Positions 1 through 64,000 of a stretch of 64,000 bases of DNA are shown one piece after another. Under the pieces are notes generated by a model, which was not told where the DNA came from, searched no databases, and was given only the letters and a program-made list of their open reading frames with translations. Positions within the stretch are counted from its first letter, which is position 1. Every line of letters begins with the position of its first letter. The DNA is from Halorubrum cibi (GTDB lineage: Archaea > Halobacteriota > Halobacteria > Halobacteriales > Haloferacaceae): assembly GCF_900182635.1 (NCBI RefSeq), contig NZ_FXTD01000003.1, positions 248,001 to 312,000 on the forward strand, in the 5' to 3' direction. The position numbers and the translations under genes are program-made.

Positions 1-333
1 CGGCCGCGTTCCGGCTCCGTCCCCCTCGTCGACCCACTCGTAGAACCCGTCCGCGAGGACGAGACACCGACGGGACTCGTAGGCGTCCGCGAAGCTCCGT
101 TTCTCTCTGATCGTTTCCGATCGAGCGTTGATCAGATCGAACGATTCCTCCGCCCACGACGGCGTCAGCCCCCACCTCATCCGGGTGGCCCTATCCGGGT
201 CCTCGGCCGTCACGACCGGGAGGTCCTCGCCGGGCGCGCAGTTGTAGCTGGGCTCGAAGCCGTCCCCGAACGTCACGCCGAAGCGGGATCCGAGCGTCTC
301 CGCTGGCGTGAACAGGGTGTAGCGGCCACACAT
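1..333 (-). CDS. SOS-response-associated peptidase (SRAP/HMCES-YedK family), 3' part cut by window edge
   Basis: The gene runs off the left edge; 111 N-terminal residues are visible. It begins MCGRYTLF, the SRAP hallmark, in which Cys2 becomes the N-terminal nucleophile after Met removal and crosslinks to abasic sites in single-stranded DNA. The further SRAP signatures YNCAPGEDLPVV, MRWGLTPSWA, INARSET and CLVLADGFYEW all follow in the expected order. Known family role: shielding abasic sites during replication. Family members are usually a little over 200 residues, so about half is missing here. The start is fixed by the required Met-Cys. It reads away from the downstream MFS gene on the same strand. 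Confidence 0.93.
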   Translation of the reverse strand, partial: MCGRYTLFTPAETLGSRFGVTFGDGFEPSYNCAPGEDLPVVTAEDPDRATRMRWGLTPSWAEESFDLINARSETIREKRSFADAYESRRCLVLADGFYEWVDEGDGAGTRP

Positions 334-386
334 CGGTTCCCGTTCGGTTCGCGCGGACTTAAACGGTCGGCGTGCGGCGCGGTCGG

Positions 387-1751
387 TCATCGGTACGCCT
401 CGAACTCCTCGCCGAATACCAGGAAGTAACCGGTGCCGACGACACCGATCGCGGCCGCGATCGTGAACGCGACCTCGGGGCTGGCGAACTGCCAGAGATA
501 GCCGCCGAGCGCGGCGCTCGGGATCACGACCGTGTTCCGCAACAGGTAGTACGTCCCGGTGACGCGCCCGCCCGCTCCCCGTTCGGCGGGGCCGACGATC
601 AACGCCTTGTGGGAGGGGAGGCCCGCGAAGCGGAGCCCGGAGAACGCGAAGACGAGGACCATCGCCCAGGAGAGCGGCATCACCGACGTGAGCGCCTCCG
701 GGACGGCGATGAGCACGACGGGGAAGAGGGCGTACACCGCGAACCCCAGCCCGACGACCGGTTTGAGCCCGACTCGTTCGGCGGCCTTGGCGGCGGGTGC
801 CATCGAGACCAGCGCGACCAGCATCTCGACGCCGAGCAGGTAGCCGAAGAAGGCCGCCGGCGAGAGGTCGACGCCGTAGGAGGTCCCGGCCAAGGAGACG
901 GTGGTCTCGAGGCCGACCTCGTAGAACTGCGTGATCACCAACACGAAGAAGACGTACACCATGCCGTTCGCGAATCGCACGAGCGTGTCGCCGATCAGTA
1001 GCGGCCGGAGCGGCTCGGGCATCTCGCGAAGGTCGCGTCTGATCCGTTCGACGCCCTCGAAGGAGCCGCCGACGGAGTCTCCGCTGGCGTCGTAGAGGAC
1101 GTGTTGGGCGACCGTCCCGACCACGCCGAAGACGACTGCCACCGCGAGGACGTACCGGAAACTCACCGTGAACGTGGGGTGAAAGCCTATCAGCACGGCC
1201 GCGAGTACCGGCCCGACGAGGAACGCGGTCCGCCGGAACGTCTCCGTGCTGGCGAATCCGGCCGCGAGCCGCGACGGGTCGGTCGCCTGTTTCACGACCG
1301 CGAACGTGGCACCGAGCCCGAACGACTTCCATCCCTGCGCGAACAGCAGGCCGACGAAGATCCAGATCCACGGCTGGATCGCGACGCCGCCGACGGTGAC
1401 CGTACCCAGAGACGGCGCGACCAACCATACGACGAATCCGAGCGTCGATATCAGGCCGAACACCGTGAGCGCGTACCGCGACCCGATCCGGTCCGAGATC
1501 GCGCCGCCGGGGTACGGGAACACCGCCGAGACGACGTTTCCGACGGTCCCGAAGAGACCGACGACGAACCCGGACGCCCCCAACGCGACCATGTACTCCG
1601 GGAGATATCGGTTGGTCATTTGAAAGGCGAGGCTGAACGCGAACATCGCGAGCGACAACACCAACACGTCCCGCTCGAGCGCGAAGAACTGCCGAAACGC
1701 GTCCAATGGCCCCGAGTCGTCCGTATCGGTCGCGGCTCGTCCCCGGCTCAT
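387..1751 (-). CDS. MFS transporter
   Basis: A 454-residue membrane protein with about twelve hydrophobic segments and the MFS layout of two six-helix halves. The conserved loop between helices 2 and 3 is visible as GGAISDRIGSRYAL. A short acidic cytoplasmic N-terminus (about 25 residues) precedes the first helix. The substrate cannot be read from the sequence. A TAACAC variant of the recurring promoter element lies 26 nt upstream of the start, so the mRNA is probably leaderless. It stands alone between the SRAP gene and the recombinase. Confidence 0.88.
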   Translation of the reverse strand: MSRGRAATDTDDSGPLDAFRQFFALERDVLVLSLAMFAFSLAFQMTNRYLPEYMVALGASGFVVGLFGTVGNVVSAVFPYPGGAISDRIGSRYALTVFGLISTLGFVVWLVAPSLGTVTVGGVAIQPWIWIFVGLLFAQGWKSFGLGATFAVVKQATDPSRLAAGFASTETFRRTAFLVGPVLAAVLIGFHPTFTVSFRYVLAVAVVFGVVGTVAQHVLYDASGDSVGGSFEGVERIRRDLREMPEPLRPLLIGDTLVRFANGMVYVFFVLVITQFYEVGLETTVSLAGTSYGVDLSPAAFFGYLLGVEMLVALVSMAPAAKAAERVGLKPVVGLGFAVYALFPVVLIAVPEALTSVMPLSWAMVLVFAFSGLRFAGLPSHKALIVGPAERGAGGRVTGTYYLLRNTVVIPSAALGGYLWQFASPEVAFTIAAAIGVVGTGYFLVFGEEFEAYR

Positions 1752-1777
1752 TATCGTCCTCGTATCGAGCGCATGGG

Positions 1778-1795
1778 GTGTTATCCGTTCCGCTG
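1778..1795 (-). promoter_or_regulatory. TAACAA-class promoter of the MFS gene
   Basis: On the minus strand the box reads CAGCGGAACGGATAACAC, ending 26 nt before the MFS start codon. It lacks the 5' GTA of the glycan-cluster copies but keeps ATAACA and the spacing. Confidence 0.4.
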
Positions 1796-1974
1796 GGACG
1801 GCCGCGGAGACCGCCGAAACGGCGTTGGTGGGGTCGCCTCGAGCCGTGCCGACCGCCGGTCGCTCAGGGATAACAATTTGTATTGCGATATACAGTTTAT
1901 GCGATCGCAGTGAGACAGAATTCCGTCGTTTCGAACACGACTAAATCTGGATCACCGCACGAGATCGGTCTCGC

Positions 1975-3009
1975 TCACCCGAACAATCGGTACACGTTCG
2001 TCTCGTAGGTCTCTCGGACCCGATCGCCCCAGTTGTGGGTGTAAGTGTCGATCACGTCGTCGGCGACGTCGCCGCGGAGGTACTTCACGACGCCCCGATC
2101 GCCGGTTCTGTCCCGAAGATGCGTCGTGAAGAAGTGTCTGAAGTAGTGCGGCGTGACGTTCTCGCCGGCTCCGCCGCCGGTCCGATACCACCCCTCCTCG
2201 CGCGCGTAGCGCTCGACGACGTGTCGAACCGCCTGCGGGTCGAGCCGCTCGCCCCACCGCTCCGACGTACCGACGAAGAGCGGCTCGGCCGGGGAGGGTG
2301 CGTCGGGCCGTATCGCGAGCCAGCGTTTCAGAACCGCTCGGAGCTCGTCGTCGACGGGTATCACCGTCTCGCGTTTGCGCTTGTTCGAGGCGGTCCGAAC
2401 CTCCCCGTTCAGCTCCTCGCCCACCGCCGCGTCGGGGGTCACGTACAGCGAGTTCGGCCGATCCGTGAGCGCCGGGCGCGTGCCCAGCGGGTACGCCGCT
2501 TCGAGTTCCGGATCCGAGACGGTCAGATCGCGGAGATCGAGGTTACACAGCTCTCCGACCCGCATGCCCGTTTTCAACAGCGTACAGACGAGCGCGCGGT
2601 GAAGCGGATGCGTGATCCCGACCACGAACGAGCGCATCCGTGGGATCGGGATGTCCCGACGGGCGGGGTCCTTGTCTATCGTCTCGTCCATCTCCTCCAT
2701 CACGAGCGTCATCGGATTTTCCTCGAAGACGCCGACTTCGGTCATGTACCCGTAAAATCGGTGGAGGTACGCCGCGTACGTCGCGACCGTGCTCTCCGTG
2801 AGGTCGCCGCGTAGCGAGTGGACGAACGCCATACAGTCTCGATGTGTCGCCGTCGACGTAGACGTTCCGTCGTCGAGAAACGCCTCGAAACGCCTGAGAA
2901 CGCGCTCGTAGGACTCTCTCGTTCGGTCGGTCTTTCCGTGATACATGAGATCCTCGATGAAGTAGCCTACTGGATCCTCGACGTCCTGCGTCGTCTCCGT
3001 GCTACTCAT
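1975..3009 (-). CDS. Tyrosine-family site-specific recombinase/integrase
   Basis: 344 residues. An N-terminal SAM-like core-binding domain (about 1-115, HGKTDRTRESYERVLRRFEAFL) precedes a catalytic domain. The catalytic set is visible: Arg in TGMRVGELCNLDL, a Lys-containing beta-hairpin (KRKRETVIPVDDEL), the HYFRHFF H-x-x-R box, and the nucleophile Tyr in DDVIDTYTH near the C-terminus. It would cut and rejoin DNA through a 3'-phosphotyrosine. The start overlaps the 3' end of the DUF5805 gene by 8 bp, so the two are probably co-translated. I see no tRNA or obvious attachment repeats next to it, so it may be a resident Xer-like or element-derived recombinase. Confidence 0.92.
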   Translation of the reverse strand: MSSTETTQDVEDPVGYFIEDLMYHGKTDRTRESYERVLRRFEAFLDDGTSTSTATHRDCMAFVHSLRGDLTESTVATYAAYLHRFYGYMTEVGVFEENPMTLVMEEMDETIDKDPARRDIPIPRMRSFVVGITHPLHRALVCTLLKTGMRVGELCNLDLRDLTVSDPELEAAYPLGTRPALTDRPNSLYVTPDAAVGEELNGEVRTASNKRKRETVIPVDDELRAVLKRWLAIRPDAPSPAEPLFVGTSERWGERLDPQAVRHVVERYAREEGWYRTGGGAGENVTPHYFRHFFTTHLRDRTGDRGVVKYLRGDVADDVIDTYTHNWGDRVRETYETNVYRLFG

Positions 3010-3382
3010 CGACGAGGATGTACCCTCCCTCGCGTCCGCTGTACCGGACGCGGTCGCGTTCCTGTAATGAATCCAATGTCTTCTCCAGCCGATCCTCGAA
3101 ATCGTCGAAGACCGCGTCGACGAGATCGTCCCACGACGAGTGGCCGTCGGCGATCGCCGATTCGATCCGCGTTTCGAGGTCGTGACCCCCAGGGTCTGAC
3201 CCTCCAGATCGACTCTCCTCGGGGTTACTCTCCTCCGGGAGCGTGAATCCCCGCCTGCCGGCCTGTACCATCGTTCTGACGAACTCGCTCTGTGACATCC
3301 CGAGCTCGTCGGCGTGTCGTCGCCAGCGCGTCTTCTGGTCGGCCGGCACGTACGTCTTCACCGATCGACGGTCGTCGTTCAT
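3002..3382 (-). CDS. DUF5805-type small protein, partner of the recombinase
   Basis: About 126 residues. The N-terminus (DRRSVKTYVPADQKTRWRRH, then ADELGMSQSEFVRTMVQAGR) looks like a ribbon-helix-helix or short HTH segment. It is followed by an acidic linker and a C-terminal part (about 75-126, WDDLVDAVFDDFEDRLEKTLDSLQ) that resembles a small winged helix. I recognise this as the haloarchaeal DUF5805 type that sits immediately upstream of a tyrosine recombinase. The ATG at 3382 is preferred over the one six codons upstream because homologues usually begin just before the DDRR segment. Inferred role: DNA-binding accessory or repressor of the recombinase. Confidence 0.75.
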   Translation of the reverse strand: MNDDRRSVKTYVPADQKTRWRRHADELGMSQSEFVRTMVQAGRRGFTLPEESNPEESRSGGSDPGGHDLETRIESAIADGHSSWDDLVDAVFDDFEDRLEKTLDSLQERDRVRYSGREGGYILVDE

Positions 3383-4000
3383 TCGTGTCGTCCCTCTCAC
3401 CGCACTTCCTTGAATCTATCCCAGAGTTACGGATAAGTGACCTTATACAGGAGTGTAGGACTGTTAGTGGACACAAATACGGTACTATATTCAAAGATAC
3501 TCAACAGACAATCCCACAAATCAAGATAATACTCCCTGAATCTATGGGTACATACTCCTGGATAACTCTCATCCACGACGCTCCGATCGAAACCCGTGCC
3601 AAGAGATCGGTCGGCCGTTGAGACGATGATCGTGGCCGGCATCTCGAATCGGTTCGAATCGGGAAGGCTCTCGACCGGGTGTACGTTCGTCTCTCGGAGA
3701 CCGAAGACAACCGGCGCGTCGTTCGTGGTATCTCCTCACGTCACGAGTACAGAGATCGACTCTCGTCTTTCGACCGCGCGCGCGTTCGTAGCCGTGAACC
3801 CACTTCGATGATCGTCTCGAGACGCTTCCGTCCGCGATCTACGTTTCGGAGCGGATGAAGCCGTGGTGATGAACAGCAGTCCTCCCCAACACGATAGCGC
3901 ATCTCGTCCGACCACGCGACGCGAGATCACTTCGATTCGGCGTCCGATCCCGGACGAATATATCGTATGTCGCGATACAGAGGCAGATATCGACCTGGGA
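3383..4000. other. Intergenic region with an AT-rich core
   Basis: No convincing gene in either strand. The part at about 3425-3560 is clearly less GC-rich than its surroundings. On the minus strand it contains TATA-like stretches (for example around 3440-3450) that could serve the DUF5805-recombinase pair. The rest has only short, arginine- and serine-rich shadow ORFs. Confidence 0.5.
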
Positions 4001-4906
4001 TCAGACCGTGAGTTCCGATTCGGCGTCCAATCCGTCGAACAGCGCGAGCGCGCGCTTCAAGTCGGGATGGTCCTCCGCGGTGTTACGCATCACGACGGTC
4101 TCGCTCGGGAAGAGGTGTTCACCGAGCACGAGGCCGTGGTCACGCGCCGTCGACCCGGTGACGGTGAGGTACACTCCCATCCCCGCATCGGCGATGGCCG
4201 CCTCCTCCGATCGCTCCGCACCCGGATAGACGAACTCGACGTCTTCGAGCGTATCAGTTCCCAGCACGGCGGTGACGAGCCGTTCGTACCGTGGCGAGAT
4301 ACAGAGCGGCCCCTCGTAGCTCACGAGGAATTCCCGATCCAACTCCTCGCCGGACGCGAGCGCCTCGGGACGGCCCATCAGCGTGTGGTACACCGTGTCT
4401 CCGAGCCCGCTCACCACGCGGACGTCCGTATCGACGGGGTCGATCCGGTCGTTGACGTCCTGAAGCCCGGTGAGCCCGGTCGGTCGGATCCCGACAACCT
4501 CCTCCAACACGAGATCCGCCGAGTCGAATCCGAGCGCGAACTCGTGGGTGCGAAGCGCTCGAAAGGGCTCCTCGCGACCGACGAGTCTGAGATCGACGCC
4601 GTCGACCGTGACGGTAGCCGCGTCGAAGACGATCCGACGGGGCTTCCCCTCGCGGTCGTCACGGAGCAGCGTGAACTCCGGGTTGCTCGGTTCCTCGGGG
4701 TCGGAGTACTCCGCGAGCCGGTGGTACGGGCCGTCGTCGGCCTCGACCGATCCCTTCGTCACCGCCTTCTCGTAACGGAGCGTGTTACTCACTCGGTCGG
4801 CGAGCGCGTCGAGTTCGTCGGTACGGCCGGCGTCGGCGATCCGCTCGAGGACGGCTTCCAGTGGCCGACCCTTCCTGGGAACGGCCACCGGGAGCGGGTG
4901 CGTCAT
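4001..4906 (-). CDS. Divergent HisG-like (ATP-phosphoribosyltransferase fold) protein
   Basis: 301 residues. The start PLPVAVPRKGRPLEAVLERI matches the HisG N-terminal pattern (hydrophobic strand, then P-x-KGR). Near the C-terminus, VEFVYPGAERSEEAAIADAG followed by MGVYLTVTGSTARDHGLVLG resembles the HisG PRPP-binding region (E-x-A-P, LADAIVD, TGxTLxxNGL), with changes in the phosphate loop (TGSTARDHG). The middle (FALGFDSADLVLEEVVGIRP) fits a periplasmic-binding-protein-like fold. There are no his genes around it. It may be a paralogue with a different substrate; catalytic competence is uncertain. Confidence 0.5.
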   Translation of the reverse strand: MTHPLPVAVPRKGRPLEAVLERIADAGRTDELDALADRVSNTLRYEKAVTKGSVEADDGPYHRLAEYSDPEEPSNPEFTLLRDDREGKPRRIVFDAATVTVDGVDLRLVGREEPFRALRTHEFALGFDSADLVLEEVVGIRPTGLTGLQDVNDRIDPVDTDVRVVSGLGDTVYHTLMGRPEALASGEELDREFLVSYEGPLCISPRYERLVTAVLGTDTLEDVEFVYPGAERSEEAAIADAGMGVYLTVTGSTARDHGLVLGEHLFPSETVVMRNTAEDHPDLKRALALFDGLDAESELTV

Positions 4907-4954
4907 TGTCCGTGATGGGGTGTCGCGGCTAAAACGGGTTGCGCTTTCGATCGA

Positions 4955-6646
4955 CTACGGTCCGAACGCCTCGTTGAGCCGCTTCCGGAAGGCCTCGAGC
5001 TCCTCGAGGTGGTCCTGTATCGCCTCCAACTCGGCCTCGACGTCCTCGAAGTCGTCTCCGAGCCGTCCCTCGATCTCCGTCAGCCGCGAATCGACCTCCG
5101 CGAGATCGTCCCAAAGGTCGTCGAACTCCTCGTCGAAGCGGCCGATCCGCTCTTCAACGTCGTCGACCCGTCCGTCCGTCCGCTCGATCCCGGCCGCGGC
5201 GTCGTCGACCTCCTCGTAGAGCGTCTCGACGTCGTCATTGACGTCGTCGAGCGCGTCATCGAGCCCCGCGAGATCGGCCTCGAGCGCGGTCACGTCCCCG
5301 GCGACGCCCTCGACGGTCTCCTCGAGCCCGTGCGTCGTCGCCTGGACGGCCGAAACGGCGTCGTCGAGATCCTCGACGGTCGTCTCGACCTCGTCGACGT
5401 CCTCGCGGACGGCCGCCACGTCGGTTTCGACGCCCTCGACGGTATCGGAGAGATCGCCGGTCGTCGATTCGACGGTCTCGACGGACGTTTCCACCTCGTC
5501 GACCGTCGTCTCGACTGCATCGACGTCGTCGGCGAGTTCGCCGTGTGCCCGTTCCCCGGCTGCGAGCCGGGTGTCGACGTCGTCGACCGCGGACTCGAGG
5601 TTCTCCACGCGTGCGTCGAGGCCGTCGAGGATCTCCCTCGCGGTTCCCTCCTCGTCGATGAACTCGGCGAGAGCGTCGGCGTACGCCTCGATGTCGGCGA
5701 CGCTCGATTGGAGCCTGCTGATCCGAACGTCGACGCTCTTGGGGACCCCCATGTCGAGTTCCGACCGCAGAGCGTCCATGTCCTCCTCGTCGACGCTCCC
5801 CGATCGGATCTCCTCGGCGAGCGCGGCCGCGACGCCGCCTTCGAGAGGCACCGGAGACCCGTCGACGTCCGGCTCCGCCTCCGAATCGTCGGGATCCACA
5901 TCCGAGTCGTCGGATGTCGTCTCGATCGCCGGCGCGTCCTCCCGCCGGGTGACCGCGGCCGTGGTCTCGGCGTCGACCGTCCGCGGCTCCGGACCCGTCT
6001 CGCCGTCCTCCGCGGCGTCTTCGTCGGGGGCTTCCACGTCGTCGTCGGTCGTCTCCTCGCTCTCTGTTGTCTCCTCGTTCCCGGTCGCGTCCGCGTCGAC
6101 CGCGGGATCGTCGAGAAGCGGGTCCTCCGGTTCGGCGTCCTCGTCGGCGCTCGTCGCGGTGTCCTCAGCGGGCGCGTCCTCGGCGGGTGCGTCCTCCATT
6201 CCCGGCAGCGTCGCGCGATCCCCGGAGAGCACCTCCCGAACCGCATCGGTCTCACCGCTTCCGAGGACGTCGCCGATCTCCTCGCCGACCGGGACGTGTT
6301 CGATGACGGGAGTTCCGAGGAACCCGTCCAGATCGGGGTCGTCGTCGCGGATCCCGAAGACCGTCTCGACGGATTCTCCGGGCTCGAGGACCCGTTCGAA
6401 CTCCACGCGGTGGTCCTTGTAGGCCGTCCAGTTCTCGCTCTCGTAGTCGGGGTGAAATCCCACCCGGTCCATCGGGAACTCCTCGGGGATTCGGTCGACG
6501 ATCCGCACCCGGACCGCGTCCTCGCGGCGGGAGGAGAGATCGAAGGTTACCGCGGGTACCGGAAACGCGTCGTCGGTGAAGGACTTCTCGACGCGAACGC
6601 CGTCCTCCTCGACGGTCGTCGTCGCTTCGGCCGTCCGTTCGTTCAT
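4955..6646 (-). CDS. Acidic protein with conserved N-terminal domain and long coiled coil
   Basis: 563 residues. Residues 1-130 form a folded-looking beta-rich domain (VEKSFTDDAFPVPAVTFDLS, then VRVRIVDRIPEEFPMDRVGF). Residues about 150-270 are a very acidic, Thr/Glu/Asp-rich disordered linker. Residues about 310-560 are an unbroken heptad region rich in V-E-x-x-V-D-x-V/L repeats, predicted as a long coiled coil. No signal peptide or membrane helix, so cytoplasmic. The layout suggests an oligomeric scaffold or SMC/tether-like role. I do not recognise a named family and assign no function. It lies 48 bp before the HisG-like gene on the same strand. Confidence 0.8.
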   Translation of the reverse strand: MNERTAEATTTVEEDGVRVEKSFTDDAFPVPAVTFDLSSRREDAVRVRIVDRIPEEFPMDRVGFHPDYESENWTAYKDHRVEFERVLEPGESVETVFGIRDDDPDLDGFLGTPVIEHVPVGEEIGDVLGSGETDAVREVLSGDRATLPGMEDAPAEDAPAEDTATSADEDAEPEDPLLDDPAVDADATGNEETTESEETTDDDVEAPDEDAAEDGETGPEPRTVDAETTAAVTRREDAPAIETTSDDSDVDPDDSEAEPDVDGSPVPLEGGVAAALAEEIRSGSVDEEDMDALRSELDMGVPKSVDVRISRLQSSVADIEAYADALAEFIDEEGTAREILDGLDARVENLESAVDDVDTRLAAGERAHGELADDVDAVETTVDEVETSVETVESTTGDLSDTVEGVETDVAAVREDVDEVETTVEDLDDAVSAVQATTHGLEETVEGVAGDVTALEADLAGLDDALDDVNDDVETLYEEVDDAAAGIERTDGRVDDVEERIGRFDEEFDDLWDDLAEVDSRLTEIEGRLGDDFEDVEAELEAIQDHLEELEAFRKRLNEAFGP

Positions 6647-6730
6647 ACGCTACCCTCCGCAAGCCAGGGCTTAAATTCCACGGGCGACCTCTCAGGCGTG
6701 ATAACTGATCGCGACGCGGCGGCGTCCCAC

Positions 6731-7564
6731 CTACAGCTCGATCCGGTCGCCGATCTCGACGACCTCCAGCCGCTCCGGGTACTCGAAGCTCCGCGCGTGC
6801 TCGTGTAGCGCCGTCGGGTCCGCGGTGAGCCCCTTCCACATGTCCCAGTGGGTGGGAACGAGGCGGTCGAGATCCAGCGCGCTCGCGGCCTCGACGATCT
6901 CGTTCTCGTCGCTGTACCACTTGGTTCGGACCGGTTCGCCCGTCTCCTTGTCGGGGACGGTGCCGATCGATCCGAACGCGAGGATGCCCAGATCGATGTC
7001 GTACTCGTCGGCGAGCGCCGGGAAGGTCGGCGAGGGTTTGCTGTCGCCGGCGTGGAAGATCGTCCCGGTCGGGTGATCGATCACGTAGCCGACCGGGTGG
7101 GTCGCGTCCGCGTCGTGCGTCTCGACGACGTGAACGGTGAACTCGCCGACGCGAAGCTCGTCGCCTTCGCGTACCTCGCTGAACTGCTCGTCGTCGACGT
7201 CCCACTCGTCGGTCCAGGACTCCTCGTCGCGGGCGACCGACAGCGAGTCGTCCGGCGCGAGGAACTCCGCGTCGGTGTTCGCGAGGATCGGGGCCTGTGA
7301 GGGACCGTGAACGTGGTCGGTGTGTTCGTGGGTCGCGAACACCGCGTCCGCCGCGTCGACGTCGACCGGATCGAACGGGACCGGGATCATCCGGACCGTT
7401 CGGGGCGGGTCGCCCGTGCCCACGTACGGGTCGATCCAGAGGACCGTCCCGTCGCGGCCCTTGATCGCGAAGCCGTTACAGCCGAGGTACCACAGCGACA
7501 CCGTCTCGGGGTCGGCCTCCGCGACCGCTCGCGGCAGCCAGTCGCCCCAGTCGGAACTCGTCAT
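6731..7564 (-). CDS. Metallo-beta-lactamase-fold hydrolase (UlaG-like)
   Basis: 277 residues. The MBL zinc motif is visible as ATHEHTDHVHG (H-x-H-x-D-H). Later ligands appear in THDADATHPVG, FHAGDSKPS (Asp) and VPTHWDMW (final His). The N-terminal WYLGCNGFAIKGRDGTVLWI is typical of UlaG-type lactonase relatives. Substrate unknown; a phosphoester or lactone hydrolase is likely. The start ATG at 7564 is the only one that keeps the complete N-terminal strand. It is 84 bp upstream of the coiled-coil gene on the same strand. Confidence 0.9.
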   Translation of the reverse strand: MTSSDWGDWLPRAVAEADPETVSLWYLGCNGFAIKGRDGTVLWIDPYVGTGDPPRTVRMIPVPFDPVDVDAADAVFATHEHTDHVHGPSQAPILANTDAEFLAPDDSLSVARDEESWTDEWDVDDEQFSEVREGDELRVGEFTVHVVETHDADATHPVGYVIDHPTGTIFHAGDSKPSPTFPALADEYDIDLGILAFGSIGTVPDKETGEPVRTKWYSDENEIVEAASALDLDRLVPTHWDMWKGLTADPTALHEHARSFEYPERLEVVEIGDRIEL

Positions 7565-7733
7565 GTGTGTGCCTGTTTCGGCACCCCCCTAATCGTTCCG
7601 GAGTCGACGGGGAACGTCCGGAACGCGATCCACGTTCGAACCCGATCAAATAAATCACATATTGCTATACCAAATGTCGATCATACTCTCACGGATCACA
7701 CGGATTATTATCGACAAGCACGGAGGTCCATGA

Positions 7734-7970
7734 GTGGATCGAACCCTTCCGGAACGGATCGCCGCGAGTATCGCGGAGGTCGAGGGTGTGGAGCCGGACG
7801 CACTTGGGGTCTCCATTCAGGACCACGTGTCCACCGACGCGATACGGGATCTGAAAGATCACGATAGCGACTCGTGGCGGCTCCAGTTCGAGACGCCGAA
7901 TCACCTCGTAGAAGTCACGGGAAGTGACGTGATCCTCGTCGACGGCGAACGAATTCGGCCGTTCTCGTGA
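7734..7970 (+). CDS. Small HalOD1-like protein
   Basis: 78 residues starting at GTG, with GGAGG 7 nt upstream (7722-7726). It shows the HalOD1 pattern in short form: an N-terminal helix (LPERIAASIAEVEGVEPDAL), a middle segment (VSTDAIRDLKDHDSD) and three beta strands (WRLQFETPNHLVEVTGSDVI, LVDGERIRPF). HalOD1 is a halobacterial output domain of unknown ligand, often found alone or at the end of signalling proteins. It is the first of three HalOD1 genes in 1.6 kb, and the only one on the plus strand. Confidence 0.7.
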   Translation: MDRTLPERIAASIAEVEGVEPDALGVSIQDHVSTDAIRDLKDHDSDSWRLQFETPNHLVEVTGSDVILVDGERIRPFS

Positions 7971-8437
7971 GCGCCGCTCCGTTCCTCTCGATCGGAGTCG
8001 GAGAAACCGAGGCCCCCAGAGCATCTCGTGGACGGACCCTCAGAGGTACCGGGTACGACAGCGTTACTCGCCGCTTGGTACGAGCATTTCCGGATCGCGT
8101 TCGTACTTCGGTGTCGACACGAACGCCGCGATTCGCCGCTTATCTCCCTCCGTGATGAAACTCTCCATACACCCCCGTTAACTCGGGGGGACTTGAGTAA
8201 TTAGACCGTTCTCGGTGGGGACGATCGATAATCGATCCCTACTCGTTCGAAGGATCCGGGGGAGGGCGTTCGCGGGGCGTACGTCGGACGAACGGCGTCG
8301 GATGCGACCGATACCGCGACGGTCGGAGCATAACGCGCGGGCGGGTGATCGAGATCGAGGGCACGAGTCGGGAGAGCGAGACGTGTCTCGTGCCGGGCGG
8401 TGACGCGAGACGACGGGAGGTATCCGGGTGACGCCGA
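7971..8437. other. Intergenic region
   Basis: No convincing gene. An ORF beginning with a GTG that overlaps the previous stop (GTGA, 7967-8155) has Arg/Ser-rich, unstructured composition and is not called. Nothing repeat-like stands out. Confidence 0.4.
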
Positions 8438-8752
8438 CTACAGTCCCGGGCCTCGATCCGCGGAGCTCGGTCGAAGGACGACTTCACCGTCGCTGTCCGC
8501 GGTTATCTCGAACCCCTCGTACGTGAACGAGACCGACACCGCCTCGTCGCTCAGACGAAACAGCGAGTCCAGCGCGTCGGGATCGATGGAGTCGTACAGC
8601 GGCGAGAGCCCGAGCGATTCGCGGTTCGCCGCGTCCGCCACGGTCTCGATGATACCGGTGCTCGGTTCCATCGAAGTCCAGTTGTAGGTGGCCCGGTACT
8701 GGCCGACGATCTCGGCACCGGGCTCGTAAGCAACTCGATCTGAGTCGGTCAT
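8438..8752 (-). CDS. HalOD1 domain protein
   Basis: 104 residues with a complete HalOD1 domain. A helix (PSTGIIETVADAANRESLGL) precedes the signature PLYDSIDPDALDSLFRL and the C-terminal strands VSVSFTYEGFEITADSDGEV. The N-terminal 25 residues contain YRATYNWTSMEPS, a common lead-in to stand-alone HalOD1 proteins. Cytoplasmic, no other domain. Probably a signalling output or adaptor module; the ligand is unknown. Start ATG at 8752. Confidence 0.85.
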   Translation of the reverse strand: MTDSDRVAYEPGAEIVGQYRATYNWTSMEPSTGIIETVADAANRESLGLSPLYDSIDPDALDSLFRLSDEAVSVSFTYEGFEITADSDGEVVLRPSSADRGPGL

Positions 8753-8961
8753 GTCGTTACTTCCCGTCAGGGAATCACCGTAGTAACCTTTGTGAATTCG
8801 CTCGGACTCAATGTCGGTACGGCGAATATTACTGAAAAGGCCGTAAAACCGGTAGAAGACCTCAATATCGGGCTTTTCGGATCTACTTAACTCTCCGAAT
8901 AGTTGTCACGGTATCACGTGTTCGCGGCCGGTTCGAACGACGTCGGCGACGTCAACGCGGA

Positions 8962-9225
8962 TCACACGCAGTTATCGAGCGAATCCGACCTCGCCGTGCG
9001 CAGCGGATCGACGTAGACGGTGGAATCGGAGCGGACGAGGACGCGCATGCCGGCGTACGAGAACGTCACCGTCACGTCGTGCGATCGGTCGTTCGTCACC
9101 ATCGAAGCCAATCCGTCGGTATCGATCGCGTCGAAAAGCGGTGGTAACGCGTCCACCGGCTCGTCTAACGCGTCCGAGACGGTTTCACTCACGGTTACGC
9201 AGATGTCCTTGTCAACTCTCCCCAT
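8962..9225 (-). CDS. HalOD1 domain protein
   Basis: About 87 residues from the internal ATG at 9225; an upstream ATG at 9267 would add 14 unlikely residues. The domain is complete: VTVSETVSDALDEPVDALPP, LFDAIDTDGLASMVTN, then strands VTVTFSYAGMRVLVRSDSTV. It is a paralogue of the gene at 8438 in the same orientation, separated by about 200 bp with no gene. It ends with a short tail containing a single Cys. Confidence 0.82.
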   Translation of the reverse strand: MGRVDKDICVTVSETVSDALDEPVDALPPLFDAIDTDGLASMVTNDRSHDVTVTFSYAGMRVLVRSDSTVYVDPLRTARSDSLDNCV

Positions 9226-9337
9226 ACACGTCGAATGTGGGCCGAACCAGTTAATAATAAAGTCCATATCCGAACCTCAGCCGAGCTTACTCGCTCCGCG
9301 TCGGCCGTATGTCGCCCCTTACGGCCGAATACTGCCC

Positions 9338-9889
9338 TTAACGCTCGTACTGGGTCAGCTCGATCGGGATCTCCTCTTCGCGGTTTTGGATCTGCCAGTA
9401 CTGACCGACGACCGAGCCCGCGACCGCGACGAGGACGCAAGCGACCAGTACCGAGGTCGGGACGACGTCGAAGACGGGAACGTTCAGTGCCGACGAGATC
9501 AGGACGGTCGTTGCCGCGATCGCGAGGAGGAGGTAGTGGAACCTCCAGGGGTACGTCTGCCGATCGCTCGTCGTGAGATACGCGTCGATGTCGTCGGCTC
9601 GTTCGGTGAGTCGGACGGTCCCGCTTTCCTTGTCGTACTCGATGGTATCCATCTCCGCCATCTTCGGGAGGTGGGTTTGATACAGGGAGACGTAGACGCG
9701 CTTTCGCTGTTGGCTGGTCAACTCGTCGACCGGAACGTCGTTTTCCACCGACGCGATCCGTGCGGCGAGCTGCTGTATCCCGATCGACTCGCCGCTCCTC
9801 CGGAGGTAATACAACACCATTCGACGTCGGTGGTTGCTCAGGAGTTCGAAGACGCTGTCGGGCGTCAGCGATCCGGTCTCGGAACGCAT
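9338..9889 (-). CDS. DUF7344-type winged-helix protein with C-terminal membrane helices
   Basis: About 183 residues. Residues 1-95 are a haloarchaeal winged helix: LTPDSVFELLSNHRRRMVLYYLRRSGES, then LTSQQRKRVYVSLYQTHLPKMAEMDTIEYDK, the DUF7344 signature. After a linker (ERADDIDAYL) come two hydrophobic segments, so the DNA-binding domain is tethered to the membrane. The start at 9889 is preferred over 9943, whose extra 18 residues look like upstream sequence. Likely a membrane-bound transcription regulator; targets unknown. The next upstream gene on the same strand is a paralogue. Confidence 0.82.
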   Translation of the reverse strand: MRSETGSLTPDSVFELLSNHRRRMVLYYLRRSGESIGIQQLAARIASVENDVPVDELTSQQRKRVYVSLYQTHLPKMAEMDTIEYDKESGTVRLTERADDIDAYLTTSDRQTYPWRFHYLLLAIAATTVLISSALNVPVFDVVPTSVLVACVLVAVAGSVVGQYWQIQNREEEIPIELTQYER

Positions 9890-10066
9890 CGTTAAGAGGA
9901 CCAGTCCCGCGTGTCGGTTCCATCTACTTGCATACACCGTCATTCCGTAAGCGGAGGATAGTTATGAACCGGATTATCCGGGCGTAGGACGGACCTACCG
10001 GACGTCTCTCAGACGTCTCTCGGACGTGTTTCGGCGGGATCCCGTTTCCGAGTATCGAATCGACCG

Positions 10067-10675
10067 TTATTTCACAAATCGAATCGCCGAGACGCCAACG
10101 AGCGTTCCGACCAGAAGGGCGACACCCACCTGTACCGTCGCGCTCGATACTACCACTCCGATGAGAACGGGCACGGCGAGTAGGAGGACGATGCCGAGCG
10201 ACAGCATCGAGTGATACCGCGTCCATTCGGATTCGTCGGAGTCGCGATCCTCGCACACGTATCGCTGGAAGAGTGACGTGTGCTCCCCGGTCTCGATCCG
10301 TCCGCGCGGTTTGTTGTACGAGATCGCACCGTAGTCGTCCATCTTCGGCAGGTGACACTGGTACAACCCGACGTACACGCGTTTGCGTTCCTGTGAGGTG
10401 ATCTGTTTGACGTCCTTTTCCGTCTCACGCGCGGCGATCTCCTCGGCGATCTCGGACAACGTCACCTCGCCGTCGACCTCGATCAGGTACCGTAACACGC
10501 GCCGCCGCCGCTCGTTTTTCAGTATCTCGAACAACTGGTCGAACCCGATCGACGCCTCCTCGATATCCGTCCGGTCGGCACCCGCGGCGGTGTCCGCGTC
10601 GACGAGCCCCGTCCGGGTCGTCTCCGGACGAATCTCGTTCGGGTCGTGGGCGTCGCCGTCCGGTTTGGCGATCAC
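10067..10675 (-). CDS. DUF7344-type winged-helix protein with C-terminal membrane helices
   Basis: 202 residues, GTG start. A 40-residue acidic N-terminus precedes the winged helix (FDQLFEILKNERRRRVLRYL, then ITSQERKRVYVGLYQCHLPKMDDYGAISYNK). Two adjacent C-terminal membrane helices follow (LSLGIVLLLAVPVLIGVVV and VQVGVALLVGTLVGVSAIRF). Same architecture as the neighbour at 9338 and the distant paralogue at 43404. A membrane-tethered regulator is inferred. It may sense envelope state, since the surface-glycan region begins just beyond it, but no target is proven. Confidence 0.82.
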   Translation of the reverse strand: MIAKPDGDAHDPNEIRPETTRTGLVDADTAAGADRTDIEEASIGFDQLFEILKNERRRRVLRYLIEVDGEVTLSEIAEEIAARETEKDVKQITSQERKRVYVGLYQCHLPKMDDYGAISYNKPRGRIETGEHTSLFQRYVCEDRDSDESEWTRYHSMLSLGIVLLLAVPVLIGVVVSSATVQVGVALLVGTLVGVSAIRFVK

Positions 10676-10985
10676 GGTCCATCACCCTTCCGAACGGCCA
10701 TCGAACCGTCTCTCCCGTTCGTTTTTTCACTCATATGCTATGTACGCCTCGCTTTTCGGATTTCACGTTCTTGCCCGCGAGATGCTTCGATACCAATTAA
10801 CATCACCCGGATTATATGAATAGGTGATATCTTCATCCGGTTGGTTTGTTTTGAATAATCGAGTGAAAAGACACACTGTCCGCCGTCACGTCAACGGACA
10901 CGTACCCTCGGTCGGGCCTCAAAGCCTGTCCGTACCGTCAAGGAGATGCGGCGCGGGGAGCCGAGTCGTCGCGACGGACGACGAC
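10676..10985. other. Intergenic region
   Basis: About 310 bp between two minus-strand genes. The part at about 10790-10870 is AT-rich and would hold the promoter of the DUF7344 gene. No ORF of convincing composition, no repeat or strong hairpin seen. Confidence 0.4.
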
Positions 10986-11918
10986 TCAGTCCGTCACCGA
11001 GCCGTACGTCCTCCGGATCCGACGGACGCCGTCTCGAGCGGGCCGTCCGCCGAACGAGAGCGCGAGGTAGAGCCACGTCCGTCGTCGGCGGGGGTCGTAC
11101 CGGAGCGAACGAAGCAGGTGCCGGCGTGCCTCGGCGTATCGATCGGTCTCGAGACCGACCGCGCCCAGCTTCAGCGACAGCGACGCGACGAGCGCCCGCT
11201 CGCAGGACGGCCCGTACTCCGCGGCCAGCTCCCGGTGCGTCTCGAGAAACCGAGGATACGCGACGTCGCGTGCCGCCTCGTAGTCGTCGGTGAGCTGGTC
11301 GTACTCCCCGAACCCGCGCCGGACCAGCGCCTCGGGAACCGGTCTGAACGTCCCGTGACGAGAGAGGCGAACGTACCACTCGCGGTCCTCCCAGAGTGGG
11401 AGGCCCTCGTCGAATTCCCCCGCCTCGTCGATCACCGCTCGTCTGACCATGACGGTCGACGTCGGGGCACACGCGGCCCCCCGGAGGAGGTCCTCCGTGA
11501 TCCACCCGGATAGCGACGGAGTCCGCCCGCCGACCCGCTCGCCGTCACGCACGGCGAACTGACCGGTGTACACGGTTCCGACCTCGGGCGTGAACGTCTC
11601 GATCTGTCGCTCGACCTTCTCGGGAAGCCACCTGTCGTCGTCGTCGAGGAACGCCACGTACTCCCCGGTGGCCGCGCGGATCCCGAGGTTCCGGGCGGCG
11701 CCCGGTCCCTCGCCGTCGTCGCGGCGGTAGGTGACCGGCAAGTCGCCGGAACGGCGGGACACTAGCGGCTCGACGGGTTCCTCGGACCCGTCGACGACGA
11801 CGAGTTCGAGGTTCGGGTACGTCTGTTCGCGGAGGCTGACGAGCGCACCCGCGAGCTTCGTCGGCCGGTCGCGGGTTATCAGCACCGCACTGACCAACGG
11901 TCGGTCTGGCGTCCCCAT
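10986..11918 (-). CDS. Glycosyltransferase family 2
   Basis: 310 residues, GT-A fold. The N-terminal nucleotide-binding strand VSAVLITRDRPTKLAGALVS and the D-x-D region YVAFLDDDDRWLPEKVERQI are clear, followed by the acceptor-side segment EFDEGLPLWEDREWYVRLSR. No signal peptide. The C-terminal 70 residues contain an R-rich helical tail with weak hydrophobic character. It would move a sugar from a nucleotide donor to a growing glycan on the cytoplasmic face of the membrane. It opens the surface-glycan region and diverges from the flippase gene. A TAACAA-class promoter ends 27 nt before its start. Confidence 0.9.
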   Translation of the reverse strand: MGTPDRPLVSAVLITRDRPTKLAGALVSLREQTYPNLELVVVDGSEEPVEPLVSRRSGDLPVTYRRDDGEGPGAARNLGIRAATGEYVAFLDDDDRWLPEKVERQIETFTPEVGTVYTGQFAVRDGERVGGRTPSLSGWITEDLLRGAACAPTSTVMVRRAVIDEAGEFDEGLPLWEDREWYVRLSRHGTFRPVPEALVRRGFGEYDQLTDDYEAARDVAYPRFLETHRELAAEYGPSCERALVASLSLKLGAVGLETDRYAEARRHLLRSLRYDPRRRRTWLYLALSFGGRPARDGVRRIRRTYGSVTD

Positions 11919-11945
11919 GGCTCGGACGTGCCCCCGGGAGGCGTA

Positions 11946-11963
11946 TTGTTAGGACGTTCGTTA
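11946..11963 (-). promoter_or_regulatory. TAACAA-class promoter of the GT2 gene at 10986
   Basis: Minus-strand box TAACGAACGTCCTAACAA, preceded by G at 11964 (giving GTAAC one base out of register). It ends 27 nt before the ATG at 11918, fitting a leaderless start. Confidence 0.6.
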
Positions 11964-12046
11964 CGTCGGCTCACGCCCTCCGACTCGGGCCGTGGCTGCG
12001 CACGCGACCGCGACGCCATAAGGGGCGGCACCGCCGCGCTGGGTCG

Positions 12047-12064
12047 GTAACGCGTTCATAACAA
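12047..12064 (+). promoter_or_regulatory. TAACAA-class promoter of the flippase gene
   Basis: GTAACGCGTTCATAACAA. Transcription would begin near 12091, leaving about 19 nt of leader before the flippase ATG at 12110. This is one of the few copies without a start codon at the 26-nt position. Confidence 0.6.
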
Positions 12065-12109
12065 TGCCCGCGACGCGGGTTTCCGGCGACATACCCGACT
12101 CACCGTATC

Positions 12110-13615
12110 ATGTCACCTCTCTCCGCACTCAGACGCGTGTTGACCCGCCTCACTCCGGGCGGTGACCTCACCGAGCAGACGGTGAAAAGCGGTATCTGGG
12201 CCACGATCACGAACGTCCTCGATCGGGCCCTACAGCTGCTGATGGTCGCGATCCTCGCTCGAATGCTCTCCCCGGCCGACTTCGGGCTCCTCGGTATCGC
12301 GCTGCTGACGCTGACGGCGTTCAAGCGGTTCTCGAACGTCGGGTTCGATCAGGCGCTCATCCAGAAGGCGTCGGGGAACGTCGACAGCTACCTCAACACC
12401 TACTGGAGCATCGAGATCCTTCGCGGGATCGTACTCGCCGGGATCCTCCTGTTCATCGCGCCCCTCGTCGCGGCTTTCTTCAGCGAACCGCGGGCCACCC
12501 CGATCCTCCGTGTCATCGCGCTCACGCCGTTGCTCCTCGGGCTACGCAACCCCGGTATCGTGTACTTCAGGAAGAACCTCGAGTTCCACAAGCAGTTCGT
12601 CTACACGATGAGCGGGTCGGTGACGAACTTCGTCGTCGCGCTCGCGTTCGCGCTCACGACCGGGAGCGTCTGGGCGCTCGTGTTCGGATACGTCGCCTCC
12701 GATGCCGCCCGTCTGCTGGCTTCCTACGCCATCCACGGCTACCGCCCGTGGCCGGAACTCGATCTCGAGGTCGTCCGTGATCTCTTCGGGTTCGGCAAGT
12801 GGATCACCGGTTCGGAGATCGTCTACTTCCTCATCAATCAGGGTGACGACGCGGTCATCGGGTGGGTGTTGTCGGCCACGTCGCTCGGACTGTATCAGGT
12901 CGCGTACCAGTTCGCCAAGGCCCCGGCCACGGAGATCTCCCAGATCATCTCGAGCGTCGCCTTCCCGGCGTACTCCCAGCTTCAGGACGACATCCCCGCC
13001 CTCCGGTCGGCGTTCTACCGGACGCTTCAGGTGACGATGGTGATCGCCTTTCCCGCCGCGGTCGGCATCGCGACCGTCGCCCCGACCTTCGTGGAGGCCG
13101 TCCTCGGGACCGAGTGGACGCCGATGGTGCCGGTGATGCAACTGGTCGCGGTGTACGGCCTCCTCATCGCGCTGGGGTCGGCGTACTCCCCGGTGTGGAA
13201 GGCCCTCGACCGCCCCGACTACATGGTGAAGTTGGGGGCGCTCAGACTCGTGTTGACGGCGATCATCGTCATACCCGTCACCCGGGAGTTCGGGATCGCG
13301 GGCACGGCGGCGGCGGTCCTCGGCGTCTACATCTTCCCGGTGATGCCGATCGACGTGTACCTCGTGATCGAGTCGGTCGAGACGAGCCTCGGGCGCCTGC
13401 TCCGGGAGATGTCCTATCCGGCCGCCGCGAGCCTCCTCATGGGCGGCGTCGTTCTGTGGCTCCAGGCGACGCTGACACTGGAGTGGGCGATCCTCGAACT
13501 GATCGTCCTCGTCACGGCCGGCGCCGCGGTGTACGCGGTCGCGGTCGCGGTGCTCGAGACGCAACTCCGCTGGGGACTGCGGAAGACGTTCCGGAACTTC
13601 GCCGGGGCGATCTGA
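12110..13615 (+). CDS. Lipopolysaccharide/oligosaccharide flippase (MATE-like Wzx, polysaccharide biosynthesis family)
   Basis: 501 residues with about fourteen membrane helices. The opening EQTVKSGIWATITNVLDRAL and MLSPADFGLLGIALLTLTAF are typical of polysaccharide-export flippases of the Polysacc_synt family (WzxC/AglR-like). It would carry lipid-linked oligosaccharides across the cytoplasmic membrane. It is the only flippase in the window and divergent from the GT2 gene at 10986. No frameshift or truncation is visible; length is normal for the family. Confidence 0.9.
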   Translation: MSPLSALRRVLTRLTPGGDLTEQTVKSGIWATITNVLDRALQLLMVAILARMLSPADFGLLGIALLTLTAFKRFSNVGFDQALIQKASGNVDSYLNTYWSIEILRGIVLAGILLFIAPLVAAFFSEPRATPILRVIALTPLLLGLRNPGIVYFRKNLEFHKQFVYTMSGSVTNFVVALAFALTTGSVWALVFGYVASDAARLLASYAIHGYRPWPELDLEVVRDLFGFGKWITGSEIVYFLINQGDDAVIGWVLSATSLGLYQVAYQFAKAPATEISQIISSVAFPAYSQLQDDIPALRSAFYRTLQVTMVIAFPAAVGIATVAPTFVEAVLGTEWTPMVPVMQLVAVYGLLIALGSAYSPVWKALDRPDYMVKLGALRLVLTAIIVIPVTREFGIAGTAAAVLGVYIFPVMPIDVYLVIESVETSLGRLLREMSYPAAASLLMGGVVLWLQATLTLEWAILELIVLVTAGAAVYAVAVAVLETQLRWGLRKTFRNFAGAI

Positions 13616-13629
13616 CAGACGGCGGGTGC

Positions 13630-13647
13630 GTAGGCGATCGATAACAA
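13630..13647 (+). promoter_or_regulatory. TAACAA-class promoter of the FG-GAP gene
   Basis: GTAGGCGATCGATAACAA, a full consensus copy ending exactly 26 nt before the ATG at 13674. It lies only 14 bp past the flippase stop, so the FG-GAP/lyase unit has its own promoter. It nearly matches the copy at 47719 (ATAGGCGATCAATAACAA). Confidence 0.7.
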
Positions 13648-13673
13648 TATCCACCGATCTCCAGGGAGGATCC

Positions 13674-14861
13674 ATGCAGACGCAGCGCTCTCGATTCCGC
13701 CACGACGTGATCGACTCGGCACCACCGACGACCAAACTGGGCATCTGTCTGACGACCGATCTCACCGGAAACGGCCTCCCTGACGTCGTCGTCGGAGGGA
13801 CCGGCCCGGAGACGAAACTGTTCGTGGGCGGGGGTCGGACGCGGCTCCCGAGCGTGGAAGGGATCAAGCAGGCGACCGGACTCGCCGGCCCGACGCTGTT
13901 CTGGTATGAGAACCCCGGCTGGGAGCGACACGCCATCTCCGACGTCCCCCAACTCGGCGTCGGGTGCGCGCTCGGCGACGTCGACGGCGACGGCCGCGTC
14001 GACGTCCTCGCCGGACAGGGGATCCACTACAACGCGGTCTACTGGTTCGAACAGCCGCCAGACCCCCGCTCGAGTTGGACGCGCCGCCTGGTCACGGACC
14101 GCTTCGAGAAGTACCACGACCTCGCCTTCGGGGACGTCGACGACGACGGCGACCCCGAGGTGGTCGGACTCTCTCAACGCTCCGGTGTGGTGTTCTACTA
14201 CGACGTCCCGGCGGACCCGACCGTCGAACCGTGGCCCGAAGAGAACTGTCACGTCGTGGACGGAGATAGCGACGCCGAGGGCGTGTGGATCGGCGACGTC
14301 GACGGGGACGGACGGACGGAACTCGTCGTCGGAACGGACGTGTACAGTCGGACCGAGGGCACTCACGAGTGGGAGGCCGAGCCGGTAGTCACCGGTTGGG
14401 ACGACGTCCGCGTCGCGGTCGGCGACCTCGACGACGACGGAGAGTACGAGATCGTGTTGGCGGAAGGGGACTCGCCCACCTACGGCACCCATCCCGGACG
14501 CGTCGCGTGGTTCGATCGAAGGGACGACGGCTGGGAGGGGACGATTCTCGCGGACGACCTGTTCTGTCCGCACAGCCTCCAGGTAGCCGATTTCGACGGG
14601 AATGGACGACTCGACGTCTACGTGGCGGAGATGGGTCTCGGCGAGAACGACCTCCCACGGCACTACCTGTTCAGAAACGGGGGCGGGGGTCGGTTCGAGG
14701 AGGTCGTCGTCGCGGAGGGGATCGAGACCCACGAGGCGAAGGCGGTGGACGTCACAGGGACGGGAACCCTCGACGTCGTCGGCAAGTCCTACACCCCAGA
14801 TCACCACGTCGACGTCTGGTACAACGAGTCCGAGGCCGGAGGACGCGACGCGGAACGATGA
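13674..14861 (+). CDS. FG-GAP/VCBS-repeat beta-propeller protein
   Basis: 395 residues with at least five calcium-binding-type loops of the FG-GAP kind: GDVDGDGRVDV, GDVDDDGDPEV, GDVDGDGRTEL, GDLDDDGEYEI and ADFDGNGRLDV. This fits a six- or seven-bladed propeller. The start at 13674 has GGAGGAT just upstream and sits 26 nt after the promoter box. Unusually, the N-terminus (MQTQRSRFRHDVIDSAPP) has no signal peptide or Tat motif, although such propellers usually act outside the cell. Its stop overlaps the first of three mini-ORFs leading to the lyase-like gene. A glycan-related role is inferred from context only. Confidence 0.85.
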   Translation: MQTQRSRFRHDVIDSAPPTTKLGICLTTDLTGNGLPDVVVGGTGPETKLFVGGGRTRLPSVEGIKQATGLAGPTLFWYENPGWERHAISDVPQLGVGCALGDVDGDGRVDVLAGQGIHYNAVYWFEQPPDPRSSWTRRLVTDRFEKYHDLAFGDVDDDGDPEVVGLSQRSGVVFYYDVPADPTVEPWPEENCHVVDGDSDAEGVWIGDVDGDGRTELVVGTDVYSRTEGTHEWEAEPVVTGWDDVRVAVGDLDDDGEYEIVLAEGDSPTYGTHPGRVAWFDRRDDGWEGTILADDLFCPHSLQVADFDGNGRLDVYVAEMGLGENDLPRHYLFRNGGGGRFEEVVVAEGIETHEAKAVDVTGTGTLDVVGKSYTPDHHVDVWYNESEAGGRDAER

Positions 14862-14902
14862 GCGGGACGGAGAAACGACGAACGAGGTGCGGGAAACCAT
14901 GA
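14858..14902 (+). CDS. Mini-ORF 1 of an ATGA relay (14 residues)
   Basis: Its ATG overlaps the stop of the FG-GAP gene (ATGA), and its own stop overlaps the ATG of the next mini-ORF. The product MSGTEKRRTRCGKP is basic. Probably a translational bridge, not a functional peptide. Confidence 0.5.
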   Translation: MSGTEKRRTRCGKP

Positions 14903-14922
14903 GCGGGACGGAGAAACGATGA
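14899..14922 (+). CDS. Mini-ORF 2 of an ATGA relay (7 residues)
   Basis: MSGTEKR, linked by ATGA on both sides. Its first 20 bases repeat those of mini-ORF 1 exactly, so it arose by a short tandem duplication that included the start codon. Confidence 0.45.
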   Translation: MSGTEKR

Positions 14923-14957
14923 ACAGGAGGGCGAAACGGTCGGAGGGTAACGGATGA
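14919..14957 (+). CDS. Mini-ORF 3 of an ATGA relay (12 residues)
   Basis: MNRRAKRSEGNG. Its stop overlaps the ATG of the lyase-like gene at 14954. Together the three mini-ORFs leave no untranslated gap between the FG-GAP and lyase-like genes. Confidence 0.5.
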   Translation: MNRRAKRSEGNG

Positions 14958-16222
14958 CCCGGCGAGGCCCCGATGATGACCCGATACGTCGCCGGGACGT
15001 CCTCCGCGGCGTCGCGGCGCTGGGGACCGCCGCGGGCGTCGCCGGCTGCGGATCGGACGCGAGCGGAGCGGCCGAATCGCCGCCGACCGCGGACGGAGCC
15101 GCGGCTCCGCCGCGGGACCTGACGGTCTCGATGCCGAGGGTGTACGCGGGCTTTCTCGACGGCGAGGAGGTCGCGGCGATCCGCCGGCAGGTGGCGGCCG
15201 AGAACGACCCCTGGTCGACGGGGTACTCGGTCCAGCTACGGGACGCGGAGCGGGCGATGCGGACGACGCCGGTGAGCGTCGTCGACGACGGATCGCCAGA
15301 CGGCGTCGACGAGCACCGGTTCGCCACCGGCGAGGACCGCCCCGATTACCACGCCGCTATCGACATGGGCACCTGGGTTCGCGACCTCGGGATCGGGTAC
15401 GTCTTCACCGGTCGCGAGCGGTACGCCAGACGGGCGATCGAGCTGCTCGATCACTGGTTTCTCGACCCCGAGACGCGGATGTACCCCTCCGGTCGGAACT
15501 TCGGCGAGACCTACTTCTCGATCGAGCTTCACATCACCGTCCCGACGCTCCTGTACGGGGCGGCGCTCGTCCGGCGCTCCTATCACTGGTCGACCGTCGG
15601 GGCGGACCGGGGAGAGCTCCGCGCGTGGGTCCGGGCGTACCTGGCCGACCTCGAGGACGGCCGGGGACGACAGCAGTACGTCGGGGTCGTTCGGAACAAC
15701 ATCTACGCCTGGTGGATCCTCGCCCGGGCGGCCGCCGCGGCGTACCTCGGCGACCGCGACGCGTTGGCGCGGGCGTTCGACGACTGGCGCGAGAACGCCT
15801 TCGATCAGCTCGAGTCGAACGGGCTGTTGAAACACGAACGGCAGCGAGTTGACGGGTTACATTACTCCGTGTACGGGCTGAAGTCGCTGGCACTCACTGC
15901 GGAGATCGCCCGGCACTACGGGGTCGACCTCTACGGCTACCGCCTTCCCGGCGACGACACCAGCGCGCTCCTGCGGGCCTTCGAAGGCCTCCGTCCCTAC
16001 ATCCTCGATCCGGAAACCTGGGAGTGGGGAACCGGCGAGGACGGCTACACCGACGAGGACGAACAGGCCATCGGCTCGGTGTACGAGCTCGCGTACTCGC
16101 AGTGGAACCGCCCCGAGTTTCGCGCCGTCGTCGAGTCGATCGGTCGGCCGCTGTACGACCGTCGGATCCTCGGATGGACGACGCTGACCCACGCCAACCG
16201 CTTCGAGCTCGATATCGACTGA
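14954..16222 (+). CDS. Tat-exported lipoprotein, alginate-lyase-like (alpha/alpha toroid)
   Basis: 422 residues. A twin-arginine signal with lipobox (RRRDVLRGVAALGTAAGVAG, then Cys at about 33) predicts an exported lipid-anchored protein. The body matches the alginate-lyase family: PRVYAGFLDGEEVAAIRRQV, DMGTWVRDLGIGYVFTGRER, NFGETYFSIELHITVPTLLY, RNNIYAWWILARAAAAAYLG and a Tyr-rich HYSVYGLKSLALTAEIARHY near residue 305, where family enzymes place catalytic Tyr/His/Arg. It would cleave a uronate-containing polymer by beta-elimination or bind it. That fits a cluster predicted to make ManNAc-uronate. It is linked by mini-ORFs to the FG-GAP gene. Confidence 0.8.
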   Translation: MTRRGPDDDPIRRRDVLRGVAALGTAAGVAGCGSDASGAAESPPTADGAAAPPRDLTVSMPRVYAGFLDGEEVAAIRRQVAAENDPWSTGYSVQLRDAERAMRTTPVSVVDDGSPDGVDEHRFATGEDRPDYHAAIDMGTWVRDLGIGYVFTGRERYARRAIELLDHWFLDPETRMYPSGRNFGETYFSIELHITVPTLLYGAALVRRSYHWSTVGADRGELRAWVRAYLADLEDGRGRQQYVGVVRNNIYAWWILARAAAAAYLGDRDALARAFDDWRENAFDQLESNGLLKHERQRVDGLHYSVYGLKSLALTAEIARHYGVDLYGYRLPGDDTSALLRAFEGLRPYILDPETWEWGTGEDGYTDEDEQAIGSVYELAYSQWNRPEFRAVVESIGRPLYDRRILGWTTLTHANRFELDID

Positions 16223-16240
16223 TATCGACGGCTTACCCCG

Positions 16241-16258
16241 TTACGGCGAGCATAACAA
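16241..16258 (+). promoter_or_regulatory. TAACAA-class promoter of the 13-codon leader and phosphodiesterase-like gene
   Basis: TTACGGCGAGCATAACAA, with G just before it. It ends exactly 26 nt before the leader ATG at 16285. Confidence 0.6.
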
Positions 16259-16284
16259 ACCGGATCCTCCTCCAACCGGAGGCA

Positions 16285-16326
16285 ATGGTCCGGATCGAGT
16301 CACGTCGACGGGGGAGATCCCGATGA
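16285..16326 (+). CDS. Leader ORF of 13 residues coupled to the phosphatase-family gene
   Basis: MVRIESRRRGRSR. The ATG lies exactly where a leaderless transcript from the upstream box would begin. The TGA overlaps the ATG of the next gene. An SD-like GGGGAGA inside the leader would help re-initiation. Arg-rich, no homology expected; probably a coupling or regulatory leader. Confidence 0.5.
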   Translation: MVRIESRRRGRSR

Positions 16327-17912
16327 GCGAGGGCGGCGACCGCGCGTTCGTCCTGGGTCTCGACGGCGTCCCGTGGCCGCTCATCGAACCCTGGATCGAG
16401 GGAGGAGACCTCCCGGCCTTCGCCGAGTTGGTCGAGAAGGGAGCCTCCGGACCGCTCCGGAGCACGACGCCCGCGAACACGCCGGTCGCGTGGCCCTCCA
16501 TCGCGACCGGAACGTGGCCCGACCGGCACGGACTGTACGAGTTCATGAAGCTGGACGCCGACTACAGCCAGCGACCGTACAACCGGGAGGACCTCCGACA
16601 GCCGCCGCTCTGGGACCTGCTTTCGCCCGCCGTCGTCGCGAACGTTCCGATGACGTATCCGGCCGGCGGAGTCGGCGAGGACGGAACGATGGTCGCCGGG
16701 ATGATGACTCCCGCTCCCGACGCGGACGGGTTCACCCAGCCGCCCGAGCTCGGCGACGAGATCGTCGACCGGATCCCGGGGTATCGGGTCGGCCTCAAGT
16801 GGCACCGATACGGCGACGACCGACGCGACGAGTTCCTCGAGGACTTCGCGGCGCTGTTCGAGGGGCGCCGCGAGCTGTTGCGGTCGCTCATGGAACGGGA
16901 GGACTGGCGGCTGTTCTTCTTCACGTTCACGGCGCCCGACAGGCTCCAGCACCTGATCTGGGACGAGGACGTGATCTCGGACCACTACCGCGACCTCGAC
17001 GCGGTCCTCTCGGAGGTGATGGCGTACTGCGACCGGCTGGGCGCGACCCTCTACGTCGTCTCCGATCACGGGTTCGGCCCTATCTCGCGGATCGTCAACG
17101 TCAACCGGGCGCTGGCGGACGCGGGGCTGTTGACGCCGAAGGAGTCGAGCGGGGTCCGGGCCGCGCTCTCGCGGACCGGGGTGACGAAGGCGCGCGTGTT
17201 GGGTGCCCTAGAGCGGGTCGGCATCGACGACGAGACGCTCGTCGAGCGCCTCCCGGCGTCGGTCGTCGACGGCGTCGCCCGAACGGTGCCCGGCGACCAC
17301 GCACTCTACGATGTCGACTTCGCGCGAACCAAGGCGTTCCTCCACGGGCTGGGGAGCGTCTACGTCAACGACACCGCTCGCTTCGACGACGGAGCCGTCG
17401 ACCCGGCCGATCGCGACCGGATCAAAGCCGAGGTGATGGAGGCGCTCTCGACGCTCACGGACCCCGCCACCGGCGACGCGGTCCTCTCGGTTCACGATGG
17501 CGACGACCTCAACCCGGAGGACGAGTTCGCTCCGGACGTGGTCGTCGAGGGCGTCGAGGGGTACCACGTCAAACCCGGTCTCGGGGACGACGCGGTCGTC
17601 GACGCCGAGGGCATCGCCGCCTACCACCGACCGGAGGGCGTGTTCTTCGCCCGCGGTCCCTCGATCGCGGCCGGGACCGCCATCGAGGGCGCCACGGTCG
17701 TCGACGTGGCGCCCACGCTCCTCCATGGGCTGGGCGAGCCGGTTCCGGCGGCCGCTCAGGGGCAGGTTCTGACGGAGGTGTTCGAGTCTGGATCGTCGCC
17801 CGCGACGCGGGACGTATCCCGTCAGGACCACGGTTCGTCGACCGAGGCGACCCGTGGACTCGAGAGCGACGAAGCGGTCGAAGAGCGTCTCCGCGGGCTC
17901 GGCTACCTATGA
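16323..17912 (+). CDS. Alkaline-phosphatase-superfamily protein (type I phosphodiesterase/nucleotide pyrophosphatase-like)
   Basis: 529 residues. The superfamily metal sites are visible: Asp in FVLGLDGVPWPL, the nucleophile region ANTPVAWPSIATGTWPDRHG and LYVVSDHGFGPISRIVNVNR (Asp-His). A second metal-binding His may lie in EGVEGYHVKPG. No signal peptide. Relatives cut or transfer phospho-sugar or nucleotide bonds; in glycan clusters they may modify lipid-linked sugars. It follows the 13-codon leader (ATGA overlap) and its stop overlaps the start of the first beta-helix gene (ATGA), so the two are co-translated. Confidence 0.85.
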   Translation: MSEGGDRAFVLGLDGVPWPLIEPWIEGGDLPAFAELVEKGASGPLRSTTPANTPVAWPSIATGTWPDRHGLYEFMKLDADYSQRPYNREDLRQPPLWDLLSPAVVANVPMTYPAGGVGEDGTMVAGMMTPAPDADGFTQPPELGDEIVDRIPGYRVGLKWHRYGDDRRDEFLEDFAALFEGRRELLRSLMEREDWRLFFFTFTAPDRLQHLIWDEDVISDHYRDLDAVLSEVMAYCDRLGATLYVVSDHGFGPISRIVNVNRALADAGLLTPKESSGVRAALSRTGVTKARVLGALERVGIDDETLVERLPASVVDGVARTVPGDHALYDVDFARTKAFLHGLGSVYVNDTARFDDGAVDPADRDRIKAEVMEALSTLTDPATGDAVLSVHDGDDLNPEDEFAPDVVVEGVEGYHVKPGLGDDAVVDAEGIAAYHRPEGVFFARGPSIAAGTAIEGATVVDVAPTLLHGLGEPVPAAAQGQVLTEVFESGSSPATRDVSRQDHGSSTEATRGLESDEAVEERLRGLGYL

Positions 17913-19717
17913 ACCGCGGATCGGGAGATCGACCGGTCACCGACGGAAGCAGGCCGGGGAGCGATGGAGAGGACAGGACCGACCGAGAGGACTCGATGGG
18001 CTCCTACGGGCGACGCCCGTATCTCGGGTTCGTCGGTGCCGCTATGGCGTCCGTCGCCGGCTGTACGGGCAGGGAGTCCGACGAACCGACCGATCTCCGG
18101 ACCGACACGTCCGAGGGAAGCGTAGAGGACGACGAGCCACCCGCCGAATCGACCGACCCCGCGGAACCCGACGAGGAACGGTTGGACGCCTACCGCGGGA
18201 TCCAGTTTGACCGGGTGCTGGACGCGGTCGACGACCTCGGATTGGACCCGTCGGGAGAAGTCCTCGCCGGCGAGGTACTCGAATCGGCGCTGTCGAGCGC
18301 CGGGACGCTGGTGCTGTTCCCGGAGGGACGGTACCGCTTCGACGCGTCCGTGTCCCTCGACGCCGAGCGGATCGGGCTTCTCGGCCGGGGCTCGGTCGAG
18401 TTCGTCCCCGACCCCGGGTTCGGCAGCCTGCTGTTCGACGGGCAGGGAGAGGACCTCGACGACCTGCTCTTCGAGGGTATCGACCTCGACATCCGCGAGC
18501 CGGACACGACCGCCGGGCTCCGGATCAACTGTCGGAACCGGTTTCACGTCGAGGACGTCGAGTTCCTCGGTCGCGGGAGAAAGGACTCGCCGGGCGGGAC
18601 GACGAGCGCGTTCCTCCTCGCGATCCGAAACGAAGACGGGCGGGGTGTCCTGCGGAACGCGGTTGCGAAGAAGGGTTCCCGCATCGACGGCTACGAGGGC
18701 GGCAACGGCCGGATCGGGGTGTGGGTCGGGTGGTCGAACAAGGGAACCGTCCGCATCGAGGGGTGCGATTTCCGCGAGTTCGGAAACAACGGCATATACG
18801 GGTCCCGAACCCCCGGAAACGTCGAGATCGTCGACTGTTACTTCCTCAACAACAACGTGGCGGGGCCGCGCATCGGCGGGGCGGGGAGCTACGTCGAGAA
18901 CTGTACGGTCGAGATCGACCTCAGGGAGTACACCGGGGGGGCAGTCGACGTGTCGACGGAGTTCAACACACGGGCGATCATCGTCGAGCAGGGCGTCCAG
19001 CGCGAGGGCGCGGAGGTGCTCCCGGCGGGTGCGGAGATACGCGGCTGTACGCTCCACGCCCGCCACTCGCCGCTGTCGCAGTCGGTCATCGAACAGTCGC
19101 CGCAGGCGCGGAGCCTCGTCGTCCGCGACACGGAGATCCGGTGTGACATCGACGGGACGCCGGCGGTTCGTCGCGGCGCGGTGGGTTCGATTCCCTACCG
19201 ACCGGACCGGCGGATCCCGCCGATCCCGCACTGGACGCACCTGCGGAACGTCACCATCGACGGAAGCGCGACCGGGGGCGTCGCGGTCGATCTCCGGTCG
19301 GCACCCGGCTCGACGGTGGCGAACTGCGAGATCGTCTGTCGAGGGTCGGATCGGGGCGGGGTTCTGCTGGACGACTCGCCGCGGAGCGAGGTGAAAGGGA
19401 GCTCGATCAGGACGGACGGACACCCGATCGTCGTCGCCGTCGACTCGACGACCCCGCCCGACCGTCACCTCCTGTGTCTCGACGTCGAAACGGCCTTGGA
19501 ACGGTTCGGCGACGGCAACACGGCGGTCGAACTCACTTCGGACCCACCGTTGTTCCAGGCCCTCGATCGAAACTCCGGAACCGATAGCGTCTGTCTCGGA
19601 CTCGGTCCCTCCGTGTCGGCGCTTCCGTTCGTCGGGTCCGGATCGGAGCCGATCCGGATCGGTATCGACTCGCTGGAGGCCGGCGTTCCTCTCGGGCGGC
19701 TCGTGGACGATCGGTGA
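17909..19717 (+). CDS. Exported right-handed beta-helix lipoprotein (paralogue 1)
   Basis: 602 residues from the ATGA-overlapping start. A Tat-like signal with lipobox (RRPYLGFVGAAMASVAGC) starts near residue 35, so an ATG 29 codons in (MGSYGRRPYLG) is an alternative start. After an acidic Thr/Glu linker the body (about 90-595) carries beta-helix rungs (VRIEGCDFREFGNNGIYGSR, VEIVDCYFLNNNVAG, IIVEQGVQREGAEVLPAGAE). Pectin-lyase-like folds bind or cleave polysaccharides; no catalytic triad can be assigned. It is a close paralogue of the gene at 20101, with near-identical DNA in places, but it lacks that protein's C-terminal domain array. Confidence 0.85.
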   Translation: MNRGSGDRPVTDGSRPGSDGEDRTDREDSMGSYGRRPYLGFVGAAMASVAGCTGRESDEPTDLRTDTSEGSVEDDEPPAESTDPAEPDEERLDAYRGIQFDRVLDAVDDLGLDPSGEVLAGEVLESALSSAGTLVLFPEGRYRFDASVSLDAERIGLLGRGSVEFVPDPGFGSLLFDGQGEDLDDLLFEGIDLDIREPDTTAGLRINCRNRFHVEDVEFLGRGRKDSPGGTTSAFLLAIRNEDGRGVLRNAVAKKGSRIDGYEGGNGRIGVWVGWSNKGTVRIEGCDFREFGNNGIYGSRTPGNVEIVDCYFLNNNVAGPRIGGAGSYVENCTVEIDLREYTGGAVDVSTEFNTRAIIVEQGVQREGAEVLPAGAEIRGCTLHARHSPLSQSVIEQSPQARSLVVRDTEIRCDIDGTPAVRRGAVGSIPYRPDRRIPPIPHWTHLRNVTIDGSATGGVAVDLRSAPGSTVANCEIVCRGSDRGGVLLDDSPRSEVKGSSIRTDGHPIVVAVDSTTPPDRHLLCLDVETALERFGDGNTAVELTSDPPLFQALDRNSGTDSVCLGLGPSVSALPFVGSGSEPIRIGIDSLEAGVPLGRLVDDR

Positions 19718-20100
19718 CTCTCCTCCCGGCGCAGTCGAGTCGGCGGAGCGCGGTGGAGGAACCGGACGGCGAGCGGTGAGCGCGGTGGAGCGGTGAGCGT
19801 GGTGGACGTCTCCGCGCGCGACGCCCTTCCCGCGCGGCCGGTGATTCGCGATCGCTCGGCGGCCGACTTCCGTCCCACCCGATCGGCCGTCGATCGCCCC
19901 GGTAGGACGCTTCTACCCGGTAATGTGGGTAGGTAGGTAGCTTCTACTCGACGCGACCCGATTGATCGTGTATATCTCGCATGAAATGAACGGTTCGGTC
20001 ACCGTTCGGGAAGCATCTGGTAACCAATCGGAATCACTCGTCTCTAGTCGGTCAGTTAGTGGCGAAAAGGCCTATTTCGGTAATCTGGCCATACCCGGTA
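19718..20100. other. Intergenic region upstream of beta-helix paralogue 2
   Basis: No gene. It holds a degenerate GAGCGGTGAGCG-type repeat at about 19765-19805, a hairpin at 19913-19932 and a BRE/TATA-like stretch (CGAAAAGGCCTATTTCGG, 20063-20080) suited to a leaderless start at 20101. The TAACAA element is absent here. Confidence 0.5.
19913..19932. promoter_or_regulatory. Hairpin and repeated 12-mer upstream of beta-helix paralogue 2
   Basis: CTACCC at 19913-19918 pairs with GGGTAG at 19927-19932 around an 8-nt loop. The 12-mer ACCCGGTAATGT (19915-19926) recurs across the start codon of the next gene (20093-20104). Possibly a pair of operator sites. Confidence 0.35.
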
Positions 20101-23094
20101 ATGTCCAAAGAACGGGCACCTGACGAGGAAGCGGTAGGAGACGATTACGAGAGCCATACCGAGGTAGACGGTGACTACCCTGAGGGTTCTCGACTGCTCG
20201 ACCGCCGTGGCTATCTGAAGATGGCGGGTGCGGCCGCGGCCGCGGTCGCCACGGCCTCGACGGCGGGGGCCGCCGCCACCGGGGGGACGACGCGTCACGG
20301 TATCGAGTTCGATCGGGTGCTGGACGCGGTCGACGATCTCGGGTTGGACCCGACCGGAGCCGAGGCGGTCAACGACCGCCTCGACGACGCACTCTCCGAG
20401 GGGACGCTGGTGCGGTTCCCCGAGGGGGAGTACCAGTTCGACGGCGGGATCGTCGTCGACGCCGACCGCGTGGGCGTGCTCGGCGAGGGCGACGTGCGCT
20501 TCGTCCCTCCCACGGGCTACACGGGACTCCTGTTCAACTACGATCCGGTCCCGGACGACGTACTCATCGAGGGCGTCGACATCGACATGCGCGCCGACGC
20601 GACGACGACCGGAATCCGACTCAGATGTCGGAACCGGTTTCACATCGAGGACGTCGAGTTCCTCGGGCGCGGACTCACGGACAACTCCGGGCAGGTCAGC
20701 GCCTTCCTTCTGGGGATCACGAGCGAGAGCGGGCGAGGCGTTCTACGGGACGCGGTGGCGAAGAAGGGCTCTCGCGTAGACGGGTACGCCCGTGGTAACG
20801 GCCGGATCGGGGTGTGGGTCGGATGGTCGAACAAGGGAACCGTCCGCATCGAGGGGTGCGATTTCCGCGAGTTCGGCAACAACGGCACCTACACCTCCCG
20901 GACGCCCGGACAGGTCGAGATCGTCGACTGCTACTTCCTCAACAACAACGCCGCGAACGTGCGCATCGGCGGAGAGGGGAGCTACATCGAGAACTGTACG
21001 GTCGAGATCGACTTCGAGAAATACACCGGGCCGTCGCTGGGGGACATCTCGACGGGATTCGGAATGCGCGGGATCCACATCGATCAGGGCGTCCAGCTCG
21101 AGGGAGCCGAGTCGATCCCGGCGGGCGCGGAGGTCCGAAACTGCGAACTCGTGGGGACGGACGCCCCGAACGGGATCGCCATGGTGAACCTCTCGCCGCA
21201 GGGGCGGAGCCTGTACATGGAGGACACCCGCATCCGGTGTGACATCGACGGCATGCGGGCCGTCCGCCGGGGTCGACCCGGCACGATCTCCTGGCGGGAG
21301 TGGCAGCAGACGGCACCGAAACCCCACTGGATCCGGATGGAGAACGTCAGCATCACCGGATCGGCCTCCGGCCGGGAGGCGGTCCGGTTCGTCGAGGCGG
21401 ACGAGTCGGTCGTCCGGAACTGCTGTATCCACCAGACGGGATCGAACCGCGACGGGGTCGCGTTCGTTGACGCGAGCGGCGGCGTCGTCGAGGATTCGAC
21501 CATCGACGTGACCGGCAGGGAGATCGACCTCGAGAACTCGACGGCGTCGACGTCGGCGATCACCCGAGACGGGGCGTGTCCGTTCCCGAACCCCGAACCG
21601 GCGTCGTCGGGATCGACGGACGACTCGACTTCGGAACCGACGGACGACTCCACGTCGACCGGAACGACCGACGGCCGGAAACTCGTCGTCGACGGGAGTC
21701 ACACGACCGATCGGCTCACGTACACCTTCAGCGTCGACGGGAGCGTCGAGGCCGGCGCGCGCGCCAACGGGAGCGACACGATCGACGGTACGACCGTCTC
21801 CGGGCACGTCGAGGGCGGCATCGACTCCTTCCGAGTCACCGGAGAGTTCACCGACTTCCAGGTCGACGGCGACGCGTCGGTCCGACTCGACGGCGAGACC
21901 GTCGACCCGTCGGAGCTGGTCACCTCGGAGACGACGGACGGCTCCGATTCGACGGACGGCTCCGACTCCACCACGGACGGCTCCGACTCCACCACTGACG
22001 ACTCCGATTCGACGAATTACGAGAAGCTCGTCATCGACGGTGGCGGCACGTACGACCGGGTGAACTACGCGTTCGAAGTGGACGGGAGCATCGAGGCCGG
22101 CGAGCGCGCCAACGGGAGCGACACGATCGACGGCACGGCCGTCTCCGGGCACGTCGAGGGTGGCATCGACTCCTTCCGAGTCACCGGAGAGTTCACCGAC
22201 TTCGAGATGGACGGCGACGTACCGGTCCGACTCGACGGCGAGACCGTCGACCCGTCGGAGCTGGTCACCTCGGAGACGACGGACGGCTCCGATTCGACGG
22301 ACGATTCGATTTCGGAACCGGCAGACGACTCAGACTCCACGACGAGTTACGAGAAGCTCGTCATCGACGGTGGCGGCACGTACGACCGGGTGGACTACAC
22401 CTTCAGCGTCGACGGGAGCGTCGAGGCCGGCGCGCGCGCCAACGGGAGCGACACGATCGACGGTACGACCGTCTCCGGGCACGTCGAGGGTGGCATCGAC
22501 TCCTTCCGGGTCGCGGGGGAGTTCACCGACTTCGAGATGGACGGCGACGTGCCGGTCCGACTCGACGGCGAGACCGTCGACCCCGACGAACTCGTCGTGA
22601 CCACGCGTACGGTGGAGATCGACGGCAGCCACACGACCGACCGCCTCGCGTACACGTTCGGGGTGGACGGGAGCGTCGAGGCCGGCGCTCACGTCGACGG
22701 TGCGGAGACGATCGACGGAACGACCGTCACCGACCGGGTCGAAGGCGACGTCGATTCCTACGAGATCGCGGGCGCGTTCACGAACTTCCAGGTCGACGAC
22801 GACCTGGAAGTTCGGGTGGACGGAGAGCCCGTGGACCCCGCCGCGCTCGGGCCGGACCGCGACCTGCCTCACGAACTCGTCGTCGTCGGCGACGGTGCGG
22901 AGGCGAGCTACCTCGTCGAGACGACCGGATCGGTCGCGAAGCGCGACGGCGGGTGGGGAGCCGAAGCGACGGACGCCGCGGACGGCGCCGTCGCCAGCGG
23001 AACGGTCGCGGACGACCGCGACACGTTCGGTTTCTCCGGAGACATCGCACGGATGCGGATAGACGGTGACGCCTCGCTGACCTTCCGGAGGTAA
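20101..23094 (+). CDS. Exported right-handed beta-helix protein with five C-terminal domain repeats (paralogue 2)
   Basis: 997 residues. After a 34-residue acidic n-region comes a Tat signal (RRGYLKMAGAAAAAVATAST) with no lipobox Cys. The beta-helix spans about 75-500 and matches paralogue 1 rung by rung. Ser/Thr/Asp-rich linkers then separate an array of domains of about 80 residues at roughly 526-607, 640-723, 748-831, 836-918 and a diverged fifth at 923-997. Each repeat reads like TYTFSVDGSVEAGARANGSD, then HVEGGIDSFRVTGEFTDFQV. Such repeats are probably beta-sandwich carbohydrate- or wall-binding modules. The start at 20101 is chosen over 20059 because the extra 14 residues cover the putative promoter. 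Confidence 0.87.
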   Translation: MSKERAPDEEAVGDDYESHTEVDGDYPEGSRLLDRRGYLKMAGAAAAAVATASTAGAAATGGTTRHGIEFDRVLDAVDDLGLDPTGAEAVNDRLDDALSEGTLVRFPEGEYQFDGGIVVDADRVGVLGEGDVRFVPPTGYTGLLFNYDPVPDDVLIEGVDIDMRADATTTGIRLRCRNRFHIEDVEFLGRGLTDNSGQVSAFLLGITSESGRGVLRDAVAKKGSRVDGYARGNGRIGVWVGWSNKGTVRIEGCDFREFGNNGTYTSRTPGQVEIVDCYFLNNNAANVRIGGEGSYIENCTVEIDFEKYTGPSLGDISTGFGMRGIHIDQGVQLEGAESIPAGAEVRNCELVGTDAPNGIAMVNLSPQGRSLYMEDTRIRCDIDGMRAVRRGRPGTISWREWQQTAPKPHWIRMENVSITGSASGREAVRFVEADESVVRNCCIHQTGSNRDGVAFVDASGGVVEDSTIDVTGREIDLENSTASTSAITRDGACPFPNPEPASSGSTDDSTSEPTDDSTSTGTTDGRKLVVDGSHTTDRLTYTFSVDGSVEAGARANGSDTIDGTTVSGHVEGGIDSFRVTGEFTDFQVDGDASVRLDGETVDPSELVTSETTDGSDSTDGSDSTTDGSDSTTDDSDSTNYEKLVIDGGGTYDRVNYAFEVDGSIEAGERANGSDTIDGTAVSGHVEGGIDSFRVTGEFTDFEMDGDVPVRLDGETVDPSELVTSETTDGSDSTDDSISEPADDSDSTTSYEKLVIDGGGTYDRVDYTFSVDGSVEAGARANGSDTIDGTTVSGHVEGGIDSFRVAGEFTDFEMDGDVPVRLDGETVDPDELVVTTRTVEIDGSHTTDRLAYTFGVDGSVEAGAHVDGAETIDGTTVTDRVEGDVDSYEIAGAFTNFQVDDDLEVRVDGEPVDPAALGPDRDLPHELVVVGDGAEASYLVETTGSVAKRDGGWGAEATDAADGAVASGTVADDRDTFGFSGDIARMRIDGDASLTFRR
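21679..22850 (+). repeat. Four tandem domain-coding repeats
   Basis: Blocks at about 21679-21920, 22021-22270, 22345-22590 and 22609-22850. Long stretches are almost identical in DNA between blocks 1, 2 and 3 (for example GACTCCTTCCGAGTCACCGG in blocks 1 and 2). This points to recent duplication or gene conversion. A fifth copy (22870-23091) has diverged. Confidence 0.85.
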
Positions 23095-23145
23095 ACCGAT
23101 GACGTCACCACAGAGCGATCAACCCGATCACCGATCGGTGGGAGC

Positions 23146-23364
23146 ATGAACCGGAACTCGCTCGAGGGGGAGTGGGACGGTCAGCCCGACGATCCGGTCG
23201 GCGACGACCTCGGATACGAACTCGACGAGTGGGAGCGGATCCGGGCGACCGGGGGAGACTCGGAGAAGTTCCTCTACCTCCCCGGCGACGAGGAACTGCT
23301 TCGGAAGGAGGCGTTCGTCGTGGCGTCGCCGGGGGCCGTCTCGGACCTGGTCGACAACAGGTAG
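23146..23364 (+). CDS. Small acidic protein, unknown function
   Basis: 72 residues, start ATG preceded by GGTGGGAG. Acidic, Trp- and Tyr-containing sequence (DDLGYELDEWERIRATGGDS, EKFLYLPGDEELLRKEAFVV) with no membrane segment. The balanced composition suggests a real haloarchaeal protein; I do not recognise the family. It lies 51 bp after the second beta-helix gene. Confidence 0.65.
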   Translation: MNRNSLEGEWDGQPDDPVGDDLGYELDEWERIRATGGDSEKFLYLPGDEELLRKEAFVVASPGAVSDLVDNR

Positions 23365-23455
23365 GGAGATCCCCGGACGAACTCCGTGGGAACTCGAGGT
23401 CGTGGACGTGTCACGGGCGAAACCGGTAAGCCGGTAACGCTCCAACGATCCGAGC

Positions 23456-23683
23456 ATGGAGGAGCCTGCCGACTCGACGAGGAGGGCCGCGGAGTACCGA
23501 CACGACGACGGGTCCGTGGAGATCGTGTTCGCCGTCGACGACGGTCGCGTCCTGACCGTCCGAGAGTACCCGGACGAGGAGACGTTCGACGAGGCGACGG
23601 GCTCCGCGGCGTACGTCGGTCAACACGAGGGCGTCGCCGACCTCCCGGACCTCGAGTCGTTTCGGGACGCCGACGAGTCCTGA
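23456..23683 (+). CDS. Small acidic protein, unknown function
   Basis: 75 residues. The pattern AAEYRHDDGSVEIVFAVDDG followed by VLTVREYPDEETFDEA suggests a small beta-sheet protein. No signal peptide or membrane helix. The family is not recognised, but the codon use and acid content match genuine genes nearby. It converges on the GT2 gene that ends at 23733. Confidence 0.65.
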   Translation: MEEPADSTRRAAEYRHDDGSVEIVFAVDDGRVLTVREYPDEETFDEATGSAAYVGQHEGVADLPDLESFRDADES

Positions 23684-23732
23684 TCCGGCGGCGATCCCGG
23701 CCGCGTCGTCGCGGTCGATCGGCGGTACCGCC

Positions 23733-24752
23733 CTACTTTTCGGGAGATCCGCTCCGCGGTCCCGCGTCGGCACCCGTCTCCGTCGGCTCCGCCAGCTCGA
23801 GCAGCTGGCCGTAGGCCTTCGCGAGCGACGTGAGATAACTCAAGGCGAGAAACACGCACTTCCGGCGAAGGGAGAGGCTCTCCCAGTCGCGGATCGACCG
23901 TCGCGCGAAACTCGGTCGCGGCGGGAGGAACGCGGCGGGGTTGAGCGCGGAGCGGAGCGGCGACCCGTAGCGGTCGGGGTAGTACCGCCGAAGCTGGGTC
24001 TTTCCGCGACCGACGCGTCTGGCCTTCCGGAGGAGCGCGCCGATCTCCGTCCGTGTCGGGTGGTACATGACTACGTCAGGGGCGTACAGGAGGCGGCGGC
24101 CGCTCGCCGCGACGCGATTCCCGAACTCGAGGTCACCTCCGGATCGGAGCCGCGAGTCGAACGCGCCGAGTTCTTCGAGGAGCGTCCGACGAACCACCAG
24201 ACAGCAGGTCGGTGCGAACGAGAGTTCGTCGAGGAATCGTTCGACGTGGAGGTCGTTGAGCCGGTTGTACCGGGCTACCGCGCCCTCGTCGCCGGGGGTG
24301 AACAGCCGCACGTCGCAGGCGAGGTACTCCGCGTCGGTCCGGGCCATTCGTCGCGCGACGTCGTCGATCCAGCCCGGATCGACGATCATGTCGGCGTCGA
24401 CGAAGGCGATCACCGTCCCCGTTGCGGCGGAGATACCCTCGTTCCGGGCGGCATACGAGCCCTGAACCTCGTCCTCGACGAGCAACCGGAGACCGTCGAA
24501 CGCCTCGAGGTACTCGCGGACGACTTCGCGCGTCCCGTCGGTCGATCCGTTGTCCACGACGATCACCTCGTACCGGTCCGCGGGGGACGACTGCCTGCGG
24601 AGGGATTCGAGCGTCGCCTCGATCCCGGTCGGATCGTTGTACACCGGGACCACGACCGAGACGAACGGGAGTTCCTTCCCCTCCGCGTCCGAGGTGTTCC
24701 CGAGTCCAGGCCCGTGGCGATCGGCGGTCGCCGGGTTGCGCTGAGAAGCCAC
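23733..24752 (-). CDS. Glycosyltransferase family 2
   Basis: 339 residues from GTG at 24752. The GT-A domain is clear: PFVSVVVPVYNDPTGIEATL, YEVIVVDNGSTDGTREVV, GTVIAFVDADMIVDPGWIDD (D-x-D) and SGGDLEFGNRVAASGRRLLY. The C-terminal 90 residues are basic with one weak hydrophobic helix (KCVFLALSYLTSLAKAYG) that may touch the membrane. An ATG at 24779 is in frame, but it overlaps the TAACAA promoter box. The GTG at 24752 lies exactly 26 nt after the box, as at other promoters of the region, so it is preferred. Confidence 0.88.
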   Translation of the reverse strand: MASQRNPATADRHGPGLGNTSDAEGKELPFVSVVVPVYNDPTGIEATLESLRRQSSPADRYEVIVVDNGSTDGTREVVREYLEAFDGLRLLVEDEVQGSYAARNEGISAATGTVIAFVDADMIVDPGWIDDVARRMARTDAEYLACDVRLFTPGDEGAVARYNRLNDLHVERFLDELSFAPTCCLVVRRTLLEELGAFDSRLRSGGDLEFGNRVAASGRRLLYAPDVVMYHPTRTEIGALLRKARRVGRGKTQLRRYYPDRYGSPLRSALNPAAFLPPRPSFARRSIRDWESLSLRRKCVFLALSYLTSLAKAYGQLLELAEPTETGADAGPRSGSPEK

Positions 24753-24778
24753 GACGGAGGTATCCGCGAGGACGTACA

Positions 24779-24796
24779 TTGTTATAGGAACCGTAC
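24779..24796 (-). promoter_or_regulatory. TAACAA-class promoter of the GT2 gene at 23733
   Basis: GTACGGTTCCTATAACAA on the minus strand, ending 26 nt before the GTG at 24752. It decides the start: the ATG at 24779 shares its A with the box. Confidence 0.65.
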
Positions 24797-24828
24797 CGGC
24801 GGTTCCGTCGCTGGATCGCGGGGAGTCG

Positions 24829-24906
24829 CCGGCATCCGACGGCGAAGAAGTCCACCGGCATCCGACGACGAAGGGGTCCACCGGCATCCGACGGCGAACC
24901 GTGGAA
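24829..24906. repeat. Three 26-bp tandem repeats
   Basis: The unit begins CCGGCATCCGACGGCGAA; copies are at 24829-24854, 24855-24880 and 24881-24906, the last more diverged. They lie between the divergent promoters of the GT2 gene and the Gfo/Idh gene. Confidence 0.7.
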
Positions 24907-24945
24907 CGGGTCGCCGGTTGCGCCACGATTCTGCGCGGGATCGCG

Positions 24946-24963
24946 GTAGGCGGTCTATACTCT
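24946..24963 (+). promoter_or_regulatory. Possible variant promoter of the Gfo/Idh gene
   Basis: GTAGGCGGTCTATACTCT keeps the GTAGGCG-N4-TA part of the element but has TACTCT in place of TAACAA. The start codon is 29 nt downstream. Confidence 0.35.
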
Positions 24964-24992
24964 TTGGTCGGGGACGGCGTTCTCCGTCCGAG

Positions 24993-26207
24993 ATGGTTTA
25001 CGACGTCGCGGTCATCGGCACGGGACCCAACCCCTCCGACCCCGGTCGGGACGGCTACGCGATGGGGTACCGTCACGGACACGCCTACGCGAACGACGAG
25101 GACTGTGATCTCGTCGCGTGTGCGGACATCGTTCCCGAGAACGGGCGGGCGTTCGCTCGGGCGTTCGGGTTGGGGGAGGACACCGCATACGAGGACTACG
25201 AGGAGATGCTCGCGGCGGTCGAACCGGACCTGGTGAGCGTCTGCGTCCCGCCGGGGATCCACGCCGACATCGTCGTGAACGGCGCTCAGAGCGGCCACGT
25301 CGAGGCGATCCACTGTGAGAAACCGATGGCGGACACCTGGGCGGACTGTCGGGAGATGGTCCGGGCGTGTGACCGGGCGGGGGTACAGCTGACGATCAAC
25401 CACCAGCGACGCTTCGGCGCGCCGTTCCGGAAGGCCAAGCGACTGCTCGCGGACGGGGAGATCGGGGAGCTCCATCAACTGGAGTTCGCGGGAGAGACGC
25501 TGTTCGACGCCGGGATCCATCAGGTCGACCTCTGTCGGTACTTCACCGACGGGGCCGACGTCGAGTGGGTGCTAGCACAGGTCGACTACCGCGAGGAGAA
25601 CGTCTGGTTCGGCACGCCGAACGCCACGCAGGCGATCGTCCAGTGGCGCTACGCCGACGGGACGGTCGGGCTCGCCACGACCGGAGAGTCGGCGCCTCGA
25701 GGGGCGTGTTATCTCCGGCTCGTCGGTGCGGACGGGGTCATCGAACTCGGCGTCGACGACGGGCCGACGCTTCGATATCGAACGGACGACGGGAAGTGGA
25801 AGCCGGTCGATACGGACGGGGAGAACCTCCACGGCCGCGAATCGCCGGGATACCTCGGCGCCGCGGTGGGGAAGCTCCGGACGCGACTCCCGTTGGTGTC
25901 GGCCGAGGACCGGACGACACCGATCTTCATCGAACGGGCCGTCGCCGACGCGGTCGAGGGATTGAAGACGGGCTCGGAGCCCGAACTCTCCGGCGAGGGC
26001 GCACTCCGGGCGACCGAGGTGATCTTCGCCGGCTGGGAATCGGCCCGACGCCGGGGGCGGGTCGACCTCCCCCTCGAGATCGACGACAACCCGCTCGTCG
26101 CCATGATCGAATCCGACCAGTTGGGCCTCCGATCGGACGACACGGCGTCCGACGACCGGAGCACCACCGCGTCCGACGCCGACGAAGCGCCGCCCGCCGG
26201 TCGATGA
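24993..26207 (+). CDS. Gfo/Idh/MocA-family oxidoreductase
   Basis: 404 residues. The N-terminal Rossmann fold starts YDVAVIGTGPNPSDPGRDGY, with an insertion in the dinucleotide loop. CVPPGIHADIVVNGAQSGHV and the catalytic-Lys motif EAIHCEKPMADTWADC are typical. The C-terminal half is the beta-sheet domain, with DAGIHQVDLCRYF carrying the conserved D-x-G-x-H. It would oxidise or reduce a sugar or nucleotide sugar with NAD(P). The last 30 residues are a disordered acidic tail. The BNR-repeat gene starts within its stop codon (ATGA). Confidence 0.9.
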   Translation: MVYDVAVIGTGPNPSDPGRDGYAMGYRHGHAYANDEDCDLVACADIVPENGRAFARAFGLGEDTAYEDYEEMLAAVEPDLVSVCVPPGIHADIVVNGAQSGHVEAIHCEKPMADTWADCREMVRACDRAGVQLTINHQRRFGAPFRKAKRLLADGEIGELHQLEFAGETLFDAGIHQVDLCRYFTDGADVEWVLAQVDYREENVWFGTPNATQAIVQWRYADGTVGLATTGESAPRGACYLRLVGADGVIELGVDDGPTLRYRTDDGKWKPVDTDGENLHGRESPGYLGAAVGKLRTRLPLVSAEDRTTPIFIERAVADAVEGLKTGSEPELSGEGALRATEVIFAGWESARRRGRVDLPLEIDDNPLVAMIESDQLGLRSDDTASDDRSTTASDADEAPPAGR

Positions 26208-27421
26208 CCTCGACGGAGGAACTATGCGCCGGTGAGGTGCGTTGGTTCGGCGGTCACGGACTCCGGGGCGGCCGCCTCGACGTCGACCGGGCGAGGATCG
26301 GCGGGATCCGCGACGGGCGACTCTACTGTACCCGAGGTCGAACGGTCGGCGTCTGGACTCCGTCGGACGGGTACGCTCGGCTCGGACGCCTTCCGACGTC
26401 GGGCGACGGGATCGCGGACGTCCGGTTCCGACTGCGGAACGGGGCTCTCACGAAGCGTCTCCTCCGTCCGGTCGTCGGGTCCTGGACGACGACGAACCTC
26501 TGGCCGCTGCGCGACGCCCTGCTCGCGACGGTCGGCCGGCGGGTGTTCCGCTCGTCGGATCGCGGGCGGTCCTGGGACCCGGTTCGCCGGCTCCCGTCTT
26601 CTTCGGGTCCGATGGGCGTCCTGCCGACCTCCGTCGGTCTCCACGACGGGGCGGTGTACCTCGCCGAGTACACGCTCGGGGACGATCCCGCCCGGATCCT
26701 CCGGAGCGAGGACGACGGCCGGAGCTGGGAGACGTACGTCGAGACGACCGCCGTCCGCCACTTCCACGGCGTCTTCAGCGATCCCTACGGCGGCGACCTG
26801 TGGGCGACCTCGGGCGACGCCGACGACGAGAGCGCCGTCGGTCGCCTCGCGGACGGCCGCTTCGTCCGCGTCGGAGAGGGAAGCCAGCGGTGGCGGGCCG
26901 TCGAGTTGTCGTTTACCCCGTCGTCGGTGGTGTGGGGGATGGACTGTTCGTACGCGGCAGACGTCGAACTCCTCAGGTTGCGTCGCGAGGACCTCTCCGC
27001 CCCCGAGACGGTCGGGAGAACGGACGCGTCGGTGTACTACACCGCGACCCTTCCGGTGGACGGTGAGGTCTGGGTCGCGGTCGCGACCGCGGCGGAGGTC
27101 GGCACGGACAGCACCGCTCCCGCGGGTCGAGGAAACCGGAGCGGTGACGTGGCACGGGTGCTGGTGGCGTCCTCGGCGTCGGCGTACGAGGAGTGGTACG
27201 AACTGGCGGCGTTCCCTCGACGGAGGCCCCTCGGATCGATCGCCCCCGGCGTGCCGACCGCGAGCGCGTACGTGTTCTTAGCGGCCGACGAGCGGATGGG
27301 TCTGTTCGTCAACCCCTTCAACACGCGAACCGACCACGGCTCCGTCATACGCGTTCCGCCCGAACAACTGTCGCGGCTCCCGGACGAAGCGCCCACGGTA
27401 CGCGCGTCGGCCTCCGGATGA
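26204..27421 (+). CDS. BNR/Asp-box beta-propeller protein (sialidase-like fold)
   Basis: 405 residues. Two clear Asp-boxes, FRSSDRGRSWDPV and LRSEDDGRSWETY (S-x-D-x-G-x-x-W), identify a sialidase/BNR-type propeller. Catalytic Arg/Tyr/Glu residues of true sialidases cannot be assigned. No signal peptide is visible (MTSTEELCAGEVRWFGGHGL). It is translationally coupled to the preceding Gfo/Idh gene, which suggests both act on one sugar substrate. It converges on the formyltransferase gene. Confidence 0.75.
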   Translation: MTSTEELCAGEVRWFGGHGLRGGRLDVDRARIGGIRDGRLYCTRGRTVGVWTPSDGYARLGRLPTSGDGIADVRFRLRNGALTKRLLRPVVGSWTTTNLWPLRDALLATVGRRVFRSSDRGRSWDPVRRLPSSSGPMGVLPTSVGLHDGAVYLAEYTLGDDPARILRSEDDGRSWETYVETTAVRHFHGVFSDPYGGDLWATSGDADDESAVGRLADGRFVRVGEGSQRWRAVELSFTPSSVVWGMDCSYAADVELLRLRREDLSAPETVGRTDASVYYTATLPVDGEVWVAVATAAEVGTDSTAPAGRGNRSGDVARVLVASSASAYEEWYELAAFPRRRPLGSIAPGVPTASAYVFLAADERMGLFVNPFNTRTDHGSVIRVPPEQLSRLPDEAPTVRASASG

Positions 27422-27432
27422 CGGCGGGCGGG

Positions 27433-28224
27433 TCACTCCGTCCGAGCGGAGAGTGGAAGGTCCTCGTAGGAGGTCTTCGTGAGGTAGACCTTCCGCCCGG
27501 CGATCTCGGTGTGCGCCGGCTCGAACGGGGGGAAGTCCAGTGCGCGGATCTTGTCGTAGGTTTCGACGGATCCCTCCCCGGTGAGCCGTTCGAGCGGGAT
27601 CTCCTTCTCGCCGTCCAGGCTCGTTTTGTTGTAGAAGTAGGTCTTCCCGTCGAACTCGGACTGGGGCGTCCGCATCGATCGGACCTCGCCCGAGACGACG
27701 TTCGGTAACTGTTCCTCGAACAGCTCGATCGAGGCCCGTTCCGTTTTCTCGTACAACGACTTCGCGGTGTCCTCTTCGGTGATATCGACGAAGTTGCGTG
27801 CGACGATGTCCCCCTCATCGACCGCCTCGGACATGAAGTGTAGCGTCGTTCCGTACTTCCAGTAGTCGTCGTCGCGCGCGTTCATGATCGCGTGGCTGAA
27901 CGTGTTGCTCCCCCCGTATCGCGGGAGTTCCGCCTGGTGGAGGTTCAACCCCCCGTACCGCGGGTGTTCGAGGACGTCCTCGCCGAGGATGTCGTAATAA
28001 AGGACGCTGATGAGGTAGTCCAGGTCGTACTCGAAGAGATCCGACTCTTCGACGACCGGGTACCCGTATCCCTCGGCCGTGGAACGGAGCGATCCGTCCC
28101 ACCACCCTTCGTGATCCTCGGGATAGGTCACGACCGCTTCGACGGAGATCGCCTCTTCGCCGTGTAGCAGTTCCAGGCAGGCCCGACTGAGCGGACGACT
28201 ACCGAGGAGCGCGACTGAGATCAT
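27433..28224 (-). CDS. Formyltransferase-family protein, probable sugar N-formyltransferase
   Basis: 263 residues of the 10-formyl-THF-dependent transferase fold. The N-terminal strand ISVALLGSRPLSRACLELL, the catalytic region GGLNLHQAELPRYGGSNTFS (Asn-x-His) and MSEAVDEGDIVARN (catalytic Asp) are present. Archaea do not formylate initiator Met-tRNA, so with the surrounding glycan genes an N-formyltransferase acting on an amino nucleotide sugar is most likely. The start overlaps the stop of the preceding surface-protein gene (ATGA). The C-terminal 60 residues are shorter than the tRNA-binding domain of Fmt. Confidence 0.8.
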   Translation of the reverse strand: MISVALLGSRPLSRACLELLHGEEAISVEAVVTYPEDHEGWWDGSLRSTAEGYGYPVVEESDLFEYDLDYLISVLYYDILGEDVLEHPRYGGLNLHQAELPRYGGSNTFSHAIMNARDDDYWKYGTTLHFMSEAVDEGDIVARNFVDITEEDTAKSLYEKTERASIELFEEQLPNVVSGEVRSMRTPQSEFDGKTYFYNKTSLDGEKEIPLERLTGEGSVETYDKIRALDFPPFEPAHTEIAGRKVYLTKTSYEDLPLSARTE

Positions 28225-30083
28225 CGTTCGAACTGCCCCCGGTAAAGACTCCGGACCGTCTCCCGTTGGTCGGCATCGAGCCCCGCGTAGTCGCTCTCGT
28301 ATCGCTCTGTAGCCAGTTCGTCCCACGACTCGATCCGGTCGCCGTCGTCGGACTCGAACTGCGCGTCGAACGCCGCCTCGATCTCCTGTTGAGTTTCGAC
28401 CTCGATCGAGGTGAACTCGAAGGCGTCGTTCCGCCCCACGTCGAGCCCGAACTCCTGACGCGCGATCTCCTCGCGAGTCAGCACCTCCGTGACGACGAGC
28501 CCGTCGCTGAACGGCTGTCTCTCGTGTATCTCGTCGATCTGGCTCCGCGTCTCGTTGCTGACCTCGTCGTAATCCAGACCGTACTTCTCCTGGGTGATCA
28601 CGTCCCGCGAGACGATCTCCGGCTCGTCGTTTACGGGTTCCGGCTCGTCGTTCGCCGCCGACGACGTCGACGAGCTGCTCCCGCTGGAGTAGTGGCGAAC
28701 GACCACCACGTCGGTCGCGTTGGCGTCCCCGCTGTAGACGCCGTAGACGTGTGTTCCGAGCAGGTCCCGGTCATCGAACCGGTCCCGATCGTCCTCGGCG
28801 AGCGTGAACTCGACGGTCGTCCGCTCGCCCGGCGCGAGGTCTACGGACCGGTTCTCCACGACCGTTTCAGGGTCGTCGTCGCCGTCCAGATCGATTCGGT
28901 GCTCGACCGTCCGGTTCGCGGCCGCGTCGCCCGTGTTCCACACCCTCGCGGCGAAGCGGATGTCGTCGTCGACGTCGGCCGACCGCGGACCGTCCAGGTC
29001 GTCGACCGCGAGGTGGCTCTCGCGAACGCGGAGCGTCCCCGTGGCCGAATCGTTCGCCGTCGAGAGGGCGATCGAGTAGTTTCCACGAGTCAGGTTCCCC
29101 GTCCCGGCGGCGAACTCGAGCGTCGTCGAGGCGTTCCCGTCGAGCGTCGTCGTTCGGTTCCAGTCGAACGCCTCGGTCGGCCCGTCGAGATGAACCGTCG
29201 CGTTCCCCCGGACGTCGCCCGCGTTCACCAGCGTCACCGACCCGTTGAACCGCTCGCCTCGGACGGCGTCCGTGGTCATCGTCGACCCCGCAAGTCGGAA
29301 GGTCGCGGGCCGCAAGACGGTCAGCGTTCCCTCCTCGACGCTCTCTCCGACCTCGACCCGGTACGCGTAGGTCCCCGGCTCGAGTCCGTCGGTCCTGACC
29401 GAGAGGGTCGCGGACGCGTCTTCTCCCGCCCGGAGCAGCGGCGCCCTCGTGGCGACGATCTCGCTGGCGTCGTACGTGCCGTCTCGGTTCCGGTCGAGGT
29501 GGAGGTCGAGGGTTCGCATTCCGCGGAAGTCACCACGGTTGCGCACGGTCACGGAGACGGTCCCGATCGCGCCGCGGACGACCGGCTCCGCACGGACCTT
29601 GGAGGTATCGAACGCGGGTCCCTCGAGGGTGACGGTTCCCGTCGCCAGCGTCCCCGCCTCGTCGCCGAGCGCGTAGTCGTACCGTCCCGCGGTCATCGCG
29701 TCGGCAGGGGCCGAGAGGGTGACCTCCCGGGTTTCCCCCGCGGACAGACTCACCGTCCGTTCGTCGACCGTGAACGAGAACCCGTCCTCGTCCTCGACGA
29801 CCAGTTCTATCGATCTCGTCGCGCCGGCCGCGTCGCTGTTGTTGAGCGTGGTCCGGACCTCGAAGGCGACGTTGCTGGCGCTCGATCTCCCTCCCGTCGT
29901 TCCCTCCGCAGTCACCGATCGCCGTTCTTCGGACCCTCCAGCGGCCACCGACTGTCGGTCTTCGGTCCCCTCGACGGTCATCGCCTCGCCGCCGCTTCCC
30001 GGGTCGGTGAACGACGAGACGCCGACCGCCCCGACGACGACGATCATCAGGAGCACCGCGGCGTGTGTCTGTGAGATACCCAT
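28221..30083 (-). CDS. Secreted Ig-like (CARDB-type) surface protein with a C-terminal helical repeat array
   Basis: 620 residues. A Sec-type signal (MGISQTHAAVLLMIVVVGAV) starts the protein. Residues about 60-455 hold three or four Ig-like modules with phrases such as VSLSAGETREVTLSAPADAM and VDLAPGERTTVEFTLAEDD, typical of CARDB/NEW3 folds. Residues about 487-620 carry three copies of a short helical repeat, e.g. DVITQEKYGLDYDEV and SWDELATERYESDYAGLDAD, shared with the secreted protein at 48681. The ATG at 30083 is 26 nt after a promoter box; longer in-frame starts are rejected. Co-translated with the formyltransferase gene. Confidence 0.82.
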   Translation of the reverse strand: MGISQTHAAVLLMIVVVGAVGVSSFTDPGSGGEAMTVEGTEDRQSVAAGGSEERRSVTAEGTTGGRSSASNVAFEVRTTLNNSDAAGATRSIELVVEDEDGFSFTVDERTVSLSAGETREVTLSAPADAMTAGRYDYALGDEAGTLATGTVTLEGPAFDTSKVRAEPVVRGAIGTVSVTVRNRGDFRGMRTLDLHLDRNRDGTYDASEIVATRAPLLRAGEDASATLSVRTDGLEPGTYAYRVEVGESVEEGTLTVLRPATFRLAGSTMTTDAVRGERFNGSVTLVNAGDVRGNATVHLDGPTEAFDWNRTTTLDGNASTTLEFAAGTGNLTRGNYSIALSTANDSATGTLRVRESHLAVDDLDGPRSADVDDDIRFAARVWNTGDAAANRTVEHRIDLDGDDDPETVVENRSVDLAPGERTTVEFTLAEDDRDRFDDRDLLGTHVYGVYSGDANATDVVVVRHYSSGSSSSTSSAANDEPEPVNDEPEIVSRDVITQEKYGLDYDEVSNETRSQIDEIHERQPFSDGLVVTEVLTREEIARQEFGLDVGRNDAFEFTSIEVETQQEIEAAFDAQFESDDGDRIESWDELATERYESDYAGLDADQRETVRSLYRGQFER

Positions 30084-30109
30084 GCGTGGGTGTACTCCTG
30101 ACACGGGTA

Positions 30110-30127
30110 TTGTTACGGCGAGCATAC
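30110..30127 (-). promoter_or_regulatory. TAACAA-class promoter of the surface-protein gene
   Basis: GTATGCTCGCCGTAACAA on the minus strand, 26 nt before the ATG at 30083. Close to the copy at 41645. Confidence 0.65.
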
Positions 30128-30261
30128 TCCGGTTTGACCGATCATACTCGCCGATCGTGTCGGAGTGCTCGATACCGGTACCGCCTTGAGTGCGGAACGA
30201 CCGCGGTTCACGGAGAATCCGGACCGTTCGACGACGGTCGAGTATGATCACCGTACCCTGA

Positions 30262-30279
30262 CAAGTCTCTCCATAACAA
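30262..30279 (+). promoter_or_regulatory. TAACAA-class promoter of the amino-sugar operon
   Basis: CAAGTCTCTCCATAACAA. The 3' half is perfect and ends exactly 26 nt before the ATG at 30306; the 5' GTA is missing. It appears to drive the whole block to 36248. Confidence 0.5.
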
Positions 30280-30305
30280 TGGCCGGACCCGCCACACCGG
30301 CACTC

Positions 30306-30473
30306 ATGGGAGACCTACAACGAAACGTCCCGGCGTCGGCGGTTGCGGACGCCGGACTCGGAGTCACGACCGAACGCGACGCCCTCGTCAGGGAACGCGC
30401 CGTCTTCACCGGTGCCCCCGCCGCGCCCCGCGCGCTCCCGGAACCGCTCGGCGGGTCGAACTCGATAGCATGA
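30306..30473 (+). CDS. Small ORF of 55 residues heading the amino-sugar operon
   Basis: The ATG at 30306 is 26 nt after a promoter box, and the stop overlaps the start of the DegT gene (ATGA). It begins MGDLQRNVPASAVADAGLGV and is Ala/Pro-rich towards the end. It could be a leader peptide or a remnant of an acyltransferase-like gene; neither can be shown. Position and coupling support translation more than its composition does. Confidence 0.45.
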   Translation: MGDLQRNVPASAVADAGLGVTTERDALVRERAVFTGAPAAPRALPEPLGGSNSIA

Positions 30474-31597
30474 ACCGGATCGCGATCGCCGACCCCGACG
30501 TCGGCCAACCGGAGATCGAGCGCGTCCGCGACGTGCTGGAGAGCGGTCGGCTGGCCGACGGTCCCGTCGTTCGCGAGTTCGAACGCGACTTCGCCGACTA
30601 CTGTCGCGCCGGTCACGGCGTCGCCACCGCCAACGGAACCGCCGCCTTACAGACTGCGCTCGAGGCAGTCGGGATCGAGGAGGGAGACGCCGTCGTCACG
30701 ACTCCGTTCTCGTTCGTCGCGAGCGCGAACGCGGTCCGGCTCTGCGGCGCCCGACCGGTGTTCGCCGACGTCGACGCGACGACCTACACGCTGGACCCCG
30801 AGGCGGTCGAGGACGCCCTGGCCGAGAACGACGACGTCGCCGCGATCCTCCCGGTCCACCTCTACGGGTTGCCCGCGGAGATGGACCGGTTGGTCGAGAT
30901 CGCCGAGGAACACGGCCTCGCGCTGATAGAGGACGCCGCACAGGCGCACGGAGCGACCTACGGCGGAACGCCCGTCGGGACGTTCGGCGACGCCGGGTGC
31001 TTCTCGTTTTACCCGACGAAGAACATGACGACCGGCGAGGGCGGGATGGTGGTCACGGACGACTCGGATATCGCCGACCGCGCCGCCCGGTTCGTCAACC
31101 ACGGTCGCGCGAACGCCGACGCCCGCGACTACGACCACGTCTCCGTGGGCCACAACCTCCGATTGACGAGCCTCGCAGCCGGCATCGGGCTGGAACAGCT
31201 CCGGAAGCTCCCGACGTACAACGAGCGTCGCCGGGAGAACGCGGCGCGGCTCTCGGCGGCGCTTTCGGACGTCCCCGAGTTGGTCCTGCCGACGGAGCCG
31301 CCCGGGCGCCGTCACGTCTACCACCAGTACACGGTCCGCTGTCGCGACCGGGCGGCGCTCCGGGACCACCTCGACGAGCGCGGCGTGGACACGGCCGTCT
31401 ACTACCCGACGCTCATCCCCGACCAGCCCGCCTACGACGGGTACGAGGCCTCGGTCCCGACGGCCGGGCGGCTCGCCGACGAGATCCTCTCGCTGCCGAT
31501 CCACGCCGGACTCGACGAGTCGGACGTCGACCGGGTCGCCGCCGCCGTGTGTGACCACTACGACCGGGCCGTGACAGGGGTGAACGCGGATGACTGA
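30470..31597 (+). CDS. DegT/DnrJ/EryC1/StrS-family aminotransferase
   Basis: 375 residues, PLP-dependent. It begins IAIADPDVGQPEIERVRDVL and contains the family motifs HGVATANGTAALQTAL, TTPFSFVASANAVRLCGARP, LIEDAAQAHGATYGG and CFSFYPTKNMTTGEGGMVVT, where the Lys of YPTKN is the Schiff-base residue. It would transaminate a keto nucleotide sugar to an amino sugar. The next gene, a Gfo/Idh dehydrogenase overlapping by 8 bp, could make the 3-keto substrate, as in UDP-3-amino-sugar pathways. Confidence 0.92.
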   Translation: MNRIAIADPDVGQPEIERVRDVLESGRLADGPVVREFERDFADYCRAGHGVATANGTAALQTALEAVGIEEGDAVVTTPFSFVASANAVRLCGARPVFADVDATTYTLDPEAVEDALAENDDVAAILPVHLYGLPAEMDRLVEIAEEHGLALIEDAAQAHGATYGGTPVGTFGDAGCFSFYPTKNMTTGEGGMVVTDDSDIADRAARFVNHGRANADARDYDHVSVGHNLRLTSLAAGIGLEQLRKLPTYNERRRENAARLSAALSDVPELVLPTEPPGRRHVYHQYTVRCRDRAALRDHLDERGVDTAVYYPTLIPDQPAYDGYEASVPTAGRLADEILSLPIHAGLDESDVDRVAAAVCDHYDRAVTGVNADD

Positions 31598-32576
31598 CGA
31601 CGGGACGCTCGCCGTCGGCGTCATCGGCGTCGGGAGCATGGGCGCTCACCACGCCCGCGTGTACGCCGGACTGCCCACGGTGGACCTCGTCGGGGTCGCG
31701 GACACGGACTGGGAGCGGGCGAAGGAGATCGCCGCCAAGCACGGGACGCGGGCGCTCAACCGAGCGACGTTGCTCCGGGCGGTCGACGCCGTCTCCGTCG
31801 TCGTCCCGACCCGGTATCACGGGGCGATCGTCCGGGAGGCCCTCGAGGCCGACACGCACGTGCTGGTCGAAAAGCCCTTCGTTGCCGATCCGGTGGAGGG
31901 ACGCGAGCTGATAGCGCTCGCGGACCGGCGGGACCTCCGGCTCCAAGTCGGGCACATCGAGCGGTTCAACCCCGCGGTCAGGGCGCTCACCGACGTGTTG
32001 CCGGAGATGGACGTTCTCGCGGTCGACGCCCGTCGTCTCGGCCCGCCGGTGGACCGCGAGAACACCGACGGCGTGGTCGAGGACCTGATGATCCACGACC
32101 TCGATGTTCTGTTGTCGCTTTTCGACGCGGAGGTGGACGAGGCCTTCGCGGCGGGGGTCGGGGGTGAACCACACGTCACGGCGACGCTTCAGCTCGACAA
32201 CGGCGTGTTGGGGACGCTGACGGCGAGCAGGGTCACCCATCAGAAGGTCCGCGAGCTCGCGGTCACCGGACGGGAGTGTCAGGTGACCGTGGACTACCTG
32301 ACGCAGTCGGTAAAGATACACCGCCACTCGCTCCCGGGCTACGTCGAGTCGGACGGCGACGTCAGATACCGCTCGGAGAGCGTCGTCGAGCGACCGCAGA
32401 TCAACAACGGCGAACCGCTCCACGCCGAACTCGACTCGTTCGTCTCGGCCGTGAACGCGGGCACCGACCCGGAAGTCACCGGCCACGACGGGATCAGGGC
32501 GATCGAACTCGTCCACAGGATACGGAACGAGGTCGACGGCCCCGAAGCCACGGTCGTCGGCACGGGTGGACGATGA
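31590..32576 (+). CDS. Gfo/Idh/MocA dehydrogenase, probable nucleotide-sugar 3-dehydrogenase
   Basis: 328 residues. The Rossmann motif GVIGVGSMGAHHARVYAGLP and the EKP motif HVLVEKPFVADPVEG are followed by LQVGHIERFNPAVRAL, a phrase typical of UDP-N-acetylglucosamine(uronate) 3-dehydrogenases. It would oxidise C3 of a UDP-sugar for the DegT enzyme to aminate. It overlaps DegT by 8 bp and the next gene by 4 bp (ATGA), so the operon is tightly coupled. Confidence 0.88.
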   Translation: MTDDGTLAVGVIGVGSMGAHHARVYAGLPTVDLVGVADTDWERAKEIAAKHGTRALNRATLLRAVDAVSVVVPTRYHGAIVREALEADTHVLVEKPFVADPVEGRELIALADRRDLRLQVGHIERFNPAVRALTDVLPEMDVLAVDARRLGPPVDRENTDGVVEDLMIHDLDVLLSLFDAEVDEAFAAGVGGEPHVTATLQLDNGVLGTLTASRVTHQKVRELAVTGRECQVTVDYLTQSVKIHRHSLPGYVESDGDVRYRSESVVERPQINNGEPLHAELDSFVSAVNAGTDPEVTGHDGIRAIELVHRIRNEVDGPEATVVGTGGR

Positions 32577-33976
32577 CCGCGAACGTCCCGACGACGGAGA
32601 CGTTCGCCCTGTACGGGACCGACGCGAGCGCGGAGCAAACGCGAGCGGCCTTCCGGGAGGGCCGGGTCCCCGTCGCGGTGTACGGGATGGGGAAGATCGG
32701 GCTGCCGCTGTCACTGGTGTACGCCGAAGCGACCGGCGCGGTCACCGGCGTCGACGTCGATCCGGATCGCGTCTCGGCGCTGAACGGCGGGATCAACCCC
32801 TTCGACCACGAGCCGGGGCTGTCGACGTTGCTGTCGAACCTGGTCGCCGACGGGCGCTTCGAGTCCACGACCGACGGCGAGGCCGCCGCCACGCGGGCGC
32901 GCGTTCACGTGATAGTCGTTCCCACCCTGATCGACGAGTCCGACGCCCCCGACCTCTCGATCCTCGAGGCGGCCACGGAGACCGTCCGCGACGGACTGGA
33001 GCCGGGTGACGCGGTGTTCGTCGAGTCGACGGTCCCACCGGGAACGTGCGCGGACGTCGTGGCCCCGATCCTCGCGTCCGGCGACCGCGTCCCGGGCGAG
33101 TTCGGTCTCGCACACACCCCCGAACGCACCGCCAGCGGGCGCGCGCTCCGAGACATCCGCGGCTCGTACCCGAAGATCGTCGGCGGGGTCGACTCGGAGA
33201 GCGGCCGCGTCGCGGAGTTCGTCTACGGAGAGCTGACCGACAACGAGGTCATCCGCACCAGCGACGCCAGAACCGCGGAGTGCGTCAAGCTCTTCGAGGG
33301 CGTCTACCGCGACGTCAACATCGCGCTCGCCAACGAGCTGGCGACGCTGACCGACGAGTTCGGCGTCGACGTGGTCGAGACCATCGAGGCCGCGAACACG
33401 CAGCCGTACTGTGACATCCACACGCCGGGCGCGGGCGTGGGCGGTCACTGCATCCCGTACTACCCGTACTTCCTCCTCGACGACGTGAACGAGCGGGCGC
33501 CGCTGATCCGAACGGCCCGAGAGGTCAACGAGCGGATGCCGGGGTTCGTCGTCGAGACGCTCGTCGACGAGCTGGCCGTCGACGGCGGCTCCGTCGAGGA
33601 CGCGACGGTCGCGCTGCTCGGCGTGGCCTACCGTGCGGGGATCCCCGAGGCGCGGGCCTCGCCCGCGATCGACGTCGCCCACCGGCTGGATCGGCTCGGG
33701 GCGACCGTCCTCGTGGTGGATCCGGTCCTCGACGACTTACCGGAGATGCCCGGCGAGTCCGTTTCCCTGGAGGCGCTCGAGTCCCGGGACGTCGACGCCG
33801 CGGTCCTCGTCACCGCTCACGAGGAGTTCCAGTCGATCGACTGGGGAGCCTTCGAGACGGAGGACGCCTCCGGGGGCGGGAAGCGGCGGGGTATCCCGGT
33901 CGTCGACGGTCGTCAGGCGCTCGATCTATCGGGAACGGCACACAGACAGTACACGGTCGGACGGGGGCGCGACTGA
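32573..33976 (+). CDS. wecC: Nucleotide-sugar dehydrogenase (UDP-ManNAc dehydrogenase-like)
   Basis: 467 residues. A Rossmann fold (VAVYGMGKIGLPLSLVYAEA), VFVESTVPPGTCADVVAPIL, GLAHTPERTASGRALRDIRG, and the active-site Cys segment PGAGVGGHCIPYYPYFLLDD place it in the UDP-glucose/GDP-mannose dehydrogenase family, closest to the WecC type. It would oxidise C6 of UDP-ManNAc in two NAD-dependent steps to UDP-ManNAcA. The ATG at 32573 overlaps the previous stop. The 2-epimerase that makes its substrate lies two genes downstream. Confidence 0.88.
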   Translation: MTANVPTTETFALYGTDASAEQTRAAFREGRVPVAVYGMGKIGLPLSLVYAEATGAVTGVDVDPDRVSALNGGINPFDHEPGLSTLLSNLVADGRFESTTDGEAAATRARVHVIVVPTLIDESDAPDLSILEAATETVRDGLEPGDAVFVESTVPPGTCADVVAPILASGDRVPGEFGLAHTPERTASGRALRDIRGSYPKIVGGVDSESGRVAEFVYGELTDNEVIRTSDARTAECVKLFEGVYRDVNIALANELATLTDEFGVDVVETIEAANTQPYCDIHTPGAGVGGHCIPYYPYFLLDDVNERAPLIRTAREVNERMPGFVVETLVDELAVDGGSVEDATVALLGVAYRAGIPEARASPAIDVAHRLDRLGATVLVVDPVLDDLPEMPGESVSLEALESRDVDAAVLVTAHEEFQSIDWGAFETEDASGGGKRRGIPVVDGRQALDLSGTAHRQYTVGRGRD

Positions 33977-35169
33977 TGTACCGTGGTGCGACGATCGGGG
34001 TCGTGGTCCCGGCGTACAACGAGGAGGAATTCGTCGGCGACGTCATCGAGACGGTCCCCGCGTTCGTCGACCGCGTGTACGTCGTGGACGACTGTTCGAC
34101 GGACGGTTCCTGGAACGAGATCCGCGAGACGTTCGGGAAACTCGACGGATCGCAGCCGACCCACGACGGGGTGCGGCCGGTCACCGACGGCGCGGGAGCG
34201 ATTGCCGACGGCACGGGAGCGATCGCCGACGGCGCGGGAGGGGTCGCCGACGGAGGGGGCGTGCGGTGGCGCGACAGGATCGTCGCCCACGACGTGAGGG
34301 ACGGTTCCGGTCGGCCGGACCGACGGTTCGTCGCCTTTCGACACCGCGAGAACGCCGGGGTCGGCGGGGCGATAAAGACGGGGTACCGGAACGCGATGAA
34401 CGACCCCGCCGACGTCGACGTCGTGGCGGTCATGAGCGGCGACGGGCAGATGGACCCGACGATCCTCGACCGGATCATCGACCCGGTCGTCCGCGGTGAC
34501 GCCGACTACGCGAAGGGGAACCGCCTCCGACACACGGATTTCAGACGCGAGATGTCGACGTGGCGGACGTTCGGCAACTTCCTCCTCACCGGCCTCACGC
34601 GGGTCGCCAGCGGGTACTGGCGGATGATGGACCCGCAGAACGGGTACACGGCGATCTCCCGACGGGCGCTCGACCGCGTCGAGTTCGAATCGCTCTACGA
34701 GGACTACGGGTTCTGTAACCACCTGCTCGTTCGCCTGAATCGGCAGCGACTGCGCATCGCGGACGTCTCCATGAAGGCGGTGTACGGCGACGAGACCAGC
34801 TACATCAGGTACGAAACGTTCGTGCCGGCGCTCTCGCTTCTGCTGTTGCGGGGGTACCTCGGACGGCTCCTCGACGCCGACGGACACGGTCTCGGCGAGC
34901 CGACGGCTGCCGCGCAGCTCCTGGGGATGGGCGCGATAGTCGGCGGGGTCGGCGTCGGTGCGCTCTTTCCCCTACTCCCCGCGGCGACGTCGACGGGCGG
35001 GATCCTCGTGCTGGTCGGCCTCGTCTCGTTCCTCACGGGAGTCGTGGGCGAGAAACGGCGGAACGTCGACCTGGAGGTCCGGGCCGACTCGGGCGGCCCG
35101 CCCTGGAAGCCCCGCATCGAGTCGGAGGAGGTCCCGCCGAGGGACGACCCGCCGGCGAGGGAGGAGTGA
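33976..35169 (+). CDS. Glycosyltransferase family 2 (dolichyl-phosphate type) with a tandem-repeat insert
   Basis: 397 residues. The start of the GT-A domain (GVVVPAYNEEEFVGDVIETV, YVVDDCSTDGSW) and the second half (RHRENAGVGGAIKTGYRNAM, VMSGDGQMDP, NGYTAISRRAL) match polyprenyl-phosphate glycosyltransferases such as AglJ/Dpm1. Between them, residues about 57-95 are an Asp/Gly/Ala-rich insert built from an eight-residue unit (AIADGAGG-like). Two C-terminal membrane helices (from about 310) follow. It would load the first sugar onto dolichyl phosphate. Its ATG overlaps the previous stop (TGATG). Confidence 0.87.
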   Translation: MYRGATIGVVVPAYNEEEFVGDVIETVPAFVDRVYVVDDCSTDGSWNEIRETFGKLDGSQPTHDGVRPVTDGAGAIADGTGAIADGAGGVADGGGVRWRDRIVAHDVRDGSGRPDRRFVAFRHRENAGVGGAIKTGYRNAMNDPADVDVVAVMSGDGQMDPTILDRIIDPVVRGDADYAKGNRLRHTDFRREMSTWRTFGNFLLTGLTRVASGYWRMMDPQNGYTAISRRALDRVEFESLYEDYGFCNHLLVRLNRQRLRIADVSMKAVYGDETSYIRYETFVPALSLLLLRGYLGRLLDADGHGLGEPTAAAQLLGMGAIVGGVGVGALFPLLPAATSTGGILVLVGLVSFLTGVVGEKRRNVDLEVRADSGGPPWKPRIESEEVPPRDDPPAREE

Positions 35170-35171
35170 CC

Positions 35172-36248
35172 ATGCGGGTCTGTTCGGTGGTCGGCGCGCG
35201 CCCACAGTTCATCAAGGCGCTGCCAGTGTCCCGGCGGCTGCGCGCGGACCACGAGGAAGTGCTGATCCACACGGGACAGCACTACGACGAGTCGCTCTCC
35301 GGGATCTTCTTCGAGGAACTCGACATCCCGGAGCCCGAGTACAACCTCGGGGTCGGTTCCGGGGGACACGCCTCCCAGACGGCCGAGATGATGCGGTTGC
35401 TCGACGAGGTGATCGAGGCCGAGTCGCCGGACGCCGTGTTGGTGTACGGGGACACGAACTCGACGCTCGCGGGGGCGCTGGTCGCGGCCAAGCGCGAACC
35501 GACGCTGGCGCACGTCGAGTCCGGCCTCCGCAGCGGGAAGTGGTCGATGCCGGAGGAGGTCAACCGCGTGCTCACGGACCACTGCTCCGACCTCCTCTTG
35601 GCTCCCGCGGAGAACGCCGCGGCGAACCTCCGTGCGAACGACATCAGGGGCGAGGTCGTCGTGACCGGTGACGTGATGTACGACGCCGTTCTCGCCGTTC
35701 GCGACCGGGTACTCGATGCGTCGGAGCCGCTCCCCGTCCCGGACCTCCGCCCCGACGAGTACGTGCTGTCTACGGTCCATCGGGCGTCGAACACCGACGA
35801 CCCGGACCGTCTGGCCGCGATCGTGGACGGTCTCGCCGCCGTCGACGAGCCGGTCGTCCTGCCGGTACACCCGCGTACCGACGACGCCCTCCGTCGGCAC
35901 GGTCTGTACGATCGGGCCGCCGACGCGATACGCCTCGTCGATCCGGTCGGCTACGTCGACTTCCTCAGACTGCTCTCGAACGCGTCGAAAGTCGCCACCG
36001 ACTCCGGTGGGGTCCAGAAGGAGGCGTTCTACCTCGACACGCCCTGTGTCACCCTCCGCGAGGAGACCGAGTGGGTCGAGACCGTCGAGACGGGCTGGAA
36101 CGTGCTGGTCGGAAGCGACCCCGAACGCATCGTCGCCGCGCTGACCGACCGGTCGGAGCTCCCGTCCAAACCCGAGCTCTACGGCGGCGGCGACGCGGCC
36201 GCTCGAACCGTCGCGGCGCTGGAGGCGGTACTGGCCGACGGGACCTGA
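35172..36248 (+). CDS. wecB: UDP-N-acetylglucosamine 2-epimerase (non-hydrolysing)
   Basis: 358 residues from the ATG at 35172; a GTG at 35166 overlaps the previous stop and would add two residues. Family motifs: VVGARPQFIKALPVSRRL, HTGQHYDESLSGIFF, VYGDTNSTLAGALVAAKREP, AHVESGLRSG, STVHRASN and ATDSGGVQKEAFYLDTPCVT. It would convert UDP-GlcNAc to UDP-ManNAc, the substrate for the WecC-type enzyme upstream. It closes the operon that begins at 30306. Confidence 0.93.
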   Translation: MRVCSVVGARPQFIKALPVSRRLRADHEEVLIHTGQHYDESLSGIFFEELDIPEPEYNLGVGSGGHASQTAEMMRLLDEVIEAESPDAVLVYGDTNSTLAGALVAAKREPTLAHVESGLRSGKWSMPEEVNRVLTDHCSDLLLAPAENAAANLRANDIRGEVVVTGDVMYDAVLAVRDRVLDASEPLPVPDLRPDEYVLSTVHRASNTDDPDRLAAIVDGLAAVDEPVVLPVHPRTDDALRRHGLYDRAADAIRLVDPVGYVDFLRLLSNASKVATDSGGVQKEAFYLDTPCVTLREETEWVETVETGWNVLVGSDPERIVAALTDRSELPSKPELYGGGDAAARTVAALEAVLADGT

Positions 36249-36256
36249 GAATGACC

Positions 36257-36330
36257 GGGGGCGGTAGGTGATCGGAGGCGGTGAGTGCTCGGAACCGGTG
36301 GACGATCGAAACCGGAGGGTGATCGGAGAC
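36257..36330. repeat. Degenerate 17-bp tandem repeats between convergent genes
   Basis: About four imperfect copies of a TGATCGGAGGCGG-like unit fill the gap between the epimerase gene and the toroid gene. They may also serve as a boundary; no hairpin is obvious. Confidence 0.45.
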
Positions 36331-36389
36331 GGAGGCCGTCCGCCCGATCGAACCCCGTCTCCGGTCCCTCCCGCTCCGCCGTCTCATTC

Positions 36390-37673
36390 TCACTCGCGCT
36401 CGCGAGCGCGGAGGTACTCTCCCAGCGCGAACGCCATCCAAGCCTGACACCACCGCATCAGCGTGAACCGCTTCGTGTAAAACCGTCGTTTCTGGTAGTA
36501 GAACCGTCCGTCGCCGGCGTACAGGTTCGAGAGCGTCCAGTCGATGATCCGCGACGCGAACGCGGTGTCGCCGGCCGCGCTGAACAACACGATCCCCTCC
36601 GCGGCGGCGTGAACGTCCTTGGGATAGGCGCTCTCCTCGTCCCAGTTTGGCGCCCCCGACTTCTCGAACAGGATCTCGCGGTAGAACTCGAGTCCGCGTT
36701 TCAGCGTGTCGTCGTAGCGGTCCGATCCCGTTACCTCCCGGTAGCGGAGGAACGACTCGAGGATGAACCCGTTGTGGTGGTTGTCCATCGAGAGGTGCGA
36801 CCCGGACGGCGGATCGGTGTAGACCCACCCGCCGATCTCGGCCTGTTGGCCCGCGACGTAGTCCAGGATCCGCTCCGCACGCTCCCGGAGACGTGGACGA
36901 GGCTGGCGTTCGTGGAGGTCCAACAACAGTCGGGCACCGATCGCGTTCGCGTTTATCACGACCGTCTCGCCCGCTTCGTCGCTGGCGTGGTAGTCGATCC
37001 TGGCGGTGTCACCGATCTCCCGGTAGTTCAGGTCCTCGAACACGAACGGGATGGCGGACTCGGCGACGTCCACGTACTCCTCCCCGTTCGAGGCGGTCAG
37101 TAACGCCCTGACCGCGTAGCCGGTCGAGACGATCCCCGGGTGTCGCGCCCGAAGCCGGTCGTGAAGTCCCTGCGTCGCGTGTTGGTGACCGCCGCAGAAG
37201 CCCGCATATCCGCGGCTCCGGTTCTCGAGTAACCACTTCGTCAGCCGATCGGCCTCGCGACGGTACCGCTCGTCCCGGAGGTGATCCGCGGCGGCCAGGT
37301 TGGCCATGACGAACAGTGCGGTCCCCTTGAAGTTCTGCCGCCGTTCCACCAGCATGAGTCGGCGGACGTTGACGGGGGCGCGCTTGATCCCCTCTTGGAC
37401 CGCGATGTTCAGCCACTTGTTCTCCACCGGCAGCCACTGCCGGAACCGACTGCTCATGCCGTCGAAGTAGTCCCATCCGGTGTATTCTCTATCGCGCGCG
37501 TACGCGAGCGTCTCCTCCAGTACCCGCGCCACCGATTCGTCCGTGACGCGGTGGGTCCCGCCCCCGCTCGTCGGCGACTCGGTGACGTCGGGGACCTCGT
37601 CGGCGTGGCCGCGGTCGTCGAGAGATCGGACCTCCCCTCCGTCGCGGGCCGTGCCGTGTCCGGAGGCCGTCAC
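36390..37673 (-). CDS. Alpha/alpha-toroid protein, probable glycan-modifying enzyme
   Basis: 427 residues from a GTG that overlaps the stop of the DUF354 gene (GTGA). All-helical sequence with repeated helix pairs and conserved Trp/Tyr/His clusters: GWDYFDGMSSRFRQWLPVEN, GYAGFCGGHQHATQG, VVINANAIGARLLLDL, SHLSMDNHHNGFILESFLRY and LMRWCQAWMAFALGEYL. This pattern fits six-hairpin glycosidase or uronyl-epimerase-like folds. Some database entries for such proteins say ABC permease, but I see no membrane segments. The exact reaction is unknown. Residues 1-50 are a disordered acidic leader. Confidence 0.7.
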   Translation of the reverse strand: MTASGHGTARDGGEVRSLDDRGHADEVPDVTESPTSGGGTHRVTDESVARVLEETLAYARDREYTGWDYFDGMSSRFRQWLPVENKWLNIAVQEGIKRAPVNVRRLMLVERRQNFKGTALFVMANLAAADHLRDERYRREADRLTKWLLENRSRGYAGFCGGHQHATQGLHDRLRARHPGIVSTGYAVRALLTASNGEEYVDVAESAIPFVFEDLNYREIGDTARIDYHASDEAGETVVINANAIGARLLLDLHERQPRPRLRERAERILDYVAGQQAEIGGWVYTDPPSGSHLSMDNHHNGFILESFLRYREVTGSDRYDDTLKRGLEFYREILFEKSGAPNWDEESAYPKDVHAAAEGIVLFSAAGDTAFASRIIDWTLSNLYAGDGRFYYQKRRFYTKRFTLMRWCQAWMAFALGEYLRARERE

Positions 37674-38794
37674 GTCGACTCCTCCGTGACGGGGGTCGGA
37701 CGGTCCGAATTCGTCCCTTCCGTGCCCGCTCGCCAGCGTTCGAGCCCCGAGACGGCCGCGGCGCCGCCCGCCTCCGCGACCGCGACGATCACGTCGGTGA
37801 GGTTCACGAGCCCGCCCACGTACTCGTTCCGTCGCCGTCGCCACTCCACCCCGACCGCCTCGTCCCGGAGGACGCCGGTGCCCGTCGCGAGGACTTCCTC
37901 GAACTCGTCGGTGTTGACGACCAGCCCCTGTCGCTCGAGCTCCCGGAAGTTCCCCATGTCGTCGTCCCCCACGAACGAGTTCGATCTGATGACCGGCGTT
38001 CCCAACAGGGCGGCCTCGGTACAGACCGTCTGCGTGTCGGTGACGACGAGCCGTGCCGCCGACAGCGCGTCGTGGAGCAGCGCGGGGTGGACGTCGAACT
38101 CGCGGGCGGGAAGCGAGTCGGAGTCCCGCGTCCCGCCCTCGTCAGAGACGAAGACCGTGGCGTGTTCGGCGAACGTCTCGATCAGCCGCCGCCGCTGGTC
38201 CGGGGTGAATCCCGACTGCCCGACGTCGTGGTGGGAGCCGAACGCGTTGAATCGCAACAGGACGAACTCCTCGTCGGCTTCGAGGCCGAGCTCATCGCGG
38301 ATCCCTGGGTTCGGCCGGTACACGTCCGGGTGGAGGTACGCCGCCTCACAGAACCCGTGGAACTGGTAGTGTTTCTTCCCGAGGTCCTTGCGGAAGGCGT
38401 GCGGCGTGAGGAGCGCCGCGGCGAACGGTCGGGAGATCGCGTGGTCGATCGACGTCGGCTCCGAATCGAGGATCAATACCGCGGGCGTCCCGCTCGCCAG
38501 CCCGGCGTGGGCGGCGTAGGCACCGACGCCGAAGATCACGTCCGGGTCGAACGACCGGACGGCGGGAACGAGGTTGGCGTAGTGCCGCGGGAGGTTCCGG
38601 AACACCGACCCCTTGGTGGTCCCGCAGGACCCGTAGAGTCGGTAGGGGAGTTCGTACCGTTCGAGCAGCGCGACCGTACAGCCGTAATCCCGGCCGAGAA
38701 CGAACACCTCGTGTCCGGCCCGCTGGAGTCGGTCGACGGCGTGTTTGTACAGGTGAACGTGAGCGGGCGTGTTCGTGAAGAAGACGAATCGCAT
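37670..38794 (-). CDS. DUF354 protein (GT-B-like, surface-glycan associated)
   Basis: 374 residues. The N-terminus MRFVFFTNTPAHVHLYKHAV and the double Rossmann layout (FDPDVIFGVGAYAAHAGLAS, VTDTQTVCTEAALLGTPVIR) match DUF354, a GT-B/UDP-GlcNAc-epimerase-like family common in archaeal glycan clusters. A nucleotide-sugar transferase role is likely but unproven. A promoter box ends 25 nt before its ATG. The toroid-protein gene follows with a GTGA overlap, so the pair forms one unit. Confidence 0.82.
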   Translation of the reverse strand: MRFVFFTNTPAHVHLYKHAVDRLQRAGHEVFVLGRDYGCTVALLERYELPYRLYGSCGTTKGSVFRNLPRHYANLVPAVRSFDPDVIFGVGAYAAHAGLASGTPAVLILDSEPTSIDHAISRPFAAALLTPHAFRKDLGKKHYQFHGFCEAAYLHPDVYRPNPGIRDELGLEADEEFVLLRFNAFGSHHDVGQSGFTPDQRRRLIETFAEHATVFVSDEGGTRDSDSLPAREFDVHPALLHDALSAARLVVTDTQTVCTEAALLGTPVIRSNSFVGDDDMGNFRELERQGLVVNTDEFEEVLATGTGVLRDEAVGVEWRRRRNEYVGGLVNLTDVIVAVAEAGGAAAVSGLERWRAGTEGTNSDRPTPVTEEST

Positions 38795-38819
38795 GCGCCC
38801 TCTCGGGGTGGCGATCGGA

Positions 38820-38837
38820 TTGTAATAGGCGGCTTAC
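38820..38837 (-). promoter_or_regulatory. TAACAA-class promoter (TTACAA variant) of the DUF354 gene
   Basis: GTAAGCCGCCTATTACAA on the minus strand, 25 nt before the ATG at 38794. Confidence 0.55.
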
Positions 38838-38883
38838 CGCGCCGCCGGTCGACCGGCGGGGAGTGCGGGCGTCCCCGCGTGCG

Positions 38884-38901
38884 GTAACCGATGTATAACA
38901 A
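38884..38901 (+). promoter_or_regulatory. TAACAA-class promoter of the leader and polytopic membrane protein gene
   Basis: GTAACCGATGTATAACAA, full consensus. It ends exactly 26 nt before a GTG at 38928 that opens a 27-codon leader. The facing DUF354 promoter lies 46 bp away. Confidence 0.65.
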
Positions 38902-38927
38902 AAGCCACGACCGGATTCGAGGGATCC

Positions 38928-39011
38928 GTGCTCGCTCGACAGCGCGTCCGATCCCGGCGACCACGGGCGACCCGTGAGCCGCGCGAACGCCGACGGAGTG
39001 ATCCGACGTGA
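38928..39011 (+). CDS. Leader ORF of 27 residues coupled to the polytopic membrane protein
   Basis: GTG start at the predicted transcript start. The TGA overlaps the GTG of the membrane-protein gene (GTGA). The product is strongly basic (starts MLARQRVRSRRPRATRE). It is the same arrangement as at 16285, 41691 and 46464. Function as a peptide is doubtful; coupling or attenuation is more likely. Confidence 0.45.
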   Translation: MLARQRVRSRRPRATREPRERRRSDPT

Positions 39012-41086
39012 GGACGTCAGTGCGACGGGAGGACGGCCGAGCCGCCGAAGCGGCGCTCGCGGTCGGATACCTGGCGCTCACGGCGGGGATCGCGGCCTCC
39101 TACGCCGCGCCGGCGACCGGCTACGAGCTGTCGATATACGCGGCGACGCCGGCGGTGACGTGGGCAGCGCTCGCGGTCGCGGGCGCCGTCTCGGTCGGCG
39201 TCTGTCTGTCCGACGAGCGATACCTCGCGCCGGCGGTGTTGCTCGCGGCTCTCGGGGCCGCGACAGTCGCCGGCCTCCCCCTGATCCGCGGCTACCACTT
39301 CTACGGGCGGGCCGATTCGCTGGTCCACCTCGGTCTCGTGCGGTCGATCTCCGTCGGAAACGACCCGCTCCGGCTGTTCTATCCGGGGAGTCACCTCATC
39401 GCGACGAGCCTCGCCAAGGTCGCGGCCCTGGAGGTGACTCGGGCGATGATGCTCGTCATGTGGACGTACACGCTGGTGTTCTTCGCGAGCGTCCCGCTTT
39501 GCGTCTGGTTCCTGGTCCCGGACCGCCGTGCGCTGGCCGTCGGCGCGTTCTCCGCGTTCCTGTTGTTGCCCATAAACAACGTCAGTACGCATCAACACTT
39601 CCACACGTACTCGATCGGGATGCTGTTCGTTCCCTTCGTGATCTACGTGGTGTTCACGCACCTCATCGGCGGTGACGCGCGCGAGCGGGCCGTCAAACGG
39701 GTCGCCGACGGGAGCGGCGCGATCGGTCGCGGGACGGTGGGGCTCGACGACACCGTCGCGTTCTCCGTGGGGTCGAGAAAGCCGGTCCCGACGAGCTACC
39801 TCCTGCCGCTGATCTCGATCGCGCTGGTGTTGGTCCATCCCCAGATCGCGTTGAACGTCGTGTTCCTGTTCGGCGGAATGGTGGTCACGCAGCACGCGTA
39901 TCGACGATTCCGCCCGGACAACGTACTCGCCGAGTACCGCCTACTCACGTTCCAGACGGCGTTTCTCCTCGTGGTGTTCGTGGTCTGGGTCGCCACTCAC
40001 GAGTGGCAGTTCGTCAACACGGCGGAGGCGATGATCGAGTCGGTGACCGAGTTCGCCGCCGGCGAGGGAAGTACGACGCCGCGCGTCGAGAGTCAGAGCG
40101 AGTCGGCGTCGTCGATCGGTGCGAGCATCCAGGAGCTCTTCGTCAAACTGTTCGGCGTCGGGGCGATCTACTCGCTACTGGCGGCGGCGGCCGTTCTGGG
40201 ACGGGTGACCGGATACCTCGGGCCGCTCGAGGGACGGGGATCGAGGCGATCGGACCCCGACACCGCGAAGGACGTCACGACGTTGTTCTTCGCGGGGATC
40301 CTCGTGCTTCTCCCGTTCTTCGCGGCTCACTTCGTGGGGTCCATCTCGACGTACCTGTTCCGACACGTCGGGTTCCTCATGATGCTCGCCACGATCTTCG
40401 GTGCGGTCGGCGTCCGGTACCTGCTGGCCGACGAGTCCCCGCTGAGCGGTCTCGGTAGCCGTTCGGCGGAAACGCGCGTCGGGTCGTCGTCCGCCCGGTT
40501 CACCGAGGTGCTCCCGGAGGCCCGTTCGGTCGCGGCGGTCGCGGTCGTCGTGTTGCTCCTCTCGCTGTCGCTGGCCACGGTGTTCCCCTCGCCGTTCGTG
40601 TACCTCTCGGGCTCGCACGTTCCCGAGGGCGAGATGGACGGCTACGAGCGGGCGTTCGCGAGCCAGTCGGGAGGGTCGCCGGTCTGGTTCGGTGGTGTGC
40701 GTCACACCTCGGACCGCTACGAGGTCGCGCTGTACGGGGCGGAGTCGGCACCGTGGGACCGACAGGTGAACCCTGCTGTGATAAAGAGCTCACCGGTCCC
40801 GGACCGGGCGATGCTGGACGGGTTGCCGACGTACTACGCGAACCACCCCGAGGAGATCGTCAGGCGCGATCACTACTTCGTCGTCGCGGAGGCCGACCGT
40901 CAACGCGAAGTGCTCGCGTACCGCGAACTGCGATACTCGGCGGACGCCTTCGAGGCCGTCGAGGCGCAACCCGACGTCGGGAAGGTCAGGGACAACGGGG
41001 AACTGACCGTCTACTTCGTCGACATTCCGTCGGACACGTTCCCGGAGTCGCCCGACGAGGACGCGGCGACGGTTCCCGGAGGGTAG
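39008..41086 (+). CDS. Polytopic membrane protein, GT-C-like or polymerase-like
   Basis: 692 residues with about twelve to thirteen membrane helices in the first 540 residues and a C-terminal extracytoplasmic domain of about 140 residues. The loop HFYGRADSLVHLGLVRSISV after helix 4 contains the acidic position typical of GT-C enzymes. NNVSTHQHFHTYSIGMLFVP and YLFRHVGFLMMLATIFGAVG are other conserved-looking segments. It could be an oligosaccharyl- or dolichyl-P-sugar-dependent transferase or a polysaccharide polymerase, roles otherwise missing from the region. GTG start, preceded by the coupled leader. Confidence 0.7.
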   Translation: MRTSVRREDGRAAEAALAVGYLALTAGIAASYAAPATGYELSIYAATPAVTWAALAVAGAVSVGVCLSDERYLAPAVLLAALGAATVAGLPLIRGYHFYGRADSLVHLGLVRSISVGNDPLRLFYPGSHLIATSLAKVAALEVTRAMMLVMWTYTLVFFASVPLCVWFLVPDRRALAVGAFSAFLLLPINNVSTHQHFHTYSIGMLFVPFVIYVVFTHLIGGDARERAVKRVADGSGAIGRGTVGLDDTVAFSVGSRKPVPTSYLLPLISIALVLVHPQIALNVVFLFGGMVVTQHAYRRFRPDNVLAEYRLLTFQTAFLLVVFVVWVATHEWQFVNTAEAMIESVTEFAAGEGSTTPRVESQSESASSIGASIQELFVKLFGVGAIYSLLAAAAVLGRVTGYLGPLEGRGSRRSDPDTAKDVTTLFFAGILVLLPFFAAHFVGSISTYLFRHVGFLMMLATIFGAVGVRYLLADESPLSGLGSRSAETRVGSSSARFTEVLPEARSVAAVAVVVLLLSLSLATVFPSPFVYLSGSHVPEGEMDGYERAFASQSGGSPVWFGGVRHTSDRYEVALYGAESAPWDRQVNPAVIKSSPVPDRAMLDGLPTYYANHPEEIVRRDHYFVVAEADRQREVLAYRELRYSADAFEAVEAQPDVGKVRDNGELTVYFVDIPSDTFPESPDEDAATVPGG

Positions 41087-41169
41087 CGTACTCCCGTTAG
41101 CCGGCGTGAGGTACGCTCGTTAGAAGGGGCGTCGCCGGCGTTCTCCGGCCGCGGCGATGTTCCGGCAAG

Positions 41170-41472
41170 TCAGTCGATCAGTCCTTCGGTCTCGATGCGT
41201 TTCCAGAGATGCTGTCCCCTCTCCGTGACCCCGTAGATGCGTCCCTTCCGCTTTTCCTTCGAAACGAGCAGTTCGACGAGCGAACGATCGCGGAGGGACC
41301 GCAGCGCACGCGAGACGTGGGTGATGGGGAGCCCGGTACGGGACGCGATCGAGGAGGGAGTGGAGGGACTCTCGACGAGCTGTTCGAGCACCGCCGTTCG
41401 GTATTTGGAGCTGATGATGAATCCGATCTGGTCCCAATCGTTCGTGGCGTCTTCGTTCCGCTCGTTCTCCAT
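41170..41472 (-). CDS. Small winged-helix transcription regulator (MarR/ArsR-like)
   Basis: About 100 residues, one winged helix: GFIISSKYRTAVLEQLVESP, then PSSIASRTGLPITHVSRALR (recognition helix) and the wing VSKEKRKGRIYGVTERGQHL. No ligand domain. The ATG at 41472 is preferred; one at 41499 adds nine residues and lies too close to the TATA-like stretch near 41515-41529. It is the only free-standing small DNA-binding protein inside the glycan region, which makes it a candidate local regulator (inference). Confidence 0.78.
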   Translation of the reverse strand: MENERNEDATNDWDQIGFIISSKYRTAVLEQLVESPSTPSSIASRTGLPITHVSRALRSLRDRSLVELLVSKEKRKGRIYGVTERGQHLWKRIETEGLID

Positions 41473-41644
41473 TGATTGCCTTTCCCGCCCTACGGACATA
41501 AGGCGTGGAGATCGTTTATAAAATAACGAGGGCGCTTCGACGATTCGCGTCCTCCCGTCACGCCGCCGCGGATCCGTCCGCAGTCGGTCGGTAATGCCTT
41601 CTTACCGCGTCGGAGGAGATCGGGTTCCGCGTCGGTCGAGTCGG

Positions 41645-41662
41645 ATATGCTCCCCATAACGA
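41645..41662 (+). promoter_or_regulatory. TAACAA-class promoter (TAACGA variant) upstream of the DUF1616 unit
   Basis: ATATGCTCCCCATAACGA, close to the copy at 30110. It ends 28 nt before the ATG at 41691. Confidence 0.5.
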
Positions 41663-41690
41663 TATAGCGACTCGAGAGAGGTACCGGTGA

Positions 41691-41837
41691 ATGAGTGACC
41701 GCCACCTCGAACCGATCGGAGCACACGGCAGTCAGTCGCGGCACTCGGCCCGTACCGGCACGACCGATCCGATCGACGTTCACTGCGAGGGCGACGAGCG
41801 GCACCGGGACGGCTCCTCCCGCTCCCCTCCGCGATGA
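41691..41837 (+). CDS. Leader ORF of 48 residues coupled to the DUF1616 gene
   Basis: It begins MSDRHLEPIGAHGSQSRHSA just downstream of a promoter box, runs without a stop, and its TGA overlaps the ATG of the DUF1616 gene at 41834. Polar, His/Arg/Asp-rich and without predicted structure. Confidence 0.45.
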   Translation: MSDRHLEPIGAHGSQSRHSARTGTTDPIDVHCEGDERHRDGSSRSPPR

Positions 41838-42802
41838 GTCCGACGGTCGACGAGATACCGGCGGATCGGGACCTCGTCGGCGTCGGGGTGGTTGTCGTGG
41901 TCGTAGCCGCGGCGACCGCCGCGGAGGCGCCGAGCGCCGTCCGGCTCCCTCCCGTCTTCCTGTTCCTCCTTTTCCTCCCGGGATATGTGACGACGGCGGT
42001 GGCGTACGCCGAGCGCGATCGGGAACCGTGGTCGTTTGTCGTGCTCGTCGAGCGATTCGCTCTCTCGCTCGGCAGCAGTCTGGCGGTACTGCCGATCCTG
42101 GCGGTCCTCTCGTATCTCGTCTCGGGCGAGTTGACCGCGTGGGGACTCGTCGCGACCGTTTCCGGGTACGTCCTCCTCGGGGCGGCGGCCACGGCAGTGC
42201 GTCGATCCCGGCGCTCCGACGCGAGCGGGGGTGGTCGGGGGTCTCGGCCGTTCGGATCACGGGAGGAAGCGTCGGCGTCGGTCGGCTGGTCGTCCGGTCG
42301 GTTGAGTCCCCTCACCGTCGTTCTCGCGGCGAGCGTCGTCGTCGCGGTCGCCGCGTTGGGCGTGGCGGTGACCGTGCCCAGCCACGGAGAGGCGGCGACG
42401 GATCTCCACATCCTGACCGAACAGGGCGACCGACTCGTCGCCAACGAGTATCCGGACACGCTGACTGCGGACGGATCGGCGGCCCTGACCGTCGGGGTGA
42501 CGAACGAGGAGCACCGGACGACCGAGTACACGGTCATCACGGAGATCCAACGCGTCCAAGTCGACGGACGGTCGGTCGTCGTCGTGGAGAAACGCAGAAT
42601 CGACCGCCACGTGTTCGAACTGGGACACGGGGAGAGCTGGCGTGAGAGACAGGAGTTCGAGGCGACGCTCACCGGCGAGAACCTTCGGTTCGTGACGTAC
42701 CTCTACCGGGGTGAACCGCCCGAAAACCCGACGACTGACTCCGCGTACAGGAGCACGTACCTCTGGATCGACGCCCAGCCGTCCGTGACGGCGGGTGAGT
42801 GA
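41834..42802 (+). CDS. DUF1616 membrane protein
   Basis: 322 residues. Three to four N-terminal membrane helices come first, including RLPPVFLFLLFLPGYVTTAV, the DUF1616 hallmark, with FALSLGSSLAVLPILAVLSY. A polar linker with Ser/Gly repeats and another helix (LTVVLAASVVVAVAALGVAV) follow. An exported beta-rich domain comes last (LTVGVTNEEHRTTEYTVITE, ENLRFVTYLYRGEPPENP). DUF1616 proteins are archaeal envelope proteins of unknown function, often near surface-glycan genes. It is followed after 3 bp by the YdjM-like gene. Confidence 0.85.
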   Translation: MSPTVDEIPADRDLVGVGVVVVVVAAATAAEAPSAVRLPPVFLFLLFLPGYVTTAVAYAERDREPWSFVVLVERFALSLGSSLAVLPILAVLSYLVSGELTAWGLVATVSGYVLLGAAATAVRRSRRSDASGGGRGSRPFGSREEASASVGWSSGRLSPLTVVLAASVVVAVAALGVAVTVPSHGEAATDLHILTEQGDRLVANEYPDTLTADGSAALTVGVTNEEHRTTEYTVITEIQRVQVDGRSVVVVEKRRIDRHVFELGHGESWRERQEFEATLTGENLRFVTYLYRGEPPENPTTDSAYRSTYLWIDAQPSVTAGE

Positions 42803-42805
42803 CCG

Positions 42806-43375
42806 ATGTGGCCATGGGGGCACCTCGCGGTCGGGTACGTCGCGTTCTCGGCGTTCGTCCGCCTCGGACTGCGAGATCGGCCGAACGATCGAGCGGTGTT
42901 CGTTCTCGCGGTCGCCACGCAGCTTCCGGACCTCATCGACAAGCCGCTCGCCTGGCAGTTCGGACTGTTGAGCAACGGCATCGGCGTCGCCCACTCCCTG
43001 CTCGTCGGCGTTCCCGTCGCGCTCGCCGTCGGGATCGCCCTCCGGTTCGGCGGGCACTCTCAGCTGGGTGCCGGTCTGTCCATCGGCTACGGGAGTCACG
43101 TCTTCGGGGATCTCCTCTTCGCCGCCCTGTTCAGTCGACCGCCGATCCTCCCGGCGTTCCTGTGGCCGGTCTACACGACGCCCGCGATCGACGCTCCGGG
43201 ACTCGGTGTGAAGACCTGGCAACTGTTGTTGGACAGTCGAGCCCTCCTCGGTGGCTCGATGGGGCGGACGTACTTCCTGCTCGAGGCGCTCCTGATCGGC
43301 GGGACCGTGGCGCTGTGGGTCCTGGACGGGAAACCGGGCTGGGCCTTCGTCCGGACGGCGGTTCGTTCGAAGTGA
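42806..43375 (+). CDS. YdjM-like membrane-bound metal-dependent hydrolase
   Basis: 189 residues with four to five membrane helices. The pattern MWPWGHLAVGYVAFSAF (N-terminal His), AVATQLPDLIDKPLAWQF (Asp), GVAHSLLVG (His-Ser) and IGYGSHVFGDLLF (His-x2-Gly-Asp) matches the LexA-binding/YdjM hydrolase family. These four motifs should bind a metal at the membrane face. Substrate unknown. It lies 3 bp after DUF1616 and is clearly co-transcribed with it. Confidence 0.82.
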   Translation: MWPWGHLAVGYVAFSAFVRLGLRDRPNDRAVFVLAVATQLPDLIDKPLAWQFGLLSNGIGVAHSLLVGVPVALAVGIALRFGGHSQLGAGLSIGYGSHVFGDLLFAALFSRPPILPAFLWPVYTTPAIDAPGLGVKTWQLLLDSRALLGGSMGRTYFLLEALLIGGTVALWVLDGKPGWAFVRTAVRSK

Positions 43376-43403
43376 CGCTCGCCCCTCTGTCAGTCCCCGA
43401 CGT

Positions 43404-43931
43404 TTAGTGTGCGCTCCAGCGTTCTGTCTCTACGTAATGAAGCACCGTTAGAACGGTCAACAGCACCCATCCCGTACCGATCAGAACCATTTCGGTTCGG
43501 CCCAGCTCCCCGCCGATCGTGATCAGTCCGTACACGAGGAATCCGAGGAGCGTGACGAGGAGGTAGTACCGTCCCCAGGGACGCGCGTCGCCGTCTTTGG
43601 GAGCCTCCGCGTCGAGATATCGATTGAGATCGCTTCCCCGATCCGTGAGCCGAATGTCTCCCGTGTCACCGTCGTAATCGACGATTCCCGCCTCCTCGAG
43701 CTTCGGGATGTGTGTCTGATACAGGGAGACGTACAACCGCTTCCGCTGTTTGTCGGTCAGCGCTTCCGGCTCCGTTTCGTTCTCCCACGCCGCGACTTCC
43801 GTCGCGAGATCCTGGAGTTGGATGCTCTCTCCGGTTCTGTTCAGATACTGGAGGATGAACCGTCGTCGCGGATTGCTGAGAAGACTGAACATGGCGTCCT
43901 GATCCAACCCATTATTTCGGTTTTTTGTCAT
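43404..43931 (-). CDS. DUF7344-type winged-helix protein with C-terminal membrane helices
   Basis: 175 residues, the third member of this family in the window. Winged helix: QDAMFSLLSNPRRRFILQYL, then LTDKQRKRLYVSLYQTHIPKLEEAGIVDYD. Two membrane helices close the protein (YYLLVTLLGFLVYGLITIGG and MVLIGTGWVLLTVLTVLHYV). Closest in layout to the gene at 9338. A membrane-anchored regulator is inferred. It converges on the YdjM-like gene. Confidence 0.85.
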   Translation of the reverse strand: MTKNRNNGLDQDAMFSLLSNPRRRFILQYLNRTGESIQLQDLATEVAAWENETEPEALTDKQRKRLYVSLYQTHIPKLEEAGIVDYDGDTGDIRLTDRGSDLNRYLDAEAPKDGDARPWGRYYLLVTLLGFLVYGLITIGGELGRTEMVLIGTGWVLLTVLTVLHYVETERWSAH

Positions 43932-44083
43932 TTTGTGGGGCGACGAGGTTCGGGTAGTAGGTCCGATGCTATGAGTTCAGCCGCTTCCTCTCGTCTTTGT
44001 TACATACCGTATATCATCGGTAACGGCGGATTACTCGGGGTTACGACCGCCAGCGGCGGTCGGTCTCAGCCGGCGCGACGCCA

Positions 44084-44599
44084 CTATCGTCCCCCGTCCG
44101 TTCCCGTCACCGACCGTTCGATGAACCGTTCGACGGGATCGAGAGTCGTCGCCGGGAGCTCCGACGGTTCCGACCAGGCGTAATCCAGGACGCGCTCCTC
44201 GCGGTTCGGTTCCGGCTCCGACAGGAGTGCTGCGTCGAATATCGCATAGACCGTCGTCGTGGGGCTGCTCGTGTGGTGGTAGACGTAGCGCCCGATCGAC
44301 TCGCCGACGGTCGCGCGGCACCGTATCTCCTCTCGTATTTCCCGCCGGAGACACGTCGTGAACGACTCTCCCGACTCGACGCCGCCGCCGGGAAGCGTCC
44401 AGAACGTCGAACTGTCGCCGTGACACTCCTTGATCAGCAGCACTCGATCGAGATTCGTGATGAGGGCCTTGGCGCCGACCCTGAGCGTCTGTCGCTCGGG
44501 ATCGGCCGCCGTCGGGGTCGGGAGGGTCGGAGGGATCGCCCGGGGACTTCGCTCAGTACGCACCCGCCGGAAGAGCCCATCGGAGGGGTGGTTTCGCAT
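44084..44599 (-). CDS. NUDIX hydrolase
   Basis: 171 residues. The Nudix box is complete: GGGVESGESFTTCLRREIRE followed by EI (G-x5-E-x7-R-E-U-x-E-E). A 40-residue basic/Pro-rich N-terminal stretch precedes the fold (LRVGAKALITNLDRVLLIKE). It would hydrolyse a nucleoside-diphosphate-linked compound with Mg. A substrate such as a nucleotide sugar is possible given the neighbourhood, but nothing in the sequence shows it. Confidence 0.87.
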   Translation of the reverse strand: MRNHPSDGLFRRVRTERSPRAIPPTLPTPTAADPERQTLRVGAKALITNLDRVLLIKECHGDSSTFWTLPGGGVESGESFTTCLRREIREEIRCRATVGESIGRYVYHHTSSPTTTVYAIFDAALLSEPEPNREERVLDYAWSEPSELPATTLDPVERFIERSVTGTDGGR

Positions 44600-44880
44600 A
44601 CCTTCCCTCGACAGGACCCGTCCTGATTATTATGTGGTTCATACCCCCCTACAGGAACCTCCTTCCCGATCCGTCCCGGTGTGACGGTACCCGACGCGGG
44701 TCGTGCGTACCGATCGCGATCGTGGGGGCGGCGAGTAGGTACCCCTTAGATCGTCGGACTTCCGATCGGCCCGGAAGGAGACCGGACCCCGGCGGCCCTT
44801 TCGATTCCTCCGCGTCGAACGGCGAGGACCTCGCGTTGGACCCCCGTGAATCATTCCCGTTCTCCGGAAACCGCGCGTCG
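44600..44880. other. Intergenic region
   Basis: About 280 bp with no convincing gene. The AT-rich tract near 44625-44645 would serve the NUDIX promoter on the minus strand. No repeats seen. Confidence 0.4.
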
Positions 44881-44898
44881 TTAGGTCGTCTATTACGA
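44881..44898 (+). promoter_or_regulatory. Possible TAACAA-class promoter (TTACGA variant) of the DUF7511 gene
   Basis: TTAGGTCGTCTATTACGA resembles the copy at 38820. The start codon is 30 nt downstream, slightly longer than the usual 25-28. Confidence 0.35.
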
Positions 44899-44928
44899 TA
44901 TGTGGACGAGTCCCACACGAGGCTATCG

Positions 44929-45105
44929 ATGAGAACGACCGAGGACTCACACGGTACCGGGAACGCGATCGAGGCGACGATGGTGCGGTACGACGATCGC
45001 CCGGAGGAACGAACGCTCTATCTGACTCCCACAGGGGAGAAACGAACCACCGAGTGGATGTGCGCGAGTCGCGGTGGGTACGTCTCGCTCGGGTTGTGTC
45101 GCTGA
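44929..45105 (+). CDS. DUF7511-type small haloarchaeal protein
   Basis: 58 residues. ATMVRYDDRPEERTLYLTPT, then TTEWMCASRGGYVSLG, matches the pattern of the haloarchaeal DUF7511 family (V-V-R-Y-D-x-R-P-x-E-x-T-L, ending W-I-x-A-x-E-G-S-Y-V-S-L). Function unknown; these proteins are stand-alone and cytoplasmic. The start is set by the conserved length and lies 30 nt after a promoter-like box. Usual members end in an acidic residue before the stop; this one ends CR. Confidence 0.72.
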   Translation: MRTTEDSHGTGNAIEATMVRYDDRPEERTLYLTPTGEKRTTEWMCASRGGYVSLGLCR

Positions 45106-45175
45106 GTCCTCCACGTCCGATTCGCCGGACTCCGTCGCCGTCACTCGACGAACTCACCCGGCGGCCCCGTTCCGA

Positions 45176-46333
45176 TCAGTTCTCCGAATTCGCGGTCACG
45201 GCGGTGTCGTCCAAGGCGCGTGCATACACCGAGAGGAGGTCGTCGACGACGTCGGGCCACGCGTAGGACTCCTCGATACGTCGGCGGCTGACCCGGCCCA
45301 TCCGTTCGATCGCCGCCGGATCCGAGAACAGCCTCTCAAGGGTGTCGGTCAGCTCACGGACGTCTCCGGGAGAGACGATCGCACCGTTCTCCTCGTCGAC
45401 GATCGAGGGTATTCCCCCGACGTCGGTCGAGACGATCGCGTTCGCTCCGGCCATCGCCTCCAGTACGGCGATCGGCAGCCCTTCCGCCCGCGTCGGGAGG
45501 ACGTACACGCTTCCCTCGCTGAGGAGGTCTCGTTTCCGCTTCTCGGACACGAAGCCGACGTAGTCGACGGCGTCGTGATCGGCGGCGACGGCGGCGGCGT
45601 GACTCGAGAGGGGACCGCTTCCGGCGATCGTCGCCCGGAACCGGACTCCGGCGTCCTGTAGTTCGTCGACGGCCTCCGCCACGTCGATTATGCCCTTCCG
45701 CTCGATGTGGTTGGAGACGAACACGAGATGAGGCGGGTCGGCGGCGGGATCGGGGTCGTACTCGTCCGGGTCGACCGCGTTGGGTACCACGGCGATCCGC
45801 TCCGCGGGAACACGCGCTGAAAGGACGTCCCGCCAGCCCTCCGAGAGGGCGATCGTCGTGGTGCTGGCGTCGAACACCGCCCGCTGGAGGGCCGCCACCG
45901 GAGCCGACGCGTCCTCGATGAACGCGTCGAACGACGAGCCGTGGACGTGGAGTATCACGGGCCGATTCCACAGCGCCGCAGCGACGAGGACGTAGGGCGC
46001 CGAGACGTAAAACGAGAGGGAATGAGAGGTGTGGACGTGAACGAGATCGGGACGTCGACGACGGAGAAATCCGATCCACGTGAGTAGAACGACGACCGCG
46101 GTTCGGAGGTACTCCACCGGACGATCGGGAGTTCTCACCGCGGTGTCGACGACGTCCACCGAGACCCGACCGTGGAGATATCGCCGCTGTTCCGCGATAT
46201 ATCGGCCGATGCCGCCGGTTCCTTCCGTGCGATACCCCGCCGGACCGACGACGAGTACCTCCGTCGACGGCGGTACTTCCGTCGCGGTCGATTCCGACCG
46301 CCGATCCCCGCCGATCTGCCCGACCGCAGTCAT
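45176..46333 (-). CDS. Glycosyltransferase family 4 (GT-B)
   Basis: 385 residues. The N-terminal half has VLVVGPAGYRTEGTGGIGRY and LVHVHTSHSLSFYVSAPYVL (acceptor side). The C-terminal half has the donor motifs RIAVVPNAVDPDEYDPDPAA, HLVFVSNHIERKGIIDVAEA and EGLPIAVLEAMAGANAIVST, including the E-x7-E pair. It would add a sugar from a nucleotide donor with retention. Its ATG overlaps the stop of a 44-codon leader (ATGA). Confidence 0.92.
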   Translation of the reverse strand: MTAVGQIGGDRRSESTATEVPPSTEVLVVGPAGYRTEGTGGIGRYIAEQRRYLHGRVSVDVVDTAVRTPDRPVEYLRTAVVVLLTWIGFLRRRRPDLVHVHTSHSLSFYVSAPYVLVAAALWNRPVILHVHGSSFDAFIEDASAPVAALQRAVFDASTTTIALSEGWRDVLSARVPAERIAVVPNAVDPDEYDPDPAADPPHLVFVSNHIERKGIIDVAEAVDELQDAGVRFRATIAGSGPLSSHAAAVAADHDAVDYVGFVSEKRKRDLLSEGSVYVLPTRAEGLPIAVLEAMAGANAIVSTDVGGIPSIVDEENGAIVSPGDVRELTDTLERLFSDPAAIERMGRVSRRRIEESYAWPDVVDDLLSVYARALDDTAVTANSEN

Positions 46334-46464
46334 CGTCGTCTCCGGTCGTCGCCGCGATCGCGACCATCCCGATCGGTAACTGGCGGCTGGTCAGTAACTG
46401 GCAGTCGGTCGGTAACCGGCGCCCGATCGGTAACCGACGGACTCCGTGGGGGCTCGTCGTTCAT
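46330..46464 (-). CDS. Leader ORF of 44 residues with PVTDR repeats, coupled to the GT4 gene
   Basis: The ATG at 46464 is 25 nt after a TAACAA box, and the TGA overlaps the GT4 ATG. It begins MNDEPPRSPSVTDR and contains four copies of a six-residue unit (VTDRAP-like) encoded by an 18-bp tandem repeat (about 46370-46440). Copy number could change leader length without breaking the frame. Confidence 0.5.
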   Translation of the reverse strand: MNDEPPRSPSVTDRAPVTDRLPVTDQPPVTDRDGRDRGDDRRRR

Positions 46465-46489
46465 ACCGAGACCACCGTAGTCGTCCGTT

Positions 46490-46507
46490 TTGTTATCCGT
46501 CGACTAC
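46490..46507 (-). promoter_or_regulatory. TAACAA-class promoter of the GT4 leader
   Basis: GTAGTCGACGGATAACAA on the minus strand, full consensus, 25 nt before the leader ATG at 46464. Confidence 0.65.
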
Positions 46508-46569
46508 TGACCGCGGCGCCCACGCCACGGGCCTCCCGCGACGAGCGTGTCGATTGGTATGTGGTATCG

Positions 46570-47430
46570 TCACAAAGTCACGAGGTACTGCGGGTCCGCC
46601 CGTAGACGCGGGACGAGAGATGACTTCAGGTCACCCAGGGTGAAAAACAGGACCTGAAGCCCGTTCAAGTCGTACCTGTGGAGGACGCCGTCACGTTCCA
46701 GGTCTCTGGTCAGTTTCGGCTTGTTCCACGAGTAGAACGGCGAGGTGCGGACGCCGCAGGTCTGTTCGACCGGCTCACAGCCGCCCTCCTCGGTACAGAT
46801 CACCCCCTCGAAGGTCTCCGTAACGACGTACTCGAGGTCTAGACGGCTCTCGAAGTGGTGAAGGTGCGAGCAGGTGAGCCACGGCGTCCCGATGTCCATA
46901 ACCAACGCGTCCTCCTCGACGAGTCGGGCGAAACAGCCGTCCTCGTGGTACGTGTCGGAGTGTAGACAGCCGTCGAACCGGTAGGGACCTCTCACCAGGA
47001 TCGACTTCATCGCGTCGTCGGTTCGATAGTCGGCGTCCCGGAGGAACAGCGGCCCGAAGGTCCCGTGTTTCGGCCGGGAGTACTGCTTGTGATACACCCC
47101 GGACGTCGCGAAGTAGTCCGTGAATCCCGGCGCGAGCACGCTCCGGAAGTGCTCGTCGAGCTTCGACCGGAGGAACGCGTAGGGATCGGTTCGGAACGCC
47201 CGCTTTACGTCGCTCAAACCGACGTGAACGAACACCTTCGAACGCCCGTCGCCGTGCCGATTGAGCAGTTCGTCCAGCCGAGCGACCGGTACCTCGGAGG
47301 CGCTCCGTCGTCGGTTCAGTTGCTTGAGGGCCTGGTGTTTGACCAGGTTCCCGATCCTACTCACGTCGGTCAGTGTTCCGGATGGCATGGATCGGTTCTC
47401 GGTTCGGTCCGTTCCGTATCGCGGGTCCAC
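46570..47430 (-). CDS. AAC(3)-family N-acetyltransferase-like protein
   Basis: 286 residues. VFVHVGLSDVKRAFRTDPYA resembles the AAC(3) N-terminal V-H-x-S-L-S pattern. LAPGFTDYFATSGVYHKQYS, LFLRDADYRTDDAMKSILVR and ALVMDIGTPWLTCSHLHHFE follow the family order (acetyl-CoA fold with a late His pair). True resistance enzymes keep more of the active site. In this context an acyltransferase for a surface amino sugar is plausible. GTG start at 47430 with GGAGGT five nt upstream (47436-47441), a rare clear SD site here. Confidence 0.65.
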   Translation of the reverse strand: MDPRYGTDRTENRSMPSGTLTDVSRIGNLVKHQALKQLNRRRSASEVPVARLDELLNRHGDGRSKVFVHVGLSDVKRAFRTDPYAFLRSKLDEHFRSVLAPGFTDYFATSGVYHKQYSRPKHGTFGPLFLRDADYRTDDAMKSILVRGPYRFDGCLHSDTYHEDGCFARLVEEDALVMDIGTPWLTCSHLHHFESRLDLEYVVTETFEGVICTEEGGCEPVEQTCGVRTSPFYSWNKPKLTRDLERDGVLHRYDLNGLQVLFFTLGDLKSSLVPRLRADPQYLVTL

Positions 47431-47718
47431 GGGTTACCTCCGTCCCGAAACCGTTCGTCGACGTCGGGACCCCTTCCGTTCGGATAACCCGACCATACTC
47501 GCCCGTCGCACGTCGGCAGTGTAGTTACGATCCCTCTATCACCGGGTAGTAGGCTGTTACCCGACCGGCGAGTTGACTGTCGTCTCCTACGGTTCCTCGT
47601 CCGGGGGATGATCGACGGGATGGTGCGTGGGATCCGGCGTTGGACCCCTCCGACTCGGGAGCCGTCGGCCGAAACCGCTCGTGGGCCGAGGGCTCGAAGC
47701 GGTCGAGCGAGGGGAGAG
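47431..47718. other. Divergent intergenic region
   Basis: About 290 bp with no gene. On the minus strand GTATGGTCGGGTTATCCG (47481-47498) resembles the promoter element only in part and could serve the acyltransferase gene with a short leader. Confidence 0.35.
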
Positions 47719-47736
47719 ATAGGCGATCAATAACAA
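47719..47736 (+). promoter_or_regulatory. TAACAA-class promoter of the GT2 gene at 47763
   Basis: ATAGGCGATCAATAACAA, 26 nt before the ATG at 47763. Confidence 0.65.
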
Positions 47737-47762
47737 AACCAGTAACAGTCGTTCAGGGGCCT

Positions 47763-48551
47763 ATGACGGATATCAGTGTCATTATCCCCACGTTGAAACC
47801 GCCGGACGAAGTCGAGTGTCTCGACTACTTGGATTCCGATTCGTTTTCGGATTACGAGGTCTGCCTCCAGGACGAGCCGACCGTTACGTCCGCCCGGAAC
47901 GCCGGTATCGACCGCGCGAAGGCGGACAAACTGGTGTTCCTCGACGACGACTCCCGACCGCGCGACGGATACCTCTCTTTGATGTCCGAGATCTTCGAGA
48001 CCGAGACGGCCGTCGCGGGCAGGACGGTTCACCCCCGCGACGACGTCTTCGCCGGAAACCTCACCAGCCACTACGACTTCGGCGACGAGCCGCGCTACGT
48101 CACGCGGTTCTGGGGATGTAACATGGGAGTACACCGGGACGTGTTCGACGAGATAGGGGGATGGGACGAGAAGATCCCGTGGGGTCACGAGGAACTCGAG
48201 CTCGCGGAGCGGGTACTCACCGCCTCTCCGATATACTACGACCCCGAACTCGTGGTCGATCACCCCTACGCCGACTCGGTTTCGGATTACCTGCGGAAGA
48301 CGTACCGTCAGGAGATGGAGCAACCGTACCTGTGGGACAAGGCGGGGCGGAGCGGGCGAGAACAGTGGTTGATGACCCTCAGTGACGCGGTCGATCCCGC
48401 GAACTACATCGGCTTCCCGGTGCGATCGGCCCTGCTTCACGGTGCCGGGACGCTGGCACGGGCCGCCGGCCGCGCTCACGGGATACGACGACGAGACGCC
48501 GTCCAGACCGATCGGCGGGAGCCGACTCCCGCGACTGGTGCGGATCGGTAG
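47763..48551 (+). CDS. Glycosyltransferase family 2
   Basis: 262 residues. ISVIIPTLKPPDEVECLDYL, TVTSARNAGIDRAKADKLVF and LDDDSRPRDGYLSLM (D-x-D) form the donor site. The acceptor side follows as WGCNMGVHRDVFDEIGGWDE and IPWGHEELELAERVL (the E-x-x-E catalytic-base region). A C-terminal tail has a weak hydrophobic helix. The ATG at 47763 fits the promoter spacing; upstream in-frame starts are rejected. It converges on the secreted repeat-protein gene. Confidence 0.9.
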   Translation: MTDISVIIPTLKPPDEVECLDYLDSDSFSDYEVCLQDEPTVTSARNAGIDRAKADKLVFLDDDSRPRDGYLSLMSEIFETETAVAGRTVHPRDDVFAGNLTSHYDFGDEPRYVTRFWGCNMGVHRDVFDEIGGWDEKIPWGHEELELAERVLTASPIYYDPELVVDHPYADSVSDYLRKTYRQEMEQPYLWDKAGRSGREQWLMTLSDAVDPANYIGFPVRSALLHGAGTLARAAGRAHGIRRRDAVQTDRREPTPATGADR

Positions 48552-48647
48552 GAGACCGGTTGAACTCGCTCAACGGGTTCTGGAACCACGAGCGTCGCAC
48601 GATCACGACGAGAGCGGTTCCGGGAACTTCACCGCGAACCGATAGTC

Positions 48648-48653
48648 AAAAAA
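48648..48653 (-). terminator. T-run terminator of the secreted repeat protein
   Basis: Six T in a row on the minus strand, 27 nt after the stop of the gene at 48681, between convergent genes. Archaeal terminators often need only a T-run. Confidence 0.4.
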
Positions 48654-48680
48654 TAGCGCCGAAACGTCGGTGCCCCGGAG

Positions 48681-50066
48681 CTAGTTCTCGGCCCCGAACT
48701 GTGCGTCGTAGTCGTTCTGTATCTCGATCGCCGTCTCGCGGCTCACCTCGTCGAAGTCGCGGTCGTAGCGATCGGTAGCGATCTCGTCTCGCGTCCGGAT
48801 GTCGGCCGGGTCCGTTCCCTCGGGGAACGGCTGGCGGTTGAAGATCTCCTGGACTTCGGCGGCAGTCTCGGTGCTGAGCTCCGTGAAGTCCCGGCCGTAC
48901 TTCGCCTGTGAGACCTCGTCGAGGGTGACCGACGGATCGGAGGGAAGCGGACCGAACTGTGCGTCGTAGTCGTTCTGTATCTCGATCGCCGTCTCGCGGC
49001 TCACTTCGTCGAAGTCGCGGTCGTAGCGGTCGGTAGTGATCTCGTCCCGCGTCCGGATGTCGGCCGGGTCCGTTCCCTCAGGGAACGGCTGGCGGTTGAA
49101 GATCTCCTGAACTTCGGCGGCAGTCTCGGTGCTGAGCTCCGCGAAGTCCCGGCCGTACTTCGCCTGTGAGACCTCGTCGAGAGTGAACTCCTCGTCCGCA
49201 GCGTCGTCATCACCATCGTCGGCTCCATCGTCTCCGCCGTCACCATCGCCGGCTCCGCCGTCACCATCGCCGGCTCCGTCGTCACCATCGCCGGCTCCGC
49301 CGTCACCATCGCCGGCTCCGTCGTCACCATCACCGGTTCCGTCGTCACCATCACCGGTTCCGCCGTCACCATCACCGGTTCCGTCATCACCATCGCCGGT
49401 TCCGTCATCTCCGTCGTCACCATCGCCGGTTCCGTCATCTCCGTCATCACCATCACCGGTTCCATCGTCCCCATCGCCGTCATCTCCATCGTCCCCATCG
49501 TCTCCGTCGTCTCCGTCGCCATCATCTCCATCGTCCCCATCGTCTCCGTCGTCACCATCACCGGCTCCGTCATCTCCGTCATCGACGGCTTCGATGGTGA
49601 TGGTCGCGGTCGCGGAGTCGTCCTCGGTGACGACGCCGTGGGTGTACTCGCCGGGGTTGCTCGTCCCGGAGTACCCGTCGTAGAAGTACAGCCGTACGTC
49701 GACCTGTTGGCCGGACTGGACGTCGAACTCGTACTGTAGCTCCTCGCCGTTTTCGGGTTCCCACCGCTCGGTGGTCCAGATCTCCGAGGGCGTCCCCGCC
49801 GGAACCGAGCCGTCGATCGCGTCCGGCGCGGGGCTGGTCGACGTCTCGTCCTCACCGGCGACGAGGTACTGGGCGTCTCCCACCCAGTCGGGGCCGTCGA
49901 CGGCTTCGACCGTCGATCCCCCTGCGTTTACTCGATACGATACGTTTCCGTCCGCCTGTGCCTGCGCGGTACCGGTTCCGACCGCTATCGAGGTCACGCC
50001 CATAGACGTGAGCATCAACAGCGAGAAGAGCAGCGCGAAGGCCTGATTCGGTCGTGTCTGTGGCAT
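48681..50066 (-). CDS. Secreted protein: partial malectin-like domain, Asp/Gly-rich spacer and two helical repeats
   Basis: 461 residues. A Sec signal peptide (cleavage likely after AQA near residue 36) is followed by a malectin-type half-domain (about 40-140): YRVNAGGSTVEA, IWTTERWEPENGEELQYEFD and VRLYFYDGYSGTSNPGE. It stops where malectins continue into their second half. Residues about 160-290 are a DG-rich spacer of GDGDDG units. The C-terminus holds two nearly identical blocks of about 80 residues (TLDEVSQAKYGRDFTELSTE ... DRYDRDFDEVSRETAIEIQN), each made of two related halves that also occur in the protein at 28221. It probably binds sugar and is spaced off the cell by the spacer. No PGF-CTERM-type anchor. 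Confidence 0.85.
   Translation of the reverse strand: MPQTRPNQAFALLFSLLMLTSMGVTSIAVGTGTAQAQADGNVSYRVNAGGSTVEAVDGPDWVGDAQYLVAGEDETSTSPAPDAIDGSVPAGTPSEIWTTERWEPENGEELQYEFDVQSGQQVDVRLYFYDGYSGTSNPGEYTHGVVTEDDSATATITIEAVDDGDDGAGDGDDGDDGDDGDDGDGDDGDDGDDGDDGDGDDGTGDGDDGDDGTGDGDDGDDGTGDGDDGTGDGDGGTGDGDDGTGDGDDGAGDGDGGAGDGDDGAGDGDGGAGDGDGGDDGADDGDDDAADEEFTLDEVSQAKYGRDFAELSTETAAEVQEIFNRQPFPEGTDPADIRTRDEITTDRYDRDFDEVSRETAIEIQNDYDAQFGPLPSDPSVTLDEVSQAKYGRDFTELSTETAAEVQEIFNRQPFPEGTDPADIRTRDEIATDRYDRDFDEVSRETAIEIQNDYDAQFGAEN
49195..49590 (-). repeat. GDGDDG-coding short tandem repeats
   Basis: A tract of 9- to 18-bp units on GAC/GGT codons that codes the Asp/Gly spacer. Unit order is irregular, as expected for slippage-prone DNA. 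Confidence 0.8.
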
Positions 50067-50573
50067 ATGTGAGTGATCGTTGGCCGGCAGGTTCGGCGTC
50101 TTATTGTTGGGAAGACAATAGATCAGGAATCCAATATTAAATAGTAATGAATCACTCTATGCCAGTAATACCGGCTTTACTGCCAATACAGCGAATCCGG
50201 TATGTCGAGAAATTGTTCGATTAATATCAATATCTCGGTAATATTGTTCGGATCCGTGCCGTTCGATTCGGACCGACCGACCGACCCGTCCGCAGGTACG
50301 CCATAACGCTCGGAGTTCCGTATCCTCCGTTGACGTCACGACCCGGGCGACTGACGGAGTCGGGACACACCGACGCCAGTACATCTCGCTTACTCGTCGG
50401 TCGAGTGTGCGATAAACGGTAGCACGACGTTACGTATCAGACGCAGTATTCGTGTCCGTAGCTCTCGACGGTCCACATCGGGAGTTCGCTTCCGACAACT
50501 GCGACTGCGGCGCCGTCGATGGTGGTACCCGAGACAACGCGCTCGCCTGAAAATCGAGTCGTCGCGTGTGCGA
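50067..50573. other. Intergenic region with AT-rich core and a possible gene remnant
   Basis: Positions about 50100-50250 are AT-rich and would carry the promoter of the secreted protein; a CAACAA box at 50104-50109 lies 37 nt from the start. On the minus strand 50437-50573 codes a normal-looking C-terminal fragment (ending MWTVESYGHEYCV) without any start codon, so it may be a remnant. No intact gene is called. Confidence 0.4.
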
Positions 50574-51377
50574 CTAGTGTTGCGGGTCGCGAGCGGGTAT
50601 CAGCCCTTGGGACATGAGGCGTCGGGAGATCACGACGAGTCCGTTCCCGAATCCCTCCCCGTAGATCGCTCGTTCCTCTCCGCTCTCGGAGATGATCGAA
50701 CTCACAAGGATCATCGAACGGTCGACGAGCAGCAGCCGTCCGATCGACGTCTCGTCTCCGGTCGTGTTCTCGCTGCGCAACCACTCCAATCCGGAGACGA
50801 ACGTCGTGGCGTTCGGCACGGCCGCTTGGACCCGTTCTTGGAACGATTCGGACAAGATTCCGATGAGCACGTCGACGCGGCTGCTCACTTCGTTGAGCGT
50901 ATCGATCAGGTTCTCGGTGAAGAGCGACTCGTCGCCGATGATGAACACGACCTCCTCCGTGGCTTTCTCGATGAGCTGATCCGTCCTGCTTTCGATCGCG
51001 TCTCGTCCGGTCATCGACCATATCTGTTGGACGGTGCGGTCGTCCTCTTCGACGACGAGGTCGACCGTATCGAGGGCGTCGTACAGGCGCTCGACGCGCT
51101 CCTCGTACTGATCGCGGAACGCACCGGTCACCTCCTCGAGCGGGACCGCGCGAAACTGCTGTGGACTCGAGTGTTGGACCTCGACCAAGCCCTGCGCCTC
51201 GAGAACTCGTATCGCGTCGTACACCCGCGTCCGCGGAACCTCCGTTATCTCGCTCAGTCGCTTCGCGGTTCCCGTATTGAGACGAGCCAGTCCGACGAAG
51301 CATCGAGCTTCGTACTCCTTCAAGCCGAGTTGCTGGAGGACCTCGATCGCTTCCTCCACGTTTTCTGGTGTTTCCAT
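50574..51377 (-). CDS. TrmB-family transcription regulator
   Basis: 267 residues. The N-terminal winged helix (EEAIEVLQQLGLKEYEARCF, TGTAKRLSEITEVPRTRVYD) is the TrmB DNA-binding domain. The middle is a short coiled coil, and the C-terminal domain (about 110-265) resembles the phospholipase-D-like sugar-sensing domain of TrmB proteins (VVFIIGDESLFTENLIDTLN, RLLLVDRSMILVSSIISESG). It probably senses a sugar or related metabolite. The start ATG at 51377 is preferred over 51509. Divergent from a second TrmB gene. Confidence 0.88.
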   Translation of the reverse strand: METPENVEEAIEVLQQLGLKEYEARCFVGLARLNTGTAKRLSEITEVPRTRVYDAIRVLEAQGLVEVQHSSPQQFRAVPLEEVTGAFRDQYEERVERLYDALDTVDLVVEEDDRTVQQIWSMTGRDAIESRTDQLIEKATEEVVFIIGDESLFTENLIDTLNEVSSRVDVLIGILSESFQERVQAAVPNATTFVSGLEWLRSENTTGDETSIGRLLLVDRSMILVSSIISESGEERAIYGEGFGNGLVVISRRLMSQGLIPARDPQH

Positions 51378-51757
51378 GTGTCCCACCCTCCCGGGATCCC
51401 CCGGACTTCCTGTTGATTCTCTCCCCCAACGGATATGTATTGTCACTCGATGTATGACGAGACGAGGGCGTCCGAGGCGTTTCCTCCCGCTGTCGGCGAC
51501 GCAGTCCACGATGGCGCGCCGCCACCCGAGATAGTTGTAACTCGTCCAGTAACTACTGATCTTCTCGCGCTCTACTTCACTTCAAATGGATAAATAGGTT
51601 CGATGAATCACTCACTCGATTAATCACAAAAAGAATAACCGGGTGGCCTTCGACCGTCCATCCGTACGCAGGTCACTTTCGTGTTCCACTCGCCTACTGT
51701 GCGCCGCCCGATCACGCCACGTGTCTGGATTCGTACTACCGGGAGTCAGCCAAACCG
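51378..51757. other. Divergent promoter region of two TrmB genes
   Basis: 380 bp with no gene. The centre (about 51535-51640) is AT-rich with TATA-like GGATAAATAGG at 51588-51598 and direct repeats of AATCACT or AATCAC (51605-51630). These may be binding sites for either regulator. Confidence 0.4.
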
Positions 51758-52555
51758 ATGAACGACGATCCAACCGAAGACCCACGCGCCGCAGCCATCG
51801 AGCAACTCGAACGGTTCGGGTTGAGCGCGTACGCCGCGCGGACGTTCGTGGCACTCTCGAGTCTGGGGTCGGGCACGGCCAGGGACGTGAGCCAGGTGTC
51901 GGAGGTACCGCGGACCCGCGTCTACGACGCGATCGACGAACTACACGACCGAGGACTCGTCGACGTGCTCCAATCGTCACCGAAGCAGTTCTGGGCCATC
52001 TCGGCCGAAACCGCGAGCCGATCGTTCGAACACGAACTCCAACACCGAACTGACGTCCTCCGAACGGCACTGAACGAACTCGAGCCCGCCGAACGACGGG
52101 CCGAACAGCGGGGCGTCTGGACGGTCGATGGACGGAAGGCGGTCACCGAACGAGCCTTGGAGTTCTTTTCGGGCGCCGAAGAGGAGATCGTCTACATGAC
52201 CGTCGAGGGCCTCCTCACCGACGACGTGATCGATGGCCTAAGCGAAGCCGCGAAGCGCGGCGTCTCGATCAAACTCGGCGGGGTCTCGACGGACGTCCAA
52301 GAGCGCATCCAGAGCGACATCCCTGGAGCGGAGATGTTCGAGTCGCTGTGGGTCTGGTCGGACACGTCGGCGGGGCGGCTCACGATGATCGACGGGCGGA
52401 AGACGCTCATAAGCGCGCTCGTCAACGGTGAGGACGCGGCTCCATCGGACGCCCGGTCGGAGACTGCCATCTGGGGCGAGGGCGACAAGAACAGTCTGGT
52501 CGTCGTGTTGAGAGAGATATTCACGTGGCGACTCGACGCCGAGGATCCGAAGTAA
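51758..52555 (+). CDS. TrmB-family transcription regulator
   Basis: 265 residues, a paralogue of the gene at 50574. Winged helix: AAIEQLERFGLSAYAARTFV, VSQVSEVPRTRVYDAIDELH. Effector domain: EEIVYMTVEGLLTDDVIDGL, LTMIDGRKTLISALVNGEDA. The shared motif Q-S-S-P-K/Q-Q-F and the order of elements point to an old duplication. It probably binds a different effector. It starts 380 bp from the divergent copy. Confidence 0.88.
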   Translation: MNDDPTEDPRAAAIEQLERFGLSAYAARTFVALSSLGSGTARDVSQVSEVPRTRVYDAIDELHDRGLVDVLQSSPKQFWAISAETASRSFEHELQHRTDVLRTALNELEPAERRAEQRGVWTVDGRKAVTERALEFFSGAEEEIVYMTVEGLLTDDVIDGLSEAAKRGVSIKLGGVSTDVQERIQSDIPGAEMFESLWVWSDTSAGRLTMIDGRKTLISALVNGEDAAPSDARSETAIWGEGDKNSLVVVLREIFTWRLDAEDPK

Positions 52556-52653
52556 CGGGGACCGGGAGTCCTCCGGCGCCGTCTCGTCGACGACCCGCGA
52601 CCGAACCGCGGGCGGCCATCACCGTTATCACCGTTACCGTCGGATCCCTCGGT

Positions 52654-54195
52654 ATGATCTCGAGTGAACGGATGGCGGCCGTCGACGCCAACGCGGCCGC
52701 ACTCGGCGTGCCCTCGAAACAGTTGATGGAGTCGTCCGGCAACGCCGTCGCCCGGGCGGTCCGGTCGGCGAGCGATCCCGGCGACGCGGTCGCGCTCGTG
52801 TGCGGTCGCGGAAACAACGGCGGGGACGCGTTCGTCGCGGCTCGGTTCCTCGCCGACCGCGACGTGACTGTTCACCTGCTCGGACGGCCGGAGTCGATCG
52901 GAACCGCGATCGCCCGCGAGAACTGGGAGGCGCTCCACGCGGCCGAGATCCCGAGCGAGACCGTCGCCGACTCCGCCGACTTCGATCTCGGATCGCCGGC
53001 CGTCGTCGTCGACGCGGTCCTCGGAACCGGCGTCTCCGGGACGCTGCGTGAACCGGCTCGGACCGCGGTCGAGGAGATCAACGCGTCGGGCGGGAGGGGC
53101 GGCGAGAGCGGCGGTGACGGCGCGATCGTGATCGCCGTCGACGTTCCGTCGGGAGTCGACGCCGACACCGGGGAGCCGACCGGCGGGGACGGAGCCGTCG
53201 CCGTCGACGCGGACCGCGTCGTGACGTTTCACGACGCGAAGCCGGGGCTCGAACGGCTCGAGGCCGACGTGACGGTCGCGGACATCGGGATCCCGGCGGC
53301 CGCGGAGCGATACACCGGCCCCGGCGACCTCCTCGGACTGGGTCGGAGCCCGGACTCGCACAAGGGCGAGAACGGGGAGGTCCTCGTCGTCGGCGGGGGT
53401 CCCTACACCGGCGCGCCGTCGCTGTCCGCGCGGGCCGCGCTCAGGGCCGGCGCGGACCTCGCGAGGGTGGCGTGTCCGGCGAGCGTCGCCGACGAGATCC
53501 AGGGCTACTCCGCGGACCTCATCGTTCGCCCGCTTCCCGGAGAGAGCCTCGGTCCGGACCACTTCGACCGGGTCGCCGAGCTCGCGGCCGACCAGGACGT
53601 CGTCGTGATCGGGCCGGGGATGGGGAACGCGGAGGCGTCGCTCGAGTTCGTCCGGCGATTTCTCGCCGACTTCTCCGGCCGGGCGGTCGTCGACGCCGAC
53701 GCGCTCCGAGTCGTCCCCGAGGTCGAGACGGACGCCGAACTGATCTGCACGCCGCATCAGGGCGAACTCCGGGGGATGGGCGGCGAGACCGCCGCGGATC
53801 CGAACGAACGGGCGGAACTCGTCCGGGCGTTCGCCGCGGAGGTGGGCCACACGCTCCTCGTGAAGGGGCGGTACGACGTGATCGCGAGCGACGACGGGGA
53901 GACGGTTCGACAGAACCGCACCGGCAACCCGGGGATGACCGTCGGCGGCACCGGCGACGTGCTCGCGGGGACGGTCGGCGCGCTCGCGGCTCAGACGGAC
54001 CCGCGAACGGCCCAAACGGACCCGCGAACGACTCAAACGGACCGAAACGCAGCCCGAACGGACCCGTTTCAGGCGGCCGCCGCGGGCGCGTACGTGAACG
54101 GGCTCGCCGGCGACGCGGCCGCGGAGGCGAACGGACACGGCCTCGTGGCGACGGACTTAATCGACCGGCTCCCGGACGCGCTGTACGATGAGTGA
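52654..54195 (+). CDS. nnr: Bifunctional NAD(P)H-hydrate epimerase/ADP-dependent dehydratase
   Basis: 513 residues, two domains. Epimerase (about 1-215): MISSERMAAVDANAAALGVP, LVCGRGNNGGDAFVAARFLA, VVDAVLGTGVSG and VIAVDVPSGVDADTGEP. ADP-dependent dehydratase (about 225-510): HKGENGEVLVVGGGPYTGAP, VVIGPGMGN, VVDADALRV, LICTPHQGELRGMGGE and NPGMTVGGTGDVLAGTVGAL. It repairs hydrated NAD(P)H. A 25-residue insert of QTDPRTA-like repeats follows the last motif. It overlaps moaC by 8 bp. Confidence 0.93.
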   Translation: MISSERMAAVDANAAALGVPSKQLMESSGNAVARAVRSASDPGDAVALVCGRGNNGGDAFVAARFLADRDVTVHLLGRPESIGTAIARENWEALHAAEIPSETVADSADFDLGSPAVVVDAVLGTGVSGTLREPARTAVEEINASGGRGGESGGDGAIVIAVDVPSGVDADTGEPTGGDGAVAVDADRVVTFHDAKPGLERLEADVTVADIGIPAAAERYTGPGDLLGLGRSPDSHKGENGEVLVVGGGPYTGAPSLSARAALRAGADLARVACPASVADEIQGYSADLIVRPLPGESLGPDHFDRVAELAADQDVVVIGPGMGNAEASLEFVRRFLADFSGRAVVDADALRVVPEVETDAELICTPHQGELRGMGGETAADPNERAELVRAFAAEVGHTLLVKGRYDVIASDDGETVRQNRTGNPGMTVGGTGDVLAGTVGALAAQTDPRTAQTDPRTTQTDRNAARTDPFQAAAAGAYVNGLAGDAAAEANGHGLVATDLIDRLPDALYDE

Positions 54196-54724
54196 GGAGA
54201 CGGACCCCGATGAACCGGTCGAGGCGACCCCGGAGCCGGCGGCGACCTCGGACGACGAGTTGACGCACACGACCGCCGACGGCGACGTCCAGATGGTCGA
54301 CGTGGGAGCGAAACCCGACACGGCCCGGCGGGCCGTCGCCCGTGGAGAGATCCGACTCACCGCCTCGACGATCGAGGCGATCCGGGCCGACGGGATCGCC
54401 AAGGGGGACGTACTCGCGACCGCCCGAATCGGCGCGATACAGGCCGTCAAACACACCTGGGAGACGATCCCGATGTGTCATCAGATCCCGATCACGAACG
54501 TCGACACCGAGTTCGCGGTCGGAGACGACCGAGTCGAGGTCACCGTCGCCGTCGAGACGACCGGAAAGACCGGCTGCGAGATGGAGGCTCTCGAGGGCGT
54601 CACGACCGGGCTCAACGTCGTCTGGGACATGGTGAAGGCCGCGGAGAAGGACGCTGACGGCGAGTACCCGGACACGCGAATCTCGGACGTGGAGGTCGTT
54701 TCGAAGGAGAAACGCGAGATCTGA
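54188..54724 (+). CDS. moaC: Cyclic pyranopterin monophosphate synthase
   Basis: 178 residues. After an acidic 25-residue extension, MVDVGAKPDTARRAVARGEI, KGDVLATARIGAIQAVKHTW, ETIPMCHQIPITNVDTEFAV and TGKTGCEMEALEGVTTGLNV cover the MoaC active site, including the catalytic Lys and Asp in the C-terminal half (NVVWDMVKAAEK). It makes cPMP in molybdenum cofactor synthesis, which the formate dehydrogenase-like enzyme nearby needs. Co-transcribed with nnr. Confidence 0.95.
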   Translation: MSEETDPDEPVEATPEPAATSDDELTHTTADGDVQMVDVGAKPDTARRAVARGEIRLTASTIEAIRADGIAKGDVLATARIGAIQAVKHTWETIPMCHQIPITNVDTEFAVGDDRVEVTVAVETTGKTGCEMEALEGVTTGLNVVWDMVKAAEKDADGEYPDTRISDVEVVSKEKREI

Positions 54725-54758
54725 CGGCGAAACCCGAGAAGCGACGGGGCTCCGCTAC

Positions 54759-56471
54759 CTAGAACAGTCCAGAGACGTCTCCGTCCGCGTCGACGTCGAT
54801 CCCCTCGGCGGCCGGCTCGGCGGGAAGCCCCGGCATCGTCATCACGTCGGCAGTCTTCGCCACGAGGAACCCGGCCCCGGCCGAGGGCGTCACCTCCCTG
54901 ACGGTGAGCGTCCACCCCGTCGGAACCCCGGTCAACGAGGCGTCGTCCGAGAAGGAGTACGGCGTCTTCGAGAGACACACCGGGAGGTCGCCGTACCCCC
55001 ACTCCTCGAGGCGATCGACGTCGTCGTCCGCGCCGTCGACGTACTCCACCCCGTCAGCGCCGTACACCTCGCGGGCCACCGTGTCGATCTTCTCCCGGAC
55101 CGGCTCGTCCACGTCGTACAGGGGCGCGAACTCCCCGGTTCCGGCCAGATCCCGAACTCGCTCGGCGAGGTCGATCGCCCCGTCGCCGCCGTCGCGGTAC
55201 GCCGTGGAGCGGGCGACCGCGATCCCGTCCTGTGTGAGTTCCTCCTCGAGCGCCGCGAGCTCCGACTCCGTGTCGTCGGGGAAGACGTTGATCGCGACGA
55301 CCGCGGGGATCCCGAACGACTCGACGATCTCGACGTGGCGTCGGAGGTTGGCGACGCCCGCACGCACCGCGTCCGCGTCCGGCTCCGCGAGGGCGTCGAA
55401 GTCGGTCGGCCACATCTCCAGTCCGTGGCGTTTGGCCCCCCGAACCGTCGCGACGACGACCGCGACCTCCGGGACGATCCCCTCGCGAGCGACGATGTGG
55501 GCGAACTTCTCCGCGCCGAGGTCCGCGCCGAAGCCGGCCTCCGTGACGAGGAACTCCGAGAGCGACGCGCCGACGCGGTCGGCCACGAGGGTGTTGGTGC
55601 CGTGCGCGATGTTCGCGAACGGGCCGCCGTGGACGAGCGCCGGAACGCCCTCGACGGTCTGAACGAGGTTCGGCCGAAACGCGTCACGGAGCAGGGCCGC
55701 GACCGCGCCGGTGACGCCGAGATCCGCCGGCGTCACCGGTTCGCCGTCGGCGTCTTCCGCGAGGACGATCCGAGCGATCCGCGCTTTGAGGTCCTCGAGA
55801 TCGCTCGCGAGCCCGAGCACCGCCGTCAACTCCGAGGCTGCGGTGATGACGAACTCGTCCTCGCGGGGAACGCCGCGTGCGGGCCCGCCGAGCCCGACTA
55901 CCGTCTCCCGGAGCGCGCGGTCGTTGACGTCGAGCGCGCGCGGCCAGTCGACCCGTCGCACGTCGATTTCGAGCTCGTTCCCCTGGTGGAGGTGGTTGTC
56001 GAGCGCCGCGGCGATCAGGTCGTGTGCGGCCGTCAGCGCGTGGATGTCGCCGGTGAAGTGGAGGTTTATCGCCTCCATCGGCAGCACCTGCGAGCGGCCG
56101 CCGCCGGCCGCGCCGCCCTTGATCCCGAAGACCGGCCCGAGCGAGGGCTCGCGGATCGCGACCGTCGTGGACTCGCCGAGCCCCGCGAGTGCCTGACCGA
56201 GGCCGACGGTGGTCACCGTCTTCCCTTCGCCCTTCGGCGTCGGCGTCATCCCGGTCACGAGGACGGTCGTCCCGTCGACGTCGCCCGCGGTCGCCGACCG
56301 AACCGCCCCCTGTGTGAGCTTCGCGATCCCCTCGCCTCGCGGCTCGATGTCCTCGGGCGTCAAGCCGAGATCTCCGGCCACCTCCTCGATGGGTCGCGTG
56401 TCCGTCGCGCGCGCGACGGCGAGGTCGGATTCGGGCGTTCCGTCGTCGAGATCGGCGTCGGTCGTCACCAT
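54759..56471 (-). CDS. fhs: Formate--tetrahydrofolate ligase
   Basis: 570 residues. The ATP loop TPTPKGEGKTVTTVGLGQAL is complete. PSLGPVFGIKGGAAGGGRSQ, DIHALTAAHDLIAAALDNHL, HGGPFANIAHGTNTLVADRV and AGFGADLGAEKF follow the Fhs order. It makes 10-formyl-THF from formate, THF and ATP. It lies beside a formate-dehydrogenase-like gene, so formate is the local theme; its product is also the donor expected for the formyltransferase at 27433. Length is normal for the family. Confidence 0.95.
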   Translation of the reverse strand: MVTTDADLDDGTPESDLAVARATDTRPIEEVAGDLGLTPEDIEPRGEGIAKLTQGAVRSATAGDVDGTTVLVTGMTPTPKGEGKTVTTVGLGQALAGLGESTTVAIREPSLGPVFGIKGGAAGGGRSQVLPMEAINLHFTGDIHALTAAHDLIAAALDNHLHQGNELEIDVRRVDWPRALDVNDRALRETVVGLGGPARGVPREDEFVITAASELTAVLGLASDLEDLKARIARIVLAEDADGEPVTPADLGVTGAVAALLRDAFRPNLVQTVEGVPALVHGGPFANIAHGTNTLVADRVGASLSEFLVTEAGFGADLGAEKFAHIVAREGIVPEVAVVVATVRGAKRHGLEMWPTDFDALAEPDADAVRAGVANLRRHVEIVESFGIPAVVAINVFPDDTESELAALEEELTQDGIAVARSTAYRDGGDGAIDLAERVRDLAGTGEFAPLYDVDEPVREKIDTVAREVYGADGVEYVDGADDDVDRLEEWGYGDLPVCLSKTPYSFSDDASLTGVPTGWTLTVREVTPSAGAGFLVAKTADVMTMPGLPAEPAAEGIDVDADGDVSGLF

Positions 56472-56561
56472 ACCGGGCCTTCACGCGGGCGGGTCAAGAG
56501 CGTTGGAGGTCGTTCCGGTCGCGTGAGAGCGCGGGCGTTCTCGAAAAGGCGGGTGACCCGT

Positions 56562-58721
56562 TCAGTCGTCGGCCGGTTCGGGGTCGTCGCCGGTCGGCTC
56601 GCCGCCGTCCGAGACGGTCACCGCGATGTCGGCGGCGGCCGCCTTGTACTCGGGGATCTTCGCGCGGTCGTCGAGTACGTCGTTCGTGAGTCGGTTCGCC
56701 GAAGCAGCCGCGAAGTGCGGCGTCGTCCAGACGACGCCCTCCTTGATGTCCTCGGTCACCTGCGCTTTCACCTCGATCTCGCCGCGGCGGGACCGGAGCG
56801 TCACCACGTCGCCGTCCTCGATGCCGTAGTGATCGGCGTCGTTCGGGTGGACGTCGACGAAGTTCTCCGGGTGCTGGCGCGAGAGCGTGGGCGAGCGTCG
56901 GCTCATCGTCCCCGTGTTGTAGTGCTCTTCGAGGCGGGCGGTGGTGAGGATGAGCGGGTACTCCTCGTCGGGCACCTCCGCGGGCGGCTGGTGGCGGACG
57001 CCCTCGATCTGCCCGAGGCCGCTCTCCGTGTCGAAGGAGTCCTCGTAGAGGAACTGGTCGCCCTCGTCGCCCTCCTCGTAGCAGGGCCAGTGAAGCCCCT
57101 CCTCGCCGAGACCGTCGTAGGTCATCCCGTGGTAGATCGGACAGACCTCCCGAAGCTCCTCGAAGACGGCCTCCACGTCGTCGAAGCGGAACTCCTCCTC
57201 GTTGAAGAGGCGGCTGCCGACCTCCATCAGGATCTCGAGGTCGTGTTTCGTGTTCTCGTGGACCTTCTCGACGCCGCGCATCCGCTGGACGCGCCGGTCG
57301 GTGTTGGTCACCGTGCCGCCGCGCTCGGCCCACGTCGTCGCCGGGAGGACCACGTCCGCGAACTCGGCGGTCTCGGTCATGAAGATGTCCTGTGCCACCA
57401 TGAACTCCAGCGACTTCAGCCGCTCCTCGACGACGTTGCCGTCGGGTTCGCTCATCACGGGGTTCTCGCCCATCACGTAGAGTCCGTGGACCGACTTGCC
57501 CGCCTCGTGAGATATCTCGACGTTCGTGAGGCCGGGCTCGTCCGGCACCTCGAAGCCCCACACCTCCTCGACCGACTCGCGAGCCTCGTCGTCGTCGACG
57601 AGCTGGTAGCCGGGCAGGACGTTCGGCATCGCGCCCACGTCGCTCGTCCCCTGGACGTTGTTCTGACCGCGGAGCGGGTTGACGCCGGTACCGGGCTTGC
57701 CCAGGTTACCCGTGATCAGCGCGAGGTTGATCTCGTTTTGAACGTTGTCGACGCCGCAGGTGTGCTGGCTCATCCCCATCCCGGTGAAGATGGCGGCGTT
57801 GTTCGCCATCGCGTACTTCTCTGCGGCGAGTTCGATGTCCTCGACCGGGACGCCGGCCTCCTCGGCGGCCTCCTCCTTGTCGAAGTCCGCGAGCGTCTCC
57901 TTCAGGTGCTCGAACCCCTCGGTCCGCTCCTCGATGAAGTCCTCGTCGATCCACCCCGCGTCGGGCTCCGCCTCGTGCCTCTCGAGGATCGTCTTGAGCA
58001 CGACGTTCAGGAGGGGGATGTCGGCACCCGGATTCAACTGGAGGTGCATGTGGCGGTCGGTCTCCTCGATGTCGAACGAGCGCGTGGTCTTGTTGGCGTG
58101 GGGGTCGACCTGGATGACGGTCGCGCCCTCTAAGACCGCCTGTCGGAAGTACTGGCTGTTGGCGATCGGGTGCTGCTCGCCGGGGTTCGCGCCCTGGATC
58201 CAGAACACGTCCGCGGCCTCCTCCAAGTCCTCCATGCTGTTCGTCATCGCGCCCGCGCCGAGGCTGGTCCGGAGCGCCCAGACGGTCGAGGCGTGACACA
58301 TTCGGGTACAGTTGTCGACGTTGTTGGTGCCGTACCGGCGCGCGAGCTTCTGGAGGAGGTAGTTCTCCTCGTTCATCGTCTTCGAGGAGCCGTAGAATCC
58401 CATCCCGTCGGGGCCACATTCCCCGCGGATCCGCTCCATCTCCGAGACGATCCGGTCGTACGCCTCCTCCCACGTCGCCTCGCGGAACTCGCCGTCCTCC
58501 TTGATCAGCGGCTCCGTGAGCCGGTCCTCGTGGTCGATCACCTGCGTCGCCGCGCCCCCCTTGATGCAGATCCGGCCCTCGTTGACCGGGGCGTCGCCCC
58601 ACGGCCTGAAGTTCACGTCACCGCGGTCATCGCCCTGTTGGATCTGGATACCGCAGCCCACGCCGCAGTACGGGCAGATCGTCTTGACCGCGTCGTCACC
58701 CTCACTGGACACGTCGATCAC
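56562..58721 (-). CDS. Formate dehydrogenase alpha subunit-like molybdoenzyme
   Basis: 719 residues, GTG start. The N-terminal 4Fe-4S motif CPYCGVGCGIQIQQGDDRGD with the fourth Cys in GRICIKG is present. NVDNCTRMCHASTVWALRTS places a Cys at the molybdenum-ligand position (Sec or Cys in FdhF). GANPGEQHPIANSQYF, VMGENPVMSEPDGN and the C-terminal molybdopterin-binding domain (LILTTARLEEHYNTGTMSRR) complete the fold. No ferredoxin-like beta subunit or chaperone is adjacent, so electron partners lie elsewhere or it works with the free ferredoxin pool. It is 90 bp from fhs. Confidence 0.9.
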   Translation of the reverse strand: MIDVSSEGDDAVKTICPYCGVGCGIQIQQGDDRGDVNFRPWGDAPVNEGRICIKGGAATQVIDHEDRLTEPLIKEDGEFREATWEEAYDRIVSEMERIRGECGPDGMGFYGSSKTMNEENYLLQKLARRYGTNNVDNCTRMCHASTVWALRTSLGAGAMTNSMEDLEEAADVFWIQGANPGEQHPIANSQYFRQAVLEGATVIQVDPHANKTTRSFDIEETDRHMHLQLNPGADIPLLNVVLKTILERHEAEPDAGWIDEDFIEERTEGFEHLKETLADFDKEEAAEEAGVPVEDIELAAEKYAMANNAAIFTGMGMSQHTCGVDNVQNEINLALITGNLGKPGTGVNPLRGQNNVQGTSDVGAMPNVLPGYQLVDDDEARESVEEVWGFEVPDEPGLTNVEISHEAGKSVHGLYVMGENPVMSEPDGNVVEERLKSLEFMVAQDIFMTETAEFADVVLPATTWAERGGTVTNTDRRVQRMRGVEKVHENTKHDLEILMEVGSRLFNEEEFRFDDVEAVFEELREVCPIYHGMTYDGLGEEGLHWPCYEEGDEGDQFLYEDSFDTESGLGQIEGVRHQPPAEVPDEEYPLILTTARLEEHYNTGTMSRRSPTLSRQHPENFVDVHPNDADHYGIEDGDVVTLRSRRGEIEVKAQVTEDIKEGVVWTTPHFAAASANRLTNDVLDDRAKIPEYKAAAADIAVTVSDGGEPTGDDPEPADD

Positions 58722-58879
58722 CCGCTCGAAGCGTGTTCATGTGTCACGATCTATGCCGCTAGTTCCATGAGTGTGTCGGTGACACTCCTTCTCAGGAACG
58801 AAGCGTCTCCGAGAGGCCCGAATCCGGTCCCGTCGAGGACCCAGTCCCGTCGACCGCCGCGAGCCGACTCACTGCCGAC

Positions 58880-60328
58880 TCACCGCCGACGCGCTGCGAC
58901 CCGCTCCTCGGCCGTCTCCGCCGAGACGATCTCGTAGAGCACCGCCCGGCCGCCGTCCGCCTTCGGTCGGAGGATCCGGCCGAGCCGCTGGGTGAACTCA
59001 CGCTCGCTGCCCGACCCCGAGAGGACGACGGCGACGTTGGCGTCGGGGACGTCGACCCCCTCGTCGAGGACGTTCGCGGCGACCACCCGACCGTAGGTCC
59101 CGTCGCGGAACCGCTCGAGGACCTCCCGGCGCTCCGTCGCGCCCGTCTCCGCGGTGATCGCGGGGACCAGGAACCGCTCGGAGATCCGGTAGACCAGTTC
59201 GGTGTGGGCCGTGAAGACGATGACCCGGTCGTCGCGATGGCGCTCGAGGAGGTCCGCGAGCCGCTCGAGCTTCCGGTCGGCGTTCATCATGACCTCGCGG
59301 GCGGCCGACTTCGCCAGCAGCGCCTCCCGTGCCCGCGGGTCGTTTCCCGACCGCATCACCAGCTTGCGGTAGTCGTCGCCGCTCGTGAAGGTGATCCCCG
59401 CCTCGCGGACGTACTCGAGGAAGGTCCCCTGTTTCTCGTCGTACCGCTCGCGCTCCTCGGGGGTCAGCTCCACCTCGATCCGCCTGACGTCGTAGGGCGC
59501 GAGGTGGTCGCCCGCGAGGTCGTCGACGTCGAGCGCGTAGACGCGGTCGCCGACGAGTTCCGCGACCGTCTCGTGGGCCCCGTCGGGCCGCTCGAACGTC
59601 GCCGTGAGCCCGAGCCGGGCGGGCGCGGCGAGCAGTCTGGCGATATCCTGGTACCCCTCGCCGCCGAGGTGGTGGACCTCGTCGAAGACGACGAGCCCGA
59701 ACGCGTCGCCGACGTCCTCGGCTTTGAGGTACGCGGAGTCGTACGTCGACACCGTGATCGCCTCCCTGCGCTGCTCGCCGCCGCCGAACCGACCGATCGG
59801 CACGTCGAACTCGGCCTCCAACTCGCGCTGCCACTGCTCGAGGAGGTCGATCGTGGGGACGACGACGAGCGTCGGGACGCCCGAATCGACCATCGCGCGG
59901 ATCGCGATCACGGTCTTGCCGGCCCCGGTCGGCAGCTCCAGGACGCCCCGGTCGTCGGCGTCGTGCCACGCCGCGAGCGCGTCGGCCTGGTACTCCCGGA
60001 GGTCGTACTCGGTCGAGAGTGCGAGGTCGACACCGTCCGGATCGTCGCCGTTTCCGTGCTCCCACGCCGGCACCCGGTCGTCGACGGGGACGCCGGCGAC
60101 CTCGAGCGCCCGCCGGATCGCCGCGTAGCGGTACGCGGGGGCGCGCCCCGTGCCCGAGCGAGGGTCGGTCTCGACGCCCGGAAGCGGCGGTAGGCCGGGA
60201 GCGTCGCGGTCCGCCTCACCGGCGGCACGCTCGTCGGTGCCGCGGTCCGTCCCGCCGTCGCCGTCGCTCCTGGCCGGATCGGCCTCGACCCGGATCGTCC
60301 CGTTCTCGTACGACAGCCGCACCGTCAT
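58880..60328 (-). CDS. XPB/Rad25-type DEAD/DEAH-box helicase
   Basis: 482 residues. The N-terminal damage-recognition-like part (1-120) is followed by LREYQADALAAWHDADDRGV, the Walker A LPTGAGKTVIAIRAM, the DEVH box FGLVVFDEVHHLGGEGYQDI, and motif VI in EFTQRLGRILRPKADGGRAV. It would unwind or translocate on DNA in repair or transcription. Some haloarchaeal genomes carry two such genes. TATA-like TTTATC (60351-60356, minus strand) lies 22 nt upstream. Divergent from the esterase gene. Confidence 0.92.
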   Translation of the reverse strand: MTVRLSYENGTIRVEADPARSDGDGGTDRGTDERAAGEADRDAPGLPPLPGVETDPRSGTGRAPAYRYAAIRRALEVAGVPVDDRVPAWEHGNGDDPDGVDLALSTEYDLREYQADALAAWHDADDRGVLELPTGAGKTVIAIRAMVDSGVPTLVVVPTIDLLEQWQRELEAEFDVPIGRFGGGEQRREAITVSTYDSAYLKAEDVGDAFGLVVFDEVHHLGGEGYQDIARLLAAPARLGLTATFERPDGAHETVAELVGDRVYALDVDDLAGDHLAPYDVRRIEVELTPEERERYDEKQGTFLEYVREAGITFTSGDDYRKLVMRSGNDPRAREALLAKSAAREVMMNADRKLERLADLLERHRDDRVIVFTAHTELVYRISERFLVPAITAETGATERREVLERFRDGTYGRVVAANVLDEGVDVPDANVAVVLSGSGSEREFTQRLGRILRPKADGGRAVLYEIVSAETAEERVAARRR

Positions 60329-60378
60329 CGGTCGGAGTTACCGACCGACTGATAAAGGACCACCGCCTCGGTCCCCGC

Positions 60379-61380
60379 ATGCGCGCGGCCGAACTCGACC
60401 CCGAACTCGCGGCGGTCGTCGACGAACTCGAAACGCTCGGACTCCCGGAGTGGCACGACCTCTCCGTCGAGGCCGCCAGACGCCTGGAGGACGAGGTGTT
60501 CTCCGGCGAGCCGGAGCCGCCCGTCGAGAGCGTGCGGGACCTCGCGTTCGACGGCCCGCACGGCGAAGTTCCCGTGCGGGTGTACCGACCGACGGCCGCG
60601 ACGGGTCCCGGCGCCGCGACAGACTCCGACACGCCGGCCGACGCCGACGGATCGCTCGATGCCGACGCGCCGGCCGCCCGAACCCTCGTCTACTTCCACG
60701 GCGGCGGCTGGACGCTCGGGACGCTCGACTCCATCGACGGCCCCTGTCGCGAGCTGGCGACGCGGACCGATTCGGTGGTCGTCTCCGTCGACTACCGGCT
60801 CGCGCCCGAGCATCCCTTTCCCGTCCCGGTCGACGAGGCGGCCGCGGCGGTCGAGTGGGCCGCGAGCGTCGCGGACGCGTTCGGCGGCGACCCCGACCGA
60901 CTGGGCGTCGCCGGCACCAGCGCGGGCGGCGCACTCGCCGCCGCCGCGGCGCTTCACGCCCGCGAGTTCGACGGCCCCGACATCGCGGGCCAGTTCCTGT
61001 TGTACCCGATCGCCGGGTACGACTTCGGGACGGAGTCGTACCGCGAGAACGCCGACGGGCCGCTCCTCACCCGCGCCGACATGGAGTGGTTCTACGAGCA
61101 GTACCTCCGGAGCCCGGTCGACGCGGAGAACCCCTTCGCGGTCCCGCTCCGGGCCGACGACCTCGGCGGACTTCCGCCCGCGACCGTCGTCACCGCCGGC
61201 TTCGACCCGCTTCGCGACGACGGGCTGGCGCTCGCGGAGCGGTTCGACGAGGACGGAACGTCCGTCGAGAGGCGGCACTACCCGGCGATGGCGCACGGCT
61301 TCTGTAGCCTCACGGACCGGGTCGCGGTCGCGGAGGAGGCGCTCTCGGCGGTCGCGGCCGATATCAGAGACCGGTTGTAG
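60379..61380 (+). CDS. Alpha/beta hydrolase of the HSL (hormone-sensitive lipase) family
   Basis: 333 residues. The oxyanion HGGG motif in TLVYFHGGGWTLGTLDSIDG, the nucleophile LGVAGTSAGGALAAAAAL (G-x-S-x-G), Asp in TAGFDPLRDDG and His in PAMAHGF make a complete catalytic triad. Carboxylesterase acting on short acyl esters is likely. Cytoplasmic, no signal. A 22-residue acidic insert near 75-97 separates the cap from the core. Divergent from the helicase gene with a 50-bp shared promoter. Confidence 0.92.
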   Translation: MRAAELDPELAAVVDELETLGLPEWHDLSVEAARRLEDEVFSGEPEPPVESVRDLAFDGPHGEVPVRVYRPTAATGPGAATDSDTPADADGSLDADAPAARTLVYFHGGGWTLGTLDSIDGPCRELATRTDSVVVSVDYRLAPEHPFPVPVDEAAAAVEWAASVADAFGGDPDRLGVAGTSAGGALAAAAALHAREFDGPDIAGQFLLYPIAGYDFGTESYRENADGPLLTRADMEWFYEQYLRSPVDAENPFAVPLRADDLGGLPPATVVTAGFDPLRDDGLALAERFDEDGTSVERRHYPAMAHGFCSLTDRVAVAEEALSAVAADIRDRL

Positions 61381-61421
61381 TCGGGGGAGCGTGGGGGTGC
61401 TGACCGTCGCCCGGAACGCGC

Positions 61422-62420
61422 CTAGAACAGTGCCTCGTCCGCGTCGAGGACGCGCGCCGGCCCACCGACCTCCCAGACGTCGGTGTCGATCCCGATCTCG
61501 GCGATCCGCGACTCCACCCGGTCGACGTGTTCCGCGCGGGTGTTGACGTACACCGACGCGCCCGTGTCGGTGGAGAAGTAGACGTCGATGCCCGACTCGC
61601 GGAGCTCGCGGACCGCGTTGAACACCGCGATCGTCTCCGGCTGCCAGTACACCCAGCCGGCGGGGCCGGTCATCGTGGTGGCCGTGAGCGACAGCGAGTC
61701 GTGTTCGGCGGTCCCGTATATCCGGTCGAAGTCGCCCTCTCGGAGGGCGTCCGTCATCTCCACGAGCTGGTCCTGGACGTGAGCGGTCCGCGCCTGCATC
61801 ATGTGGCTCGCGGCGGCCTCGCGGTGGGCCTCCTCCGTCTCCTTGTAGGCGGGGACGTGCGCGGCCACGATCCGGAGGTCCTCCTCGGGGTCGAAGCCGT
61901 CGTCGCCGACGCCGACGTCGAGCCGGCGCGACCGGCAGTCGGCGTCGTTGAGTCCGGCCTCGAGGAGCGAGTACGCGCCCGTGACGGCGCGGGCCGCCGA
62001 GGAGGAGCCGAGTCGAGCGACGGTCGAGACCTCCGGCAGGTCGAGGTCGAGTCCCGCGGCCTCGACGAGCGCGAGCGCGGCGGCCGCGAACCCCGACGAC
62101 GAGGAGCCGAAGCCGATGTTCGACGGGAAGGAGTTCTCGCTCTCCAGCCTGACGGCGGCGTCCGTGTCCGCGCGCTCGCGGACCTCGTCGACGACCGCCG
62201 CGATCCGCTCGGCCGCCCGCCCCTCGACCGCCTCGCCGCCGATGACGTAGGTGTCCTCCGGGGCGTCCGGCTCCCACTCCACGGTGGTCGTGGTCGCGGT
62301 CGGGGCGGTACAGAGGCTGATGCTGTCGTGGTACGGGTAGCGACGCCGTTCGTCGCGCATCCCGTGGTACTTGACGAGCCCCTGGATCGGGTGGGCACGC
62401 GCGGTGGCCTTGCCGGTCAT
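61422..62420 (-). CDS. mvaD: (Phospho)mevalonate decarboxylase, GHMP superfamily
   Basis: 332 residues. KATARAHPIQGLVKYHGMRD, the GHMP glycine/serine-rich loop NSFPSNIGFGSSSSGFAAAA and STVARLGSSSAARAVTGAYS identify the decarboxylase. VYFSTDTGASVYVNTRAEHV is the C-terminal GHMP motif. In haloarchaea this enzyme acts on mevalonate phosphate in isoprenoid synthesis, feeding archaeal lipids and dolichol. The ATG at 62420 is preferred over 62570, which would add 50 unlikely residues. Confidence 0.93.
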   Translation of the reverse strand: MTGKATARAHPIQGLVKYHGMRDERRRYPYHDSISLCTAPTATTTTVEWEPDAPEDTYVIGGEAVEGRAAERIAAVVDEVRERADTDAAVRLESENSFPSNIGFGSSSSGFAAAALALVEAAGLDLDLPEVSTVARLGSSSAARAVTGAYSLLEAGLNDADCRSRRLDVGVGDDGFDPEEDLRIVAAHVPAYKETEEAHREAAASHMMQARTAHVQDQLVEMTDALREGDFDRIYGTAEHDSLSLTATTMTGPAGWVYWQPETIAVFNAVRELRESGIDVYFSTDTGASVYVNTRAEHVDRVESRIAEIGIDTDVWEVGGPARVLDADEALF

Positions 62421-62511
62421 ACCTCGGGAAGCGTCCGGCGGGGGATTAGTCGTTGCGATGAGCGGGAGGAAGCTCCCGATAAATAACGGAGATGCGGCGG
62501 TGCGCCTCCGA

Positions 62512-62640
62512 GTGCCCCGCAGGGGCACGAAGAGCCCGCGAGGGAGTTGCGAGCGCGTTCGCGCTCGCAACGAGGCTGGGGAGGCGTGAGGTGCGGTTGC
62601 GGTGCTGTGCGGTTCGGAGTGGCTGGGGCTTTGGAGATGT
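62512..62640. repeat. Intergenic element with two strong hairpins
   Basis: GTGCCCC/GGGGCAC at 62512-62518 and 62522-62528 form one stem. GTTGCGAGCGCG/CGCGCTCGCAAC at 62546-62557 and 62560-62571 form a near-perfect 24-base palindrome. A tail with GGCTGGGG at both ends (62574-62581, 62622-62629) follows. It resembles dispersed intergenic elements I recall from Halorubrum genomes; copy number cannot be judged here. Confidence 0.55.
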
Positions 62641-62685
62641 TCACCGCAGATCTGCGTCAGTCGTTTGAAATAATACGTACGACGG

Positions 62686-62946
62686 TCAGTCCGAATTCCG
62701 AAGCAAGAGGTAGATCACTACTACCAGCAACATCACGTCGAGGCCCGCGACCAGCGTCAGCGGGGTGCCGAACCCCCACTGCCACGCCCACTCGCTACCC
62801 CGAGCCTTCGCGTCCCCGTAGATCCACCGCCCGAGCGTCGCCCAGAGGACGAGAAGCGCCGCGAAAAGAAACAGTTCGTCGCGGACGACGGTGACGCCCC
62901 AGAATCGATACGTCGGCAACCCTGCGACGGAGGGAGCGAGGACCAT
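62686..62946 (-). CDS. Small membrane protein, unknown function
   Basis: 86 residues from the ATG at 62946, with two membrane helices (LFLFAALLVLWATLGRWIYG and LTLVAGLDVMLLVVVIYLLL) joined by a short loop with Asp/Lys/Arg and Trp (GDAKARGSEWAWQWG). The start is supported by a canonical TATA box 24 nt upstream, leaving a leaderless mRNA. Family not recognised. Confidence 0.7.
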   Translation of the reverse strand: MVLAPSVAGLPTYRFWGVTVVRDELFLFAALLVLWATLGRWIYGDAKARGSEWAWQWGFGTPLTLVAGLDVMLLVVVIYLLLRNSD

Positions 62947-62970
62947 TGACGGGTCCGCCTTCTCGTCCCG

Positions 62971-62980
62971 TTTATAAAAA
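62971..62980 (-). promoter_or_regulatory. Canonical TATA box of the small membrane protein gene
   Basis: TTTTTATAAA on the minus strand, 24 nt before the ATG at 62946. It is a useful contrast to the TAACAA-class boxes. Confidence 0.6.
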
Positions 62981-63102
62981 AACCGACATCGGAAGCCGAC
63001 CGAAACCGGACGCACCGCGGCGCATCGTGGTCACTTCCGACCCCGCGACGGCGACGGGATCGAGGGGAACCCTTTTTGACGGGTCGGCGGGTACTCCGCC
63101 TC

Positions 63103-63441
63103 ATGACCGAGTACACCGTCGAGTTCGTCGGCACCGGCGAGACGATCGAGGTGTCCGACACGGAGACGATCCTCCAGCCCTGTATCGAGGAGGGGATCGC
63201 CCAAGAGTACTCCTGCCGCGTCGGCATGTGTCTCGCCTGCTCCGCCGAGATCGTCGAGGGTGAGGTGACCCAACCGGCGGCCCGTGGGCTGACCGACGAG
63301 GAGGCCGAGGAGTTCGCGCTCACCTGTATGGCGCGCCCGCAGTCCGACCTGAAACTCGACCGCGGGAAGTACCCGCCGAGCATCGAGGAGGACGCGGACG
63401 CGGGGTCCGGCGGACCGGCCGCGGCGGCTGACGACGACTGA
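63103..63441 (+). CDS. Plant-type 2Fe-2S ferredoxin
   Basis: 112 residues. The cluster ligands are visible: EYSCRVGMCLACSAEIVEG (C-x4-C-x2-C) and the distant Cys in LTCMARPQSDL. The N-terminus EYTVEFVGTGETIEVSDTET fits the beta-grasp fold. It would carry electrons for oxidoreductases. It is shorter than classical halobacterial ferredoxin (about 128 residues) and lacks its acidic insert. The C-terminal tail is acidic, and the stop codon sits inside the first unit of a 33-bp repeat. Confidence 0.92.
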   Translation: MTEYTVEFVGTGETIEVSDTETILQPCIEEGIAQEYSCRVGMCLACSAEIVEGEVTQPAARGLTDEEAEEFALTCMARPQSDLKLDRGKYPPSIEEDADAGSGGPAAAADDD

Positions 63442-63532
63442 GTCCGCAACGTCGACCGACCCTACAACGACTGAGTCCGCAACGTCGACCGACCCTACAA
63501 CGACTGAGTCCGCAACGTCGACCGACCCTACA
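63434..63532. repeat. Three perfect 33-bp tandem repeats overlapping the ferredoxin stop
   Basis: The unit begins ACGACTGAGTCCGCAACGTC. Copies are at 63434-63466, 63467-63499 and 63500-63532, with a degenerate fourth to about 63562. The ferredoxin TGA (63439-63441) lies in copy 1. In another frame the unit is open and codes TTESATSTDPT. Confidence 0.9.
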
Positions 63533-63613
63533 ACGACCGAGCCCGCGACGGCGACGACCCCTCAACGTCGGTCGATCCCCGTTCCCGCTACGGATCGGTT
63601 CGCCCTCGGCCGC

Positions 63614-63745
63614 TTACAGGTCGCGCGACCGACCCAAGTGGAGCAGTTCCCCGCCGCAGTCACAGCGACCCGCCGTCTCCGATCGAGTTCCGCATTCGAA
63701 ACATTCGTACAGTTCTTCTCCCGTTTCCGTCGTGTTCGGCCTCAT
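63614..63745 (-). CDS. Small rubrerythrin-like zinc-ribbon protein
   Basis: 43 residues with two Cys pairs, ELYECFECGTRSETAGRCDC (C-x2-C, then C-x-C) and a GGELLH tail, as in haloarchaeal rubrerythrin-like domain proteins. It would bind one Zn or Fe. An ATG five codons upstream (63760) is an alternative start. Function unknown. Confidence 0.7.
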   Translation of the reverse strand: MRPNTTETGEELYECFECGTRSETAGRCDCGGELLHLGRSRDL

Positions 63746-63908
63746 GGTATCCAGTAGCATGCCAGAGCGGATAGGTTTGTACCTTATATCCATAGTATTG
63801 TTTGATCGGATACGAGGTGTTCGGGTTGACGAACGGTCGGATCCGCGACGACGTTCCGGCCCCTCGGCTCCTCGGGATCGTCGCGGAGGACGTGGACGGT
63901 CACCGTCG

Positions 63909-64000
63909 TCAGGTGAGCGACTCGCAGGCGACGCCGTCGCCGTCGCCATCGAGTCCGTGCGGATCCCCCGAGACTCCGTCCAACACGGCTTGAGCCTGAG
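63909..64000 (-). CDS. Excalibur-domain protein, 5' part cut by window edge
   Basis: Only the last 30 codons are visible. GLDGDGDGVACESLT matches the end of the excalibur calcium-binding domain (D-x-D-x-D-G-x-x-C-E). Such domains close secreted nucleases and other surface proteins. The rest lies beyond the right edge. Confidence 0.72.
   Translation of the reverse strand, partial: QAQAVLDGVSGDPHGLDGDGDGVACESLT

Follow-up and report, generated by a model that had tools for sequence, protein, structure and literature searches.

In Halorubrum cibi, a box with the core A-N8-ATAACAA(T/A) precedes most transcription units of a surface-polysaccharide cluster and probably represents a specialised core promoter that combines leaderless transcription starts, a common regulon and coupled leader ORFs. 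Position, sequence, enrichment and conservation of the box as well as the geometry of the leader ORFs were observed directly, whereas the transcription start, co-regulation, reinitiation and a dedicated factor are inferred. The analysis started from a 64-kb window (the whole stretch of DNA), which represents 2% of the genome. Neither the box nor the DUF7344 family considered below was found to be described in the open-licence literature.

Occurrence of the Box in the Surface-Polysaccharide Cluster

An original prediction had placed GTA-N8-ATAACAA boxes at 12 strong sites in the window, 25–28 nt upstream of a start codon at nearly all of them and exactly 26 nt at seven. All 12 sites were confirmed, their coordinates being correct, and the gap of 26 nt was found at 13630, 16241, 24779, 30110, 30262, 38884 and 47719. 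Gaps of 25 nt (38820 and 46490), 27 nt (11946) and 28 nt (41645) were also in agreement, but the flippase box at 12047 is an exception to the 26-nt rule, as no start codon is present at this distance. Its gap of 45 nt is similar to the offsets of 39–46 nt between box and gene start in several congeners. The boxes of the cluster are listed below; those absent from the original prediction are labelled as new.

9252..9269 (-): weak box ATATGGACTTTATTATTA, 26 nt upstream of ATG 9225, HalOD1 gene; new
9959..9976 (-): box TAATCCGGTTCATAACTA, 25 nt upstream of a 13-aa ORF (9892-9933); new
11946..11963 (-): box TAACGAACGTCCTAACAA, 27 nt upstream of ATG 11918, GT2 glycosyltransferase (10986-11918)
12047..12064 (+): box GTAACGCGTTCATAACAA, 45 nt upstream of ATG 12110, polysaccharide flippase
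13630..13647 (+): box GTAGGCGATCGATAACAA, 26 nt upstream of ATG 13674, FG-GAP protein
16241..16258 (+): box TTACGGCGAGCATAACAA, 26 nt upstream of leader ORF start 16285
24779..24796 (-): box GTACGGTTCCTATAACAA, 26 nt upstream of GTG 24752, GT2 glycosyltransferase (23733-24752)
24946..24963 (+): weak, doubtful box preceding the GFO/IDH gene 24993
30110..30127 (-): box GTATGCTCGCCGTAACAA, 26 nt upstream of ATG 30083, CARDB-domain protein (28221-30083)
30262..30279 (+): box CAAGTCTCTCCATAACAA, 26 nt upstream of leader ORF start 30306
38820..38837 (-): box GTAAGCCGCCTATTACAA, 25 nt upstream of ATG 38794 (DUF354/glycosyltransferase-like)
38884..38901 (+): box GTAACCGATGTATAACAA, 26 nt upstream of leader ORF GTG 38928
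41645..41662 (+): box ATATGCTCCCCATAACGA, 28 nt upstream of leader ORF start 41691
about 43997-44014 (-): weak box upstream of the DUF7344 gene 43404..43931; new
44627..44644 (-): box GTATGAACCACATAATAA, 27 nt upstream of ATG 44599, NUDIX gene; new
44881..44898 (+): box TTAGGTCGTCTATTACGA, 30 nt upstream of ATG 44929, DUF7511 small protein
46490..46507 (-): box GTAGTCGACGGATAACAA, 25 nt upstream of leader ORF start 46464
47719..47736 (+): box ATAGGCGATCAATAACAA, 26 nt upstream of ATG 47763, GT2 glycosyltransferase

Approximately 16 of the 22 transcription-unit starts between 8.4 and 48.6 kb are boxed, with a modal gap of 26 nt to the start codon; about six unit starts inside the cluster lack a box. 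Of three weaker sites that had also been proposed, the one at 44881 held, with 30 nt to ATG 44929, whereas 24946 turned out to be a poor match and 1778(-) is doubtful because it lacks an A/TA element and ends with ACAC.

With at most one mismatch to GTA-N8-ATAACAA, the window contained 11 matches compared to 0.13 expected from shuffles. All five exact matches of the genome and 11 of its 43 one-mismatch matches fall within the window. The pattern ATAACAA-N24-30-RTG occurs 21 times in the genome; seven of these matches are located in the window, with gaps of 26 nt (six) or 25 nt (one), whereas the 14 matches outside show scattered gaps and a number near that of the reversed-pattern control (10). 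Across roughly 720 kb sampled from other parts of the genome, hardly any boxes were present. A chance origin of the box is ruled out by the shuffles, by the controls with reversed patterns and by the genome-wide counts. A local TATA style of the region was likewise ruled out, as TAACAA is present in only one of 185 background promoters of the same genome. The metabolic genes at 52–64 kb were confirmed to lack the box and a canonical TTTATAAA to be present at 62971; the latter sequence also occurs at 41515. An equal frequency of the motif before unrelated genes, which would have refuted the prediction, was not observed in this genome.

The box marks a single surface-polysaccharide cluster in this genome (8.4–48.6 kb), and because of this the genes of the cluster may form one regulon, although their co-regulation is inferred.

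Conservation of the Box in Haloarchaea

In a comparison of eleven orthologous promoters from six genomes, the box showed 98% identity and the upstream flank 44%; the box at 11946(-), for example, is kept in five congeners. The cluster as such is also present in Halorubrum coriense and H. sodomense. When loci were picked by protein alone, 26 of 43 orthologs carried the box (about 2.6 expected), and the upstream A was kept exactly 8 bp ahead of ATAACAA in 32 of 34 cases. Even orthologs with only 30–36% protein identity retained the box. The Haloarcula-type ortholog (52% identity) of the FG-GAP gene 13674 and a DUF7511 gene of another genome (G196) are boxed, too.

Class-wide, a search for the box with its start-codon spacing gave 162 matches in 126 genomes versus 27 for the control. 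Many haloarchaeal families possess the box, mostly but not exclusively before surface-glycan genes: genes for DUF378 proteins and MoxR-type ATPases are also boxed across the class, and not every boxed gene has an obvious link to the cell surface. The proposed surface-glycan regulon is thus supported at the sequence level in H. cibi, but across the class the association is a bias rather than a rule.

The element was described from a set of 155 haloarchaeal sites, which was partly gathered using the motif itself and shows the consensus ATAACAA(T/A). The gap is 26 nt at 89 and 25–28 nt at 133 of the 155 sites. Within the 'GTA' part, which had been proposed as an upstream site, A (92%) and to a lesser extent T (75%) are conserved in aligned box sites, whereas G is a mere preference, ruling out an invariant GTA triplet.

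Anatomy of the Probable Core Promoter

The canonical haloarchaeal promoter comprises a BRE (CGAAA), a TATA element (TTWT) and a -10 WW element, and leaderless mRNAs account for 72% in H. volcanii (PMC4983044). With this promoter the box shares the distance to the leaderless start codon and the -10 WW element, which is conserved in congeners and visible at the 155 sites as an A/T content of 77% at -11 and 54% at -10. In contrast to it, the box is confined to certain genes and lacks both upstream elements: at the 155 sites, TTWT centred near -28 is missing and ATAACAA(T/A) is found there instead, in the place where TATA is expected; BRE CGAAA is missing as well, the N8 stretch showing no enrichment of A, and an additional conserved A is present 8 bp upstream of ATAACAA.

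A-N8-ATAACAA(T/A) probably stands in for BRE plus TATA as a core-promoter element: ATAACAA spans roughly -33 to -27, the conserved A precedes it by one helical turn and the -10 WW element is retained. Leaderless transcription would begin at the start codon 25–28 nt past the box; this start is inferred in the absence of transcript data. The predicted replacement of TATA and a dedicated upstream contact are backed, as far as sequence can tell, by the enrichment, the congeners and the protein-anchored sampling.

Spacing and WW element match an ordinary leaderless promoter, and polysaccharide clusters transfer among species, so that the box might be only a weak TATA variant that is tolerated by ordinary TFB/TBP and was spread by ancestry and cluster transfer without dedicated regulation. 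We consider this unlikely, since the box is conserved to 98% while its flanks are not, has not drifted to TTTATA in orthologs of 30–36% protein identity, has an extra A fixed at a constant 8-bp distance and is not used by other genes in the same genome. The position of the box would also suit a repressor covering the TATA position, but an operator function appears very improbable, as a repressor would find no canonical TATA or BRE to block, neither beneath the box nor next to it, and the site lacks palindromic symmetry.

Leader ORFs Overlapping the Main Gene Starts

At 16241, 30262, 38884, 41645 and 46490, the distances from box to start codon had been given correctly in the original prediction, but the start codons 25–28 nt past the box open leader ORFs and not the genes themselves. 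At all five sites, the stop codon of the leader ORF overlaps the true gene start (ATGA or GTGA). These ORFs and one related ORF are:

9892-9933 (-): 13-aa ORF ending just ahead of ATG 9889, DUF7344 gene
16285..16326 (+): 13-aa leader ORF, ATGA overlap with a phosphodiesterase-family gene (16323-17912)
30306..30473 (+): 55-aa leader ORF, ATGA overlap with the DegT aminotransferase gene start 30470
38928..39011 (+): 27-aa leader ORF, GTGA overlap with GTG 39008 of a 692-aa membrane protein gene (39008-41086)
41691..41837 (+): 48-aa leader ORF, ATGA overlap with ATG 41834, DUF1616 gene
46330..46464 (-): 44-aa leader ORF, ATGA overlap with ATG 46333, GT4 glycosyltransferase gene

Leader ORFs with such overlapping stop and start codons were found at 52 of 72 leader-type sites class-wide and in several haloarchaeal families. 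In several congeners the DUF7344 gene corresponding to 9889 has a leader coupled via ATGA. For the DegT aminotransferase, it is the gene itself that begins about 35 nt past the box in congeners. A function of conserved leader peptides was mostly ruled out because leader length is variable, ranging between 12 and 68 aa at two orthologous sites (12–67 aa for the leader at 46464). The leaders at 16285 and 38928 always have 13 and 27 aa, respectively, in congeners and could be exceptions.

Where the main gene starts elsewhere, the leaderless mRNA is predicted to open with a short ORF, the stop codon of which overlaps the start of the main gene, and owing to this overlap the main gene would be translated via termination-reinitiation. 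Strict coupling has been shown for 13 of the 14 haloarchaeal gene pairs tested that overlap in the same ATGA/GTGA arrangement (PMC6728339). Unlike in those pairs, the upstream partner here is a short leader ORF with a mostly unconserved sequence at the predicted 5′ end of the mRNA.

Candidate Factors Reading the Box

Because it lacks the canonical elements, the box probably depends on a factor of its own, which might be an activator, such as a winged-helix protein encoded in the cluster, or an alternative TFB/TBP pair. Two regulator candidates are encoded in the cluster:

41170..41472 (-): 100-aa single winged-helix protein (HVO_A0261_N, weakly EarA-like), without a box
43404..43931 (-): DUF7344 winged-helix protein with two C-terminal hydrophobic helices

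The 41170 protein scores 21.0 bits with PF07381 (cut-off 22) and above the cut-off of PF25213; its gene has the canonical TATA-like TTTATAAA at 41515. It is distantly similar to EarA, and the archaellum promoters that depend on EarA in Methanococcus and Pyrococcus likewise have a weak or missing BRE (as summarised in PMC13286277); motif and genes differ from those of the box, however, and the cluster protein, any binding of which is hypothetical, lies just under the EarA cut-off. A small winged-helix regulator acting beside the core promoter of surface-structure genes is known in a haloarchaeon from the CsmR regulon of Haloferax volcanii, but the CsmR motif is semi-palindromic (TATCA-N4-TGATA) and located beside an intact TATA, whereas the box is non-palindromic and replaces TATA (PMC13286277). 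DUF7344 proteins resemble the membrane-bound transcription factors ArnR/ArnR1 of Sulfolobus in their N-terminal winged helix, their hydrophobic C-terminal helices and their location in surface-structure clusters; ArnR/ArnR1, which are mentioned in PMC13286277, belong to another archaeal phylum, and the likeness noted is one of architecture.

It is conceivable, though less likely than not, that a winged-helix protein, either of the 41170 type or a membrane-anchored DUF7344 protein, binds the bipartite box and recruits TFB/TBP to a promoter without BRE and TATA, in a manner like that of EarA at archaellum promoters; binding data are not available. Genome stretches picked for a 41170 ortholog contained 3.9 boxes per 20 kb compared to a background of 0.26, and the 41170 protein is 85–88% identical in congeners, its gene having its own canonical TATA-like sequence. 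DUF7344 genes are present in most of the clusters of congeners and in 8 of 15 class-wide stretches, one of them has a good box, and their copy number correlates with the box count (Spearman 0.49, partial 0.29). However, box-rich genomes such as G106 have no 41170 ortholog, which rules out this protein as sole universal reader, and the mean number of matches is 1.46 in genomes with and 1.14 in genomes without it. DUF7344 genes adjoin just 5 of 43 protein-anchored loci. Both proteins may merely be encoded by polysaccharide-cluster genes, and the association of the box with one of them cannot be told apart from that with the other.

No single regulator follows the box through all genomes, and the presence of the box in genomes without a 41170-type protein is compatible with specificity residing in the basal machinery rather than in an activator. 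An alternative TFB/TBP pair reading the box is equally conceivable and likewise less likely than not. It would fit the position of the box exactly on that of TATA in the absence of BRE and TTWT, and the genome encodes about seven TFBs and four to five TBPs; on the other hand, the conserved A, at about -42, is farther upstream than the usual BRE, and none of the box clusters examined is linked to a TFB or TBP gene.

Implications

For the specialised core promoter, the chances appear evenly balanced that it is a class-wide, previously undescribed type with its own factor, serving surface-polysaccharide genes through leaderless mRNAs that often open with a mini-ORF of poorly conserved sequence, with reinitiation-dependent translation of the gene proper. 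If this is true, several assigned start codons in these clusters need correction, and a simple sequence rule could list the boxed genes in any haloarchaeal genome. Leaderless transcription together with the stop/start overlap would suggest a route by which genes starting inside an mRNA are translated. The box would also provide a concrete test system for the roles of the many haloarchaeal TFB/TBP paralogs or of small winged-helix proteins, and the genes for surface polysaccharide synthesis in haloarchaea would be under the control of a promoter without the textbook BRE and TATA elements.

An 18-bp Box Is Concentrated in a Surface-Polysaccharide Gene Cluster

All strong boxes (GTA-N8-ATAACAA, with variants) of the original prediction were located where it had placed them, and the distance of exactly 26 nt from box end to start codon that it had proposed was confirmed for seven of them. 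When up to one mismatch was allowed, the window contained 11 boxes compared to 0.13 expected. All five exact copies present in the 3.18-Mb genome lie in the window (p ~3e-9), as do 11 of the 43 one-mismatch copies (p ~7e-10). Within the 40-kb cluster, a matrix derived from the sites detected 13 strong boxes, against one in 345 kb outside it and one in a further 376 kb, but these counts are partly circular, since the matrix was trained on sites of the window.

The interval 8.4-48.6 kb contains genes for a flippase, glycosyltransferases, UDP-sugar dehydrogenase and epimerase, an aminotransferase and GFO/IDH oxidoreductases, and it also encodes alginate-lyase-like, beta-helix, FG-GAP and CARDB proteins, DUF1616 and regulators. 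This gene content identifies it as a surface-polysaccharide cluster. Synteny was found in five related Halorubrum genomes (congeners), and a sixth has the cluster in pieces. Two genes have no such equivalent there: the formyl-transferase-family gene 27433-28224(-) lacks a counterpart at that place, and the 444-aa protein 48681-50015(-), which matches malectin weakly, has no full-length one. Outside the conserved cluster, a gene for a tyrosine recombinase (1975-3009, -) is found close to the left end of the window. Two divergent TrmB-family regulators (50574-51359, -; 51758-52555, +), at the cluster's right edge, are kept in the congeners and have no box.

The Box Is Conserved and Class-Wide

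Eleven boxes were present in all six genomes compared, the window included. In ungapped alignments, identity was 98% in the invariant box columns, 76% in N8, 44% in the upstream and 58% in the downstream flank, and it peaked again at the -10 element; finding the aligned sites by matrix somewhat favours their conservation.

The pattern TA-N8-ATAACAA-N26-RTG occurred in 251 of 391 haloarchaeal genomes, and in 126 of the genomes it gave 162 matches versus 27 with the reversed pattern. Loci were also chosen in two ways independent of the box, by orthologs of the 692-aa protein 39008-41086 and by stretches encoding a protein of the 41170 type (see below). A protein search yielded 43 haloarchaeal orthologs of the former, 26 with an upstream box (expectation, 0.06 boxes per locus; the antisense strand had 4). 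A single A, 8 bp before ATAACAA, was present in 32 of the 34 ortholog loci having a good core. The 20 stretches of the second kind carried 3.9 boxes per 20 kb, compared to a background of 0.26 in the window's own genome. The genes downstream of boxes are mostly surface genes; as DUF378 and MoxR-type ATPase genes are among them, this link is a strong bias and no rule. The 58-aa DUF7511 protein 44929-45105(+) has its own box, and a DUF7511 gene of another family (559-753 of locus L177) is likewise boxed.

Leader ORFs Follow Several Boxes

At five boxes, a short leader ORF begins with the start codon found 25-28 nt downstream.

Leader ORFs in the window
Past box 16241, 13 aa
Past box 30262, 55 aa
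Past box 38884, 27 aa
Past box 41645, 48 aa
Past box 46490(-), 44 aa

These ORFs show little or no coding signal, and each ends in a stop codon that overlaps the start of the main gene, as ATGA or GTGA. In congeners, four of the five are also present and retain the overlap, with peptide length varying from 12 to 68 aa at two of them; at 30262, the main gene of the congeners begins ~35 nt from the box instead. The leader ORF 46330-46464(-) before a GT4 gene and its congener orthologs have low-complexity repeats (PVTDR type), which vary in length among species while the ATGA overlap stays. Similar leaders precede UDP-sugar dehydrogenase, epimerase, flippase and other genes in other families.

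Among leader-type sites whose start codon lies at 24-30 nt, 52 of 72 were coupled across all clusters sampled. For other out-of-frame start codons of these leaders the figure was 33 of 134, a control inflated because some of them share a frame. After removal of redundancy, 17 of 26 leader-type sites were coupled, which is above a one-in-six expectation but not clearly above even odds. Such overlaps were strictly coupled in 13 of 14 pairs tested in Haloferax and E. coli (PMC6728339). Reinitiation at the overlaps is an inference, and translation of the leaders has not been shown.

Candidate Factors Reading the Box

That a dedicated factor reads the box is inferred, and the choice among candidates is not settled. 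Roughly seven genes for TFB and four to five for TBP are present in the genome, and none of them lies near any of the box clusters examined. The cluster encodes three copies of DUF7344.

DUF7344 proteins (N-terminal winged helix, then two hydrophobic helices)
9338-9889, minus strand
10067-10675, minus strand
43404-43931, minus strand

With their C-terminal hydrophobic helices, these proteins are likely membrane-anchored regulators. An AlphaFold2 model (mean pLDDT 84) gave MarR/HxlR-like regulators as best PDB matches, with weak E-values; the open-licence literature searched turned up no paper on this family. Across genomes, box count correlated with DUF7344 copy number (Spearman 0.49; partial correlation controlling for size, 0.29), but a DUF7344 gene adjoins only 5 of the 43 protein-anchored loci.

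The other candidate is:
41170-41472, minus strand, 100 aa, single winged helix; HVO_A0261_N above the cut-off, EarA just below

This protein is among the best conserved of the cluster (85-88% identity in congeners) and has a canonical TTTATAAA upstream in place of a box. Its orthologs are located in box-rich loci, often near DUF7344 genes across haloarchaea. However, an ortholog is missing from box-rich genomes such as G106, and boxes per genome were similar with (1.46) and without one (1.14; own tally). EarA, itself a small winged helix, compensates for a weak BRE (PMC13286277); by this precedent, the 41170-41472 protein would be an attractive reader of the box in this cluster, without being a general answer.

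Architecture of the Box Promoters

The consensus was built from 155 non-redundant sites chosen solely by their ATAACAA part. One helical turn upstream of ATAACAA, T (75%) and A (92%) appeared, and the gap to the start codon was 26 nt in 89 and 25-28 nt in 133 sites. Part of the set had been retrieved using TA in the search pattern; in 70 variant-core sites, TA was at the expected offset in 36 and at every other offset tested in at most 8. WW was retained at -11/-10, and the consensus has neither CGAAA nor TTWT. Background promoters of the window's genome have a T peak at -30 to -26 and TAACAA in 1 of 185. Promoters of H. volcanii, in which 72% of protein-coding transcripts are leaderless, show TTWT, CGAAA and WW (PMC4983044); box promoters share WW but lack the other two. 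Compared with both, the box occupies the TATA position, yet is no TATA box by sequence. The open-licence papers searched yielded no description of the motif. In the best-supported reading, with start sites and co-regulation inferred, the box is probably a dedicated leaderless core promoter of surface-polysaccharide genes.
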